Of a stretch of DNA of 44,238 nt, positions 1-44,238 are shown piece after piece (positions within the stretch are counted from its first letter, which is position 1; each line of letters begins with the position of its first letter). This DNA is from Geobacteraceae bacterium GWC2_53_11 (GTDB lineage: Bacteria; Desulfobacterota; Desulfuromonadia; Geobacterales; Pseudopelobacteraceae), in assembly GCA_001802645.1 (NCBI GenBank), contig MGZJ01000075.1, positions 1 to 44,238 of the forward strand, given 5' to 3'. The notes under the pieces are model-generated. The model was not told the origin of the DNA. It did not search any database and saw only the letters and a list, made by a program, of their open reading frames with translations. A program made the position numbers and the translations under genes.

Positions 1-329
1 TGGGACTCTGCCGCTACGGCGAGGGGGGAAGCTTCGTCGATTCCGGAGCCCCGTTTATGGCGAATATCGATTACGGATTGCAGTTTTCTGGGGAGAGCAG
101 GTGGCCCCGCATCCCGGTCAATCCCTCCGGAGGCCTGCTGGCCTGCGGCCACCCGGTCGGCGCGACCGGCCTCATGCAGGCGGTCTTCGCCTTCTGGCAG
201 CTTCAGGGTACGACAGGAAAGCATCTGGGAGATTCCACATTGCAGATTCACGATGCACGACGGGGGCTGATCCACAGCCACGCGGGGACAGGGACGTATA
301 TTACGGTATCGATACTGGAAAGAACCTGA
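1..329 (+). CDS. Thiolase family protein, C-terminal part (5' end outside window)
   Basis: The reading frame is open from the window edge and ends at the TGA at 327-329. What remains is about 108 residues of a thiolase-fold C-terminal domain. The motifs [14 protein letters not shown] and [10 protein letters not shown] are the ones that place the catalytic His (GHP) and the CoA-binding loop in SCP-x/acetyl-CoA acetyltransferase-like thiolases. The nucleophilic Cys half lies off the window. The DUF35 zinc-ribbon/OB-fold gene 94 bases downstream on the same strand is the usual partner of this non-canonical thiolase subgroup, which needs that protein to bind or channel acyl-CoA. The substrate cannot be told. 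The stop codon lies inside the left arm of an inverted-repeat element (325-406). Confidence 0.85.
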
Positions 330-406
330 CCACCCCCCGCCCCTCCTGAATCAGGAGGGGCGTAAAAGTCCCCCTCCTTGTTAAGGAGGGGTTAGGGGTG
401 GTCAGG
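325..406. repeat. 82-bp two-hairpin intergenic element
   Basis: Perfect 12-bp terminal inverted repeats (CCTGACCACCCC at 325-336, its complement at 395-406) enclose two strong hairpins, CCCCTCCT/AGGAGGGG around GAATC and CCCCTCCTT/AAGGAGGGG around GTT. The left arm supplies the thiolase stop codon TGA. It has the same design as the elements at 39130, 40576 and 42662 but a different sequence. Confidence 0.8.
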
Positions 407-423
407 TACTAACGGAGGCCATC

Positions 424-903
424 ATGAACAAACACGCAAAACTACCGGAAACCGAAGAAGGTACAATCCTCTTCAACACCGATCCGATCATCCTCAAGCA
501 CCACTACGAGATCGACTATCTTCACTCCTATGCCCAGGATTCCCCGTTCTTTGCCGGCCTGGCACAAAAGAAACTGATGGGGAGCCGCTGCACCGTCTGC
601 GGCTACCGCTATGCCACGCCGCGCAGTCACTGCATGGAATGCGGCGCGGAAACGGAGTGGTTCGAGCTGCCGTTGAACGGGCGGATTCACACCTACACCA
701 CCTGTTATTTCGGCGGCGAGGCATTTCTCAAGGAGACTCCCTTTACCCTGATCATGGTGGAGTTTGACGGTGTGGACACCCTGTTCCTCTCCCGCCTCGT
801 CGGCGCGGAGCCGGATGAGGCGGCCATCGGCATGGAGGTAAGGGCCCGTTTCCTGCGCAACAGCAAGTTCAAGCCAACCGACGTCTATTTTGTCCCGGCC
901 TGA
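424..903 (+). CDS. DUF35 (OB-fold, zinc-ribbon) acyl-CoA-binding partner of thiolase
   Basis: The 159-residue protein has an N-terminal helical segment, then a rubredoxin-like zinc ribbon (CTVCGYRYATPRSHCMECG, two CxxC pairs) and a C-terminal OB-fold containing GRIHTYTT and PFTLIMVEFDG. This is the DUF35/COG1545 layout. Proteins of this family form a complex with thiolase-like condensing enzymes, for example BbsA with BbsB in toluene degradation and the archaeal thiolase/HMGCS complexes, and help bind CoA esters. The start ATG at 424 follows GGAGG with 5 bases between. The gene lies just downstream of the thiolase remnant, separated by a hairpin element, and converges with ftsH 32 bases further on. 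The pairing is clear; the exact pathway is not. Confidence 0.85.
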   Translation: MNKHAKLPETEEGTILFNTDPIILKHHYEIDYLHSYAQDSPFFAGLAQKKLMGSRCTVCGYRYATPRSHCMECGAETEWFELPLNGRIHTYTTCYFGGEAFLKETPFTLIMVEFDGVDTLFLSRLVGAEPDEAAIGMEVRARFLRNSKFKPTDVYFVPA

Positions 904-935
904 CAGCAGGGAAATCGATCCCAAAGAATGACGGT

Positions 936-2786
936 TCACACATTCCGGGCGATAATCTCGTCCACCCGCTCCCCGTCCAGCGTCTCTTCCTCTTGCAGCG
1001 CCTCGGCCAGCAGATCCAGCTTGGCGCGGTTGGCGCAGAGCAGCTCCTTAGCCTGCTGTTCCGCCTGGCGGATAAGGGCTGAAATTTCCTGATCGATGCG
1101 CCAGGCCATGGCCTCGGAGAAGGTTTTTTCCTCGGCCAGCTTCATCCCCAGAAACGGATGTTCCTCCCCACGTTTGAAGGTCATTGCCCCGACCTTTTCG
1201 CTCATTCCCCACTGGCAGACCATCTTCTCCGCCAGCTCGGTGACCATCTTCAGGTCACTCTGGGCGCCGGTGGAAACCTCGCCGAAAACCAGCCGTTCCG
1301 CTACCCTGCCACCCATGGCCACGGCCAGCCGTTTTTCCAGGTAGCTTTGCGGATAGTGGTAGCGGTCGTCCTCAGGGAGCTGTTGGGTCACTCCCAGCGC
1401 CATGCCGTGGGGGATGATGGTCACCTTGTGGATCGGGTCGGTGCCGGGAAGCAGCCGTGCCACCAGGGTATGGCCAGCTTCGTGGTACGCGGTGATACGC
1501 TTCTCCTCGGGTGTGATGAACATCTTCCGCTCACTACCCATCAGGATCTTGTCCTTGGCTTTTTCCAAGTGCTCCATCGTGACCGTCGCGGCATTCTCCC
1601 GCGAAGCGAGGATGGCCGCCTCGTTCACCAGGTTTTCCAGGTCGGCGCCGGTCATACCCGGGGTGCCGCGGGCAACGATACTCAGGTCGATCCCCTCGGT
1701 CATGGCGATCTTGCGGATATGGACCTGAAGGATCTTCTCACGATCACGCCAGTCGGGACGTTCGATCACCACGTGCCGGTCGAAGCGGCCGGGGCGGAGC
1801 AGGGCCGGGTCGAGCACGTCGGGGCGGTTGGTGGCGGCCAGCACGATCACCTCCTGGTGTGGATCGAAACCGTCCATCTCAGACAGAAGCTGGTTCAGGG
1901 TCTGTTCCCGCTCGTCGTGGCCGCCGCCGAAACCGGCGCCACGGCTGCGTCCCACCGCATCCAGTTCGTCAATGAAGATGATGCTGGGGGCGGCCTTCTT
2001 GGCATTGGTGAACAGGTCCCGCACCCTGCTGGCGCCGACCCCGACGAACATCTCGATGAACTGCGAGGCGGAGATGCTGAAGAAGGTCACCCCCGCCTCT
2101 CCGGCCACTGCCCGGGCTAGCAGAGTCTTGCCCGTTCCCGGCGGTCCGACCAGCAACACCCCCTTGGGAACCTTGCCGCCGATCCGCTCGAACTGTTTTG
2201 GGTTGCGCAAGTAGTCAACGATTTCCTTCAGCTCCTGCTTGCTGTTTTCCAGGCCGGCAACATCCTCAAACGTCACGTCGACTTTCTCCTGAGTCGTGTA
2301 GGTTCGAGCCCCGGACTTGGCGAAGCCGCCCATCATCCCTCCCGGGCCCTGGCTGCGCATGGCCCTTATACTGTACCACCAGAAACCGAGGATGATCAGC
2401 CAAGGGGCCAGGCTGATCAGAACAGTAACAAAGAAAGACGTCTCCGTGGAGATTGCCGTGACTTCCACATTGCGGGCGGTCAGGTCGGTCATCAGGGTTT
2501 GATCGGCAATGGACGGCATGACGGTACCGAACGAGTTTACTTCTCGAACCGTGGCCTTCCCGTCGACCTGTTCGCTTACCTTGGCCTTAGTCCGGAACTC
2601 TCCCCCGATGATCTGCCCCTTGAGCCTGATTTTCTTGATGTTGTCGGCCGTCAGCTCGCTCCGGAAGCGGCTATAACTGATCTCCGCCGTTTGGGAACCC
2701 TGTTGGGCAAGGTAAGCGTAGTAGGCGTTAAATAGAAGCATGACCAGCATAATGATCAGCAGCTGTTTCCATAAAGATACGGACAT
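936..2786 (-). CDS. ftsH: ATP-dependent zinc metalloprotease FtsH
   Basis: This 616-residue membrane AAA+ protease degrades misfolded and regulatory membrane or soluble proteins at the cytoplasmic face of the inner membrane as a hexamer. Visible parts in order are a first membrane helix at about 8-26, a periplasmic domain, a second helix around 115-140, Walker A GPPGTGKT near 212, Walker [12 protein letters not shown], the pore motif [11 protein letters not shown], the second region of homology ending LLRPGRFDR, and the zinc site HEAGH near 434. The length is slightly under the E. coli enzyme. The ATG at 2786 follows GAGGA with 8 bases between. It begins 47 bases after the aminotransferase stop on the same strand, so it may be the last gene of the catabolic operon, which is an unusual place for ftsH. 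It may be a second copy. Confidence 0.95.
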
Positions 2787-2833
2787 GGAGTAGTCCTCGC
2801 GAAGGTAGTATGGCTTTTCAGGTGTTGACCTGG

Positions 2834-4132
2834 TTAACGGTCTTTTTGACCGGCCGTTTCGATCGCCCGTTCCAGGATATCCAGAGCCTGCCCCAGTTCC
2901 ACGTCACTGATGGTGAGCGGCGGAATCAGGCGTATGATGTTGCGCTCCGGGCCGCAGTTGATGACGATCAGCCCCTTGCTCAGACACTCTTCCAGCACCT
3001 TCGCGCAGGCCGCGTCGTCCGGCGTGCCGTCCTCTTTCACCAGTTCAAGACCGATCATGAGACCCTTGCCGCGCACGTCCCCCACGATCGGATGATGTTC
3101 CTGGAATGCATTGAGCCGGGTAACCGTTGCAGTTCCCAATTCACGGCAGCGTGCCAGCAGGCCGTCATCGCGGATCGCCTCGATGGTGGCGATTGCCGCC
3201 GCGCAGGAGACCGGATTTCCTCCGAAAGTCGTGCCGTGGGCCCAGGTCGGCCATTTGTCCATCAGGTCAGCGCGGGATACCACCGCCGATAGCGGGAAGC
3301 CCGAAGCGATCCCCTTGGCCACCGTCAGGATGTCCGGGGTAACTCCGTACGTCTGAGCAGCGAACCAGTCGCCGCACCGCCCCATCCCCGACTGGACTTC
3401 GTCAAAGATCAGCAGGATGCCGTTTTCGTCACACAACCGGCGCAACCTCTTCAGGAATTCGGCCGGGGCCGGGACATATCCCCCTTCACCCAGGATCGGC
3501 TCGATGATGATCGCCGCCACCTCCCGGGGTGTGACGTAGCGCCGCAGCATCTCCTCAAGATAGCCGAAACAGCCCAGGTTACAACCGGCTCCCTTGCAGC
3601 CGAACTGGCAGTGGAAACAGTACGGATACGGGGCGTGGTAGACCGAAGGCAGCAGGGGAGCATAGCGTTCCCGGTAACGGGCGTTACTGGAGGTCAGCGA
3701 CAGGGCACCCAGGGTGCGGCCGTGGAAGGCCCCGCCGAAGGCTAGTATTCCCTGGCGCCCGGTGACGTAACGGGCCAGCTTGATGGCCCCCTCCACCGCC
3801 TCGGCTCCGGAGTTGCTGAAGAACAGGCGGTCAAGGCCTGTCGGGGTTATGGAGGTCAACAGCTCCGCTGCCGCCACCGTGGTCTCGTTGTAGAAGACCC
3901 CGCCGGTGTGGCAGTAGCGTGCCAGCTGACGCGACACCGCCGCCATGACCCGTGGATGGTTGTGGCCGATATTCAGGGCTCCGAGCCCGGAAGCGCAGTC
4001 CAGATAGCTGTTGCCCTCCACATCAATGATGCGGCACCCCTCGCCCCGTTCGATCGCGATGGAGTGGTAGAAGTGGAAAGCAGGCGTAAAGGCCCGGTTA
4101 CTCCGGGCGATGATGTCGCTGTTCGTAGTCAT
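2834..4132 (-). CDS. Class III (omega) aminotransferase, GabT/lysine-aminotransferase-like
   Basis: The 432-residue PLP-dependent fold-type I enzyme moves an amino group from an omega-amine or amino acid to an oxoacid. Class III signatures are the [16 protein letters not shown] cofactor-phosphate region, the [10 protein letters not shown] motif and the PLP-binding Lys273 in [10 protein letters not shown] Cys-rich loop ([19 protein letters not shown]) is seen in some relatives of 4-aminobutyrate and lysine 6-aminotransferases. The start follows CGGAG. Upstream in the same direction are glutaryl-CoA dehydrogenase, an aldehyde dehydrogenase and a 2-oxoacid dehydrogenase. That points to the amino group of lysine, 2-aminoadipate or 5-aminovalerate as substrate, but GABA or ornithine cannot be excluded from sequence alone. 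Confidence 0.88.
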
Positions 4133-4165
4133 GGCTGTTCTCCGTATTCATTTTCTTCAATGTTT

Positions 4166-4316
4166 TCACCCTCCCCCAGCCCCCTCCCATCAAAGGGAGG
4201 GGGTTAATTCCCTCCCCCCTCGTGGGGGAGGGTTAGGGAGAGGGGGATGAAGCTGCTTCATTCGTCCCTTGCAGCTTCACCCACCCCCTAGCCCCCTCCC
4301 GTCAAGGGAGGGGGGA
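4166..4316. repeat. Compound GC-rich hairpin element between glutaryl-CoA dehydrogenase and aminotransferase
   Basis: A two-hairpin unit (stems of CCCCCTCCC and CCCTCCCCC type) is followed by TGAAGCTGC at 4248-4256, a 14-base spacer and its perfect complement GCAGCTTCA at 4271-4279, then a further CCCCCTCCC hairpin. The element ends directly at the dehydrogenase stop codon (complement of 4317-4319). The same compound design occurs at 5510-5617. No coding signal is seen in it. Confidence 0.75.
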
Positions 4317-5483
4317 TCACGATATCGCGTCGATGCCGGTCAGGTCCCGTCCCAAAGCCAGGGTATGGATCTCGTAGGTTCCTTCGTAGGTATCGACCGA
4401 CTCCAGGTTGCACATGTGCCGCATGCTCTGGTACTCATCGCTGATGCCGACCGCGCCCAGGATTCCACGGGCTGTGCGGGCCGTTTCCAGAGCCATACGC
4501 ACGTTGTTCCGCTTGGCAAGACTCACCTGTTCGGGCCGCATCTTCCCCAGTTCCTTGAGGCGCCCAAGTTGCAGCGCCAGAAGCTGTCCCTTGGTGATCT
4601 CCGTCAACATGTCGGCCAGCTTTGCCTGGGTCAGCTGGAATGCGGCCAGCGGACGGCCGAAGACCATCCGTTCCGCGCTATGGACGAGAACCTCGTCGAA
4701 ACAGGCCATGGCCGCGCCGAGCGCCCCCCAGACGATGCCGTAGCGGGCCTGGTTGAGGCATTTCAGGGCGCTCTTCAGCCCGACGGCATCCGGCAGGAGA
4801 TTCTCCTCGGGAACAAAAGCCTCGTCCAGCACCAGTTCGGCGGTAACCGAAGCGCGCAGTGACAGCTTGCCCACTACTTCGTTGGCAGTGAAACCGGGCG
4901 TACCCCGTTCGACCAGGAAACCGCGGATCTCCCCGTCCAGCTTGGCCCAGACAAGCGCCAGGTCGGCGACGGCGCCGTTGGTGATCCACATCTTGACCCC
5001 GGAGAGCAGGTAGCCGTTCCCCCGCTTAACCGCCCGGGTGGTCATGCCAGCCGGGTCCGAGCCGTGGTCGTGCTCAGTCAGCCCGAAGCAGCCGATCGCC
5101 CGGCCGCTGGCCAGAAGCGGCAGCCAACGCTGTTTCTGGGCCTCGCTGCCGAAGGTGAGAATCGGGTACATCACCAGCGCTCCCTGAACCGAGGCGAAGC
5201 TCCGTAATCCGGAGTCCCCCCGCTCCAGCTCTTGCATAAGAAGGCCGTAGGATATGTTGTCGATGGCGGGGAGACCGTAGCCGGAAAGATTGGCGCCGAA
5301 CATCCCCAGCGCCCCCATGCGCGGCACCAGTTCCAGCGGAAAGGTGCCGGCCCGGTAATGTTCACGGATTGAGGGAAGAAACTCCCGCTCCACGAAGGCC
5401 CGGGCCGTGTCGCGAACCAGGCGGGCCTCCTGGCTCAGTTCCGATTCGATGTCGTAGTAATCGATGCCTTTGAACATGGTCAT
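4317..5483 (-). CDS. Glutaryl-CoA dehydrogenase-like acyl-CoA dehydrogenase
   Basis: The 388-residue flavoprotein has the three-part acyl-CoA dehydrogenase fold. The match to the GcdH subgroup is strong: RGDSGLRSFASVQGALVMYPI-type substrate pocket containing the Arg that meets the glutaryl carboxylate, FGLTEHDHGSDPAGM at the flavin, and the C-terminal TYEGTYEIH with the catalytic base Glu367. GcdH oxidises glutaryl-CoA to glutaconyl-CoA and usually decarboxylates it to crotonyl-CoA, passing electrons to ETF. Whether this copy decarboxylates cannot be told by eye. The chosen start is ATG 5483 behind AGGGAA; ATG 5477 is also possible. Hairpin elements sit on both sides. The etfBA/EMO genes at the right of the window encode a plausible electron route. 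Confidence 0.9.
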   Translation of the reverse strand: MTMFKGIDYYDIESELSQEARLVRDTARAFVEREFLPSIREHYRAGTFPLELVPRMGALGMFGANLSGYGLPAIDNISYGLLMQELERGDSGLRSFASVQGALVMYPILTFGSEAQKQRWLPLLASGRAIGCFGLTEHDHGSDPAGMTTRAVKRGNGYLLSGVKMWITNGAVADLALVWAKLDGEIRGFLVERGTPGFTANEVVGKLSLRASVTAELVLDEAFVPEENLLPDAVGLKSALKCLNQARYGIVWGALGAAMACFDEVLVHSAERMVFGRPLAAFQLTQAKLADMLTEITKGQLLALQLGRLKELGKMRPEQVSLAKRNNVRMALETARTARGILGAVGISDEYQSMRHMCNLESVDTYEGTYEIHTLALGRDLTGIDAIS

Positions 5484-5509
5484 CACCTGTTCCCTGTCTA
5501 TGGATTGGC

Positions 5510-5617
5510 CTCCCCTCCCTTTATGGGAGGGGATTGAGGGGAGGGTGAAGCTGCAATAGACTGAACAATGGCACCTTCACCCCCACCCTACCCCTCCCCC
5601 GTCAAGGGGGAGGGGAC
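5510..5617. repeat. Compound GC-rich hairpin element upstream of glutaryl-CoA dehydrogenase
   Basis: The element has a CCTCCCCTCCC/GGGAGGGG hairpin, then TGAAGCTGC at 5546-5554, a 16-base spacer, GCACCTTCA at 5571-5579 (one mismatch from a perfect complement), and a CCCCTCCCCC/GGGGGAGGGG hairpin. It ends next to the aldehyde dehydrogenase stop codon (complement of 5619-5621). It is a second copy of the design at 4166-4316. Confidence 0.72.
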
Positions 5618-5618
5618 T

Positions 5619-7109
5619 TTACTTATCGATCTGCGCCTTTTGCAACCTGCCGCTGTAATCCCGGTAGATCACTTTGACCCTGCTGAAAAAATCGATCGCT
5701 CCGCCACGCCCGCCCGCCTCGGGATGACCCGAACCGGAGTGCCGCCAGCCGCCGAACGGGAGCTGGACCTCGGCTCCGATAGTCGAGGCGTTGATATAGA
5801 CGATGCCGCTGGCCAGATCCCGCTCGGCCCGGGCGGTCTTGTTGACGTCACGGCTGTATATGGACGTGGAGAGACCGAAGGGGACGCCGTTGGCGATGGC
5901 AATGGCCTCGTCCAGCGATGCACAGGGAATCACGCTAATGACCGGTCCGAAGATCTCTTCCCTGGCTATGCGCATGGCCGGCGAGACTCCGCTGAAGACC
6001 GTGGGTGCTATAAAAAATCCATGGGCCAGCTGGCCGTCTTCAACCCTGAAGCCACCGGTCATGAGACGCGCCCCTTCCTGGGTACCGACATCAATATAAT
6101 CGAGAACTTTCTGTCCCTGTGCCTCATTGATCAACGGTCCCACGTGGGTATCACCATCCAGGCCGCTGCCGAGCCGCAGCCGTTCAGCCCGTTCGGCCAA
6201 GAGTGCGGTAAAGCGGTCGTACACCTGTTCATGGACGATCATGCGGCTGGCCGCGGTACACCGTTGCCCGCTGGTGCCGAAGCCCCCCCAGAGCGCTCCT
6301 TCAACGGCCAGCTCCAGATCTGCGTCGTCCATGACGATGATGGCGTTCTTTCCCCCCATCTCCAGGGCCAGCGGGCGGTGCAGGTCGGCCATAAGCCGCT
6401 CCAGATGTTCCCCGGCGGCAAAGGAGCCGGTAAAGGAGACTGCGTCCACGTCGGGATGGGTGGACAGGTATTCACCGACCTCCTCTCCCGGTCCGCAGAC
6501 GAAATTGACCACGCCAGGCGGGACGCCGGCTATTTCGAGAATTGCCACCAGTGCGGCAGCACAGGCCGGAGTTTCGGAGGAGGGTTTGAGGACAACGGAG
6601 TTGCCGCAAATAAGCGCGGCAAAAAGTTTCCAGGCCGGAATGGCAATGGGAAAGTTCCAGGGGGTGATCAGCGCCACGACCCCGATCGGCTCGCGCACGC
6701 TCTTGCAATCCTTGTCCGGCAGTTCCGACGGAACGGTCTCTCCCTGCAGACGGCGCCCTTCGCCGGCCATGTAGAATGCGATATCGATCGCCTCCTGCAC
6801 ATCCCCCAGCCCTTCCGTGAGCACCTTACCCATCTCCCGGGTGACCAGTTCGCCAAGCCGCTGCTTGTCACGGCGCAGCAGTTCGCCGGCCCGGAACAGG
6901 ATTTCGCCCCGCCGGGGAGCGGGCATCAGACGCCATTCCGGAAAGGCCGCCCTGGCCGCCGCTACGGCCAGGTTCACATCGCTCCTTGCCGAGAGTGGCG
7001 CCTCGGCCACTGTCTCCCGGGTGTCGGCCGGGTTGCGGCTGGCAAAGCGCCTGCCGTCGCCGGCATCGATCCAGCTGCCCGCAATGAAGTTTTTGATCAG
7101 CGCGGTCAT
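5619..7109 (-). CDS. NAD(P)-dependent aldehyde dehydrogenase (semialdehyde type)
   Basis: The 496-residue enzyme of the aldehyde dehydrogenase superfamily oxidises an aldehyde to the acid. Seen in order are the ITPWNFPIAIPAWK cofactor loop, FTGSFAAGEHL at the nicotinamide, LEMGGKN with the general-base Glu, and GQRCTAASR with nucleophile Cys284. The C-terminal QLPFGGWRHSGSG segment recalls 2-aminoadipate semialdehyde and succinate/glutarate semialdehyde dehydrogenases. The start follows GAGGGG. It sits between the 2-oxoacid dehydrogenase E2 gene (57 bases upstream) and glutaryl-CoA dehydrogenase, so a C5 or C6 semialdehyde from lysine breakdown is the favoured substrate. That is inference from neighbours. 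Confidence 0.9.
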   Translation of the reverse strand: MTALIKNFIAGSWIDAGDGRRFASRNPADTRETVAEAPLSARSDVNLAVAAARAAFPEWRLMPAPRRGEILFRAGELLRRDKQRLGELVTREMGKVLTEGLGDVQEAIDIAFYMAGEGRRLQGETVPSELPDKDCKSVREPIGVVALITPWNFPIAIPAWKLFAALICGNSVVLKPSSETPACAAALVAILEIAGVPPGVVNFVCGPGEEVGEYLSTHPDVDAVSFTGSFAAGEHLERLMADLHRPLALEMGGKNAIIVMDDADLELAVEGALWGGFGTSGQRCTAASRMIVHEQVYDRFTALLAERAERLRLGSGLDGDTHVGPLINEAQGQKVLDYIDVGTQEGARLMTGGFRVEDGQLAHGFFIAPTVFSGVSPAMRIAREEIFGPVISVIPCASLDEAIAIANGVPFGLSTSIYSRDVNKTARAERDLASGIVYINASTIGAEVQLPFGGWRHSGSGHPEAGGRGGAIDFFSRVKVIYRDYSGRLQKAQIDK

Positions 7110-7166
7110 ATCCCCTCACTTTCCACTGCGCGTGATGAAAGGTTACCAGATTTTTTCAGGGTTTCT

Positions 7167-8354
7167 TCAGATGCTCTCGATAAACAGAAGCGCCGGGTCC
7201 TCCAGATAACCTGCCACTCTGGACAGGAACTGCCCGGCGGTCACGCCGTCCGTGACCCGGTGGTCAAAGGTGAGGGAGATGGGGAGGATCCTCCGGATAA
7301 CGATCTCCCCCCGGACCACCCAGGGCCGCTCCGCAATCCGGCCAAAGCCGAGGATCGCCACATTGGGCCAGTTGATGATCGGTGTGGCAAACAGCCCGCC
7401 GAAATGTCCGAAATTGGTGATGGTAAAACTGCTCCCCTTGAGTTCGTCCAGAGTAATGGTCCTTTCCCGTGCCTTCTTCCCGAGCCCTTGGATCTCAGCG
7501 GCAAGTTCAAGAATGCTTTTCCGGTCCACATCGCGAATAACCGGCACCATCAGGCCGTCCAAAGTTTCCACGGCAATGCCGAAGTGGTAATACTTTTTCA
7601 GGATGATGGTCTCCGTCGCATCGTCGATGGATGCATTGAAGACCTGATAGTCACGCAGGGCATGCTGGACCGCCTTGATGAAAAAGGGGAGAAAGGTCAT
7701 GTGGGCGCCGTGGGCTTCGGCCGCATGCTGTTCATGGTTGCGCAAATCCCACAGGCCGGTGATATCGGCCTCTTCCATGGTGGTGACAAAGGCGGTGCGC
7801 TGCTGTGAGGCAAGCACATTACGGGCAACGATACGCCTGACCCCGCGCAGCGGCAGACGCTCCACCGGGCCGAATCCCTCATCGGACACCTGCGGGGCAG
7901 CCGGTACAGACTTCTCCAGATCTTCCGGCAGTATGCAGCCATGCGGCCCGCTTCCCCGGATCCCCTGCAGGTCGATCCCCCGCTCCCGGGCCAGCTTCCG
8001 CACCAGCGGCGTGGTGCGTATCTCATTGTCCGCCGACTGACCGGCTTGCGGCATGTCATCCGCCTCGGGCAGCACCCCGACCACGCCGACCGAGCGGGGC
8101 CGCTCCGGCGGTGCTTCTTCATCTGAAATGGTCAGAATGACGTCACCCACCTTGACAAGGTCGCCTTCATGCCGGTTGATCTGGTGAACGATCCCTGAAT
8201 GCGGCGAAGGAATATCAACCACCGCCTTGTCGCTTTCCACCTCGGCAACAACCTGGTGTTCGGAGATCCGTTCCCCCTCCTTCACCAGCCATTTACGCAG
8301 CTCCACCTCGGCGATCCCTTCGCCCAGGTCGGGGAGCTTGAATTCGTACGCCAT
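7167..8354 (-). CDS. 2-oxoacid dehydrogenase E2, dihydrolipoamide acyltransferase
   Basis: This 395-residue core subunit of a branched-chain-type 2-oxoacid dehydrogenase complex transfers the acyl group from lipoyl to CoA. Domains are one lipoyl domain (residues about 1-80, lipoyl Lys43 in ESDKAVVD), an acidic/Pro linker, a peripheral-subunit-binding domain (TPLVRKLARERGIDL, about 120-160), and the catalytic domain ending with FDHRVTDG, His365 being catalytic. A single lipoyl domain and the TTMEEADIT segment fit BCKDH-type E2. The ATG is separated by one base from the E1 beta stop, so translation is coupled. No E3 (lipoamide dehydrogenase) gene is in the window. Confidence 0.93.
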   Translation of the reverse strand: MAYEFKLPDLGEGIAEVELRKWLVKEGERISEHQVVAEVESDKAVVDIPSPHSGIVHQINRHEGDLVKVGDVILTISDEEAPPERPRSVGVVGVLPEADDMPQAGQSADNEIRTTPLVRKLARERGIDLQGIRGSGPHGCILPEDLEKSVPAAPQVSDEGFGPVERLPLRGVRRIVARNVLASQQRTAFVTTMEEADITGLWDLRNHEQHAAEAHGAHMTFLPFFIKAVQHALRDYQVFNASIDDATETIILKKYYHFGIAVETLDGLMVPVIRDVDRKSILELAAEIQGLGKKARERTITLDELKGSSFTITNFGHFGGLFATPIINWPNVAILGFGRIAERPWVVRGEIVIRRILPISLTFDHRVTDGVTAGQFLSRVAGYLEDPALLFIESI

Positions 8355-8355
8355 A

Positions 8356-9318
8356 TCAGTACCTCATGACTTCGTAGAGAGCGCTGGTGATCTGATCCAC
8401 CGACGGCAGGAAATGGTCCATAAGTTTCGACATCGGCACAACCACATCGGGCGCGGTAACCCGCAGCACCGGAGCCCTCAGGTAAAAAATTCCCTCTTCG
8501 GCCACGGTGGCTGCTATCTCCGCCCCGAAGCCGCCGGTCTTGACCGCCTCGTGGACGATGACCAGGCGGCCGGTCTTCCGTACCGACTCCAGAAGCGTTT
8601 CCCAGTCGAACGGCGACAGGGTCAGCGGGTTGATCACCTCGGCGCCATACCCGTCAACCGCCTTCAGCACCCGTTCGAGCATGCTCCCCCAGGCGACCAC
8701 GGTCACGTCGCTCCCCTCACGAACCACACGGGCCCGGCCGAGCGGCAGGGTATACTCCCCGTCGGGTACCTCTTCCCGCAGCATGCGGTAGAGCCGGGTA
8801 GGCTCAAGAAAAATGACCGGATCGGGGTCGCGGATGGCGGCCAACAGGAGCCCCTTGGCCGTGTACGGACCGGACGGCACCACCACCTTGATGCCGGGAA
8901 TGTGGCAGAAGATCGCCTCGCTGCTCTCCTCGTGCAGTTCCGGTGCCTTGATGCCGCCGCCGTAGGGGGTCCGTACCACCAGCGGGCAGGTAAAACGACC
9001 GCGGGAGCGGGTCCGCAACCGGGCGGCATGGGAGTAGATCTGATCAATGGCGGCGTAGATGAAGCCCATGAACTGGATCTCGGCCACGGGGCGCAGACCG
9101 TAGGCCGCCATGCCGATTGTCGCTCCGACAATGGCCGATTCAGCCAGGGGGGTATCGATGACCCGTTCGGCGCCAAAGCGCTCCAGCAGCCCTTCGCTGA
9201 CACGGAACACGCCCCCGTCCTTTCCCACGTCCTCGCCCAGGAGAACCACCCGGTCGTCGCGGGCCATCTCCTGGCCGAGTGCCTGATTGATTGCCTGTAC
9301 CATCGTAAGCTGCGCCAT
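8356..9318 (-). CDS. 2-oxoacid dehydrogenase E1 component, beta subunit
   Basis: The 320-residue beta subunit of a thiamine diphosphate E1 heterotetramer starts MAQLTMVQAINQ, the usual N-terminus. The motifs VLLGEDVGKDGGVFR, DTPLAESAIVG and EIQFMGFIY are family hallmarks, and the C-terminal transketolase-like domain is complete. I chose ATG 9318 over a longer frame because it begins one base after the E1 alpha stop, sits behind a GGGAGGG ribosome site and gives the family length. With E1 alpha it decarboxylates a 2-oxoacid and acylates the lipoyl group of E2. Branched-chain oxoacids, pyruvate or 2-oxoadipate are possible substrates; the gene set favours 2-oxoadipate or branched-chain acids. 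Confidence 0.93.
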   Translation of the reverse strand: MAQLTMVQAINQALGQEMARDDRVVLLGEDVGKDGGVFRVSEGLLERFGAERVIDTPLAESAIVGATIGMAAYGLRPVAEIQFMGFIYAAIDQIYSHAARLRTRSRGRFTCPLVVRTPYGGGIKAPELHEESSEAIFCHIPGIKVVVPSGPYTAKGLLLAAIRDPDPVIFLEPTRLYRMLREEVPDGEYTLPLGRARVVREGSDVTVVAWGSMLERVLKAVDGYGAEVINPLTLSPFDWETLLESVRKTGRLVIVHEAVKTGGFGAEIAATVAEEGIFYLRAPVLRVTAPDVVVPMSKLMDHFLPSVDQITSALYEVMRY

Positions 9319-9319
9319 G

Positions 9320-10375
9320 TCAGAGTCCCTCCCGCTGCCATACCTGTCGCGGGCTGAGCGCCGCACAGGTATGGTCGAACATTGCTGCAGCTTCGAGTAG
9401 AGGTTCGGCCTCCATGGCCGCTATCCCCGCATCGACTTCGGCCGTGGCACGCTCCCTGATTTCCGTTTGGTATTGCTCGTTCCACAGGCCGCGACCGGTC
9501 ATGAAACGCTCCAGTCTGAGCAGCGGATCCCGTGCGCTCCAGGCTGCAACATCACCGGCCGAACGGTAGCGGCCGGCGTCGTCCGAGGTGGTATGATCGG
9601 CCATCCGGTAGGTAAGGCATTCGATGAAGGTTGCCCCTCCCCCGCTGCGCGCCTTTTCCAGAGCATCACGGGTGGCGCGGTATACGGCAAACACATCGTT
9701 GCCGTCCACCTGCACCCCCTCGAAGCCGTACGCCACGGCCTTCTGAGCCAGGGTCTGCGCAGCGGTCTGCCCGCTCAGGGGAACCGAGATCGCCCACTGG
9801 TTGTTCTGGCAGATAAAAACGACCGGCAGGCGGAACAGACCGGCCATATTGAACCCTTCGTGAAAATCCCCCTTGGAGGTGGCGCCGTCGCCGAAATAAG
9901 CGATCACGGCAACCGGGTCGCGCCGGTAACGTGCGGCCATAGCCGCTCCCACCGCATGGGGGATGTGGGTTCCGACGGATACGGAGATGGGGAAGATATT
10001 GAGTTCCTGCGGAGAATGCTGGCCACGCTCGTCACCGGCCCAGTACTGGAAGAGCTGCCGTATGGGGTAGCCAAGGGTCAACTGGACCCCCATTTCGCGG
10101 AAGGAGGGAAACACCCAATCGGTCGGCTGGAGGGCAAAGGCGCTTCCCACCTGGGCCGCCTCCTGTCCGATGCTGGGAGGATAAGTACCGAGCCGCCCCT
10201 CACGCTGCAGGGCCACGGCCCGTTGGTCAAAAGTCCGCGCCAAAACCATGCATTCGTACATGCGCAGGATTTCGGCGTCCGGCAGAGACGGCATCAGGCT
10301 TTCATCGACAACTCCATTCTCGTCGAGAATGCTCAGTCGCTCCACCCTGAATTGTACAATTGTTTCATTGGACAT
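9320..10375 (-). CDS. 2-oxoacid dehydrogenase E1 component, alpha subunit
   Basis: The 351-residue alpha subunit carries the thiamine diphosphate motif from GDG (YFGDGATSKGDFHEG) to QNNQWAIS, and the loop RMADHTTSDDAGRY that in relatives holds the regulatory serine region. SIGQEAAQVGSAFAL and GTHIPHAVGAAMAARY are typical of BCKDH/acetoin-type alpha subunits. It is the first gene of the minus-strand catabolic operon. The ATG at 10375 has GGGGG 8 bases upstream. Codons 5-9 contain the perfect palindrome AATTGTACAATT, a near copy of which lies in the pfaD promoter region. A sigma-54-like site lies just upstream. Confidence 0.93.
   Translation of the reverse strand: MSNETIVQFRVERLSILDENGVVDESLMPSLPDAEILRMYECMVLARTFDQRAVALQREGRLGTYPPSIGQEAAQVGSAFALQPTDWVFPSFREMGVQLTLGYPIRQLFQYWAGDERGQHSPQELNIFPISVSVGTHIPHAVGAAMAARYRRDPVAVIAYFGDGATSKGDFHEGFNMAGLFRLPVVFICQNNQWAISVPLSGQTAAQTLAQKAVAYGFEGVQVDGNDVFAVYRATRDALEKARSGGGATFIECLTYRMADHTTSDDAGRYRSAGDVAAWSARDPLLRLERFMTGRGLWNEQYQTEIRERATAEVDAGIAAMEAEPLLEAAAMFDHTCAALSPRQVWQREGL
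10350..10361. promoter_or_regulatory. Palindrome AATTGTACAATT at the start of the E1 alpha gene
   Basis: A perfect 12-bp palindrome lies within the first codons of the E1 alpha gene. It matches 11 of 12 bases with the site at 10715-10726 near the pfaD promoter. It could be an operator shared by the two divergent operons. This is inferred from sequence symmetry only. Confidence 0.35.
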
Positions 10376-10408
10376 GTCTTGTGCCCCCTTGTATCAAGAA
10401 AGCATTAT

Positions 10409-10424
10409 TGCACGAAATATACCC
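10409..10424 (-). promoter_or_regulatory. Possible sigma-54 promoter for the E1 alpha operon
   Basis: On the minus strand GG (10423-10422) and GC (10411-10410) have the 12-base offset required for -24/-12 promoters, and the -12 part reads GTGCA. The -24 box (GGGTAT) is weak against TGGCAC. It would start transcription about 22 bases before the ATG. Bacillus bkd operons are sigma-54-type, which is why I looked. Low confidence. Confidence 0.25.
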
Positions 10425-10489
10425 AGAGTCTCCGGGATGAAATGCCCATAAAATCAGCCAACAGCTTCACTTCCGTGGTTTTTTAAGAT

Positions 10490-10503
10490 GCAACAATTAT
10501 TGC
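10490..10503. promoter_or_regulatory. Near-palindrome GCAACAATTATTGC with extra TGCAACA half-site
   Basis: The 14-base near-palindrome (one mismatched pair) is followed at 10507-10513 by a direct repeat of its left half. It lies about 80-90 bases upstream of the possible -24/-12 site of the E1 alpha operon, the usual position for an enhancer-binding activator. It could equally be a repressor site for either operon. Confidence 0.3.
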
Positions 10504-10701
10504 AAATGCAACAAAAATTTACAAACCTTCCTCCTGGTAGAGAATGTCTGGGGAGATGGTTCTCGATTGCCTTGCACGTCCGATGTTGATTAATCCCCAT
10601 CAAGACTTCCGGATGCAAAGTGATTTATAAAAACAGGTGTTGTCACTCACAGGTACGTCTATTTCTTGTAAGTTTTCACAGTTTAATATAAGTATAAGTG
10701 T

Positions 10702-10730
10702 TTTACATTTTATAATTTGTACAATTATAT
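10702..10730 (+). promoter_or_regulatory. Candidate sigma-70 promoter of the pfa-ole operon
   Basis: TTTACA at 10702-10707 and TTATAT at 10725-10730 are 17 bases apart, and a consensus TATAAT also sits at 10711-10716 but lacks a good -35 box. The region is strongly AT-rich. The leader to the preferred start would be about 55 bases. The assignment is by eye; the exact start point is unknown. Confidence 0.3.
10715..10726. promoter_or_regulatory. Palindromic site ATTTGTACAATT in the pfaD promoter region
   Basis: The core TTGTACAA is a perfect palindrome lying between the candidate -35 and -10 boxes, where a repressor would block transcription. It differs by one base from AATTGTACAATT at 10350-10361 at the head of the divergent operon. 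Confidence 0.35.
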
Positions 10731-10792
10731 GCAGAGTATATCCATATAACCATACTACCGGCTGTTATTTGCCCCTGAGAAACGAGTATATT

Positions 10793-12319
10793 CAATTGAT
10801 TTCTACAGATAACATTCACAACATTTCAGAAGTTCTTCGCAAACTTTCACAACCTGTCCGGATCACCTCCGCGGGACCGGCCAATGCCCCTTGTGACGTT
10901 TACGTCCCCCCGCTGCTTCCGGAACAACTCGGCGACCGGGCGTTCTGTCGTGAGATAGGGATCCGCTATCCTTATCTTGGCGGTTCCATGGCCAAGGGAA
11001 TCAGCTCTGTTGCCATGGCAGAGGAGCTTGGACGCGCCGGCATGCTCGGCTTCTTCGGCGCAGCCGGACTGCCGTTTGCCGCTGTGGAAGCAGCCGTTGA
11101 CAAGCTGGCGGGTGCCGGTTTTCCGTGCGGTTTCAACCTGATACATTCACCCCACGAGCCTGATCTGGAGGCCGCCCTTGCCGAGCTGTACATCCGCAAG
11201 AATGTTTGCCTGGTGGAGGCATCCGCATTTCTGGCCCTGACGCTGCCGCTGGTCCGCTATCGTACCCACGGCATCCATCGCACAGCAGACGGAACGATCA
11301 TCGCTCCGAACCGGATTATTGCCAAGGTATCGCGAGAAGAACTGGCCGAAAAATTCTTCTCTCCGCCGCCGGAAAAACTCCTGCGCCAGCTCCTGAACGA
11401 CGGTGCCATCACTACCGAACAGGCTGAGTTGGCCGCGCAGATACCAATGGCACAGGAAGTCACTGCCGAAGCAGATTCAGGCGGACATACCGACAACCGG
11501 CCCGCTATCGCCCTGTTTCCGACCATTTTATCTCTGGCTGGCCGGATGGAACAGAAATTCGGCTATGGCGTCAAGCTGCGGGTCGGACTGGCTGGCGGCA
11601 TTGCCACACCGACCGCTGCTGCCGCTGCGTTTGCCATGGGAGCTGCCTACATCATGACCGGTTCTGTCAACCAGGCCTGCATCGAATCCGGAACGTCGGA
11701 TGCGGTACGCCGGATGCTGGCGGAAACGCGGCAGGCCGATGTGACCATGGCTCCGGCCGCGGACATGTTCGAAATGGGCGTTACGGTGCAGGTATTGAAG
11801 CGCGGCACCATGTTCCCGATGCGGGCAGCAAAACTGTATGACATGTATCGCAGCCATGACGGGCTTGAAGGCATTCCGGGCCCTGAACGGGATAAACTTG
11901 AAAAAACTTTGTTTCTGGCTCCGCTCACCGATATCTGGCGCGACACCCGGACCTTTTTCCTTGAGCGCGATCCCCGTCAGGTAGAACGTGCCGAACGGGA
12001 TCCGAAGCACCTCATGGCGCTCGTGTTTCGCTGGTACCTGGGTCAGGCCGCCCACTGGGCCAAGGATGGCGCTGCGACCCGCACAATGGACTACCAGGTC
12101 TGGTGCGGACCGGCCATGGGAGCTTTCAATGAATGGGCCGCCGGCAGCTTTCTGGCGGTTCCGGAGCAACGCCGGGTAGCGACGGTTGCCCGCAATCTTC
12201 TGTTTGGAGCGGCTCTGCTCACCCGTGCCAACATGCTCCGTTACCAGGACATAAAACTTCCCGACGATTTCCGTATCGAACCGCTTGAAGACATACACAT
12301 CAAGGAGTACCTCGCGTGA
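10793..12319 (+). CDS. pfaD: PfaD-type trans-acting enoyl reductase of PUFA synthase
   Basis: This 508-residue FMN-dependent reductase of the 2-nitropropane dioxygenase/PfaD family acts in trans on the ACP-bound enoyl chain of the polyunsaturated fatty acid synthase. It sets which double bonds are kept. Family marks are RYPYLGGSMAKGISS near the N-terminus, GGHTDNRP, the flavin-phosphate loop GLAGGIATPTAAAAAFAMGAAYIMTG, and the C-terminal MDYQVWCGPAMGAFNEW. The start is uncertain: I chose TTG 10793, with GAG nine bases upstream, over TTG 10769 and a GTG at 10637, because earlier residues look like translated AT-rich leader. It is first in the operon, as pfa1 is in myxobacteria, and overlaps the next gene by four bases (GTGA). 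Confidence 0.88.
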   Translation, partial: QLISTDNIHNISEVLRKLSQPVRITSAGPANAPCDVYVPPLLPEQLGDRAFCREIGIRYPYLGGSMAKGISSVAMAEELGRAGMLGFFGAAGLPFAAVEAAVDKLAGAGFPCGFNLIHSPHEPDLEAALAELYIRKNVCLVEASAFLALTLPLVRYRTHGIHRTADGTIIAPNRIIAKVSREELAEKFFSPPPEKLLRQLLNDGAITTEQAELAAQIPMAQEVTAEADSGGHTDNRPAIALFPTILSLAGRMEQKFGYGVKLRVGLAGGIATPTAAAAAFAMGAAYIMTGSVNQACIESGTSDAVRRMLAETRQADVTMAPAADMFEMGVTVQVLKRGTMFPMRAAKLYDMYRSHDGLEGIPGPERDKLEKTLFLAPLTDIWRDTRTFFLERDPRQVERAERDPKHLMALVFRWYLGQAAHWAKDGAATRTMDYQVWCGPAMGAFNEWAAGSFLAVPEQRRVATVARNLLFGAALLTRANMLRYQDIKLPDDFRIEPLEDIHIKEYLA

Positions 12320-15300
12320 CACAGGACACTACCAATCGGACCACCGCACCCAGCGCCCCACCGCTGGCCATCATAGGAATCGGCTGCCTCTTCCCCCAAG
12401 CCGAAGACAGCACCACGTACTGGGCCAATATTCGCGAGGGGATCGACGCCATCAGCGACATCCCGGCAACCCACTGGCACGTGGCTGACTACCATAATCA
12501 GGACCCCAAGGCGCCCGACATGACCTACGGCCGCCGGGGCGGATTTCTGTCCGAAGTTCCTTTCAATCCGATGGAATACAACATCCCTCCTGCTACCCTG
12601 GAGGCGATTGACAGTTCGCAGCTTTTAGGACTGGTCGCCACCGGACAGGCGCTGAAGGATGCCGGTTATGGCGCCGACCGGAGCTATGACCGCGACCGGG
12701 TGAGCGTCATCCTTGGTGTTACCGGTACGCTCGAACTGGTTATCCCGCTGGCTGCGCGTCTCGGACATCCCCATTGGCGGTCGGCCCTCAAGGACGCCGG
12801 TGTGGACGACACTACCTCTGAAGACGTTGTGCAGCGCATCTCCGATTCGTATGTATCCTGGCAGGAAAATTCCTTTCCCGGCCTGCTCGGCAACGTGGTA
12901 GCCGGCAGGATCAGCAAGCAATTCGATCTGGGCGGCACCAACTGCGTGGTGGATGCCGCCTGCGGCAGTTCGCTTGGCGCCCTGCATGTGGCCGCCATGG
13001 AACTGGCAACCGGCAAGTCAGACATGGTTGTCACCGGCGGAATCGATACGTTCAACGACATCTTCATGTATATGTGCTTCAGCAAGACCCCGGCGCTGTC
13101 ACCAAGCGGAGATGTAAAACCGTTCGACGCCTCCGGCGACGGCACCATCATTGGTGAAGGGCTCGGCATCATGGTTATCAAGCGGCTTGCCGATGCGGAA
13201 CGTGACGGCGACCGGATTTATGCGGTAATTCGCGGCGTCGGTTCCTCCAGCGACGGCAAGGGCGAGGCGATCTATACCCCCAGCGCCTCAGGCCAGAGAA
13301 AAGCCATCAAGGACGCCTATCAGCGTGCCGGAGTGACTCCGGACAGTATCGGCCTGGTAGAAGCCCACGGCACCGGCACCAAGGTCGGTGACGCGGTTGA
13401 AGTATCGGCATTGCGCGAGATCTATGGCACATCCGACAAACCTTGGTGCGCCCTCGGTTCGGTCAAGTCGCAGATCGGCCACACCAAAGCAGCCGCAGGT
13501 TCCGCCGGGATGATCAAGGCTGCCCTGGCGCTGCACCACAAAGTCATTCCACCCACTATCAAGGTACAACAGCCGTTGCGCGAGGTTGTGGACGGACAGT
13601 CCCCCTTCTACCTCACCAGCCACAAACGTCCCTGGCTTTCCCGCAACGGTCAGCCGCGCCGCGCCGCAGTAAGCGCCCTCGGTTTCGGCGGTTCAAACTT
13701 TCATGTAGTACTTGAAGAATACACCCCGACTGCCGCCATGGCGGACTGGGATGGCACCGTCCAGATTCTCCCTTTCTCCGCTGCCGATACAGCCGCACTG
13801 GAGCAGATGGTTGCCGGAGTTGCCGACCTGCACAGCGGGAAGGAAATCCGCGCCAGGGGTGCTGAGCTCCGCTCCTCCTTCGACGGGAATGCTCCGTGCC
13901 GCCTGGCGCTGGTCGTCGAACAGAAATCCAACCTGAAATCACTCTGCACCAACGCGCTGACCATGCTGCGCAAGCAGCCGGACTCCGCCTGGAGCACTCC
14001 CGATGGCGCCTGGTATGCAACCGGAGCCGCACCGGGCAAAATCGGCGTGCTGTTCCCCGGCCAGGGTGCCCAATATACCGGGATGCTGCGCGATCTCGCC
14101 TGCAGTTTTCCCGCCATGCTGGCTGCCCTTGACGCTGCGGACCGGGAATTTGGCACAGACACCGGCAGCAGCCTGTCCGACCTGATCTACCCCCCTACCG
14201 CCTTCAGTGACGCCGACCGGGAAGTTTTGGAAGCTGCCTTGCGCGCCACCGACGTTGCCCAACCCGCCATCGGGGCGGTCAGTCTCGGTGCCTTGCGTAT
14301 TCTGGAATCATTCGGTTTTGCGCCGGATGCCGCTGCCGGTCACAGCTATGGGGAGCTTACCGCCCTGTGCGCTGCCGGTCGGCTTGATGAAACTTCATTC
14401 CATGCCCTGTCCCGCCTGCGCGGCCAGTTGATGGCAGCCGGAGACGGCGACCGGGGTACCATGCTGGCTGTGTCCGCACCGTTGGCCGATGTGCAACAGT
14501 TGATCAGCGAGGAAAAACTTGATCTGGTCATAGCCAACCGTAACGCGCCGAACCAGGCGGTTCTTTCCGGCAGCAGCGCCGAGATTGCCCGCGCCGCCGA
14601 GGCCTGTGCCTCCCGCAAACTTTCCTGCAAGCAATTGACCGTTTCTGCGGCATTTCACAGTCCGCTGGTTGCCGATGCCGCTGCCCCGCTGCTGGCTGCC
14701 CTGTCCGGCATCACCATTGCTGATGGATCACTGCCGGTTTACGCAAACACAACTGCGGCCGAATACCCGTCTGAGGCTGGGGCAGCCGCCACGCTGCTGG
14801 CCGGGCAACTGGCCCGGCCGGTCGAATTTGTTGCCGAAATAGAAGCCATGTATGCCGCCGGTATCCGTACCTTTGTGGAGATCGGTCCGGGAGCCCGCCT
14901 TTCAGGTCTGGTGTCCGCCATACTTGCCGGTCGTCCGCATACCGCTATCGCACTTGATGCGTCCGGCGGCAGACGATCCGGGGTTGCCGATCTGGCGCGC
15001 TGCCTGGCGCAGCTGGCCGTACTTGGCCACACCGTTTCCCTGACCGGGTGGGATGAAGGGTATCGCCCCGCGCCGCAGGCCACTGGCAAAAAACCGGCTC
15101 TGACCATAAACCTGAGCGGCGCCAATTATGTCAAACCGAAGGCAAAGCGGCCTGCATCCCCTCCCCGTCCGGCCGTAACGGTTGCCGTTGCCGCACCTTA
15201 TTCCCCGCATGCTGGCATGACGGCTGTATCACCAGTTGGTCTACAGACGGCTCCATCCACAGTATCTCGCGACGTCCTGGCCGAGTCACTGAAGGTCACT

Positions 15301-18300
15301 CGTGAAGGAATGTCGGCTCTTACGCGGATTCAGGATGAGACCGCCCAGCTTCACCGCCGCTTTCTGGAAGGGCAGGATACCGCTGCAAAGACCATCCAGA
15401 TGCTGCTCGAACAGCAGCAGCGGATTCTTCAGGGGGGCACTGCCGTTCAATCACCCATATCGTTTCCCGCATCTGCTTCAGCTCCGGTCATTACTCCGTC
15501 AGCAGTTCCGGCGTTCGTGCCACCAGCAGTTACATCAGCTGTGCCGTCTGTTCCGGTTGTTCAGCCGAAGTCAGATCGTGTTGCCGAAACCCTGCTTGCG
15601 GTAGTCAGTGAGAAGACCGGCTATCCGGTAGAAATGCTGGAGATGGAAATGGGGCTCGACTCAGACCTCGGCATCGATTCCATCAAACGGGTCGAGATCC
15701 TGTCTGCACTCCAGGAACGCCTCCCCGGTTCGCCGGTCATCGGACCCGAGCATCTGGGCACCCTGCATACCCTTGGTGAAATAGCCTCCTTTCTGGGCGC
15801 AGGATCAGTAGCCACGTCACCTGCCGTCAACTCATTGAACTCAACGAGCTCCCCTCTCATCGCCGAAACCCTGCTGGCTGTGGTCAGCGAGAAAACCGGC
15901 TATCCGGTAGAGATGCTGGAGATGGAGATGTGGCTCGATTCTGACCTCGGCATTGACTCCATCAAACGGGTCGAAATCCTGTCAGCCCTACAGGAACGGC
16001 TCCCCGGCTCTCCGGTCATCGGGCCGGAGCATCTGGGCACCCTGCACACCCTCGGCGAAATCGCAACTTTTCTGGGCGCAGGAACAGCCGCCGCACAACC
16101 TGCCGTCAACTCATTGAACTCTACAAACTCAATGAACTCCATAAACTCGCCCCTCATCTCCGAAACCCTCCTTGCCGTCGTCAGCGAGAAAACCGGCTAT
16201 CCGGTAGAGATGCTGGAGATGGAGATGGGGCTCGACTCAGACCTTGGTATCGATTCCATCAAGCGGGTCGAAATTCTGTCCGCACTCCAGGAGCGCCTTC
16301 CGGGTTCGCCGGTTATCGGTCCCGAACATCTGGGCACCCTGCACACCCTGGGAGAAATAGCAGCCCATCTGGGCGCAGGTGCTGCTCCGGTGGATATCCC
16401 TTCTGACCGGCCAGACACGTCAGACCAGTCAGACAAAATTGCCAAGACCCTCCTTGCCGTCGTCAGTGACAAAACCGGCTATCCGGTAGAGATGCTGGAA
16501 ATGGAGATGGGGCTTGAATCCGATCTCGGCATCGATTCAATCAAACGGGTCGAAATTCTGTCCGCACTTCAGGAACGTCTCCCCGGTTCACCGGTCATCG
16601 GCCCCGAACACCTGGGTACCCTGCATACCCTGGGAGAAATAGCCTCTTATCTGGGCAACGGTACGGTAGCCGCGCAACCTGCTGTTGTCTCAACAAACCC
16701 AACAAACTCAACAAGCTCCATCCAGGTCAACCGAAGTACCATTGTACCGGTTCAGCTTACCGAACCGGCCCGTAAACTGCCACTGGCTGGCGCGGGCGCA
16801 CTGTGGATTACGGACGATGGATCGGATTTTTCCACCGAACTGTGTGCCAAGTTACGTGTTCAGGGACGTTCCGTTCAACTGGTTCGTATTGAAGACGCTT
16901 TTATGAATGCCTCTGGGGCGGACCTTGCCGGTCTGGTAATTTGCGCTCCTTCAGGTGGAACCGATGATAATTTTTACGAAAATGCCTTCCTGCTCCTGAA
17001 AAGCTCTGCGCCGAGTCTGCGCAGATCAGGAGAAAACGGAGGCGCCCTGTTTGCTACCATTTCCCGCCAGGACGGTTCATTCGGCTGCGGGACTGATACA
17101 ATTCTGAATGACCCGCTCTCCGGCGGCCTTGCCGGTCTGACTAAGACAGCGGCCCATGAATGGAGCGAGGTGTCGTGCAAAGCGATTGATGTGGGACTAT
17201 TTGCCGACCATTCCGCTGAGGCAGAAGCTGTTGCGATTGAACTGCTGCTTGACGGCCCGCTTGAAGTCGGTCTGACCCCTTCAGGCAGAACCGCCTTGCA
17301 CACAATTGACCTTCCACAACAGCCGCAAACTGGCACCGTACCGTTACAGGCAGGGGATGTTGTCGTAATCACCGGAGGTGGACGCGGAGTGACGGCTGCT
17401 GCTGCCGTAGCACTGGCAGCTGCGTACAAGCCGTTACTGATTCTGCTGGGACGCAGCCAGGAATTTCAGACAGAACCGGAGTGGCTGGCACCGTTGCAGG
17501 AGGAAAGCCAGATAAAACGCGCCATTCTTGAGCATACTACAGAGAAGCTTCACCCGAGAGAAATTGAGGAACGATACCGGGCAATTGCAGCCGGGCGGGA
17601 ACTTAAGGAAACACTGGCCAGGATCTCACAGGCAGGCGGCCGGGCGCTCTACCGTTCCGTCGATATTCGTGACACTGCCGCCGTATCCTCCCTGCTGGCT
17701 GAAATCCGCCAGGAGTATGGGCCTGTCCGCGGCATAGTGCATGGCGCCGGAGTATTGGCTGACCGGCTCATCAGCGATAAGTCCCTGGAACAGTTCACCT
17801 TGGTGTACGACACCAAGGTCAAGGGTTTAAAGGCATTGCTTGCCGCTACCGCGCAGGACGACCTGCGCTTTATCGCCCTGTTTTCCTCCACAACAGGCCG
17901 TTTTGGCCGAAGCGGCCAGGTTGATTATGCCGTTGCCAACGAAGTGCTCAACAAGCTGGCCCAGGCCGAGTCACGCCACCGTTCAACATGCCGGACCGTC
18001 AGCATTAACTGGGGACCGTGGGATGGCGGCATGGTTACCCCATCGCTGAAAAAGGTTTTTGAAGGCGAAGGGATCGGCCTGATCGGACTGAAAGAAGGTG
18101 GAGAACTCCTGGTACGCGAGATCGCTGCCACCGGTGATCCGGTAGAAATCATCGCCCTGGCCGGAGTGTCTGCCGCTTCGCTGGCAATCTCCCCGACGCT
18201 TCCGGAGACACCGCTCACCGAAGCTTTCCGCCTGAACCTGACCGTTGAGGATTTCCCCTTCATCCGTTCCCACGTGATCGACGGCAAAGCCGTCCTTCCC

Positions 18301-19098
18301 ATGGCCATGGCTGTAGAATGGCTGGCCCACGGCGCCCTGCACGGCAACCCCGGCTTCCGGTTCCACGGGTTCAACAACCTTCGCATCTGCAAGGGGGTCA
18401 TCTTCGACCAGGGGAGCACGTGCAGCCTCAGGATCATGGCCGGTCGCGCCGAGAAACACGACTCGCTCTTCGTCGTTCCGGTTGAGCTGACCGGCACTGC
18501 CGCTGATGGACAGAACATCCTGCACGTGCGCGCTGAAATAGTACTTGCATCAAAGCTGCCGGAAGGGATCCGCTCCATTGTAGATGTGCCGGCCACGCCA
18601 TACGCCCCCGGCAACGGCGCCATCTATGGCCAGGAACGCCTCTTCCACGGATCGGACCTGCAGGGAATCGAACAGGTCAGCGGCTGTTCTGCCAAAGGCA
18701 TTACCGCGCTGGCCAAGGCTGCCCCAAAACCGGAGGAGTGGATCAAACAGCCTCTGCGCAATATCTGGCTGACCGATCCGCTGGTTGTCGATTGTGCCTT
18801 TCAGCTGATGATCCTCTGGAGTTTCGAGCGTTCCGGTTCCGGCTCACTGCCGTCGTTTGTCGGAAAGTACCGCCAGTTCCAGGAAAACTTCCCCCGGGAA
18901 GGCGCCCAGATTGTGATCAGGGTTACCGCTGAACGGAATCATGGCGCATCCGCCGATATTGAATTTCTTGACCGTACCAGCGGCAAGCTGATTGCCCGTC
19001 TGGAAAATTATGAGTGCATCATCGACCCTTCCCTGCAAAAGGCTTTCCGGCGTAATCAACTGGCACAACCGGGGTGTGTAGAGCTGGAAGTCGCCTGA
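12316..19098 (+). CDS. pfaA: PfaA-type polyunsaturated fatty acid synthase, KS-AT-ACPx4-KR-DH
   Basis: This 2260-residue multidomain synthase builds the polyene chain. Domains: ketosynthase (about 12-460) with triad Cys216 (AACGSS), His351 and His389; malonyl transferase (about 575-890) with GQGAQ and Ser677 in GHSYGE; a Pro/Ala linker and a helical segment (about 986-1039); four tandem ACPs whose phosphopantetheine serines are 1122, 1215, 1314 and 1408 in DLGIDSIKR; ketoreductase (about 1430-1900) with the NADPH loop ITGGGRGVT; and a PKS-type dehydratase with HVIDGKAVLP (His1986). ACP2 has Trp1206 where the others have Gly. The start is GTG 12316, overlapping pfaD, with AAGGAG 8 bases upstream. 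Four ACPs is within the 1-9 known for the family. The symbol follows Shewanella; the equivalent myxobacterial gene is pfa2. Confidence 0.95.
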   Translation: MTQDTTNRTTAPSAPPLAIIGIGCLFPQAEDSTTYWANIREGIDAISDIPATHWHVADYHNQDPKAPDMTYGRRGGFLSEVPFNPMEYNIPPATLEAIDSSQLLGLVATGQALKDAGYGADRSYDRDRVSVILGVTGTLELVIPLAARLGHPHWRSALKDAGVDDTTSEDVVQRISDSYVSWQENSFPGLLGNVVAGRISKQFDLGGTNCVVDAACGSSLGALHVAAMELATGKSDMVVTGGIDTFNDIFMYMCFSKTPALSPSGDVKPFDASGDGTIIGEGLGIMVIKRLADAERDGDRIYAVIRGVGSSSDGKGEAIYTPSASGQRKAIKDAYQRAGVTPDSIGLVEAHGTGTKVGDAVEVSALREIYGTSDKPWCALGSVKSQIGHTKAAAGSAGMIKAALALHHKVIPPTIKVQQPLREVVDGQSPFYLTSHKRPWLSRNGQPRRAAVSALGFGGSNFHVVLEEYTPTAAMADWDGTVQILPFSAADTAALEQMVAGVADLHSGKEIRARGAELRSSFDGNAPCRLALVVEQKSNLKSLCTNALTMLRKQPDSAWSTPDGAWYATGAAPGKIGVLFPGQGAQYTGMLRDLACSFPAMLAALDAADREFGTDTGSSLSDLIYPPTAFSDADREVLEAALRATDVAQPAIGAVSLGALRILESFGFAPDAAAGHSYGELTALCAAGRLDETSFHALSRLRGQLMAAGDGDRGTMLAVSAPLADVQQLISEEKLDLVIANRNAPNQAVLSGSSAEIARAAEACASRKLSCKQLTVSAAFHSPLVADAAAPLLAALSGITIADGSLPVYANTTAAEYPSEAGAAATLLAGQLARPVEFVAEIEAMYAAGIRTFVEIGPGARLSGLVSAILAGRPHTAIALDASGGRRSGVADLARCLAQLAVLGHTVSLTGWDEGYRPAPQATGKKPALTINLSGANYVKPKAKRPASPPRPAVTVAVAAPYSPHAGMTAVSPVGLQTAPSTVSRDVLAESLKVTREGMSALTRIQDETAQLHRRFLEGQDTAAKTIQMLLEQQQRILQGGTAVQSPISFPASASAPVITPSAVPAFVPPAVTSAVPSVPVVQPKSDRVAETLLAVVSEKTGYPVEMLEMEMGLDSDLGIDSIKRVEILSALQERLPGSPVIGPEHLGTLHTLGEIASFLGAGSVATSPAVNSLNSTSSPLIAETLLAVVSEKTGYPVEMLEMEMWLDSDLGIDSIKRVEILSALQERLPGSPVIGPEHLGTLHTLGEIATFLGAGTAAAQPAVNSLNSTNSMNSINSPLISETLLAVVSEKTGYPVEMLEMEMGLDSDLGIDSIKRVEILSALQERLPGSPVIGPEHLGTLHTLGEIAAHLGAGAAPVDIPSDRPDTSDQSDKIAKTLLAVVSDKTGYPVEMLEMEMGLESDLGIDSIKRVEILSALQERLPGSPVIGPEHLGTLHTLGEIASYLGNGTVAAQPAVVSTNPTNSTSSIQVNRSTIVPVQLTEPARKLPLAGAGALWITDDGSDFSTELCAKLRVQGRSVQLVRIEDAFMNASGADLAGLVICAPSGGTDDNFYENAFLLLKSSAPSLRRSGENGGALFATISRQDGSFGCGTDTILNDPLSGGLAGLTKTAAHEWSEVSCKAIDVGLFADHSAEAEAVAIELLLDGPLEVGLTPSGRTALHTIDLPQQPQTGTVPLQAGDVVVITGGGRGVTAAAAVALAAAYKPLLILLGRSQEFQTEPEWLAPLQEESQIKRAILEHTTEKLHPREIEERYRAIAAGRELKETLARISQAGGRALYRSVDIRDTAAVSSLLAEIRQEYGPVRGIVHGAGVLADRLISDKSLEQFTLVYDTKVKGLKALLAATAQDDLRFIALFSSTTGRFGRSGQVDYAVANEVLNKLAQAESRHRSTCRTVSINWGPWDGGMVTPSLKKVFEGEGIGLIGLKEGGELLVREIAATGDPVEIIALAGVSAASLAISPTLPETPLTEAFRLNLTVEDFPFIRSHVIDGKAVLPMAMAVEWLAHGALHGNPGFRFHGFNNLRICKGVIFDQGSTCSLRIMAGRAEKHDSLFVVPVELTGTAADGQNILHVRAEIVLASKLPEGIRSIVDVPATPYAPGNGAIYGQERLFHGSDLQGIEQVSGCSAKGITALAKAAPKPEEWIKQPLRNIWLTDPLVVDCAFQLMILWSFERSGSGSLPSFVGKYRQFQENFPREGAQIVIRVTAERNHGASADIEFLDRTSGKLIARLENYECIIDPSLQKAFRRNQLAQPGCVELEVA
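15829..15851 (+). repeat. Short 9-bp microrepeat (AACTCnnnn) in linker between ACP1 and ACP2
   Basis: About 2.5 copies of a nine-base AACTC unit encode NSLNSTSS in the linker. The same unit is longer in the next linker at 16108-16148. Confidence 0.7.
16108..16148 (+). repeat. 9-bp microrepeat (AACTCnnnn, about 4.5 copies) in linker between ACP2 and ACP3
   Basis: Units AACTCATTG, AACTCTACA, AACTCAATG and AACTCCATA follow each other, then a partial copy. They encode an Asn/Ser-rich linker, NSLNSTNSMNSINS. The period of nine keeps the frame, so length changes would alter only linker length. Confidence 0.85.
16691..16720 (+). repeat. Related 9-bp microrepeat after ACP4
   Basis: About three copies of a CAACAAACY unit encode STNPTNSTSS between the last ACP and the ketoreductase region. 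It is a third member of the nine-base linker repeats. Confidence 0.65.
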
Positions 19099-22000
19099 TG
19101 ACTGATTACCGTTCTACCGTAGCCATTGTCGGGATCGGCGGCATTTTCCCCGATGCGCCCGACCTGACGGTTTTCTGGGACAATATCAGCACCGGCCGTA
19201 CCGCCTTCCGTGAAGTTCCCGAGGGGCGCTGGATGGTGCCGGCCGATTCCGTGTACGATCCGGAGCCGGGCAAAGCCGATTGCGTCTATTCACGTCGCGG
19301 CTGCTTCATTAACCGGCTGCCGTCGGCGGCGACTCTTCCTGATCTTGCCATTGATCCGGCGCTGCTCGACGGGCTCGATCCGCTTTTTCATCTCCTGATC
19401 CATGCCGGAAAACGTGCCTTTGACGATGGCGTTACCGCACCTCTCGACCGCTCCCGCGTCGGCATCATCATCGGCAACCTGGCTCTGCCAAGTGAAACTT
19501 CTGCCGTCCTGACCCGCAACTGGCTCGGGCGAACCTTTGAAGAACAACTGCTTGGCTCTGCCTCGCCACCTTCTCCCACGTCGCCGCTTAACCGTTTTCC
19601 CGCCGGTCTGCCCGCCGGAATCCTGGCCCGTGCCCTCGGCCTGGGTGGCGGCGGTTGTACGCTCGATGCCGCCTGTGCTTCATCGCTCTATGCCCTGAAA
19701 CTGGCAATGGATGAACTGCTGTCCGGCAGGGCCGACGCCATGCTGTCCGGTGGCGTTTCGCGTCCCGATCCGCTCTTCACCCAGATGGGGTTCTCCCAGT
19801 TGCGCGCCCTTTCCAAGCGGGGCGTCTGTTCCCCCTTCGATGCCGCAGGCGACGGCCTCGTGGTTGGCGAGGGTGCAGGCCTGTTCCTGCTCAAGCGGAC
19901 CGAAGATGCCGTGGTCCATGGCGACAGGATTTACGGCGTTATCAGAGGTATCGGCCTGGCCAACGATGTGGGTGGCAGCCTGCTCGCTCCCATGTCGGAA
20001 GGTCAGTTGCGTGCCATGCGTTCCGCCTATCTTCAGGCCGGCTGGCAACCGGGCGACGTTGATTTAATCGAATGTCACGCCACCGGCACCCCGGTTGGCG
20101 ATGCCGTCGAAGTTGCCAGCCTCAAGCAGCTCTGGTCCGGTGTAGAGCGTGATGCTACGCGCTGCGTTATCGGTTCCGTCAAGTCCAATATCGGCCACCT
20201 GCTGACCGCAGCAGGCGGCGCAGCCCTGACCAAGGTGCTGCTGGCTCTGCAGAACGAAACACTGCCACCCACAGCCAACTTCAACACTCCCCAGACCGGT
20301 ATGGAACTGGACAATAGCCCGTTTCGCGTCCTGACGTCTGCGGCTCCGTGGCAGCGACGCGGCGACGGTATTCCCCGCCGGGCGGCGGTCAGCGCTTTTG
20401 GTTTCGGAGGGATTAATGCTCATCTGCTGATTGAGGAGTGGCTCCCTTCGGCTCCGCTCAGGGATCGGCTCAAAGATCGGTTGGTGAGCGGAGTCGAACC
20501 AATCGCCGTCATCGGCATGGATGCCCGTTTCGGCCCGTGGCAATCGCTGCGCGCGTTTCAGGAACGGGTGCTCGGCGGCGATGATACGGCGGCTCCCACC
20601 ACTCCGAAAGCGTGGCATGGCGCATCACAGAGCAAATGGTTCCGCGCGGAAGGTCTGGATACGACGCCATTCTCCGGTTTCACCATGGATGACGTAACAG
20701 TGCCATCTAACCGCTTCCGCATTCCGCCGCGCGAGATGGAGGAGATGCTGCCGCAACAGCTGCTCATGCTGCAAACTGCCGCGGAAGCGCTGCATAATGC
20801 CGGTTTCGACCGGGACAGCAGCGCCTCTACCGGCGTCTTTATCGGTATTGCCCTTGACCTGAACAGCACCAATTTCAGCCTGCGCTGGGCTCTGTCTGGA
20901 CAGGCTTCCCACTGGGCTCAAAAACTGGGACGGGAACTGACGACGGAAGAACTGTCGGAATGGACATCCCTGCTTCGAAATGCCGCAGGACCCTCTCTGA
21001 CCGCCAACAGAACCATGGGGGCGCTCGGAAGCGTCGTGGCCAGCAGGATTGCCCGCGAATTCCGCATCGGCGGGCCGAGTTTCACGATCTCCAGCGAGGA
21101 AAACTCCGGCATCAGAGCGCTGGAAGCCGCCATCCGCCAGCTTCAGAACCGTGAACTGGACCAGGCGCTGGTGGGTGCCGTGGATCTTGCGGGAGACCTG
21201 CGCGCGGTTCTTGGGCAGCATGGCGTACGCCCCTATTCCCGTTCGGGAATAGCCACTCCGTTTGACTCGGCTGCCGACGGTGCCGTTTTTGGCGAAGGCG
21301 CTTGCGCCGTGGTGCTCAAGCGGCTGGAAGACGCCGAGCGGGACGGTGACCGGATCTATGCCGTCATTCGTGGTATCGGTTCAGTGAGCGGCGCCCCGGT
21401 AGCAGCCGGGGAAGAAACCTATCGCCATGCTCTTGATAAAGCCTATGCAGACGCAAAAGTTGACCGGGCATCCATTGGTTTCATCGAAGCAAGCGCCGAC
21501 GGCACTCCGGAACAGGACTTAGGCGAAGCGGCAGCCCTCGCATCCTGGTTCGCATCCGACACGGCTCCGGCCCGGTCTTGCGCGGTCAGCAGCGTCAAAG
21601 GTGATATCGGCCACAGTGGCGCCGCCTCCGGCCTTGCCTCACTGCTGCGCGGCTGTCTCGCCCTGTACCACGAAATCATTCCCGGCTGCCGGGGACTGGC
21701 AGCAGCCGGTCCGTCACTCCCGGAACAGTCGCCGCTCCATTTCCCCCGTTCCTCCCGCTACTGGCTGCGCAACCGGGAAGACGGCCCGCGCCGTGCCGGA
21801 GTCAGTGTGCGCGGCATAGACGGATCGTGCAGCCATGTGGTTCTGGAAGGTTATGACATGGCTCAGCCCGGTATTGAACTGGATCGCTGTGCTCCCCTGG
21901 GAGCCGGGTCGGAAGCGCTGTTTGCCATTGCAGGAGATACGACTTCTGAGCTGCTGACCCAGTTGGACCTGTTTGAGGATATGACGCGGGATTCTTCTGC

Positions 22001-25000
22001 CAACCTCTCCGATCTGGCATCCGCCTGGTATCCAAACTTTGCGGCAGCCGCCGGTACAGCACGTGCCATGGCCATGGTTGCCCGGGATCGCGATGAACTG
22101 GCTCTGTTGATTGATCTCGGACGAGCCACTTTGAAGAATAACGGCGCTATTCCTGCCATTCCACCGGGTCTGCGCGACCGGCTGTTCTATTCAGCGTCAC
22201 CTCTGGGAACAACAGGAAAAGTAGCGTTTGTCTTTCCCGGTTCCGGCAACCACTATGCGGGGATGGGGATGGATCTGTTCAGCCGCTGGCCGGGAATCCT
22301 GCGCCGCCAGGACGGTGAAAACCTTTTACTGCGGGCGCAGTTCCAGCCGGAACTGTTCTGGAACGACGCACCACCAGCCCTGATCAATGACGACCATCGG
22401 GCCGTTATTTTCGGACAGGTAGCCACCGGCTGCGCGGTCAGCGACCTTGTCCAGCGCTTTGACGTCCACCCGGATGCGGTTATCGGCTACAGCCTTGGTG
22501 AGTCGGCGGGGCTTTTTTCACAACGGGCGTGGCGTGACCGGGATGGCATGTATGGGCGCATGAAGGACTCGACCCTGTTTACGGATGATCTGGCCGGAGA
22601 ATGCCGCGCCGCCAAACAGGCCTGGGGACTGGCAGACGATGCGACCGTAAACTGGGGACTCGGAGTAATCGCGGCCCCGGAGCTGACTGTCCGGGCGGCG
22701 TTGCCGGAATTTCCCCGCACCTATCTCCTTATCGTCAACACTCCCGATGAATGCGTCATCGGCGGTGATGCTGACGAACTCGCACGGCTGGTGACAACGC
22801 TCGGCTGCCGGTTTTTCCCGCTGCATGGCGTGACCACGGTGCATTGCGCGGTGGCGGAGCAGGTGGCAACCCCATATCACGACCTGCATCTCTACCCTAC
22901 GGAAGCACCGGCAGGTATCATCTATTACAGCGGCGTCAAAGGCGATTCCTACGATGTCACCCGCGAAAGCGCCGCTGCCTCGATCCTCGGCCAGGCGCTG
23001 CACGGCCTCAACTACCCGCAGGTGATTGAATCGGCCTATCGCGACGGCGTCCGCCTGTTTCTGGAGATGGGACCCGGCGCATCATGCAGCCGCATGATCG
23101 GTCGCATCCTCAGTGACCGTCCGCATCTGGCCCGCTCCGCCTGTTTTGCCGGTCAGGATCAAGTCTCCGTCGTGCTGAAGATGATGGCCAATCTGATCGC
23201 CGAACGGGTGCCGGTTGACCTGTCGCCGTTATTTGATGTGCCGCGCGTAGCCGTTGCTGACAAAACAGCAACCGGAACGGTACGTGTTGTACTTGGCGGC
23301 GCGCCGTTTCAGCCGCCGCAGCCACCTGTTGCGACAGTGATGAAGAAACCTGTTCCCGTTCAGAATGTGGCGGTACCATCGGTAGTTACGGCCACCGTTC
23401 CCGCTCCTGCCCCTCTTGGTGAAAGCGCCCGTGACTCGCTGATAGGCGAACTGGCCCGTTCGCAGCAGACCCACACGGAAGCCCATGCGGCGTTTCTTGC
23501 CGTCAGCGAGACCGTGACCCGGTCCATGGCGCAAGCGCTTGAGCTGGAGATGTCACTGCGGCAGGCGCTGGGGGATGATGTTCCCTTCGACTCCGCTCAG
23601 GGAACGGTTAGTTCCGTTCAGGAAACGGTTGGTGAGCGTAGTCGAACCACCTTCAACCGTGAGATGTGTTTCGAATTCGCAATCGGTTCGGCCGGTCTCA
23701 TGCTGGGTCGCGAGTTTGCCGAGGTGGATACCTTCCCGACCCGTGTCCGGCTGCCGGACGAGCCGCTCATGCTGGTGGACCGCATCATGAGCGTCGAAGG
23801 TGAACCGCGCTCCATGACCCATGGCAGGGTTGTTACCGAACATGACATTCATCCGGGCGCCTGGTATCTGGACGGCGGCCGCATCCCCACCTGTATCGCC
23901 GTGGAAGCCGGTCAGGCCGACCTATTCCTGTCCGGCTACCTCGGTATCGACTTTATCACCCGGGGTCTGGCGGTGTACCGCCTGCTCGACGCCGTGGTCA
24001 CGTTCCATCGCGGCCTGCCCGGACCGGGCGAGACGATCCATTACGACATCCGTATCGAGCGGTTCTTCCGGCAGGGTGATACCTGGCTGTTCCGCTTCTT
24101 CTTCGAGGCCACGGTAAACGGCCAGCCGCTGCTGTCCATGCGTGACGGCTGCGCCGGGTTCTTCAGCCAGCAGGAACTTGACGCGGGCAAGGGTATTGTT
24201 CGTCCGGCGCTGGATCTGCGTCCCACGACCGGCATCCGACCGGCTGACTGGCAGGATCTGGTGCCGCTGGCGCGCGAAGGTTACAGTGCGTCACAACTTG
24301 ATAAGTTACGCGACGGTGATCTGGCTGGCTGCTTCGGTCCGATGTTCGCCGGGTTGTCGCTGTCCCGCCCGCTGACCATTCCAGGTGACAGGATGCGCCT
24401 CGTCCATCGCGTCATCGAAATTGATCCAGCGGGCGGACGCTGCGGTATCGGCATCATCAGGGCCGAAGCCGACATCCACCCGGACGACTGGTTTATCACC
24501 TGTCATTTCGTCGATGACCGGGTCATGCCGGGCACCCTGATGTATGAGTGCTGCATGCACACGCTCCGCATCTACCTGCTGCGACTGGGCTGGGTAGCCG
24601 AAGCTGCCGGTTCCGTCTGGGAGCCGGTGCCGGGCGTGGCAAGCAAGCTCTGCTGCCGGGGCCAGGTTCTGGAAAGCACCAAGGTCGTTACCTACGAGGT
24701 AACTATCCGCGAAATCGGCTACAGCCCTGAGCCGTACGTGATCTGCGACGCCCTCATGTATGCCGACGGCAAGCCGATTGTCGAGATCACCAGCATGTCG
24801 GCGCGCCTGACCGGTACGACCAGGGAACAGTTGCAGGCCCTCTGGTCCTCAACCTCCCCTGTTCAACCGGTAACAGACCTGAGCAAGGCAAAACCGGCCA
24901 TCTACACCAAGGAACAGATCCTTGCCTACAGCAACGGCAAGCCATCCGAAGGCTTTGGCGACCGCTACCGCGTGTTCGACGCCGAACGCAAAATTGCCCG

Positions 25001-25973
25001 CCTCCCTGGGCCGCCGTTCCAGTTCATGGATCGCGTCACGAGCGTGCGCGGCGAGCCGTGGCAGATGACCGCCGGTGCCATGGTTGAGGCGCAGTATGAC
25101 CTGCCTGCCGACGCCTGGTTCTTTGCCGCCGAGCGTCAGCCGCGCATGCCGTTTTGCGTGCTGCTGGAAGCGGCGCTGCAACCGTGCGGCTGGCTGGCTG
25201 CCTATGTGGGGTCGGCGCTGACCACCCCGAACGATATCTCCTTCCGCAACCTGGGTGGCAGCGCCGTGCAGCACCGTGCTGTCACGCCGGAGAGCGGTAT
25301 GCTGACCTGCTGCGCCACCATGACCAAGGTTGCCACCAGCGGCGGCATGATCATCCAGGAGTTCGACTTTTCTGTCGCCGACCGCCACGGCATTCTCTAT
25401 GAAGGCGATACCATGTTCGGCTTCTTTGCCAAGGAAGCGCTGGCCAACCAGGTCGGCATTCGTGACGCGAAACCGTACGAGCCGACAGCGGATGAGTTAG
25501 AGCGGGGCCGCGCCCTCTCCTATCCGGATTCAGCTCCGTTCCCGGAAAAGAAACTGGCGATGATCGACCTGATCGACCTGTTCGTGCCTGACGGCGGCCC
25601 AAAAGGGCTCGGCTACATTCGTGGCATCAAAGATGTCGATCCGGATGAATGGTTCTTCAAGGCGCACTTTTACGAGGACCCGGTCACGCCCGGCTCACTG
25701 GGGCTGGAATCATTCCTCCAACTGGTGAAGTTTGTTGCCGTGGAACGGTGGGGCTGGCAGGATGGCGAGATTGTCTCGGCTGTGGCGCTTGAGCACAAAC
25801 ACCGCTGGCTCTACCGCGGCCAGGTAGTGCCTACCAACAGCCGTGTGACGGTGAGCGCCTGGATCACCGCCGTTGATGATCAAAAGCGGATTTTGACCGT
25901 GGATGGCTTCCTGTCCGTGGATGGAAAGTTAATCTATCAGATGAATGATTTCACCGTAACTATGGAGTTATAA
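19098..25973 (+). CDS. pfaC: PfaC-type polyunsaturated fatty acid synthase, KS-CLF-AT-DH-DH
   Basis: This is a 2291-residue synthase. Domains: an active ketosynthase (about 5-445; Cys193 in AACASS, His327, His367); a second ketosynthase fold (about 468-920) whose Cys position is Glu668 (ISSEENSG), hence a chain-length factor; an acyltransferase (about 1040-1345) with FPGSGNHYAGMG and Ser1132 in GYSLGES, resembling the PfaB/OrfB AT; a helical linker (about 1443-1492); then two FabA-like double-hotdog dehydratases with CHFVDDRVMPG (His1803) and AHFYEDPVTPG (His2190). Standard marine PfaC lacks the AT, which is on separate PfaB; this order matches myxobacterial Pfa3, minus its C-terminal acyltransferase for glycerol phosphate. 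ATG 19098 overlaps the previous stop by one base. Two palindromic repeats are translated in linkers near residues 450-468 and 1496-1518. Confidence 0.94.
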   Translation: MTDYRSTVAIVGIGGIFPDAPDLTVFWDNISTGRTAFREVPEGRWMVPADSVYDPEPGKADCVYSRRGCFINRLPSAATLPDLAIDPALLDGLDPLFHLLIHAGKRAFDDGVTAPLDRSRVGIIIGNLALPSETSAVLTRNWLGRTFEEQLLGSASPPSPTSPLNRFPAGLPAGILARALGLGGGGCTLDAACASSLYALKLAMDELLSGRADAMLSGGVSRPDPLFTQMGFSQLRALSKRGVCSPFDAAGDGLVVGEGAGLFLLKRTEDAVVHGDRIYGVIRGIGLANDVGGSLLAPMSEGQLRAMRSAYLQAGWQPGDVDLIECHATGTPVGDAVEVASLKQLWSGVERDATRCVIGSVKSNIGHLLTAAGGAALTKVLLALQNETLPPTANFNTPQTGMELDNSPFRVLTSAAPWQRRGDGIPRRAAVSAFGFGGINAHLLIEEWLPSAPLRDRLKDRLVSGVEPIAVIGMDARFGPWQSLRAFQERVLGGDDTAAPTTPKAWHGASQSKWFRAEGLDTTPFSGFTMDDVTVPSNRFRIPPREMEEMLPQQLLMLQTAAEALHNAGFDRDSSASTGVFIGIALDLNSTNFSLRWALSGQASHWAQKLGRELTTEELSEWTSLLRNAAGPSLTANRTMGALGSVVASRIAREFRIGGPSFTISSEENSGIRALEAAIRQLQNRELDQALVGAVDLAGDLRAVLGQHGVRPYSRSGIATPFDSAADGAVFGEGACAVVLKRLEDAERDGDRIYAVIRGIGSVSGAPVAAGEETYRHALDKAYADAKVDRASIGFIEASADGTPEQDLGEAAALASWFASDTAPARSCAVSSVKGDIGHSGAASGLASLLRGCLALYHEIIPGCRGLAAAGPSLPEQSPLHFPRSSRYWLRNREDGPRRAGVSVRGIDGSCSHVVLEGYDMAQPGIELDRCAPLGAGSEALFAIAGDTTSELLTQLDLFEDMTRDSSANLSDLASAWYPNFAAAAGTARAMAMVARDRDELALLIDLGRATLKNNGAIPAIPPGLRDRLFYSASPLGTTGKVAFVFPGSGNHYAGMGMDLFSRWPGILRRQDGENLLLRAQFQPELFWNDAPPALINDDHRAVIFGQVATGCAVSDLVQRFDVHPDAVIGYSLGESAGLFSQRAWRDRDGMYGRMKDSTLFTDDLAGECRAAKQAWGLADDATVNWGLGVIAAPELTVRAALPEFPRTYLLIVNTPDECVIGGDADELARLVTTLGCRFFPLHGVTTVHCAVAEQVATPYHDLHLYPTEAPAGIIYYSGVKGDSYDVTRESAAASILGQALHGLNYPQVIESAYRDGVRLFLEMGPGASCSRMIGRILSDRPHLARSACFAGQDQVSVVLKMMANLIAERVPVDLSPLFDVPRVAVADKTATGTVRVVLGGAPFQPPQPPVATVMKKPVPVQNVAVPSVVTATVPAPAPLGESARDSLIGELARSQQTHTEAHAAFLAVSETVTRSMAQALELEMSLRQALGDDVPFDSAQGTVSSVQETVGERSRTTFNREMCFEFAIGSAGLMLGREFAEVDTFPTRVRLPDEPLMLVDRIMSVEGEPRSMTHGRVVTEHDIHPGAWYLDGGRIPTCIAVEAGQADLFLSGYLGIDFITRGLAVYRLLDAVVTFHRGLPGPGETIHYDIRIERFFRQGDTWLFRFFFEATVNGQPLLSMRDGCAGFFSQQELDAGKGIVRPALDLRPTTGIRPADWQDLVPLAREGYSASQLDKLRDGDLAGCFGPMFAGLSLSRPLTIPGDRMRLVHRVIEIDPAGGRCGIGIIRAEADIHPDDWFITCHFVDDRVMPGTLMYECCMHTLRIYLLRLGWVAEAAGSVWEPVPGVASKLCCRGQVLESTKVVTYEVTIREIGYSPEPYVICDALMYADGKPIVEITSMSARLTGTTREQLQALWSSTSPVQPVTDLSKAKPAIYTKEQILAYSNGKPSEGFGDRYRVFDAERKIARLPGPPFQFMDRVTSVRGEPWQMTAGAMVEAQYDLPADAWFFAAERQPRMPFCVLLEAALQPCGWLAAYVGSALTTPNDISFRNLGGSAVQHRAVTPESGMLTCCATMTKVATSGGMIIQEFDFSVADRHGILYEGDTMFGFFAKEALANQVGIRDAKPYEPTADELERGRALSYPDSAPFPEKKLAMIDLIDLFVPDGGPKGLGYIRGIKDVDPDEWFFKAHFYEDPVTPGSLGLESFLQLVKFVAVERWGWQDGEIVSAVALEHKHRWLYRGQVVPTNSRVTVSAWITAVDDQKRILTVDGFLSVDGKLIYQMNDFTVTMEL
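20444..20502. repeat. Palindromic repeat translated inside pfaC (KS-CLF linker)
   Basis: The left arm CCTTCGGCTCCGCTCAGG at 20445-20462 and the right arm TGGTGAGCGGAGTCGAACC (20482-20500) are inverted copies sharing TTCGRCTCCGCTCA, with about 20 bases between. The element is read in frame and contributes the linker just before the CLF domain. Confidence 0.8.
23583..23650. repeat. Palindromic repeat translated inside pfaC (AT-DH linker)
   Basis: CCCTTCGACTCCGCTCAGGG at 23583 and TGGTGAGCGTAGTCGAACC ending near 23648 form the same inverted-repeat element as at 20444-20502. It is read as PFDSAQGT...GERSRTT just before the first hotdog domain. The two inner ACGGTTRGT/AAACGGTTGG segments look duplicated. 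Confidence 0.82.
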
Positions 25974-25975
25974 AT

Positions 25976-27019
25976 ATGAAGTATCGAAAAGTCACCATAG
26001 AGGCTCTTGGCTATGAACTGGCACCGGTCGTCGTCACCACCGCAGAACTGGAGGCCCGTTTGGAGCCCCTGTACAAATATCTGCGCATTGTGCCGGGACA
26101 ATTACAGGCACTGACCGGTATCAGGGAACGCCGCTGGTGGGAGCCGGGATATCCGCTTTCCCATGGCGCCATTGCCGCTGCCCGTAAAGTGATGCTTTCC
26201 TCCGGCGTTACCGCTGACGATATCGGCGCACTGATCTATGCCGGTGTCTGCCGTGAACAGTTCGAGCCGGCCACCGCCTGCCGCGTGGCAGCAGGACTTG
26301 GTATCGGCGGCAAGACCGCCGTGTTCGACCTTTCCAATGCCTGCCTCGGTGTACTGAACGGCATTCTTGACGTGGCCAACCGGATCGAATTGGGACAGAT
26401 CAAGGCTGGTCTGGTAGTCTCCTGCGAGAGCGCTCGCGAGATCAACGAAATCATGATTACCCGGATGCTGGAAGAACGGACAATGCAGCATTTTGCCGCC
26501 TCTCTGGCGACCCTGACCGGCGGTTCCGGCGCCGTGGCAGTCCTGCTGACCGACGGCTCCTTCTCGGGCGCCACGCGCAGGCAGTTGCTGGGCGGCATTA
26601 CCCAGACCGCGCCGGAACACCACCGGCTCTGCCTCTGGGGTGTCACGCCGGACGGCAAGGGTGGCTATGTCCAGTCCATGTCAACGGATGGCGTCAATGT
26701 CATGAATTACGGCGTCGAGCTGGGTCGGCGAACCTGGGAGGAATTTCTGCCGCAGGTCGGCTGGAAAACCGAGGACGTTGACCAGGTGGTCTGCCATCAG
26801 GTCGGCTCCGCCCACCAGAGCGCGATTCTGAAATCGCTCGACATACCAGCGGAAAAAGACTTTACCACTTACGAATATCTGGGCAACATGGGCACCGTGT
26901 CCCTGCCGCTCACCGCAGCCATCGCCGACGAACGGGATATACTGGAAGCAGGCGACAAGGTGGCGTTTCTGGGAATCGGCAGCGGTCTGAACTGCCTGAT
27001 GCTGGGGATGGAATGGTAA
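25976..27019 (+). CDS. oleA: OleA, acyl-CoA:acyl-CoA head-to-head condensing thiolase
   Basis: The 347-residue FabH-like member of the thiolase superfamily joins two fatty acyl chains by non-decarboxylative Claisen condensation to a 2-alkyl-3-oxoacyl product. The catalytic triad is visible: Cys123 in NACLGVLNG, His274 in CHQVGSAHQ and Asn304 in YLGNMGTVSLP. The ERRWWEPGYPLS segment and SGVTADDIGALIYAGVCRE are typical of OleA rather than FabH. It starts two bases after the pfaC stop with GGAG upstream, and overlaps oleB by seven bases. In Shewanella OleA uses Pfa-derived polyunsaturated chains to make a C31 nonaene; here the genes are in one operon, so the same use is likely. Confidence 0.93.
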   Translation: MKYRKVTIEALGYELAPVVVTTAELEARLEPLYKYLRIVPGQLQALTGIRERRWWEPGYPLSHGAIAAARKVMLSSGVTADDIGALIYAGVCREQFEPATACRVAAGLGIGGKTAVFDLSNACLGVLNGILDVANRIELGQIKAGLVVSCESAREINEIMITRMLEERTMQHFAASLATLTGGSGAVAVLLTDGSFSGATRRQLLGGITQTAPEHHRLCLWGVTPDGKGGYVQSMSTDGVNVMNYGVELGRRTWEEFLPQVGWKTEDVDQVVCHQVGSAHQSAILKSLDIPAEKDFTTYEYLGNMGTVSLPLTAAIADERDILEAGDKVAFLGIGSGLNCLMLGMEW

Positions 27020-27930
27020 ACAGCGCACTGACAAAAGAATATCCGTTCACCGGTAAACGCCTTGATCTTGACGGCCCTTCGACTTCGCTCAGGGCAGGCC
27101 TCTCCTACCATTACCTGGATGAGGGTACCGGCGCGCCGGTGGTGATGGTGCACGGCAACCCGTCCTGGTCGTTCTATTACCGCAACCTGGTGCTGGCGCT
27201 GCGCGACCGGTACCGCTGCATCGTGCCCGACCATATCGGCTGCGGCCTGTCCGACAAACCGGGCGATGATCGCTACGACTACACCCTCTCCCGCCGCGTC
27301 GATGATCTGGAGCGTTTGCTTGACACGCTTGGAGTTACGGAGAACATCACCCTTGTTGTTCACGACTGGGGCGGCATGATCGGCATGGCCTATGCCGTAC
27401 GCCACCCGGAGCGGATCGTACGTCTGGTGATTCTCAATACCGGCGCGTTCCATCTGCCAAAAACGAAGCCGTTTCCGCTCGGCCTGCGTATCTGCCGTGA
27501 CACGGTACTCGGCACACTGCTGGTGCGCGGCTTCAATGCCTTCAGCGCCGGTGCGTCATATGTGGGGTGCAAGCGCAACCCGATGACCCCGGAACTGCGC
27601 GACCTCTACCAGTATCCATACAATTCCTGGCAGAACCGCATTGCCACGCTCCGCTTCGTGCAGGACATTCCGCTCTCTCCCGGCGACCGAGGCTATGAAC
27701 TGGTCAGCGCCGTTTCAGACGGCATCGGCCAATTCAGCAACCTGCCGATGCTCATATGCTGGGGCGAGCTGGATTTTGTCTTTGACCGGCATTTCCTGGC
27801 TGAATGGCAGCAGCGGTTCCCCCATTCGGAAATCCACCGCTATCCGGATTGCGGACACTATATCCTTGAAGACGCCAAAGAGGAGATCGTGCCGTTGATC
27901 TCCGGGTTTCTTGACCGGACGGAGCTGTAA
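27013..27930 (+). CDS. oleB: OleB, alpha/beta-hydrolase beta-lactone decarboxylase
   Basis: The 305-residue alpha/beta-hydrolase related to haloalkane dehalogenases decarboxylates the beta-lactone made by OleC to a cis-olefin. Visible are the oxyanion motif HGNPSWSFYYRN, nucleophile Asp118 in VVHDWGGM, WGELDFVFD with the acid, and His282 in DCGHYILED. The ATG at 27013 lies within the end of oleA behind GGGGATGGA. Residues about 21-30 (GPSTSLRAGL) are encoded by half of a palindromic repeat inserted in frame between two N-terminal beta strands; relatives normally run straight from LDL to HYLDEG. The core fold is intact, so the enzyme is probably active. OleB, OleC and OleD form a large complex in Xanthomonas. 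Confidence 0.92.
   Translation: MVNSALTKEYPFTGKRLDLDGPSTSLRAGLSYHYLDEGTGAPVVMVHGNPSWSFYYRNLVLALRDRYRCIVPDHIGCGLSDKPGDDRYDYTLSRRVDDLERLLDTLGVTENITLVVHDWGGMIGMAYAVRHPERIVRLVILNTGAFHLPKTKPFPLGLRICRDTVLGTLLVRGFNAFSAGASYVGCKRNPMTPELRDLYQYPYNSWQNRIATLRFVQDIPLSPGDRGYELVSAVSDGIGQFSNLPMLICWGELDFVFDRHFLAEWQQRFPHSEIHRYPDCGHYILEDAKEEIVPLISGFLDRTEL
27074..27100. repeat. Palindromic repeat (half element) translated near the N-terminus of oleB
   Basis: CCCTTCGACTTCGCTCAGGG at 27075-27094 is one arm of the element found twice in pfaC. It is followed by CAGGCC, and GCCCT/AGGGC pairs its ends. It adds about nine residues to OleB without a frameshift. Confidence 0.75.
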
Positions 27931-27933
27931 GCA

Positions 27934-29571
27934 ATGGTTGCAAGCGACATCGTCAACATCTCCCGCCCCCTGACCGAAATGGCCCGGCTCCAGCCGGATA
28001 CGCCCGCCATCATCTTTCCGCAGGAAAAACGTTCACTGACTTTTCGTGAACTGGATCAGGAGAGCGACCGGATTGCAGACGGACTGGGGCGGATCGGCAT
28101 TGGCCGCGGCACCAGGGTGGCACTGCTGGTCCCACCCTCCCCGGAACTGTTTGCCCTGACCTTTGCCCTGTTCAAGGCCGGGTCCGTGCCGGTGTTCATA
28201 GATCCGGGCATTGGAGCACGCAATATGAAAGGATGCCTGGCCGAGGCGGAGCCGGTGGCGTTCATCGGCATTCCCAAGGCGCATGTGGCCCGGCGGCTGC
28301 TCGGCTGGGGACGCGGCAGCATCCGCATCAATGTTGTCGTTGGTGGCGGTTCCTTCTGGGGCGGCGTGCCGCTTGATGAAGTGCGACGTTCCGCGCAACC
28401 GGCACCGTTTGTGGCGGCGAACACCCTCCGTGATGATGTGGCTGCCATCCTGTTTACCAGCGGCAGCACCGGCGCACCCAAAGGCGCGATCTACAGCCAT
28501 GGCACCTTTGCGGCCCAGGTCGAGGCCTTGCGGGAGCTCTACGATATCCGCCCCGGCGAAATAGACCTGCCGACGTTCCCGCTCTTTGCCCTGTTTGCTC
28601 CGGCCCTCGGCATGACCGCCCTGATTCCGCAGATGGATTTCACCCGCCCCGGTTCAGTCGATCCCCGCAAAATACTCGGCCCGGCAGCTGAATATTCCGC
28701 CACCACCATGTTCGGCTCCCCGGCCCTGCTGAACCGGGTCGGCCGCTTCGGTGAGTCTCACGGAAGCATGTTTCCCCATATCAAACGGGTCATTTCCGCC
28801 GGGGCTCCGGTTCCGGCCTCGGTATTGAAACGCTTTGCCGCGCTGCTGCCCGATGATGCCGAAATTTTCACCCCCTACGGCGCCACCGAAGCGCTGCCGG
28901 TCAGTTCCATCGGCAGCCGCGAGATCCTGGCCGAAACCGGTGCGATGACCGGCGAGGGGCATGGCGTCTGTGTCGGCTACCCGGTCGCGAGCATATCGCT
29001 TGCCATAATTCCGGTCAGCGATGCACCGATCGACGAATGGAGTGACGACCTGTCGCTCCCTCCCCTGGAAGTTGGTGAAATTGCCGTATGCGGACCGCAA
29101 GTCAGCCGCGCCTACCTGAACCGACCCGAGGCGACCAGAATGGCGAAAATACCGGATGCCGACGGCACTATCTGGCATCGCATGGGCGATGTCGGCTACC
29201 GGGACAAGAGCGGCCGGATCTGGTTCTGTGGCCGCAAGTCCCACCGGGTGGTGACCTCCGGGGAAACCCTCTACACAATTCCGGTGGAAGGGGTGTTCAA
29301 CACCCATCCGGCAGTGTTCCGGACTGCGCTGGTCGGCGTGGGCATGTTGGGCAGCCAGCAGCCGGTGCTCTGCGTGGAGCTGGAGAAAAAGGCCGGAAAG
29401 CCTGAACAGGAGCGGATACGTCAGGAACTCCTTGAACTCGGCAGCCGCTATCCCCACACCCGAGGCATCCGCACAATCCTCTTTCACCCGGCATTTCCGG
29501 TCGATATCCGGCACAATGCCAAGATTTTCCGCGAAAAGCTGGCAATCTGGGCCAGGGATGCACGGTCATGA
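27934..29571 (+). CDS. oleC: OleC, ATP-dependent beta-lactone synthetase
   Basis: The 545-residue member of the ANL (acyl-CoA synthetase) superfamily adenylates the 2-alkyl-3-hydroxy acid and closes it to a beta-lactone, without using CoA. The ATP loop FTSGSTGAPKG, the TPYGATEALP motif and the hinge GDVGYRDKSGRIWFCGR are present. RALIVG-like free-standing CoA motifs are not obvious, as expected for OleC. It starts three bases after oleB, with GGAG upstream, and overlaps oleD by four bases (ATGA). Its place between oleB and oleD is the standard oleABCD order. Confidence 0.93.
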   Translation: MVASDIVNISRPLTEMARLQPDTPAIIFPQEKRSLTFRELDQESDRIADGLGRIGIGRGTRVALLVPPSPELFALTFALFKAGSVPVFIDPGIGARNMKGCLAEAEPVAFIGIPKAHVARRLLGWGRGSIRINVVVGGGSFWGGVPLDEVRRSAQPAPFVAANTLRDDVAAILFTSGSTGAPKGAIYSHGTFAAQVEALRELYDIRPGEIDLPTFPLFALFAPALGMTALIPQMDFTRPGSVDPRKILGPAAEYSATTMFGSPALLNRVGRFGESHGSMFPHIKRVISAGAPVPASVLKRFAALLPDDAEIFTPYGATEALPVSSIGSREILAETGAMTGEGHGVCVGYPVASISLAIIPVSDAPIDEWSDDLSLPPLEVGEIAVCGPQVSRAYLNRPEATRMAKIPDADGTIWHRMGDVGYRDKSGRIWFCGRKSHRVVTSGETLYTIPVEGVFNTHPAVFRTALVGVGMLGSQQPVLCVELEKKAGKPEQERIRQELLELGSRYPHTRGIRTILFHPAFPVDIRHNAKIFREKLAIWARDARS

Positions 29572-30563
29572 AAGTTCTGGTTACGGGAGGCGGCGGGTTT
29601 CTCGGCAGCACGATTGTACGGATGCTGCGCGAACGGGGCGATGAGGTGCGCAGCTTTTCACGAGGCGAATACCCTGCCCTGGCGGCGCTCGGTGTCGAGC
29701 AGATCAGAGGAAGTCTGGAAGATCGTGACGCTGTCGTTGCGGCGGCAAGGGGATGCGACCTGGTATTTCATGTCGCCGCCAAAGCCGGTATCTGGGGAAG
29801 TTACCACGATTTCTACCAGGCCAACGTGGCCGGCACCGGACATGTCATCGCCGCCTGCCTGAGCAACGGCATCAGCAGACTGGTCTACACCAGCTCTCCC
29901 AGCGTCGTCTTCGACGGCAGCGATGTGGAAGGGGGCAACGAGTCTCTCCCCTACCCGGAGTTTTATGAAGCCAACTACCCGGCCACCAAGGCACTGGCCG
30001 AGCAACTGGCGCTGGCAGCCAACTCGCCAGAGCTGGCAGTAACAGCCCTGCGCCCGCATCTGATCTGGGGCCCCGGCGACAACCATCTGGGACCGCGCAT
30101 CATCGCCAAAGGGCGCGCCGGAAAACTGCGCCGCATCGGTAGCCGTCCCAACCTGGTGGACACGGTGTATGTAGACAATGCCGCCCGCGCCCATCTCCAG
30201 GCCGCGGATATGCTTTCTCCCGGCAGCAGCGTGGCGGGAAAGTGCTATTTCATCAGCAATGGCGAGCCGTTACCGCTCTGGGACATGGTAAACCGTATCC
30301 TCGCCGCCGCAGATGTCCCACCGGTAACCCGCAGCATTTCGCCGAAACTGGCCTTCGCCATCGGCTGCATCTGCGAGGGAATCTGGAGCCTGTTCCGGCT
30401 TTCCGGCGACCCCCCCATGACCCGCTTTGTCGCCCACGAGCTTGCCACTTCCCACTGGTTCGATATCAGCGCCGCCCGGCGCGACTTCGGCTACACCCCC
30501 GAGATTTCCATCGACGAAGGTTTAGTGCGGCTGCGCCGGTCGCTGCAAAATCCCCCTGCATGA
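29568..30563 (+). CDS. oleD: OleD, NADPH-dependent 2-alkyl-3-oxoalkanoate reductase
   Basis: The 331-residue extended short-chain dehydrogenase/epimerase reduces the OleA product, 2-alkyl-3-oxoacid, to the 3-hydroxy acid used by OleC. The Rossmann motif GGGGFLGSTIV is at residues 7-17, the catalytic Ser lies in VYTSSPSVVFDG, and YPATK is the YxxxK pair. The C-terminal part resembles the 3-beta-hydroxysteroid dehydrogenase family to which OleD belongs. ATGA overlaps join it to oleC before and the PPTase gene after, so all are co-translated. Confidence 0.92.
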   Translation: MKVLVTGGGGFLGSTIVRMLRERGDEVRSFSRGEYPALAALGVEQIRGSLEDRDAVVAAARGCDLVFHVAAKAGIWGSYHDFYQANVAGTGHVIAACLSNGISRLVYTSSPSVVFDGSDVEGGNESLPYPEFYEANYPATKALAEQLALAANSPELAVTALRPHLIWGPGDNHLGPRIIAKGRAGKLRRIGSRPNLVDTVYVDNAARAHLQAADMLSPGSSVAGKCYFISNGEPLPLWDMVNRILAAADVPPVTRSISPKLAFAIGCICEGIWSLFRLSGDPPMTRFVAHELATSHWFDISAARRDFGYTPEISIDEGLVRLRRSLQNPPA

Positions 30564-31291
30564 AACCATCTCCTCTGCCGCTTGACGGCGAAGTGCACCT
30601 GTATTGCCTGAACCTGCCGCACGATGCCTCCAAGCTGACCGGTTATGGATGTCTTCTTTCTGAAGCGGAAACGAAACGGGCGGGTTTACTGAAAAGTGAG
30701 CTGGTTACAAGCCGCTTTATTGCCGGACGGGGAATACTGCGTACCATACTGGGCGCGTATCTCGATGTTGACCCTGCAGACGTGAAGCTTGCCACGGGAG
30801 AACACGGCAAACCGTACCTTGCGGATGGTACGAAGGATCTTCGTTTCAACCTGTCACACGTGGATGATCTGCTGGTTCTGGCCGTTGCCGCCGGTTTAGA
30901 GGTGGGTATTGATATTGAGAAAATTGCAGCAGGCAAACCTGTTCATGATATTGCTCGTTTGGCGTTTTCCCGGCAGGAGCAGGAAGTGCTGCTTGCCATG
31001 CCTGCGTCACGGCAGATCCAGGCTTTTTACCGCTGTTGGGTCCTCAAGGAAGCCTGTCTGAAAGCCTGCGGCAGCGGGTTTTCTTTACCAGGCAGCAGTT
31101 TTGATATGCCGTTGATTTTTGAGCCAATGGTGAAACTCATTAACTGCAATCAGACGTTCTGGCATGTCCGGGATATTGAGGTGCCCGAAAAATACTGCGC
31201 CGCGCTGGCAGTTGAAGCACGCGGTGGTTCTCCGTCTCTACCAGAAATTGTTTGGTGTGTTCCGAATGGAAAACTGGCTGATAACACCTGA
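30560..31291 (+). CDS. Sfp/PfaE-type 4'-phosphopantetheinyl transferase
   Basis: The 243-residue pseudodimeric PPTase moves phosphopantetheine from CoA to the ACP serines of the PfaA-type protein. Marks are FIAGRGILRTILG, GKPYL, FNLSHVDDL, the magnesium-binding VGIDIEKI and WVLKEACLKACG. The frame is open further upstream, but ATG 30560 gives family length and an ATGA overlap with oleD. It takes the role of Shewanella pfaE although its sequence reads as general Sfp-type. Being last in the operon it would make the cluster self-sufficient for ACP activation. An inverted repeat across its stop codon may end the operon. Confidence 0.92.
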   Translation: MKPSPLPLDGEVHLYCLNLPHDASKLTGYGCLLSEAETKRAGLLKSELVTSRFIAGRGILRTILGAYLDVDPADVKLATGEHGKPYLADGTKDLRFNLSHVDDLLVLAVAAGLEVGIDIEKIAAGKPVHDIARLAFSRQEQEVLLAMPASRQIQAFYRCWVLKEACLKACGSGFSLPGSSFDMPLIFEPMVKLINCNQTFWHVRDIEVPEKYCAALAVEARGGSPSLPEIVWCVPNGKLADNT

Positions 31292-31305
31292 AGCATCTTA
31301 TCAGC
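31277..31305. terminator. Hairpin shared by two convergent stop codons
   Basis: GCTGATAA at 31277-31284 and TTATCAGC at 31298-31305 form an 8-bp stem with a 13-base loop. It spans the PPTase stop (31289-31291) and the response-regulator stop (complement of 31301-31303), which are nine bases apart. There is no clear T-run on either side, so intrinsic termination would be weak. It could limit convergent transcription. Confidence 0.4.
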
Positions 31306-32824
31306 GGGCCAACTTAAACTGCGCGATTTTTCGATACAATGTATTCCTGCCGATCCCCAAAGACCTGGCCGTTTCAGTAATACTCCAATGATGCAGATTC
31401 AATGTTCTTTTAATAGTATCAGCCTCCGACTCCTTAAGCCCCCCACTGATAGCTGAAACCATCCCTTTTTGCCGCATATCCGAAAGCACTGCCTCCTCAA
31501 TGCCGTGCAGCGCATAAAGCAGTCGATCATATTCCGGATTTTTGAGTGACTCAAAAACAGTGCTGCTGCGAGACCGCTCCAGAAAACGCTCACTTGCCAG
31601 CAGAAAATCCGTTGCATCTGGTTCCTGTAACGTCATAGCGTTCGCCGAAATCGCGGCGCCGGTCTGAAACCGGTCGTTAAGATGGTTTGGTAAAATCGTG
31701 TCATCCTGGCACATCACCACGGCCCGTCGCATGACATTGGCCAGCTCACGAATGTTGCCGGGCCAGTTGTAGCTTTGCAATAGACGCAACGCTCCAGGTG
31801 ACAGATTTGCCTTCGGATTGAACTGCCGGGCAAAGTGAGCTGCAAGCAGCGGAACATCCTCGCTTCGTTGATGAAGGGAAGGAATCTCAAGGCGGACAAC
31901 ATTAAGACGGTAGTACAGGTCTTCCCGAAAGGTTTTCTCCCGGATGGCCTCTTCCAGATTAACATTGGTGGCGGCTATCACCCTTACATCGGTTTTTATC
32001 GTCCGTTCTCCGCCGACCCGCATGAATTCGCCGGTCTCCAGCACCCGTAACAACTTCACCTGGATCATCGGACTGGCATCGCCGATCTCATCAAGCAGCA
32101 GAGTACCATGATTGGCCAGTTCAAAAATGCCGCGCCGGGTCTGGTTAGCGCCGGTAAATGCGCCTCGCTCGTGACCGAACAGCTCACTTTCCAGCAGATT
32201 TTCCGGCAGAGCTCCGCAGTTTATCGGAATAAATGCCCCTTCGGCACGGGTCGAGGCCGCGTGGACAAAACGGGCCAGAACCTCTTTACCAGTGCCGGTT
32301 TTACCTTGAATCAACATGGTGATGTTCTTACCGGCCACCTTGTAGGCCAGCGACACCAGTCGCTGCATAAGGGGCGAACTGCCAACCTGAAAGCCAACTG
32401 CAGCGGCAACTTCGGCCCATTCCTCCTTGACCTGCCCCGCTTTCCGTTGAGGATCACCGTGGGCTACAGCCCGGCTGATCAACGTTTCAATTTCACCAAT
32501 ATCGTCGAATGGTTTCTCCAGGTATTCATACGCGCCCTGCTGCATGGCTGTTACCGCTGTCTTAACGGTGCTGTAGCCGGTCATGATGATGACCTCGCAA
32601 GCTGGCTGCCTTGCCTTGATCTCCTTCAACAGCATCAGTCCGTCGGTGTCCGGTAGCTTGAGATCAACCATGGCCACGCTGAACCGGGATTCGGTCAGGG
32701 CGCGCAACGCTTCAGGTTCATTGGTGGCGGTGGTCACCTCATACCCTTTTTTCGTCAGTAGACGGCGGAAAAAAGTGCAGATGTCCGTTTCGTCATCGAT
32801 AATCAATATCCGGATTTGCGACAT
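31301..32824 (-). CDS. NtrC-family sigma-54-dependent response regulator
   Basis: This 507-residue cytoplasmic activator has an N-terminal receiver (1-120; acidic pocket D10-D11, phosphorylated Asp54 in VDLKLPDTDG, Lys in EKPFDD), a central AAA+ domain with Walker A GKTGTGKE, the sigma-54-contact motif GAFTGA, Walker B LLLDEIGD, and a C-terminal Fis-type helix-turn-helix (TETARSLGIGRNTLYRKI). It should activate sigma-54 promoters when phosphorylated by the kinase encoded 48 bases upstream. The ATG follows GGGGAGGA with 5 bases between. It converges with the pfa-ole operon. No target is known, and no sigma-54 box is evident at pfaD. Confidence 0.94.
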   Translation of the reverse strand: MSQIRILIIDDETDICTFFRRLLTKKGYEVTTATNEPEALRALTESRFSVAMVDLKLPDTDGLMLLKEIKARQPACEVIIMTGYSTVKTAVTAMQQGAYEYLEKPFDDIGEIETLISRAVAHGDPQRKAGQVKEEWAEVAAAVGFQVGSSPLMQRLVSLAYKVAGKNITMLIQGKTGTGKEVLARFVHAASTRAEGAFIPINCGALPENLLESELFGHERGAFTGANQTRRGIFELANHGTLLLDEIGDASPMIQVKLLRVLETGEFMRVGGERTIKTDVRVIAATNVNLEEAIREKTFREDLYYRLNVVRLEIPSLHQRSEDVPLLAAHFARQFNPKANLSPGALRLLQSYNWPGNIRELANVMRRAVVMCQDDTILPNHLNDRFQTGAAISANAMTLQEPDATDFLLASERFLERSRSSTVFESLKNPEYDRLLYALHGIEEAVLSDMRQKGMVSAISGGLKESEADTIKRTLNLHHWSITETARSLGIGRNTLYRKIAQFKLAR

Positions 32825-32872
32825 GGATTCCTCCCCTCCGACAACCTTCCCTCATCTTCACCCTTCACCCTT

Positions 32873-34549
32873 TCATGCCTGGTCAATGGGCAGGATCAGG
32901 GCAAAGGTGCTGCCCTGATCAGGTGTGCTTGCTACTTCGATGGTCCCGTTATGTGACTCGGCAATTCCCAGGCTGACCGAAAGGCCAAGGCCGGTTCCCT
33001 TGGTAGCTTCCTTGCTGGTGTAGAACGGCGTAAATATTTTTGCCAGATTTTCAGGTTGTATACCAATACCGTTGTCGGTAACACTGAGCACAGCAAACCT
33101 CTGCCCGTTCTTTATCTGTAGTTCCGTTGCAATTTCAATGGTCTTTTCCTGGCGTTCCACTTCCGTCAGGGCATCCCTGGCGTTGATCAAAAAGTTGGTA
33201 AGTACCTGCTGTATCTGGGGACCGTTAGCGCTGAGGCGCGGAAGGTCCTCGGTAAGATGCTCGGTAATCGTAATCTGACTCCGGTTGATCTGATATTTGA
33301 TCATGCCGAGCACCAGTCGGGCTTCGGCGTTCAGATCGATTTCCGTTGCCGGTTGCTGATCCTGCCGGGAAAATGTCAGCAGATTCTGGATAATCCGTTT
33401 GCAGCGCAACCCGGAATTGACGATGTCATCCAGCTCCTCGGCTTGCTCCGGTTGTCCCGCTTCCTGCAGTTCCCTGGCAACCAGCTGGGCAGTGCCGATG
33501 ATGACGGTCATCGGGCTGTTCAGCTCATGTGCAACACCGGCGGCCATCTCGCCAAGAGCAGCCAGTTTGGCTGTCTGCACTAGCCTGCCCTCCATTTTGA
33601 TTTTTTCGGTCACATCTTTAAGAATAATGGTTACGGCTGAGAGCAGCCTGTCTTCAGTAAAAACCGGATAGTAGGACAGATCCAGCACCAGCCCGGATTC
33701 CGTCTGCCAGCGCTGGTACACCGGCTGCCCGCTTCGCTGCACCTCCTGGATGGGGCAATCCGGGCAGGGTTCCGTGCGGCCATGCAGCTTGGCAAAGCAT
33801 TTCCTGCCGAGCGCCTTGTTCCAGAAATCCTGCATTTCAGCGGGCAGTCTGCCGTTGTGGAGCAGAACATTGTAGTCGGTATCGATCAGCATGATCGGAT
33901 CGGTCACTGCCATGAAGGTGGATTCCCATTCATCCTTGGCTCGCGACACCTGCTTGTAGAGGCGCGCGTTCTGGATGCTGATCGACAGCTGGTCGGTCAG
34001 GTGCTGCACAAAACTCAGGTCTGCTTCATCGTAGCATTCAGCTTTGGCACTGCCGACGATCAGGGCGCCGATGACCTCATCACGTTTGAACATGGGGGTT
34101 ATTGCCAGCGACCTGAGCGGCCCCGGATAAGCCGGGTTGATCAGTATGTGGCTGAGTTCCTCTGGTGGCAGATTAAAGATGTCAGCTTTTTTTTCCTGAA
34201 TAACCTTGAGGGACGGGGAATGGGCGGGAAAATCGTCGATCCGGCAGAAGTCGCGTGGCATGAGCGCTTTAAGGATCAGCCCGCTGCTTTTTATCGCCAC
34301 AAGGCCGAGAAAATCACAGGGGAGTGCCTGGGGGAGATTGGCGAACGCCCGCTCGACAATATCGGCGATCGACATGTCGATATTAATGTCCCGTGACAGT
34401 TGATGCAGGATCTCCAGGCGTCCATTTTGTTTCAGCACTTCCTGGTTCCGCTTTTTCAACTCCACATAGTAGTTGAGCTTCGACGAATCGACGCCGGTCA
34501 GCTGTTCAAGCAGTTTTTCTCTCTGATCCACGGCTGTTTCCTTGCTCAA
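32873..34549 (-). CDS. Soluble GAF/PAS sensor histidine kinase with Cys-rich PAS
   Basis: The 558-residue kinase has no membrane segment. Order: N-terminal coiled region, GAF domain (about 55-195), PAS domain (about 210-320), HisKA with His341 in GVAHELNSPM, and HATPase with N-box NFLINARDAL, G1 DNGIGI and G2 GTGLGLS. The PAS holds a CxnC-xx-C cluster (RKCFAKLHGRTEPCPDCPI), found in some deltaproteobacterial sensors, which could bind metal or sense redox. The start is TTG 34549, six bases after the alcohol dehydrogenase stop; no in-frame ATG exists before the GAF region. It probably phosphorylates the NtrC-type regulator next to it. Confidence 0.92.
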   Translation of the reverse strand: MSKETAVDQREKLLEQLTGVDSSKLNYYVELKKRNQEVLKQNGRLEILHQLSRDINIDMSIADIVERAFANLPQALPCDFLGLVAIKSSGLILKALMPRDFCRIDDFPAHSPSLKVIQEKKADIFNLPPEELSHILINPAYPGPLRSLAITPMFKRDEVIGALIVGSAKAECYDEADLSFVQHLTDQLSISIQNARLYKQVSRAKDEWESTFMAVTDPIMLIDTDYNVLLHNGRLPAEMQDFWNKALGRKCFAKLHGRTEPCPDCPIQEVQRSGQPVYQRWQTESGLVLDLSYYPVFTEDRLLSAVTIILKDVTEKIKMEGRLVQTAKLAALGEMAAGVAHELNSPMTVIIGTAQLVARELQEAGQPEQAEELDDIVNSGLRCKRIIQNLLTFSRQDQQPATEIDLNAEARLVLGMIKYQINRSQITITEHLTEDLPRLSANGPQIQQVLTNFLINARDALTEVERQEKTIEIATELQIKNGQRFAVLSVTDNGIGIQPENLAKIFTPFYTSKEATKGTGLGLSVSLGIAESHNGTIEVASTPDQGSTFALILPIDQA

Positions 34550-34555
34550 CGGAAA

Positions 34556-35704
34556 TTACATGCATTTCCGGAAAATTCCTTCAATATCCTCTCGGGATGC
34601 CGCGCGCGGGTTGGTCACCAGGCAGGCGTCTTTCAGCGCGTTTTCGCTCAAGAGCGGAATGAACTCCGCGGCCAGTCCAAGATTGCCCAGCCCTTTTGCC
34701 AGGCCGATATCGCTGATCAGCTGCCTCACCGCAACCACCGCCCGTTCCGCTGCCGCCATGACTGACAGCCCGGTTATGTTTTCGCCCATCGCCTCGGCAA
34801 TATCCCGGAACTTTTCGGGGCACGCGCTCAGATTGTACTCCATGACAAAGGGGAGAATCGCGGCATTGGTTTCGCCGTGATGCTGATCGATCAGGCCGTC
34901 CACCTGATGGGTCATGGCATGGGTGGCGCCGAGGATGGCGTTGGAAAACGCCAGCCCTGCGGTCAGGCTCGCCATGGACATGTTGGTGTTCGCCTCCATG
35001 TCATGACGGTTGGACACCGCCTGTCGAAGGTTGCGGGAAGCCAGGTTGATTGCTTTCAAGGCATGGATGTCGGTCAGCGGTGTTGCGGCCAGCGATACAT
35101 AGGATTCGACGCCGTGGGTGAACGCGTCTATTCCGGTGGCAGCGGCCAGTTTGCTGTCCATGGTCTGGACCAGTTCCGGATCGACGATGGCAATATCCGG
35201 CACCAGCGACTTGGAGATGATCGACATTTTAAGTTTCCGGGCCGTATCGACAATGATGGCGAACTGGCTCACCTCCGAGCCGGCTCCAGCAGTGCTCGGT
35301 GCGATGACCATGGGGGGGAGGGGATGGCTGATCCTGTTAATTCCCTCGTAATCCTGTAACACCCCGCCGTTGGTGGCCAGAATGGCAATCGCCTTGGCAA
35401 CATCGGTAGGACTGCCGCCGCCCACCGCCACGATGCCATCGCAGCCGGATTCCCGGTAGCGCCGTGCGCCTTCGGTTACCTCGCAATCTTTCGGGTTGGT
35501 GGTCAGCGAGGAAAATATCTCCGTTTCAAGTCCGGCGGCATGCAGGTAATGCACTGCCTGATCGACCCACCCCGCCTTGATCACTCCCGCATCGCTGACG
35601 AGAAATACCTTTGAGGCGCCGATGCGGATAACGCTCTCGCCGAGTTGGCTCAGGGACCCCCGGCCGAAGATGATCTCGGGGGCGACGAACTTGCTGATGT
35701 TCAT
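34556..35704 (-). CDS. Iron-containing alcohol dehydrogenase (group III)
   Basis: This 382-residue Fe-ADH family enzyme interconverts an alcohol and an aldehyde with NAD(P)H. Present are the nucleotide motif GGGSPTDVAKA, STAGAGSEVSQFAII, IDAFTHGVESYVS and the metal-ligand region ATHAMTHQVDG...HGETNAAILP, which supplies the Asp/His ligands. I chose ATG 35704 (MNISKFVAPEIIFG) behind AAGGAG at 5 bases; an in-frame upstream start would add 15 residues without family similarity. It is followed directly by the histidine kinase gene, so the two-component system may respond to its substrate. Substrate not predictable. Confidence 0.93.
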   Translation of the reverse strand: MNISKFVAPEIIFGRGSLSQLGESVIRIGASKVFLVSDAGVIKAGWVDQAVHYLHAAGLETEIFSSLTTNPKDCEVTEGARRYRESGCDGIVAVGGGSPTDVAKAIAILATNGGVLQDYEGINRISHPLPPMVIAPSTAGAGSEVSQFAIIVDTARKLKMSIISKSLVPDIAIVDPELVQTMDSKLAAATGIDAFTHGVESYVSLAATPLTDIHALKAINLASRNLRQAVSNRHDMEANTNMSMASLTAGLAFSNAILGATHAMTHQVDGLIDQHHGETNAAILPFVMEYNLSACPEKFRDIAEAMGENITGLSVMAAAERAVVAVRQLISDIGLAKGLGNLGLAAEFIPLLSENALKDACLVTNPRAASREDIEGIFRKCM

Positions 35705-35741
35705 GGTTACTCCTTGCCGGTGTGGTGACTGTTCAGGATGG

Positions 35742-35778
35742 TGTTCCATTTTAGGGCCATGTGCGCCGGAATGGAACA
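35742..35778. other. Inverted repeat between CinA-like and alcohol dehydrogenase genes
   Basis: TGTTCCATT at 35742-35750 and its exact complement AATGGAACA at 35770-35778 are separated by 19 bases in the 89-base gap. It could be an operator for the dehydrogenase-kinase-regulator operon or a weak terminator of the preceding gene. There is no T-run. Confidence 0.35.
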
Positions 35779-35793
35779 GTTTTGTTGCTGGAG

Positions 35794-36621
35794 CTATCTG
35801 TTCGCTTTATCTCTGTGATCGATGCCGAGTGCGGTCAGACCGGCTTTCAGGTCAGCCATGGCTGCCTGAAGCAGAGGTGCCAGTGCCGCTTCGTCCTGCC
35901 CGGTCGCGTTGAGAGTGATGTCGAGTTCGCTGTTTTCATCGATGGTGGCGGCCAGGGATTTGATGTACACGGCCGGATGATCGTTCGCCACCCTGCTGAG
36001 TACCGGTTCCATCAGCGACTCGTCGTTGCACTGGACCGTTATGGTCCGGAGCAGGGAGAGGCCGCTTTTGAAGGTAGTCCGGAGAAACGGCTGGAGTGAG
36101 GTCGTGAAGATTCCTTTCAGTTCCGACGGGACGCCGGGGAGGCAGATGATGGTGGTCGAACCGCTTTCAATCATGACCGCCGGAGCGGTGCCGACCGGGT
36201 TGTGGAGCGGATGGGCGCCTGCCGGAAACCAGGCCATTTTTTCCCGCGCCGGATTGAGACCACCCTGGCTGAGAGAGCCCTGTGCAGCCAGCTCATCGTA
36301 ACGGTCGCGAATCATCATCAGGGCAGCGTCGTGGGGGGCCAGCTTGCGGTCAAGCCCCTGAGCCAGGGCCTCAAGGGTCAGGTCGTCGGCGGTGGGGCCG
36401 AGTCCGCCGGAGGTGATGATCACCCGTGGCGCCCGGACGAGCGCAGCCCGGATCTCGTCCGCGATGACCGGAGCCGTATCGCGCAGCAGCGTCGCCCGGA
36501 CCACCTGCCCGCCAAGAGCGTTGAGTTCGCGGCAGAGCCAGTGGGTGTTGGTATCCTGAATCTCGCCGATAAGCAATTCGTTGCCGATGATGAACAGTTC
36601 TACGGTGAGCGGTGTTGTCAT
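35794..36621 (-). CDS. CinA/MoaB-like molybdopterin-binding domain protein (short form)
   Basis: The 275-residue protein has the COG1058 domain: VELFIIGNELLIGEIQDTN at the N-terminus, SGGLGPTADDLT in the pterin-binding core, and LPGVPSELKGIF further on. Full CinA has a C-terminal PncC nicotinamide mononucleotide amidohydrolase domain; that part is absent here, and the remaining 100 residues match the short CinA-like group thought to have ADP-ribose or CoA pyrophosphatase activity. I chose ATG 36621 behind AAAGGAG with 8 bases between; the longer frame runs into a repeat element. The biological role is uncertain. Confidence 0.85.
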   Translation of the reverse strand: MTTPLTVELFIIGNELLIGEIQDTNTHWLCRELNALGGQVVRATLLRDTAPVIADEIRAALVRAPRVIITSGGLGPTADDLTLEALAQGLDRKLAPHDAALMMIRDRYDELAAQGSLSQGGLNPAREKMAWFPAGAHPLHNPVGTAPAVMIESGSTTIICLPGVPSELKGIFTTSLQPFLRTTFKSGLSLLRTITVQCNDESLMEPVLSRVANDHPAVYIKSLAATIDENSELDITLNATGQDEAALAPLLQAAMADLKAGLTALGIDHRDKANR

Positions 36622-36649
36622 GTGTGCGGCTCCTTTATAATTCGCTGCT

Positions 36650-36764
36650 AGTCCCTTCTCCCTCAGGGAGAAGGTGGCCGAAGGCCGGATGAGGGGGCAG
36701 CCGTGCAGCATAAGCCAACACTTGTCCCCCTCACCCTAGCCCTCTCCCTCATGGAGAGGGGACT
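36650..36764. repeat. 115-bp GC-rich inverted-repeat element
   Basis: Ends AGTCCCTTCTCC and GGAGAGGGGACT match as inverted repeats at 11 of 12 bases. Inside are a perfect CCTTCTCCCT/AGGGAGAAGG hairpin, a GGCC-GAA-GGCC hairpin and CCCTCTCCCTCATGGAGAGGG. It fills most of the gap between the Nfn-type and CinA-like genes. This type of repeat is widespread in bacterial genomes. Confidence 0.75.
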
Positions 36765-36815
36765 GTTTGATCACAAAAACGGAAGAATAGTACCAACCAG
36801 ATTTTTTTACTCAGG

Positions 36816-39077
36816 TTAATTCACTGCACCGGTGAGGTACGTATTAATCGCCGACGCAACCTGCTTGCCGTCACCCATGGCGAGGATGACCGTGGCTCCG
36901 CCGCGCACGATGTCACCGCCGGCAAAGACGCCGGGAATGCTGGTGACGCCGGTGTCATCCACCGCAATATTGCCCCATTTGTTAAGCTTCAGATCCGGGG
37001 CGGTGGCGGTCAGGAGCGGGTTGGCGCCCGTGCCTGCCGCGTTCACCACCACATCTACCGCTATATCATGCTCGGAACCGGCCACGGGTACCGGCTTGCG
37101 CCGCCCCGATTCATCCGGCGGTCCCAGCTCCATGCGCTGACAGCGGAGCGTTGCCGCCCATCCTTCCTTGTTGCCGATGATCGCCAGGGGGGCGGTCAGC
37201 ATGACGAATTCGACCCCTTCCTCCTTGGCGTGTTTGATCTCTTCCACCCTGGCAGGCATCTCTGCTTCGCTGCGGCGATAAATGATCATGGCATGCTCCG
37301 CGCCCAGTCGGCGCACGGTGCGGACGCAGTCCATGGCCGTATTGCCGCCACCGATGACTGCGACCCGGCGCCCGGGAATAATGGGCGTGGCCGAGCCGGG
37401 GGTGCGTCCCGCCTCCATCAGGTTGACGCGGGTAAGCAGTTCGTTGGCCGAATACACCCCCTTCAGGTTTTCTCCGGGGATGTTGAGCATGGTCGGCAGA
37501 CCTGCGCCATTGGCAATGAAGACCGCATTGAAGTCATCAGATAGCTGGGCGAGCGTCAGGGTCTTGCCGATGATGACATTGCATTCGATCGTTACCCCCA
37601 GGTCAAGCAGGCGTGCTACTTCGGTGTCGATAATGTCTTTAGGGAGGCGAAATTCTGGAATGCCGTAACGGAGCACACCGCCGGTGTCATGGAGCGCCTC
37701 GAAAATGGTAACTGCGTGCCCGTGACGGGCCAGTTCCCCTGCGGCGGTCAGGCCGGCAGGCCCGCAGCCGACGATGGCGACGCGTTTGCCGCTGGCGGGA
37801 GGAAGTTGTTCGCGGGGAAGTTCTGAAGCATTGGCCATGGCCCAGTCGGCCACGAAACGCTCCAGATAGCCGATGGCAACCGCGTCCCCCTTTACGCCGC
37901 AGACGCACTGCGCCTCGCACTGGGTTTCCTGGGGGCAGACACGGCCGCAGACCGCGGGAAGGGCATTGTCACCCTGCAGAATACGGGCTGCCTCGGGAAG
38001 GTTTTCAGCGGCCAGGGCGCTGATGAACTCCGGAATTGAAACTCCGACCGGACACCCGTTTACGCAGGGGCGATGCTTGCACTGAATGCAGCGCTGTGCC
38101 TCCCGTACCGCCTGATCGTAGCCGAGGCCCAGGTTGACCTCGTCGAACGTGCGGCTCCGAACCTCTGCCTCGCGTTCCGGCATATGTACGCGGGGTATGG
38201 CCAGACGATCTTTGACACTGAGCGTCTCACGCGGTGCCTCACAGGTCAGACGGCACTCGTCGGCGGCATGACGCGCCAGTTCCTCAAAGTTGCGATAAGT
38301 CGTGAGGCGGTCGGACAGGCTGTCAAAATCCACCAGATGGCCGTCGAACTCCGGGCCGTCCACGCAGGCGAATTTTGCGACACCGCTGACCACGACCCGG
38401 CAGCCGCCGCACATGCCGGTGCCGTCGATCATGACCGGGTTGAGGCTGACGACCGTTTCAATGCCGTGGGGACGGGTCAGTTCTGCCACTGCCCGCATCA
38501 TCGGCACCGGGCCGACCGCCACCACCAGCTGTGGGGCACGCTCCGGATCGGCAATCAGGTCAGCCAGTTCGGCGGTTACAAACCCTTTGCGCCCGACGCT
38601 GCCGTCTTCGGTGGTGATACGGACCGATTCGGAAAGCGCCGCCAGTTCATCGGCCAGAATGATGTACTGGCTTGAGCGGCCGCCGATGATGGTGGTCACC
38701 TGGTTGCCTGCCGCAGCCAATGCCTTGACCAGCGGATAGAGTACCGCCGTGCCGACACCGCCGCCGACGCAGGCTACCCGCCCCCGCTTTTCTATGTGGG
38801 TCGGCTGCCCTAGCGGCCCGGCCACATCGCGGATGAATCCCCCTTGCGGAATGGCAACGATCTTGCGGGTGGATGCCCCGATCGCCTGAATAAAGAGGGT
38901 GATGGTACCGGAGAGCGGGTCGGCATCGCCGATAGTAAGGGGAATCCGTTCGTCGCCCTGGTCGGCGCGGACGATGACAAACTGCCCCGCCTTGCGCGCA
39001 GCAGCCACCCGTGGCGCCTGAACCACCATGCGGTGGAGATTCGGTGCAAGGATATCGTTACTGAGTACTTTAAACAT
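36816..39077 (-). CDS. Fused NfnBA/SudBA-type NAD(P)H:ferredoxin oxidoreductase
   Basis: The 753-residue flavoprotein combines both subunits of the NfnAB/sulfide-dehydrogenase family in one chain. Residues 1-280 are a ferredoxin-NADP reductase-like part ending in a [2Fe-2S] site (GMCGGCRVVV...FACVDGPEF). Residues about 300-753 are a glutamate-synthase-small-subunit-like part with Fe-S cysteines (CIQCKHRPCVNGCP, CGRVCPQETQCEAQC), FAD motif VGCGPAGLTAAGELA and NADPH motif IGGGNTAMDCVR. Family members couple NADPH, NADH and ferredoxin by electron bifurcation, or reduce polysulfide. In most organisms these are two genes. It lies in a co-directional set with etfBA and an EMO-like protein, fitting a role in balancing electron carriers. 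Confidence 0.9.
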   Translation of the reverse strand: MFKVLSNDILAPNLHRMVVQAPRVAAARKAGQFVIVRADQGDERIPLTIGDADPLSGTITLFIQAIGASTRKIVAIPQGGFIRDVAGPLGQPTHIEKRGRVACVGGGVGTAVLYPLVKALAAAGNQVTTIIGGRSSQYIILADELAALSESVRITTEDGSVGRKGFVTAELADLIADPERAPQLVVAVGPVPMMRAVAELTRPHGIETVVSLNPVMIDGTGMCGGCRVVVSGVAKFACVDGPEFDGHLVDFDSLSDRLTTYRNFEELARHAADECRLTCEAPRETLSVKDRLAIPRVHMPEREAEVRSRTFDEVNLGLGYDQAVREAQRCIQCKHRPCVNGCPVGVSIPEFISALAAENLPEAARILQGDNALPAVCGRVCPQETQCEAQCVCGVKGDAVAIGYLERFVADWAMANASELPREQLPPASGKRVAIVGCGPAGLTAAGELARHGHAVTIFEALHDTGGVLRYGIPEFRLPKDIIDTEVARLLDLGVTIECNVIIGKTLTLAQLSDDFNAVFIANGAGLPTMLNIPGENLKGVYSANELLTRVNLMEAGRTPGSATPIIPGRRVAVIGGGNTAMDCVRTVRRLGAEHAMIIYRRSEAEMPARVEEIKHAKEEGVEFVMLTAPLAIIGNKEGWAATLRCQRMELGPPDESGRRKPVPVAGSEHDIAVDVVVNAAGTGANPLLTATAPDLKLNKWGNIAVDDTGVTSIPGVFAGGDIVRGGATVILAMGDGKQVASAINTYLTGAVN

Positions 39078-39129
39078 GTGTCTCTACCTCTCTGATGAGA
39101 TTATTTGTTGATTTGTCTAGATTCACAGA

Positions 39130-39205
39130 CAACCCCCCTTAATCCCCCCTTGTCAGGGGGGAGACTTAAGCTCCTCCCCTGATAAGGGGAGGCGGGGAGG
39201 GGTTG
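39130..39205. repeat. 76-bp two-hairpin element, copy 1
   Basis: CAACCCC/GGGGTTG ends enclose CCCCCCTTGTCAGGGGGG and TCCCCTGATAAGGGGA hairpins. It ends 3 bases before the radical SAM stop codon. It has the same length and layout as the copies at 40576 and 42662. Confidence 0.88.
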
Positions 39206-39208
39206 GCT

Positions 39209-40549
39209 CTAATCAAGACAACGAAAAACTCCGGAACTCCAGAGGCAACTGCCGCATGGTTCCGTATTGGCGTAACAGTCCTGTTCAAAGCCGTCATCCC
39301 GGACCAGGTCGCACGGGGAACTGTTGCAGTCTGAACAGGAGGGGTAGTTGTGGCGCAGGACGTTTTCCCGGTACGAGCGGAACGAGTCGCTGTTCCAGAT
39401 GTCCTCTGCCCTGTCCGCAGCAACAGTGCCGAAAACCCGCGGCTGTACGGGGTGCTGCCAGCCGTTGGCAAACGAATGGCAGGTATGCCAGAGCTGATAG
39501 CAGGGGTGCATGGCGCCGTCGTGGGAGATGAATGCCGCGCCCTGCTCGACAAAGCCGCAGCTGCGGTTCCCGCGCGGCACTATTTCCGGAAGACTCAGAT
39601 GAAGACCGGTCTGACGGGCGATGTCACGGGCCTGTCCAAATACGTTGTCAACCGCCTCTATTCTGGCATAGTCCATGGCAAAAAGCCGCTTCAGGTCGAG
39701 GGGGATGCCCCGGTTCCGGGCGTCAGACTTCATAATTTCGACAAAATTCAGGACACGGTTTTCCTCGGGACTTCTCCGGTATTTCCAGAGCAGCTCGAAA
39801 TTCCGGGCAATTTTTACCCCGGCAAGCTCTGCCTTGCTGTTCCAGGCATGGTACAGGGAATGCGCCTCATCGCTGCAGGTGTCATAGGCGCATTGGCCGA
39901 GATGCTGTTCATTGTACGGGTGGAGGTGCGAGACGATGGCAAAGGTTGCTCCCCGTTCCGCTGCCCAGCTGAGTGCCGCCGGCAGTTCTTCCAGGTTGTC
40001 GCGCATGACGACGTACTCCACTCCGACCTGAAGATCCGGACGAGAACAGAGGTCTTTGGCTGCGCTGATGGCCGAGAGCGCACGTTCAAGGTCATGCAGG
40101 TAGCCACCGGCACGGATGGAGCTGAACGTCGAAGGGGTTACGCCATCCATCGAAAGGCATATTTTATCAAGTCCGGCAGCAACAAGCGTTGTGGCACGTA
40201 GGTTGTTAAGAAGCAGACCGTTGCTCTGAAAGCCGATCCATCCGTGGTCAGGCATCAGCTTTTTTGCCGTGGCAATATAGATTTCCAGATGCGGATTGAG
40301 CAGCGGTTCTCCGATCCCGTTCAGCACCAGCGCGTCGAGGTGCGGAAATATCTCTTTCAGGGCGGCAAAGGTGTCAGGCTCCAGATCTCCGTCAGCGTTG
40401 CCCCCGCTCCGGTTCTGTTTTGGGCACATGACGCAGTTCAGGTTGCAGCGGCTGGTGGTTTCAACAAACAGTTTCGATGGATACTCCCGGAAAGCCGGGG
40501 CTATCGATGGTTCTGTTACATCGCTTTGTGCAGATAAGAGTCCGGACAT
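39209..40549 (-). CDS. Radical SAM/SPASM domain protein
   Basis: This is a 446-residue radical S-adenosylmethionine enzyme. The [4Fe-4S] motif CNLNCVMCPK is near residue 35, followed by a TIM-barrel core with GIGEPLLNP. The C-terminal third holds a Cys-rich SPASM-type domain (CGFVEQGAAFISHDGAMHPC, then CSDCNSSPC and CGSCLW) that would carry auxiliary Fe-S clusters. SPASM proteins modify peptides or proteins or mature enzymes. No small precursor peptide gene is seen nearby. It lies between the EMO-like oxidoreductase and the Nfn-type gene, separated from both by 76-bp elements, so a link to those redox enzymes is possible. ATG 40549 follows GGAGAATAA. Function unknown. Confidence 0.88.
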   Translation of the reverse strand: MSGLLSAQSDVTEPSIAPAFREYPSKLFVETTSRCNLNCVMCPKQNRSGGNADGDLEPDTFAALKEIFPHLDALVLNGIGEPLLNPHLEIYIATAKKLMPDHGWIGFQSNGLLLNNLRATTLVAAGLDKICLSMDGVTPSTFSSIRAGGYLHDLERALSAISAAKDLCSRPDLQVGVEYVVMRDNLEELPAALSWAAERGATFAIVSHLHPYNEQHLGQCAYDTCSDEAHSLYHAWNSKAELAGVKIARNFELLWKYRRSPEENRVLNFVEIMKSDARNRGIPLDLKRLFAMDYARIEAVDNVFGQARDIARQTGLHLSLPEIVPRGNRSCGFVEQGAAFISHDGAMHPCYQLWHTCHSFANGWQHPVQPRVFGTVAADRAEDIWNSDSFRSYRENVLRHNYPSCSDCNSSPCDLVRDDGFEQDCYANTEPCGSCLWSSGVFRCLD

Positions 40550-40575
40550 TTATTCTCCATAGGATGATGTAAAAT

Positions 40576-40651
40576 CAACCCCCCTCAATCCCCCCTTGTC
40601 AGGGGGGAAGCGTTTAAGCCTCCCCTGATAAGGGGAGGTTTGGAGGGGTTG
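40576..40651. repeat. 76-bp two-hairpin element, copy 2
   Basis: The ends are CAACCCC and GGGGTTG, and the two hairpins are identical to copy 1. It lies between the EMO-like gene and the radical SAM gene on their shared transcript. Confidence 0.88.
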
Positions 40652-40663
40652 GGTTGAAAAATG

Positions 40664-42631
40664 TTACCTAAGCCCCTCGGCAACCACTTCGGCAATATCC
40701 TTAACCATGACATTGCCTGCTCCTTCGTCTTTCAGTGCATCGCCGAACATGGTCATGCAGTAGGGGCAGGAAACGCAGATCGTATCCGGTTTTGTCCGCA
40801 GTGCTTCCGCTGCCCGCTCCCGGTTGATTCTCGTGCCGGTGTGCTCCTCCAGCCACATGCGACCGCCGCCGGCACCGCAGCAGAATGAGTTGTTCCGGCT
40901 GCGTTCGAACTCTTGCGGCGCCTGGCCGGTGGCGGCGGTGATCACGTCGCGCGGGGCCTGATAGATGTCGTTGTGCCGTCCCAGATAACAGGAGTCGTGG
41001 AACAGGATCGTGCCGAAGTCACGAGCCGTTCCATCCAGCTTCAGCCGCCCTTCCTGCATCAGCCGGTTGATAAGTTCGGAATGGTGGATGACCTCCAGCT
41101 CCAGCCCGTACTGACGGTAATCGTTCGCAAGCGTGGTGAAGCAGTGAGGACAATGGGTAATTACTTTGGTTACGCCGCGTTCCTGGAACATCTGCACGTT
41201 TTCCCGGGCCAGACGGTCGAAAGCGAACTCGTTGCCGAGACGGCGCAGGCTGTCTCCGCAGCATTTCTCGTCACGCCCGAGCACGCCCCAGGAGACGCCG
41301 GCAGCGTCCAGGATGGCAGCCAGTGCCACGGTGACCTGCTTGCTGCGTGAGTCAAAGGCCCCGGCGCAGCCGACGTAGAAAAGATATTCAGTCTTGCCCG
41401 CTTCGAACGGCCTCACTTCCCGTTGAGCACTCCATTTGCTCCGTTCGGTCGGGGCAATGCCCCATGGATTGCTGCGCCCCTCGATGTTCTCGAACAGACT
41501 TAACAGCTCCACCGGAAAACGCGCCTCCATCTCCACCAGATGGCGCCGCATCTTGATGATTTTCGGCATCTGTTCGATAAGGACCGGGCAGGCTTCCATG
41601 CAGGCTCCGCAGGTAGTGCAGGACCAGAGCGATGCCGCACTGCTTGCCCGTTCGTCCGTGTCATGAATGAGCGGCACCTCTGCTGCTTCCCCACTTTTCA
41701 AAAGCCGGGCGTTGGCCAGCAGATTGGCCTTGATGGCATGCACAACCAGACGCGGATTGAGCGGTTTGCCGGTTGCGGCGGCCGGACAGGCGTTCTGGCA
41801 GCGCCCGCATTCGGTACACGAGAAGGAATCCAGCAGGTCCTTCCAGGTGAACTCCTCGACACTCCCGGCCCCGAAGCGGTTTCCGGCGGTGAATTCTTCG
41901 CGCGGCTGGGTGTTGGAGCGTTCCAGATTATGGAAAAAACAGTTGGGGATAGCGGTCAGGATGTGCATGTGCTTGCTGTAGGGGAGGTAATTCATAAACG
42001 CCAGCAGCACGGCCGCATGGAGCCACCAGCAGATCAGAGCGATCAGGTGGAGCGTAGCCGTGTCAAACGGTGAAAACAGGGCGGCGACAGTGCGGGAGAC
42101 CGGCATGTAAGAGGCGGTGCTCTCGGTCCCCTGTGCGATTTCGGCGCCATGCATACCGAAAAACGCGAGCATGAGCAGGGCGATCATGCCGAGTATGGCA
42201 AAGGCCTCGCCGGTTCGGGCTCCGTCGTAGGGTGGCGCGACAATCCGGCGCACGACGGCGACGGCAATAGCTGACAAGGCCAGGAATGATACCAGGTCGA
42301 AAACCAGCGCTGATGCTCCATACATGGCAGGAGGCAGCAGGGACAGGCTGATGCCGGGAAAAATGCCGTGAAGAAGGAACTCGCCATTGGCAACGGCAAG
42401 GATCAGGAACGCCCAGAAAATGACGGCATGGTTGATGCCGAAACGACGGTTCAGCACCCGCTTCTGGGCGAATGCATTGTGCAGAGCCGCAGCGATGCGG
42501 GCACCGGTGTTGCTGAAGCGGTCATCGTCTGTTCCGAGCGTGACCAGTCCCAAACGCCGGTAGCAGCTCCAGGCGAACAGGGTGAGAGAGGCAATGAGCA
42601 GTGGTGTGAAGATTATGTGAGTAGCGGGCAT
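40664..42631 (-). CDS. ETF:menaquinone oxidoreductase-like membrane Fe-S protein (EMO/FadF type)
   Basis: The 655-residue protein has an N-terminal NarI-like membrane domain with about five to six helices and candidate haem b histidines (GINHAVIFWAF, LHAAVLLAFMNYLPYSKHMHIL). Next are two [4Fe-4S] motifs (CTECGRCQNACP, CTTCGACMEACP) and two CCG domains (CCGDSLRRLG with HCPHCF; HDSCYLGR with CCGAGGGRM). This matches the haem b-containing ETF:menaquinone oxidoreductase described from Geobacter, which passes electrons from acyl-CoA dehydrogenases via ETF to menaquinone. I chose ATG 42631 because GAGG stands 6 bases before it; ATG 42643 lacks a ribosome site. etfA lies directly upstream. Confidence 0.9.
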   Translation of the reverse strand: MPATHIIFTPLLIASLTLFAWSCYRRLGLVTLGTDDDRFSNTGARIAAALHNAFAQKRVLNRRFGINHAVIFWAFLILAVANGEFLLHGIFPGISLSLLPPAMYGASALVFDLVSFLALSAIAVAVVRRIVAPPYDGARTGEAFAILGMIALLMLAFFGMHGAEIAQGTESTASYMPVSRTVAALFSPFDTATLHLIALICWWLHAAVLLAFMNYLPYSKHMHILTAIPNCFFHNLERSNTQPREEFTAGNRFGAGSVEEFTWKDLLDSFSCTECGRCQNACPAAATGKPLNPRLVVHAIKANLLANARLLKSGEAAEVPLIHDTDERASSAASLWSCTTCGACMEACPVLIEQMPKIIKMRRHLVEMEARFPVELLSLFENIEGRSNPWGIAPTERSKWSAQREVRPFEAGKTEYLFYVGCAGAFDSRSKQVTVALAAILDAAGVSWGVLGRDEKCCGDSLRRLGNEFAFDRLARENVQMFQERGVTKVITHCPHCFTTLANDYRQYGLELEVIHHSELINRLMQEGRLKLDGTARDFGTILFHDSCYLGRHNDIYQAPRDVITAATGQAPQEFERSRNNSFCCGAGGGRMWLEEHTGTRINRERAAEALRTKPDTICVSCPYCMTMFGDALKDEGAGNVMVKDIAEVVAEGLR

Positions 42632-42661
42632 AAAAAACCTCATAATGTAGTTGTGGCGAAC

Positions 42662-42737
42662 CAACCACCCTCAGTCCCCCCTTATCAGGGGGGAAGCCTT
42701 TAAGCCTCCCCTGATAAGGGGAGGTTTGGAGGGGTTA
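42662..42737. repeat. 76-bp two-hairpin element, copy 3
   Basis: This copy has slightly decayed ends (CAACCACCC; GGGGTTA) and the hairpins CCCCCCTTATCAGGGGGG and TCCCCTGATAAGGGGA. It lies between etfA and the EMO-like gene. Confidence 0.87.
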
Positions 42738-42746
42738 AAAATGGAA

Positions 42747-44069
42747 CTAATCCGGTTGTGTTTTCAGCTCACGTATCTGCCTGATCATCTCCGGTATCAC
42801 CTGAAACAGGTCGCCGACGATGCCGTAGGTGGCTACCTCGAAGATCGGGGCTTCTTTGTCGCGGTTGATGGCGATGATCACGTCAGAATCCTGCATTCCC
42901 ACCAGGTGCTGGATGGCACCCGAGATGCCGCAGGCAATATAAATCTTTGGCCGCACGGTTTTGCCGGTCTGCCCCACCTGCCGATCCTGGGGGAGCCAGC
43001 CGGCGTCAACGGCGCTACGCGAGCCGCCAATTACCCCGCCAAGCTCGTTGGCAAGCTCGTGAAGCAGACTGAAGTTGTCTTTCGACATCAGGCCGCGCCC
43101 GCCGGAAACGATGAACTCGGCCCCGGCAAGATCGATGTCATCGGAACCATTTTTTTCCCGGATTATTTCAAGCACTTTGGTAAAGATATTTTTTTCATTC
43201 GGGGCAAAACTGTCTCGGACAATCTCACCTGAGGTGTTGTCACGTTTTTCCGGAAGCGGCATCACCTGGGGACGAACCGTGGACATCTGGGGGCGGAAAC
43301 GATCACACATGATGGTGGCCATGATGTTGCCGCCGAACGCGGGACGGGTCTGCATCAGGTTGCCCTTGTCGTCGATGCCCAGGCCGGTGCAGTCAGCCGT
43401 GAGACCTGTTTTCATGCGGGTCGCAACCGCGCCAGCCAGGTCGCGCCCCATGCCGCTCGCTCCCATCAGCACGATCTCCGGTTTGTGCCTGTCGATCAGG
43501 TGACAACAGGCATCCAGGTATGGTTCAGTGCGGTAATGGTGGTACACCGGATGGTCGAGAAGGTAGGCCCGTACCGCCCCATAGGTGAAGGCCTCCCGGC
43601 ACAGCTGCTCAACCTTGTCTCCGATAACCACGGCACACAGCTCGACCCCCAGGGTGCGAGCCAGTTCCGCGCCCGCCCCCATGAGTTCCCAGCTGACCCG
43701 GGCCGCTTCTCCTTCGCTCTGCTCGACGAAGACCCAGACATTCCGGTATCCGGCGATCAGCTCGCGCCGTTTCTTTTCATCCTCATCGATCTCATCGACG
43801 GGGAGTGCTCCCTGCTTTTCCCATGCGGCAAGGAGGGTAAGCTCCTCCTGGGTGTAGAAGATCTCCAGGGCGCTGCCAGGGCAGGCTTTAACGCACTTGA
43901 CGCAGCCGATACATTTTTCCAGAACGATCTGTGGTTCCCCGGACTCGCTCATCTCTATGCCGTTCACCGGGCAGATGCTCTGGCAGCGGGCGCCGCAGGC
44001 GATGCACTTCCCTTCGACGAGGCGGACCTTGCCGCGCGGTTTCTTCAATGGTTTGTTTGTTTCGCTCAT
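42747..44069 (-). CDS. etfA: Electron transfer flavoprotein alpha subunit with N-terminal 2x[4Fe-4S] ferredoxin
   Basis: The 440-residue protein starts with a ferredoxin domain ([13 protein letters not shown] and [12 protein letters not shown], residues about 14-65), then the ETF alpha domain (about 95-260) and the FAD-binding C-terminal domain with SGGRGL and [27 protein letters not shown] alpha binds FAD and, with EtfB, takes electrons from acyl-CoA dehydrogenases. The added ferredoxin is known from CarE-type and deltaproteobacterial ETFs. I chose ATG 44069 behind AAGGA; a longer frame overlaps etfB. It sits ten bases after etfB and before the EMO-like gene, as expected for an ETF-to-quinone module. 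Confidence 0.94.
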
Positions 44070-44079
44070 GTCATTCCTT

Positions 44080-44238
44080 TCAGACTGCCAGCATGTCTGT
44101 GGCAATTAGACGTTCAATCAGCATCCTCGTCGTTCCGGCCGGATCGCCCAGGCCGTCGCCCAGCATCTCCCCTGCTGCCCGTTCCGGTGAGAAGATTTTG
44201 CTCACCCAGGTGGGTGATCCCTTGAGGCCGATGGTGTT
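44080..44238 (-). CDS. etfB: Electron transfer flavoprotein beta subunit, C-terminal 52 residues (start outside window)
   Basis: I translated the right edge on the minus strand: NTIGLKGSPTWVSKIFSPER and onward to a TGA at the complement of 44080-44082. The GLKGSPT-V-K-F-P segment is the conserved C-terminal arm of EtfB that embraces EtfA. The ten-base gap to etfA and the order etfB-etfA are standard. The AMP or second FAD site that tells bifurcating from ordinary ETF is off the window. Confidence 0.85.
   Translation of the reverse strand, partial: NTIGLKGSPTWVSKIFSPERAAGEMLGDGLGDPAGTTRMLIERLIATDMLAV

Follow-up and report, generated by a model that had tools for sequence, protein, structure and literature searches.

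The window analysed here, the whole 44,238-nucleotide stretch of Geobacteraceae bacterium GWC2_53_11, is part of contig C75 of a draft genome of 4.28 Mb and very probably carries the Geobacterales version of an operon already known, the Type I pfa-ole operon; its product would be a long polyene hydrocarbon, most likely C31:9. Judged from its sequence, the operon is an ordinary Geobacterales member of a cluster type that has been described, and its arrangement is known. We name C31:9 as the most likely product because the same row occurs in Geobacter (Geomonas) bemidjiensis, for which C31:9 is the reported hydrocarbon. The result confirms and widens a known route, the oxygen-independent synthesis of polyene hydrocarbons.

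Eight genes, pfaD-pfaA-pfaC-oleA-oleB-oleC-oleD-PPTase, lie in tandem on the forward strand at 10796-31291 (Table 1). All eight frames are open, each with a single, terminal stop, and their successive spacings are -4 (GTGA), -1, +2, -7, +3, -4 (ATGA) and -4 (ATGA) bases. A preliminary description of this DNA had noted overlaps or gaps of at most three bases throughout, and the frame coordinates bear it out with spacings of -7 to +3. Two of its details need correction: pfaA and pfaC, said there to be one base apart, overlap by one base (TGATG), and the start placed at 10793 falls on CAA, which is no start codon, the TTG sitting at 10796. The pfaD frame opens further upstream, with a GTG at 10637. 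The same description read the row as one operon; gene structure supports that reading, and a single transcript for the eight genes is likely. Nor is this a chance arrangement: six relatives (L140, L141 and L149-L152) show the row from pfaD through oleD as one continuous stretch, and most of 80 further loci have parts of it.

Table 1. Genes and repeat array of the pfa-ole operon in the window.
Feature	Position	Strand	Basis
pfaD, enoyl reductase, 507 aa	10796..12319	+	TIGR02814; TTG start at 10796, exact start uncertain
pfaA: KS, MAT, four ACPs, KR, PS-DH	12316..19098	+	TIGR02813, Pfam, motifs
Tandem array of four ACP coding repeats, period ~279 bases	15583..16656	+	Repeat scan, DNA identity
pfaC (pfaBC fusion): KS, CLF, PfaB-type AT, four FabA-like hot-dogs (DH2)	19098..25973	+	Pfam, TIGR02816, motifs
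oleA, head-to-head thiolase	25976..27019	+	NF006720, alignment, conservation, model
oleB, alpha/beta hydrolase, putative beta-lactone decarboxylase	27013..27930	+	Family matches, HDWGG/GHYI motifs
oleC, AMP-binding beta-lactone synthetase type	27934..29571	+	NF006754; NF045786 below cut-off
oleD, 2-alkyl-3-oxoalkanoate reductase type	29568..30563	+	NF042422 below cut-off; motifs
PPTase (pfaE equivalent), 243 aa, 4'-phosphopantetheinyl transferase for ACPs	30560..31291	+	PF01648

The family matches and domains of PfaD, PfaA and PfaC agree with the earlier claim that the PUFA synthase is complete. PfaD scores 605 bits against TIGR02814 (cut-off 449) and PfaA 1722 bits against TIGR02813 (cut-off 1010); for pfaD, as for the PPTase gene, the profile scan used the longer open frame. 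PfaA has the domain order KS-MAT-4xACP-KR-PSDH, with DAACGSS (KS) at residue 213, GHSYGE (MAT) at residue 675 and the ACP motif LGIDSIKR at residues 1118, 1211, 1310 and 1404. At the DNA level the ACP repeats are 82-87% identical to one another across 180-base pieces, and this tandem array (15583-16656) is a possible reason for contig breaks within pfaA of draft genomes. PfaC is ordered KS-CLF-AT-DH2: the KS is of the active type, the CLF lacks the active-site Cys, DH2 gives four FabA matches, and the PfaB-type AT that is fused in keeps its Ser motif (GYSLGE at residue 1130), with the PfaB model TIGR02816 reaching 115 bits on this stretch, short of the 144.3 set as its cut-off. Outside the operon the genome has just one FabA/FabZ-type dehydratase match. 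The pfaBC fusion (KS-CLF-AT-DH2), together with a PfaA with several ACPs and a PfaD, fits Type I rather than canonical Types A and B, which have a separate pfaB gene; here the AT sits within pfaC.

OleA scores 496 bits against NF006720 (cut-off 285) and is 91% identical to the protein of Pelotalea chapellei and up to 95% identical to those of metagenome-assembled Geobacter-titled genomes, values that agree with a Geobacterales host. It shares 34% identity with X. campestris OleA, for which mutant structures name C143, H285 and E117; in the window protein, which was aligned to it, the catalytic residues are Cys123, His274 and Glu97, and all three are unchanged in every one of 110 aligned OleA rows. 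The best PDB match of the predicted model (mean pLDDT 94.7) is again X. campestris OleA, with a TM of 0.93. OleB is by sequence an alpha/beta hydrolase of the haloalkane-dehalogenase type, with HDWGG at 117 and GHYI at 281, which we take to be its catalytic residues, and its presence points to an olefin rather than a beta-lactone as the end product. OleC matches NF006754 with 734 bits (cut-off 478). Against the strict olefin families, both OleC (678 of 900 bits for NF045786, 633 of 850 for another) and OleD (474 of 580 for NF042422, 416 of 580 for another) fall below the cut-offs, but olefin families are still among their best matches, and OleD carries the motifs GGGGFLG and YPATK. The operon PPTase matches PF01648 with 59.7 bits (cut-off 25) and is one of two PPTase-family matches in the genome, the other being a 157-codon frame on contig C5; the proposal that the operon brings its own ACP-activating enzyme is supported.

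In the route that we propose, the PPTase would arm the four ACPs of PfaA, and PfaA, PfaC and PfaD would make a polyunsaturated acyl chain without oxygen. OleA would join two such chains head to head, probably taken from the ACPs; OleD would then reduce the OleA product, OleC would close the beta-lactone and OleB would remove CO2, leaving a long-chain polyene hydrocarbon, for which C31:9, the reported G. bemidjiensis product, is the likeliest identity. The Ole and Pfa chemistry is drawn from work on Shewanella and Xanthomonas proteins.

The preliminary description had set the row against Shewanella, where the two systems lie at separate loci, a contrast that makes the arrangement look new. The same row is, however, in print for G. 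bemidjiensis, whose tandem genes are given as pfaD, A, B, C, oleA-D and pfaE, along with a C31:9 hydrocarbon (Yoshida 2016, PMC4882568). The C31:9 of this species also appears in PMC3098273, and both papers cite Sukovich 2010 for it. The two rows are alike in gene order, including the terminal PPTase, and presumably belong to the same order of taxa; they come from different genomes, and in the review pfaB has an entry of its own, whereas the window AT is fused in pfaC. Linkage to ole genes was likewise reported in 2011, when Shulse and Allen (PMC3098273) described the Type I pfa-like cluster, with its pfaBC fusion, from Deltaproteobacteria and a planctomycete, called ole genes "often linked" to it and proposed that Type I feeds olefin synthesis. 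Compared with that cluster as set out in the available text, the window shows no essential difference in domain architecture or gene content.

Shewanella and Photobacterium also have a PUFA synthase (pfaABCDE) feeding the OleA of oleABCD, but with a separate pfaB and with the operons apart or, in Photobacterium profundum, adjacent with pfaT between them (PMC6463001). None of the eight operon genes in the window is a pfaT. In Shewanella one synthase is reported to supply both EPA and the C31:9 hydrocarbon, and EPA also enters phospholipid (PMC6463001). Direct passage of acyl chains from ACP to OleA, which the preliminary description suggested, had already been proposed for Shewanella from co-expression in an E. 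coli fadD mutant (Allemann 2019, PMC6463001), and operon linkage alone does not demonstrate it. The myxobacterial pfa1-pfa2-pfa3 cluster shares the order pfaD-pfaA-pfaC, the PS-DH on PfaA and the AT in PfaC, but its Pfa3 ends in an AGPAT domain reported to generate phosphatidic acid (PMC8436480), whereas a Pfam scan of the window PfaC found no AGPAT domain and oleABCD follows.

Conservation of the gene order was followed in 80 contig loci, a sample fetched by similarity to the window OleA and hence biased, with pfaD beyond its reach. The loci nearest by OleA bear Geobacter or Desulfuromonad titles and those further away Planctomycetota, Verrucomicrobiota, Acidobacteriota and Elusimicrobia titles; by record title we split them into 61 Geobacter, Desulfuromonad or Delta loci and 19 others. 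In the first group pfaC adjoins oleA in 53 of 59 testable loci, and in the others in 13 of 18, while oleB adjoins oleA wherever this could be tested (58/58 and 19/19). Of the testable loci, 27 of 55 in the first group and 16 of 18 in the others have oleC next to oleB. Given oleC, oleD follows it in 24 of 25 loci of the first group and 9 of 12 of the others; given both, so does the PPTase in 18 of 24 and 2 of 8, counts made by tblastn, which may miss some of these rapidly diverging proteins. These adjacencies make pfaC-oleA-oleB the steadier core, and the low figure for oleC beside oleB in the first group shows the eight-gene form of the window to be one arrangement among several.

Sixteen first-group loci lack oleC and 12 have it at a distance; the genomes behind 13 of the former and 3 of the latter were searched, and all 16 have an oleC, in some of them on the same contig. 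In many Geobacterales (L037, L038, L042, L045, L047, L049, L056, L072, L084 and others) oleC-oleD, with or without the PPTase, stands apart from pfaC-oleA-oleB, either because unrelated genes intervene or because it sits elsewhere in the genome. In a genome of the window's own family (G098; L143, L123), pfaD-pfaA-pfaC-oleA is kept, but oleB begins about 10 kb after oleA. Some relatives have other genes inserted between oleB and oleC or following oleB, and ten of the encoded proteins were considered as possible pathway members; eight belong to unrelated families (GGDEF, pyridine nucleotide-disulphide oxidoreductase, beta-eliminating lyase, MFS, ClpB-type AAA, PurT-type ATP-grasp, DUF2442 and PIN) and two to none, and we read them as signs of rearrangement rather than as pathway genes. 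In two Geomonas species (L078, L080) the cluster is present from pfaA through the PPTase gene. Loci with Planctomycetota, Verrucomicrobia and Elusimicrobia titles also have rows that run from pfaA to oleD, reaching a PPTase in two (L100, L110).

Co-occurrence was examined with the PfaD and OleA family models at E 1e-60. Across 141 genomes of the order, PfaD was found in 95 and OleA in 91, with both in 90, PfaD alone in 5, OleA alone in 1 and neither in 45; in other words, the two occur together in 90 of the 96 genomes that have either, and OleA is present in 90 of the 95 that bear pfaD. In 66 of these 90 the two share a strand and a contig, with pfaD 12.9-15.3 kb ahead of oleA, and in the other 24 they are on different contigs. 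Ten of the split genomes were opened: pfaC lies directly 5' of oleA in nine, so that a contig ending within the cluster is the simplest account of the separation in these, and in the tenth (G310) a pfaC stretch lies about 10 kb from oleA. The five pfaD genomes in which OleA went undetected have listed completeness of 99% (G308, G377), 95% (G404), 85% (G417) and 66% (G392). A sample of 297 genomes of the phylum gave PfaD over its cut-off in 24 and OleA in 31 (both 19, PfaD alone 5, OleA alone 12), and for the 289 genomes outside the window's own order the figures are 12 with both, 5 and 12 with PfaD or OleA alone and 260 with neither. Fisher values computed for the co-occurrence take no account of how closely the genomes are related. 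The two genes are linked in 9 of the 19; in the remaining 10 they are on other contigs or, in G161, more than 1 Mb apart. Because 5 of 24 PfaD genomes are without OleA and 12 of 31 OleA genomes are without PfaD, neither strictly needs the other at the scale of the phylum. The Sulfidibacter corallicola genome (that of L108) has five PfaD-family matches, one of them in a 15,393-codon open frame.

The window OleA carries a Trp-Gly pair (Trp221) predicted to lie in a hairpin with strands at 219-225 and 231-237; at this site the alignment gives X. campestris OleA a nine-residue gap and no Trp. Within the phylum sample the pair is present in 15 of 19 OleAs from PfaD genomes versus 0 of 11 from pfaD-less genomes (11 of 12 such proteins were examined, G219 being left out). 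The four OleAs of PfaD genomes that lack it (G036, G275, G241, G262) make up a separate OleA branch, and the PfaC-like protein of G262 has no AT domain in Pfam. In a tree of 53 OleA rows, including 23 of the 80 contig loci, the 38 motif-bearing rows form one clade (SH-aLRT 100), and the 11 examined proteins from pfaD-less genomes fall outside this clade, to which the window OleA belongs; the columns of the trait were retained, so that the single change counted on the tree is not independent of the trait. Trp-Gly occurs in all 80 contig loci, one of the six patterns used to find them having included the Trp. Eleven loci have no pfaC beside a motif-bearing oleA, and PfaD was over its cut-off in 10 of 10 of their genomes tested. 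Over the whole PfaD check, 12 of 13 genomes passed the cut-off, the exception being a Gemmataceae MAG (L107) with a pfaC fragment beside oleA. This distribution fits a lineage of OleA fed by Pfa, and common descent alone predicts the same pattern.

The preliminary description suggested that the synthase serves hydrocarbon, not phospholipid, synthesis. The positive half of this statement is favoured by the relatives, through the C31:9 of G. bemidjiensis, the fatty acids of Geomonas and the joint presence of PfaD and OleA in 90 of 96 genomes, and by the missing AGPAT domain. However, given the dual use seen in Shewanella and the five pfaD genomes in which no OleA was detected, "not phospholipid" is something that we infer. 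The synthase might also release PUFA into phospholipid, through the fused AT or a thioesterase elsewhere, with OleA intercepting a part as in Shewanella. We regard this as improbable, though worth keeping in mind: the intact Ser motif of the PfaC AT makes release as a free acid possible, one synthase serves both ends in Shewanella (PMC6463001), and two of the genomes with PfaD and undetected OleA (5 of 95 in the order) are listed as 99% complete. Weighing against such a division of the product are the absence of AGPAT from PfaC, the near-complete co-occurrence of PfaD and OleA in the order, and the available fatty-acid table of three Geomonas strains at 30 C, which has no resolved polyunsaturated acid, although one unresolved feature of 0.2-0.9% may hold C18:2 (PMC8516083), these strains being different from those whose cluster was seen (L078, L080).

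If the product is a hydrocarbon, it could still be one other than C31:9, with Pfa making a chain of different length or with fewer double bonds, or with OleA pairing a Pfa chain with one from type II FAS. Chain length is unreadable from sequence, and the PS-DH on PfaA and the AT on PfaC are unlike Type A; we nevertheless think a different product unlikely, as C31:9 is the hydrocarbon reported for a relative that shares the gene row (PMC4882568). That pfa and ole merely adjoin by chance, OleA using ordinary type II FAS acyl groups, strikes us as highly improbable. OleA does occur without pfaD in 12 of the 31 OleA genomes of the phylum sample, but the 11 of these proteins examined stand outside the clade of the window OleA, the frames of the operon overlap, and the linkage is kept in many genomes. 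The reading that we favour is that of a Pfa synthase feeding OleA for the synthesis of a long polyene hydrocarbon.

Going beyond this reading, we tentatively hypothesize, and consider it rather doubtful at this point, that the W221 Trp-Gly hairpin and its accompanying residues mark OleAs that take polyunsaturated chains from Pfa ACPs, and that OleA is the main or only step of chain release in Type I systems. Such a role in release would explain why pfaC-oleA-oleB mostly stay together while oleC-oleD-PPTase wanders. The Trp-Gly region (OleA residues 219-237) is a possible partner-specificity element. If the hypothesis is true, the marker would predict makers of polyene hydrocarbons from genomes, and a sequence-marked OleA clade would make the choice of ACP-bound chain by OleA testable. 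The literature searched, including the available text of PMC7064751, contains no mention that we found of a Trp-Gly marker in OleA.

A scan of 12300-31500, from the last bases of pfaD to just past the PPTase gene, gave three sigma-70-like sites, none of them on the forward strand, where 5.6 would be expected for the two strands together; terminator-like sites number 12 against 16.1 expected, again counting both strands. As for regulation, the nearest sigma-54-like match has two mismatches, and an Rfam scan of the window returned nothing at gathering score. An FNR-like site with one mismatch lies at 10590-10603, upstream of pfaD. FNR control of the operon was considered and set aside, as the upstream stretches of 19 other loci hold no site with fewer than two mismatches, a weak test in which minus-strand loci were left unturned. 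Downstream, a sigma-54 (NtrC-type) response regulator and a GAF histidine kinase are encoded convergently on the reverse strand at 31301-34549, with nine bases between the end of the regulator gene and the PPTase gene; as partners of the operon they were rejected, the 80 loci giving just scattered matches and no conserved linkage. Upstream, the reverse strand at 7167-10375 encodes E1 alpha, E1 beta and E2 of a 2-oxoacid dehydrogenase complex, divergent from pfaD across a gap of 420 bases.
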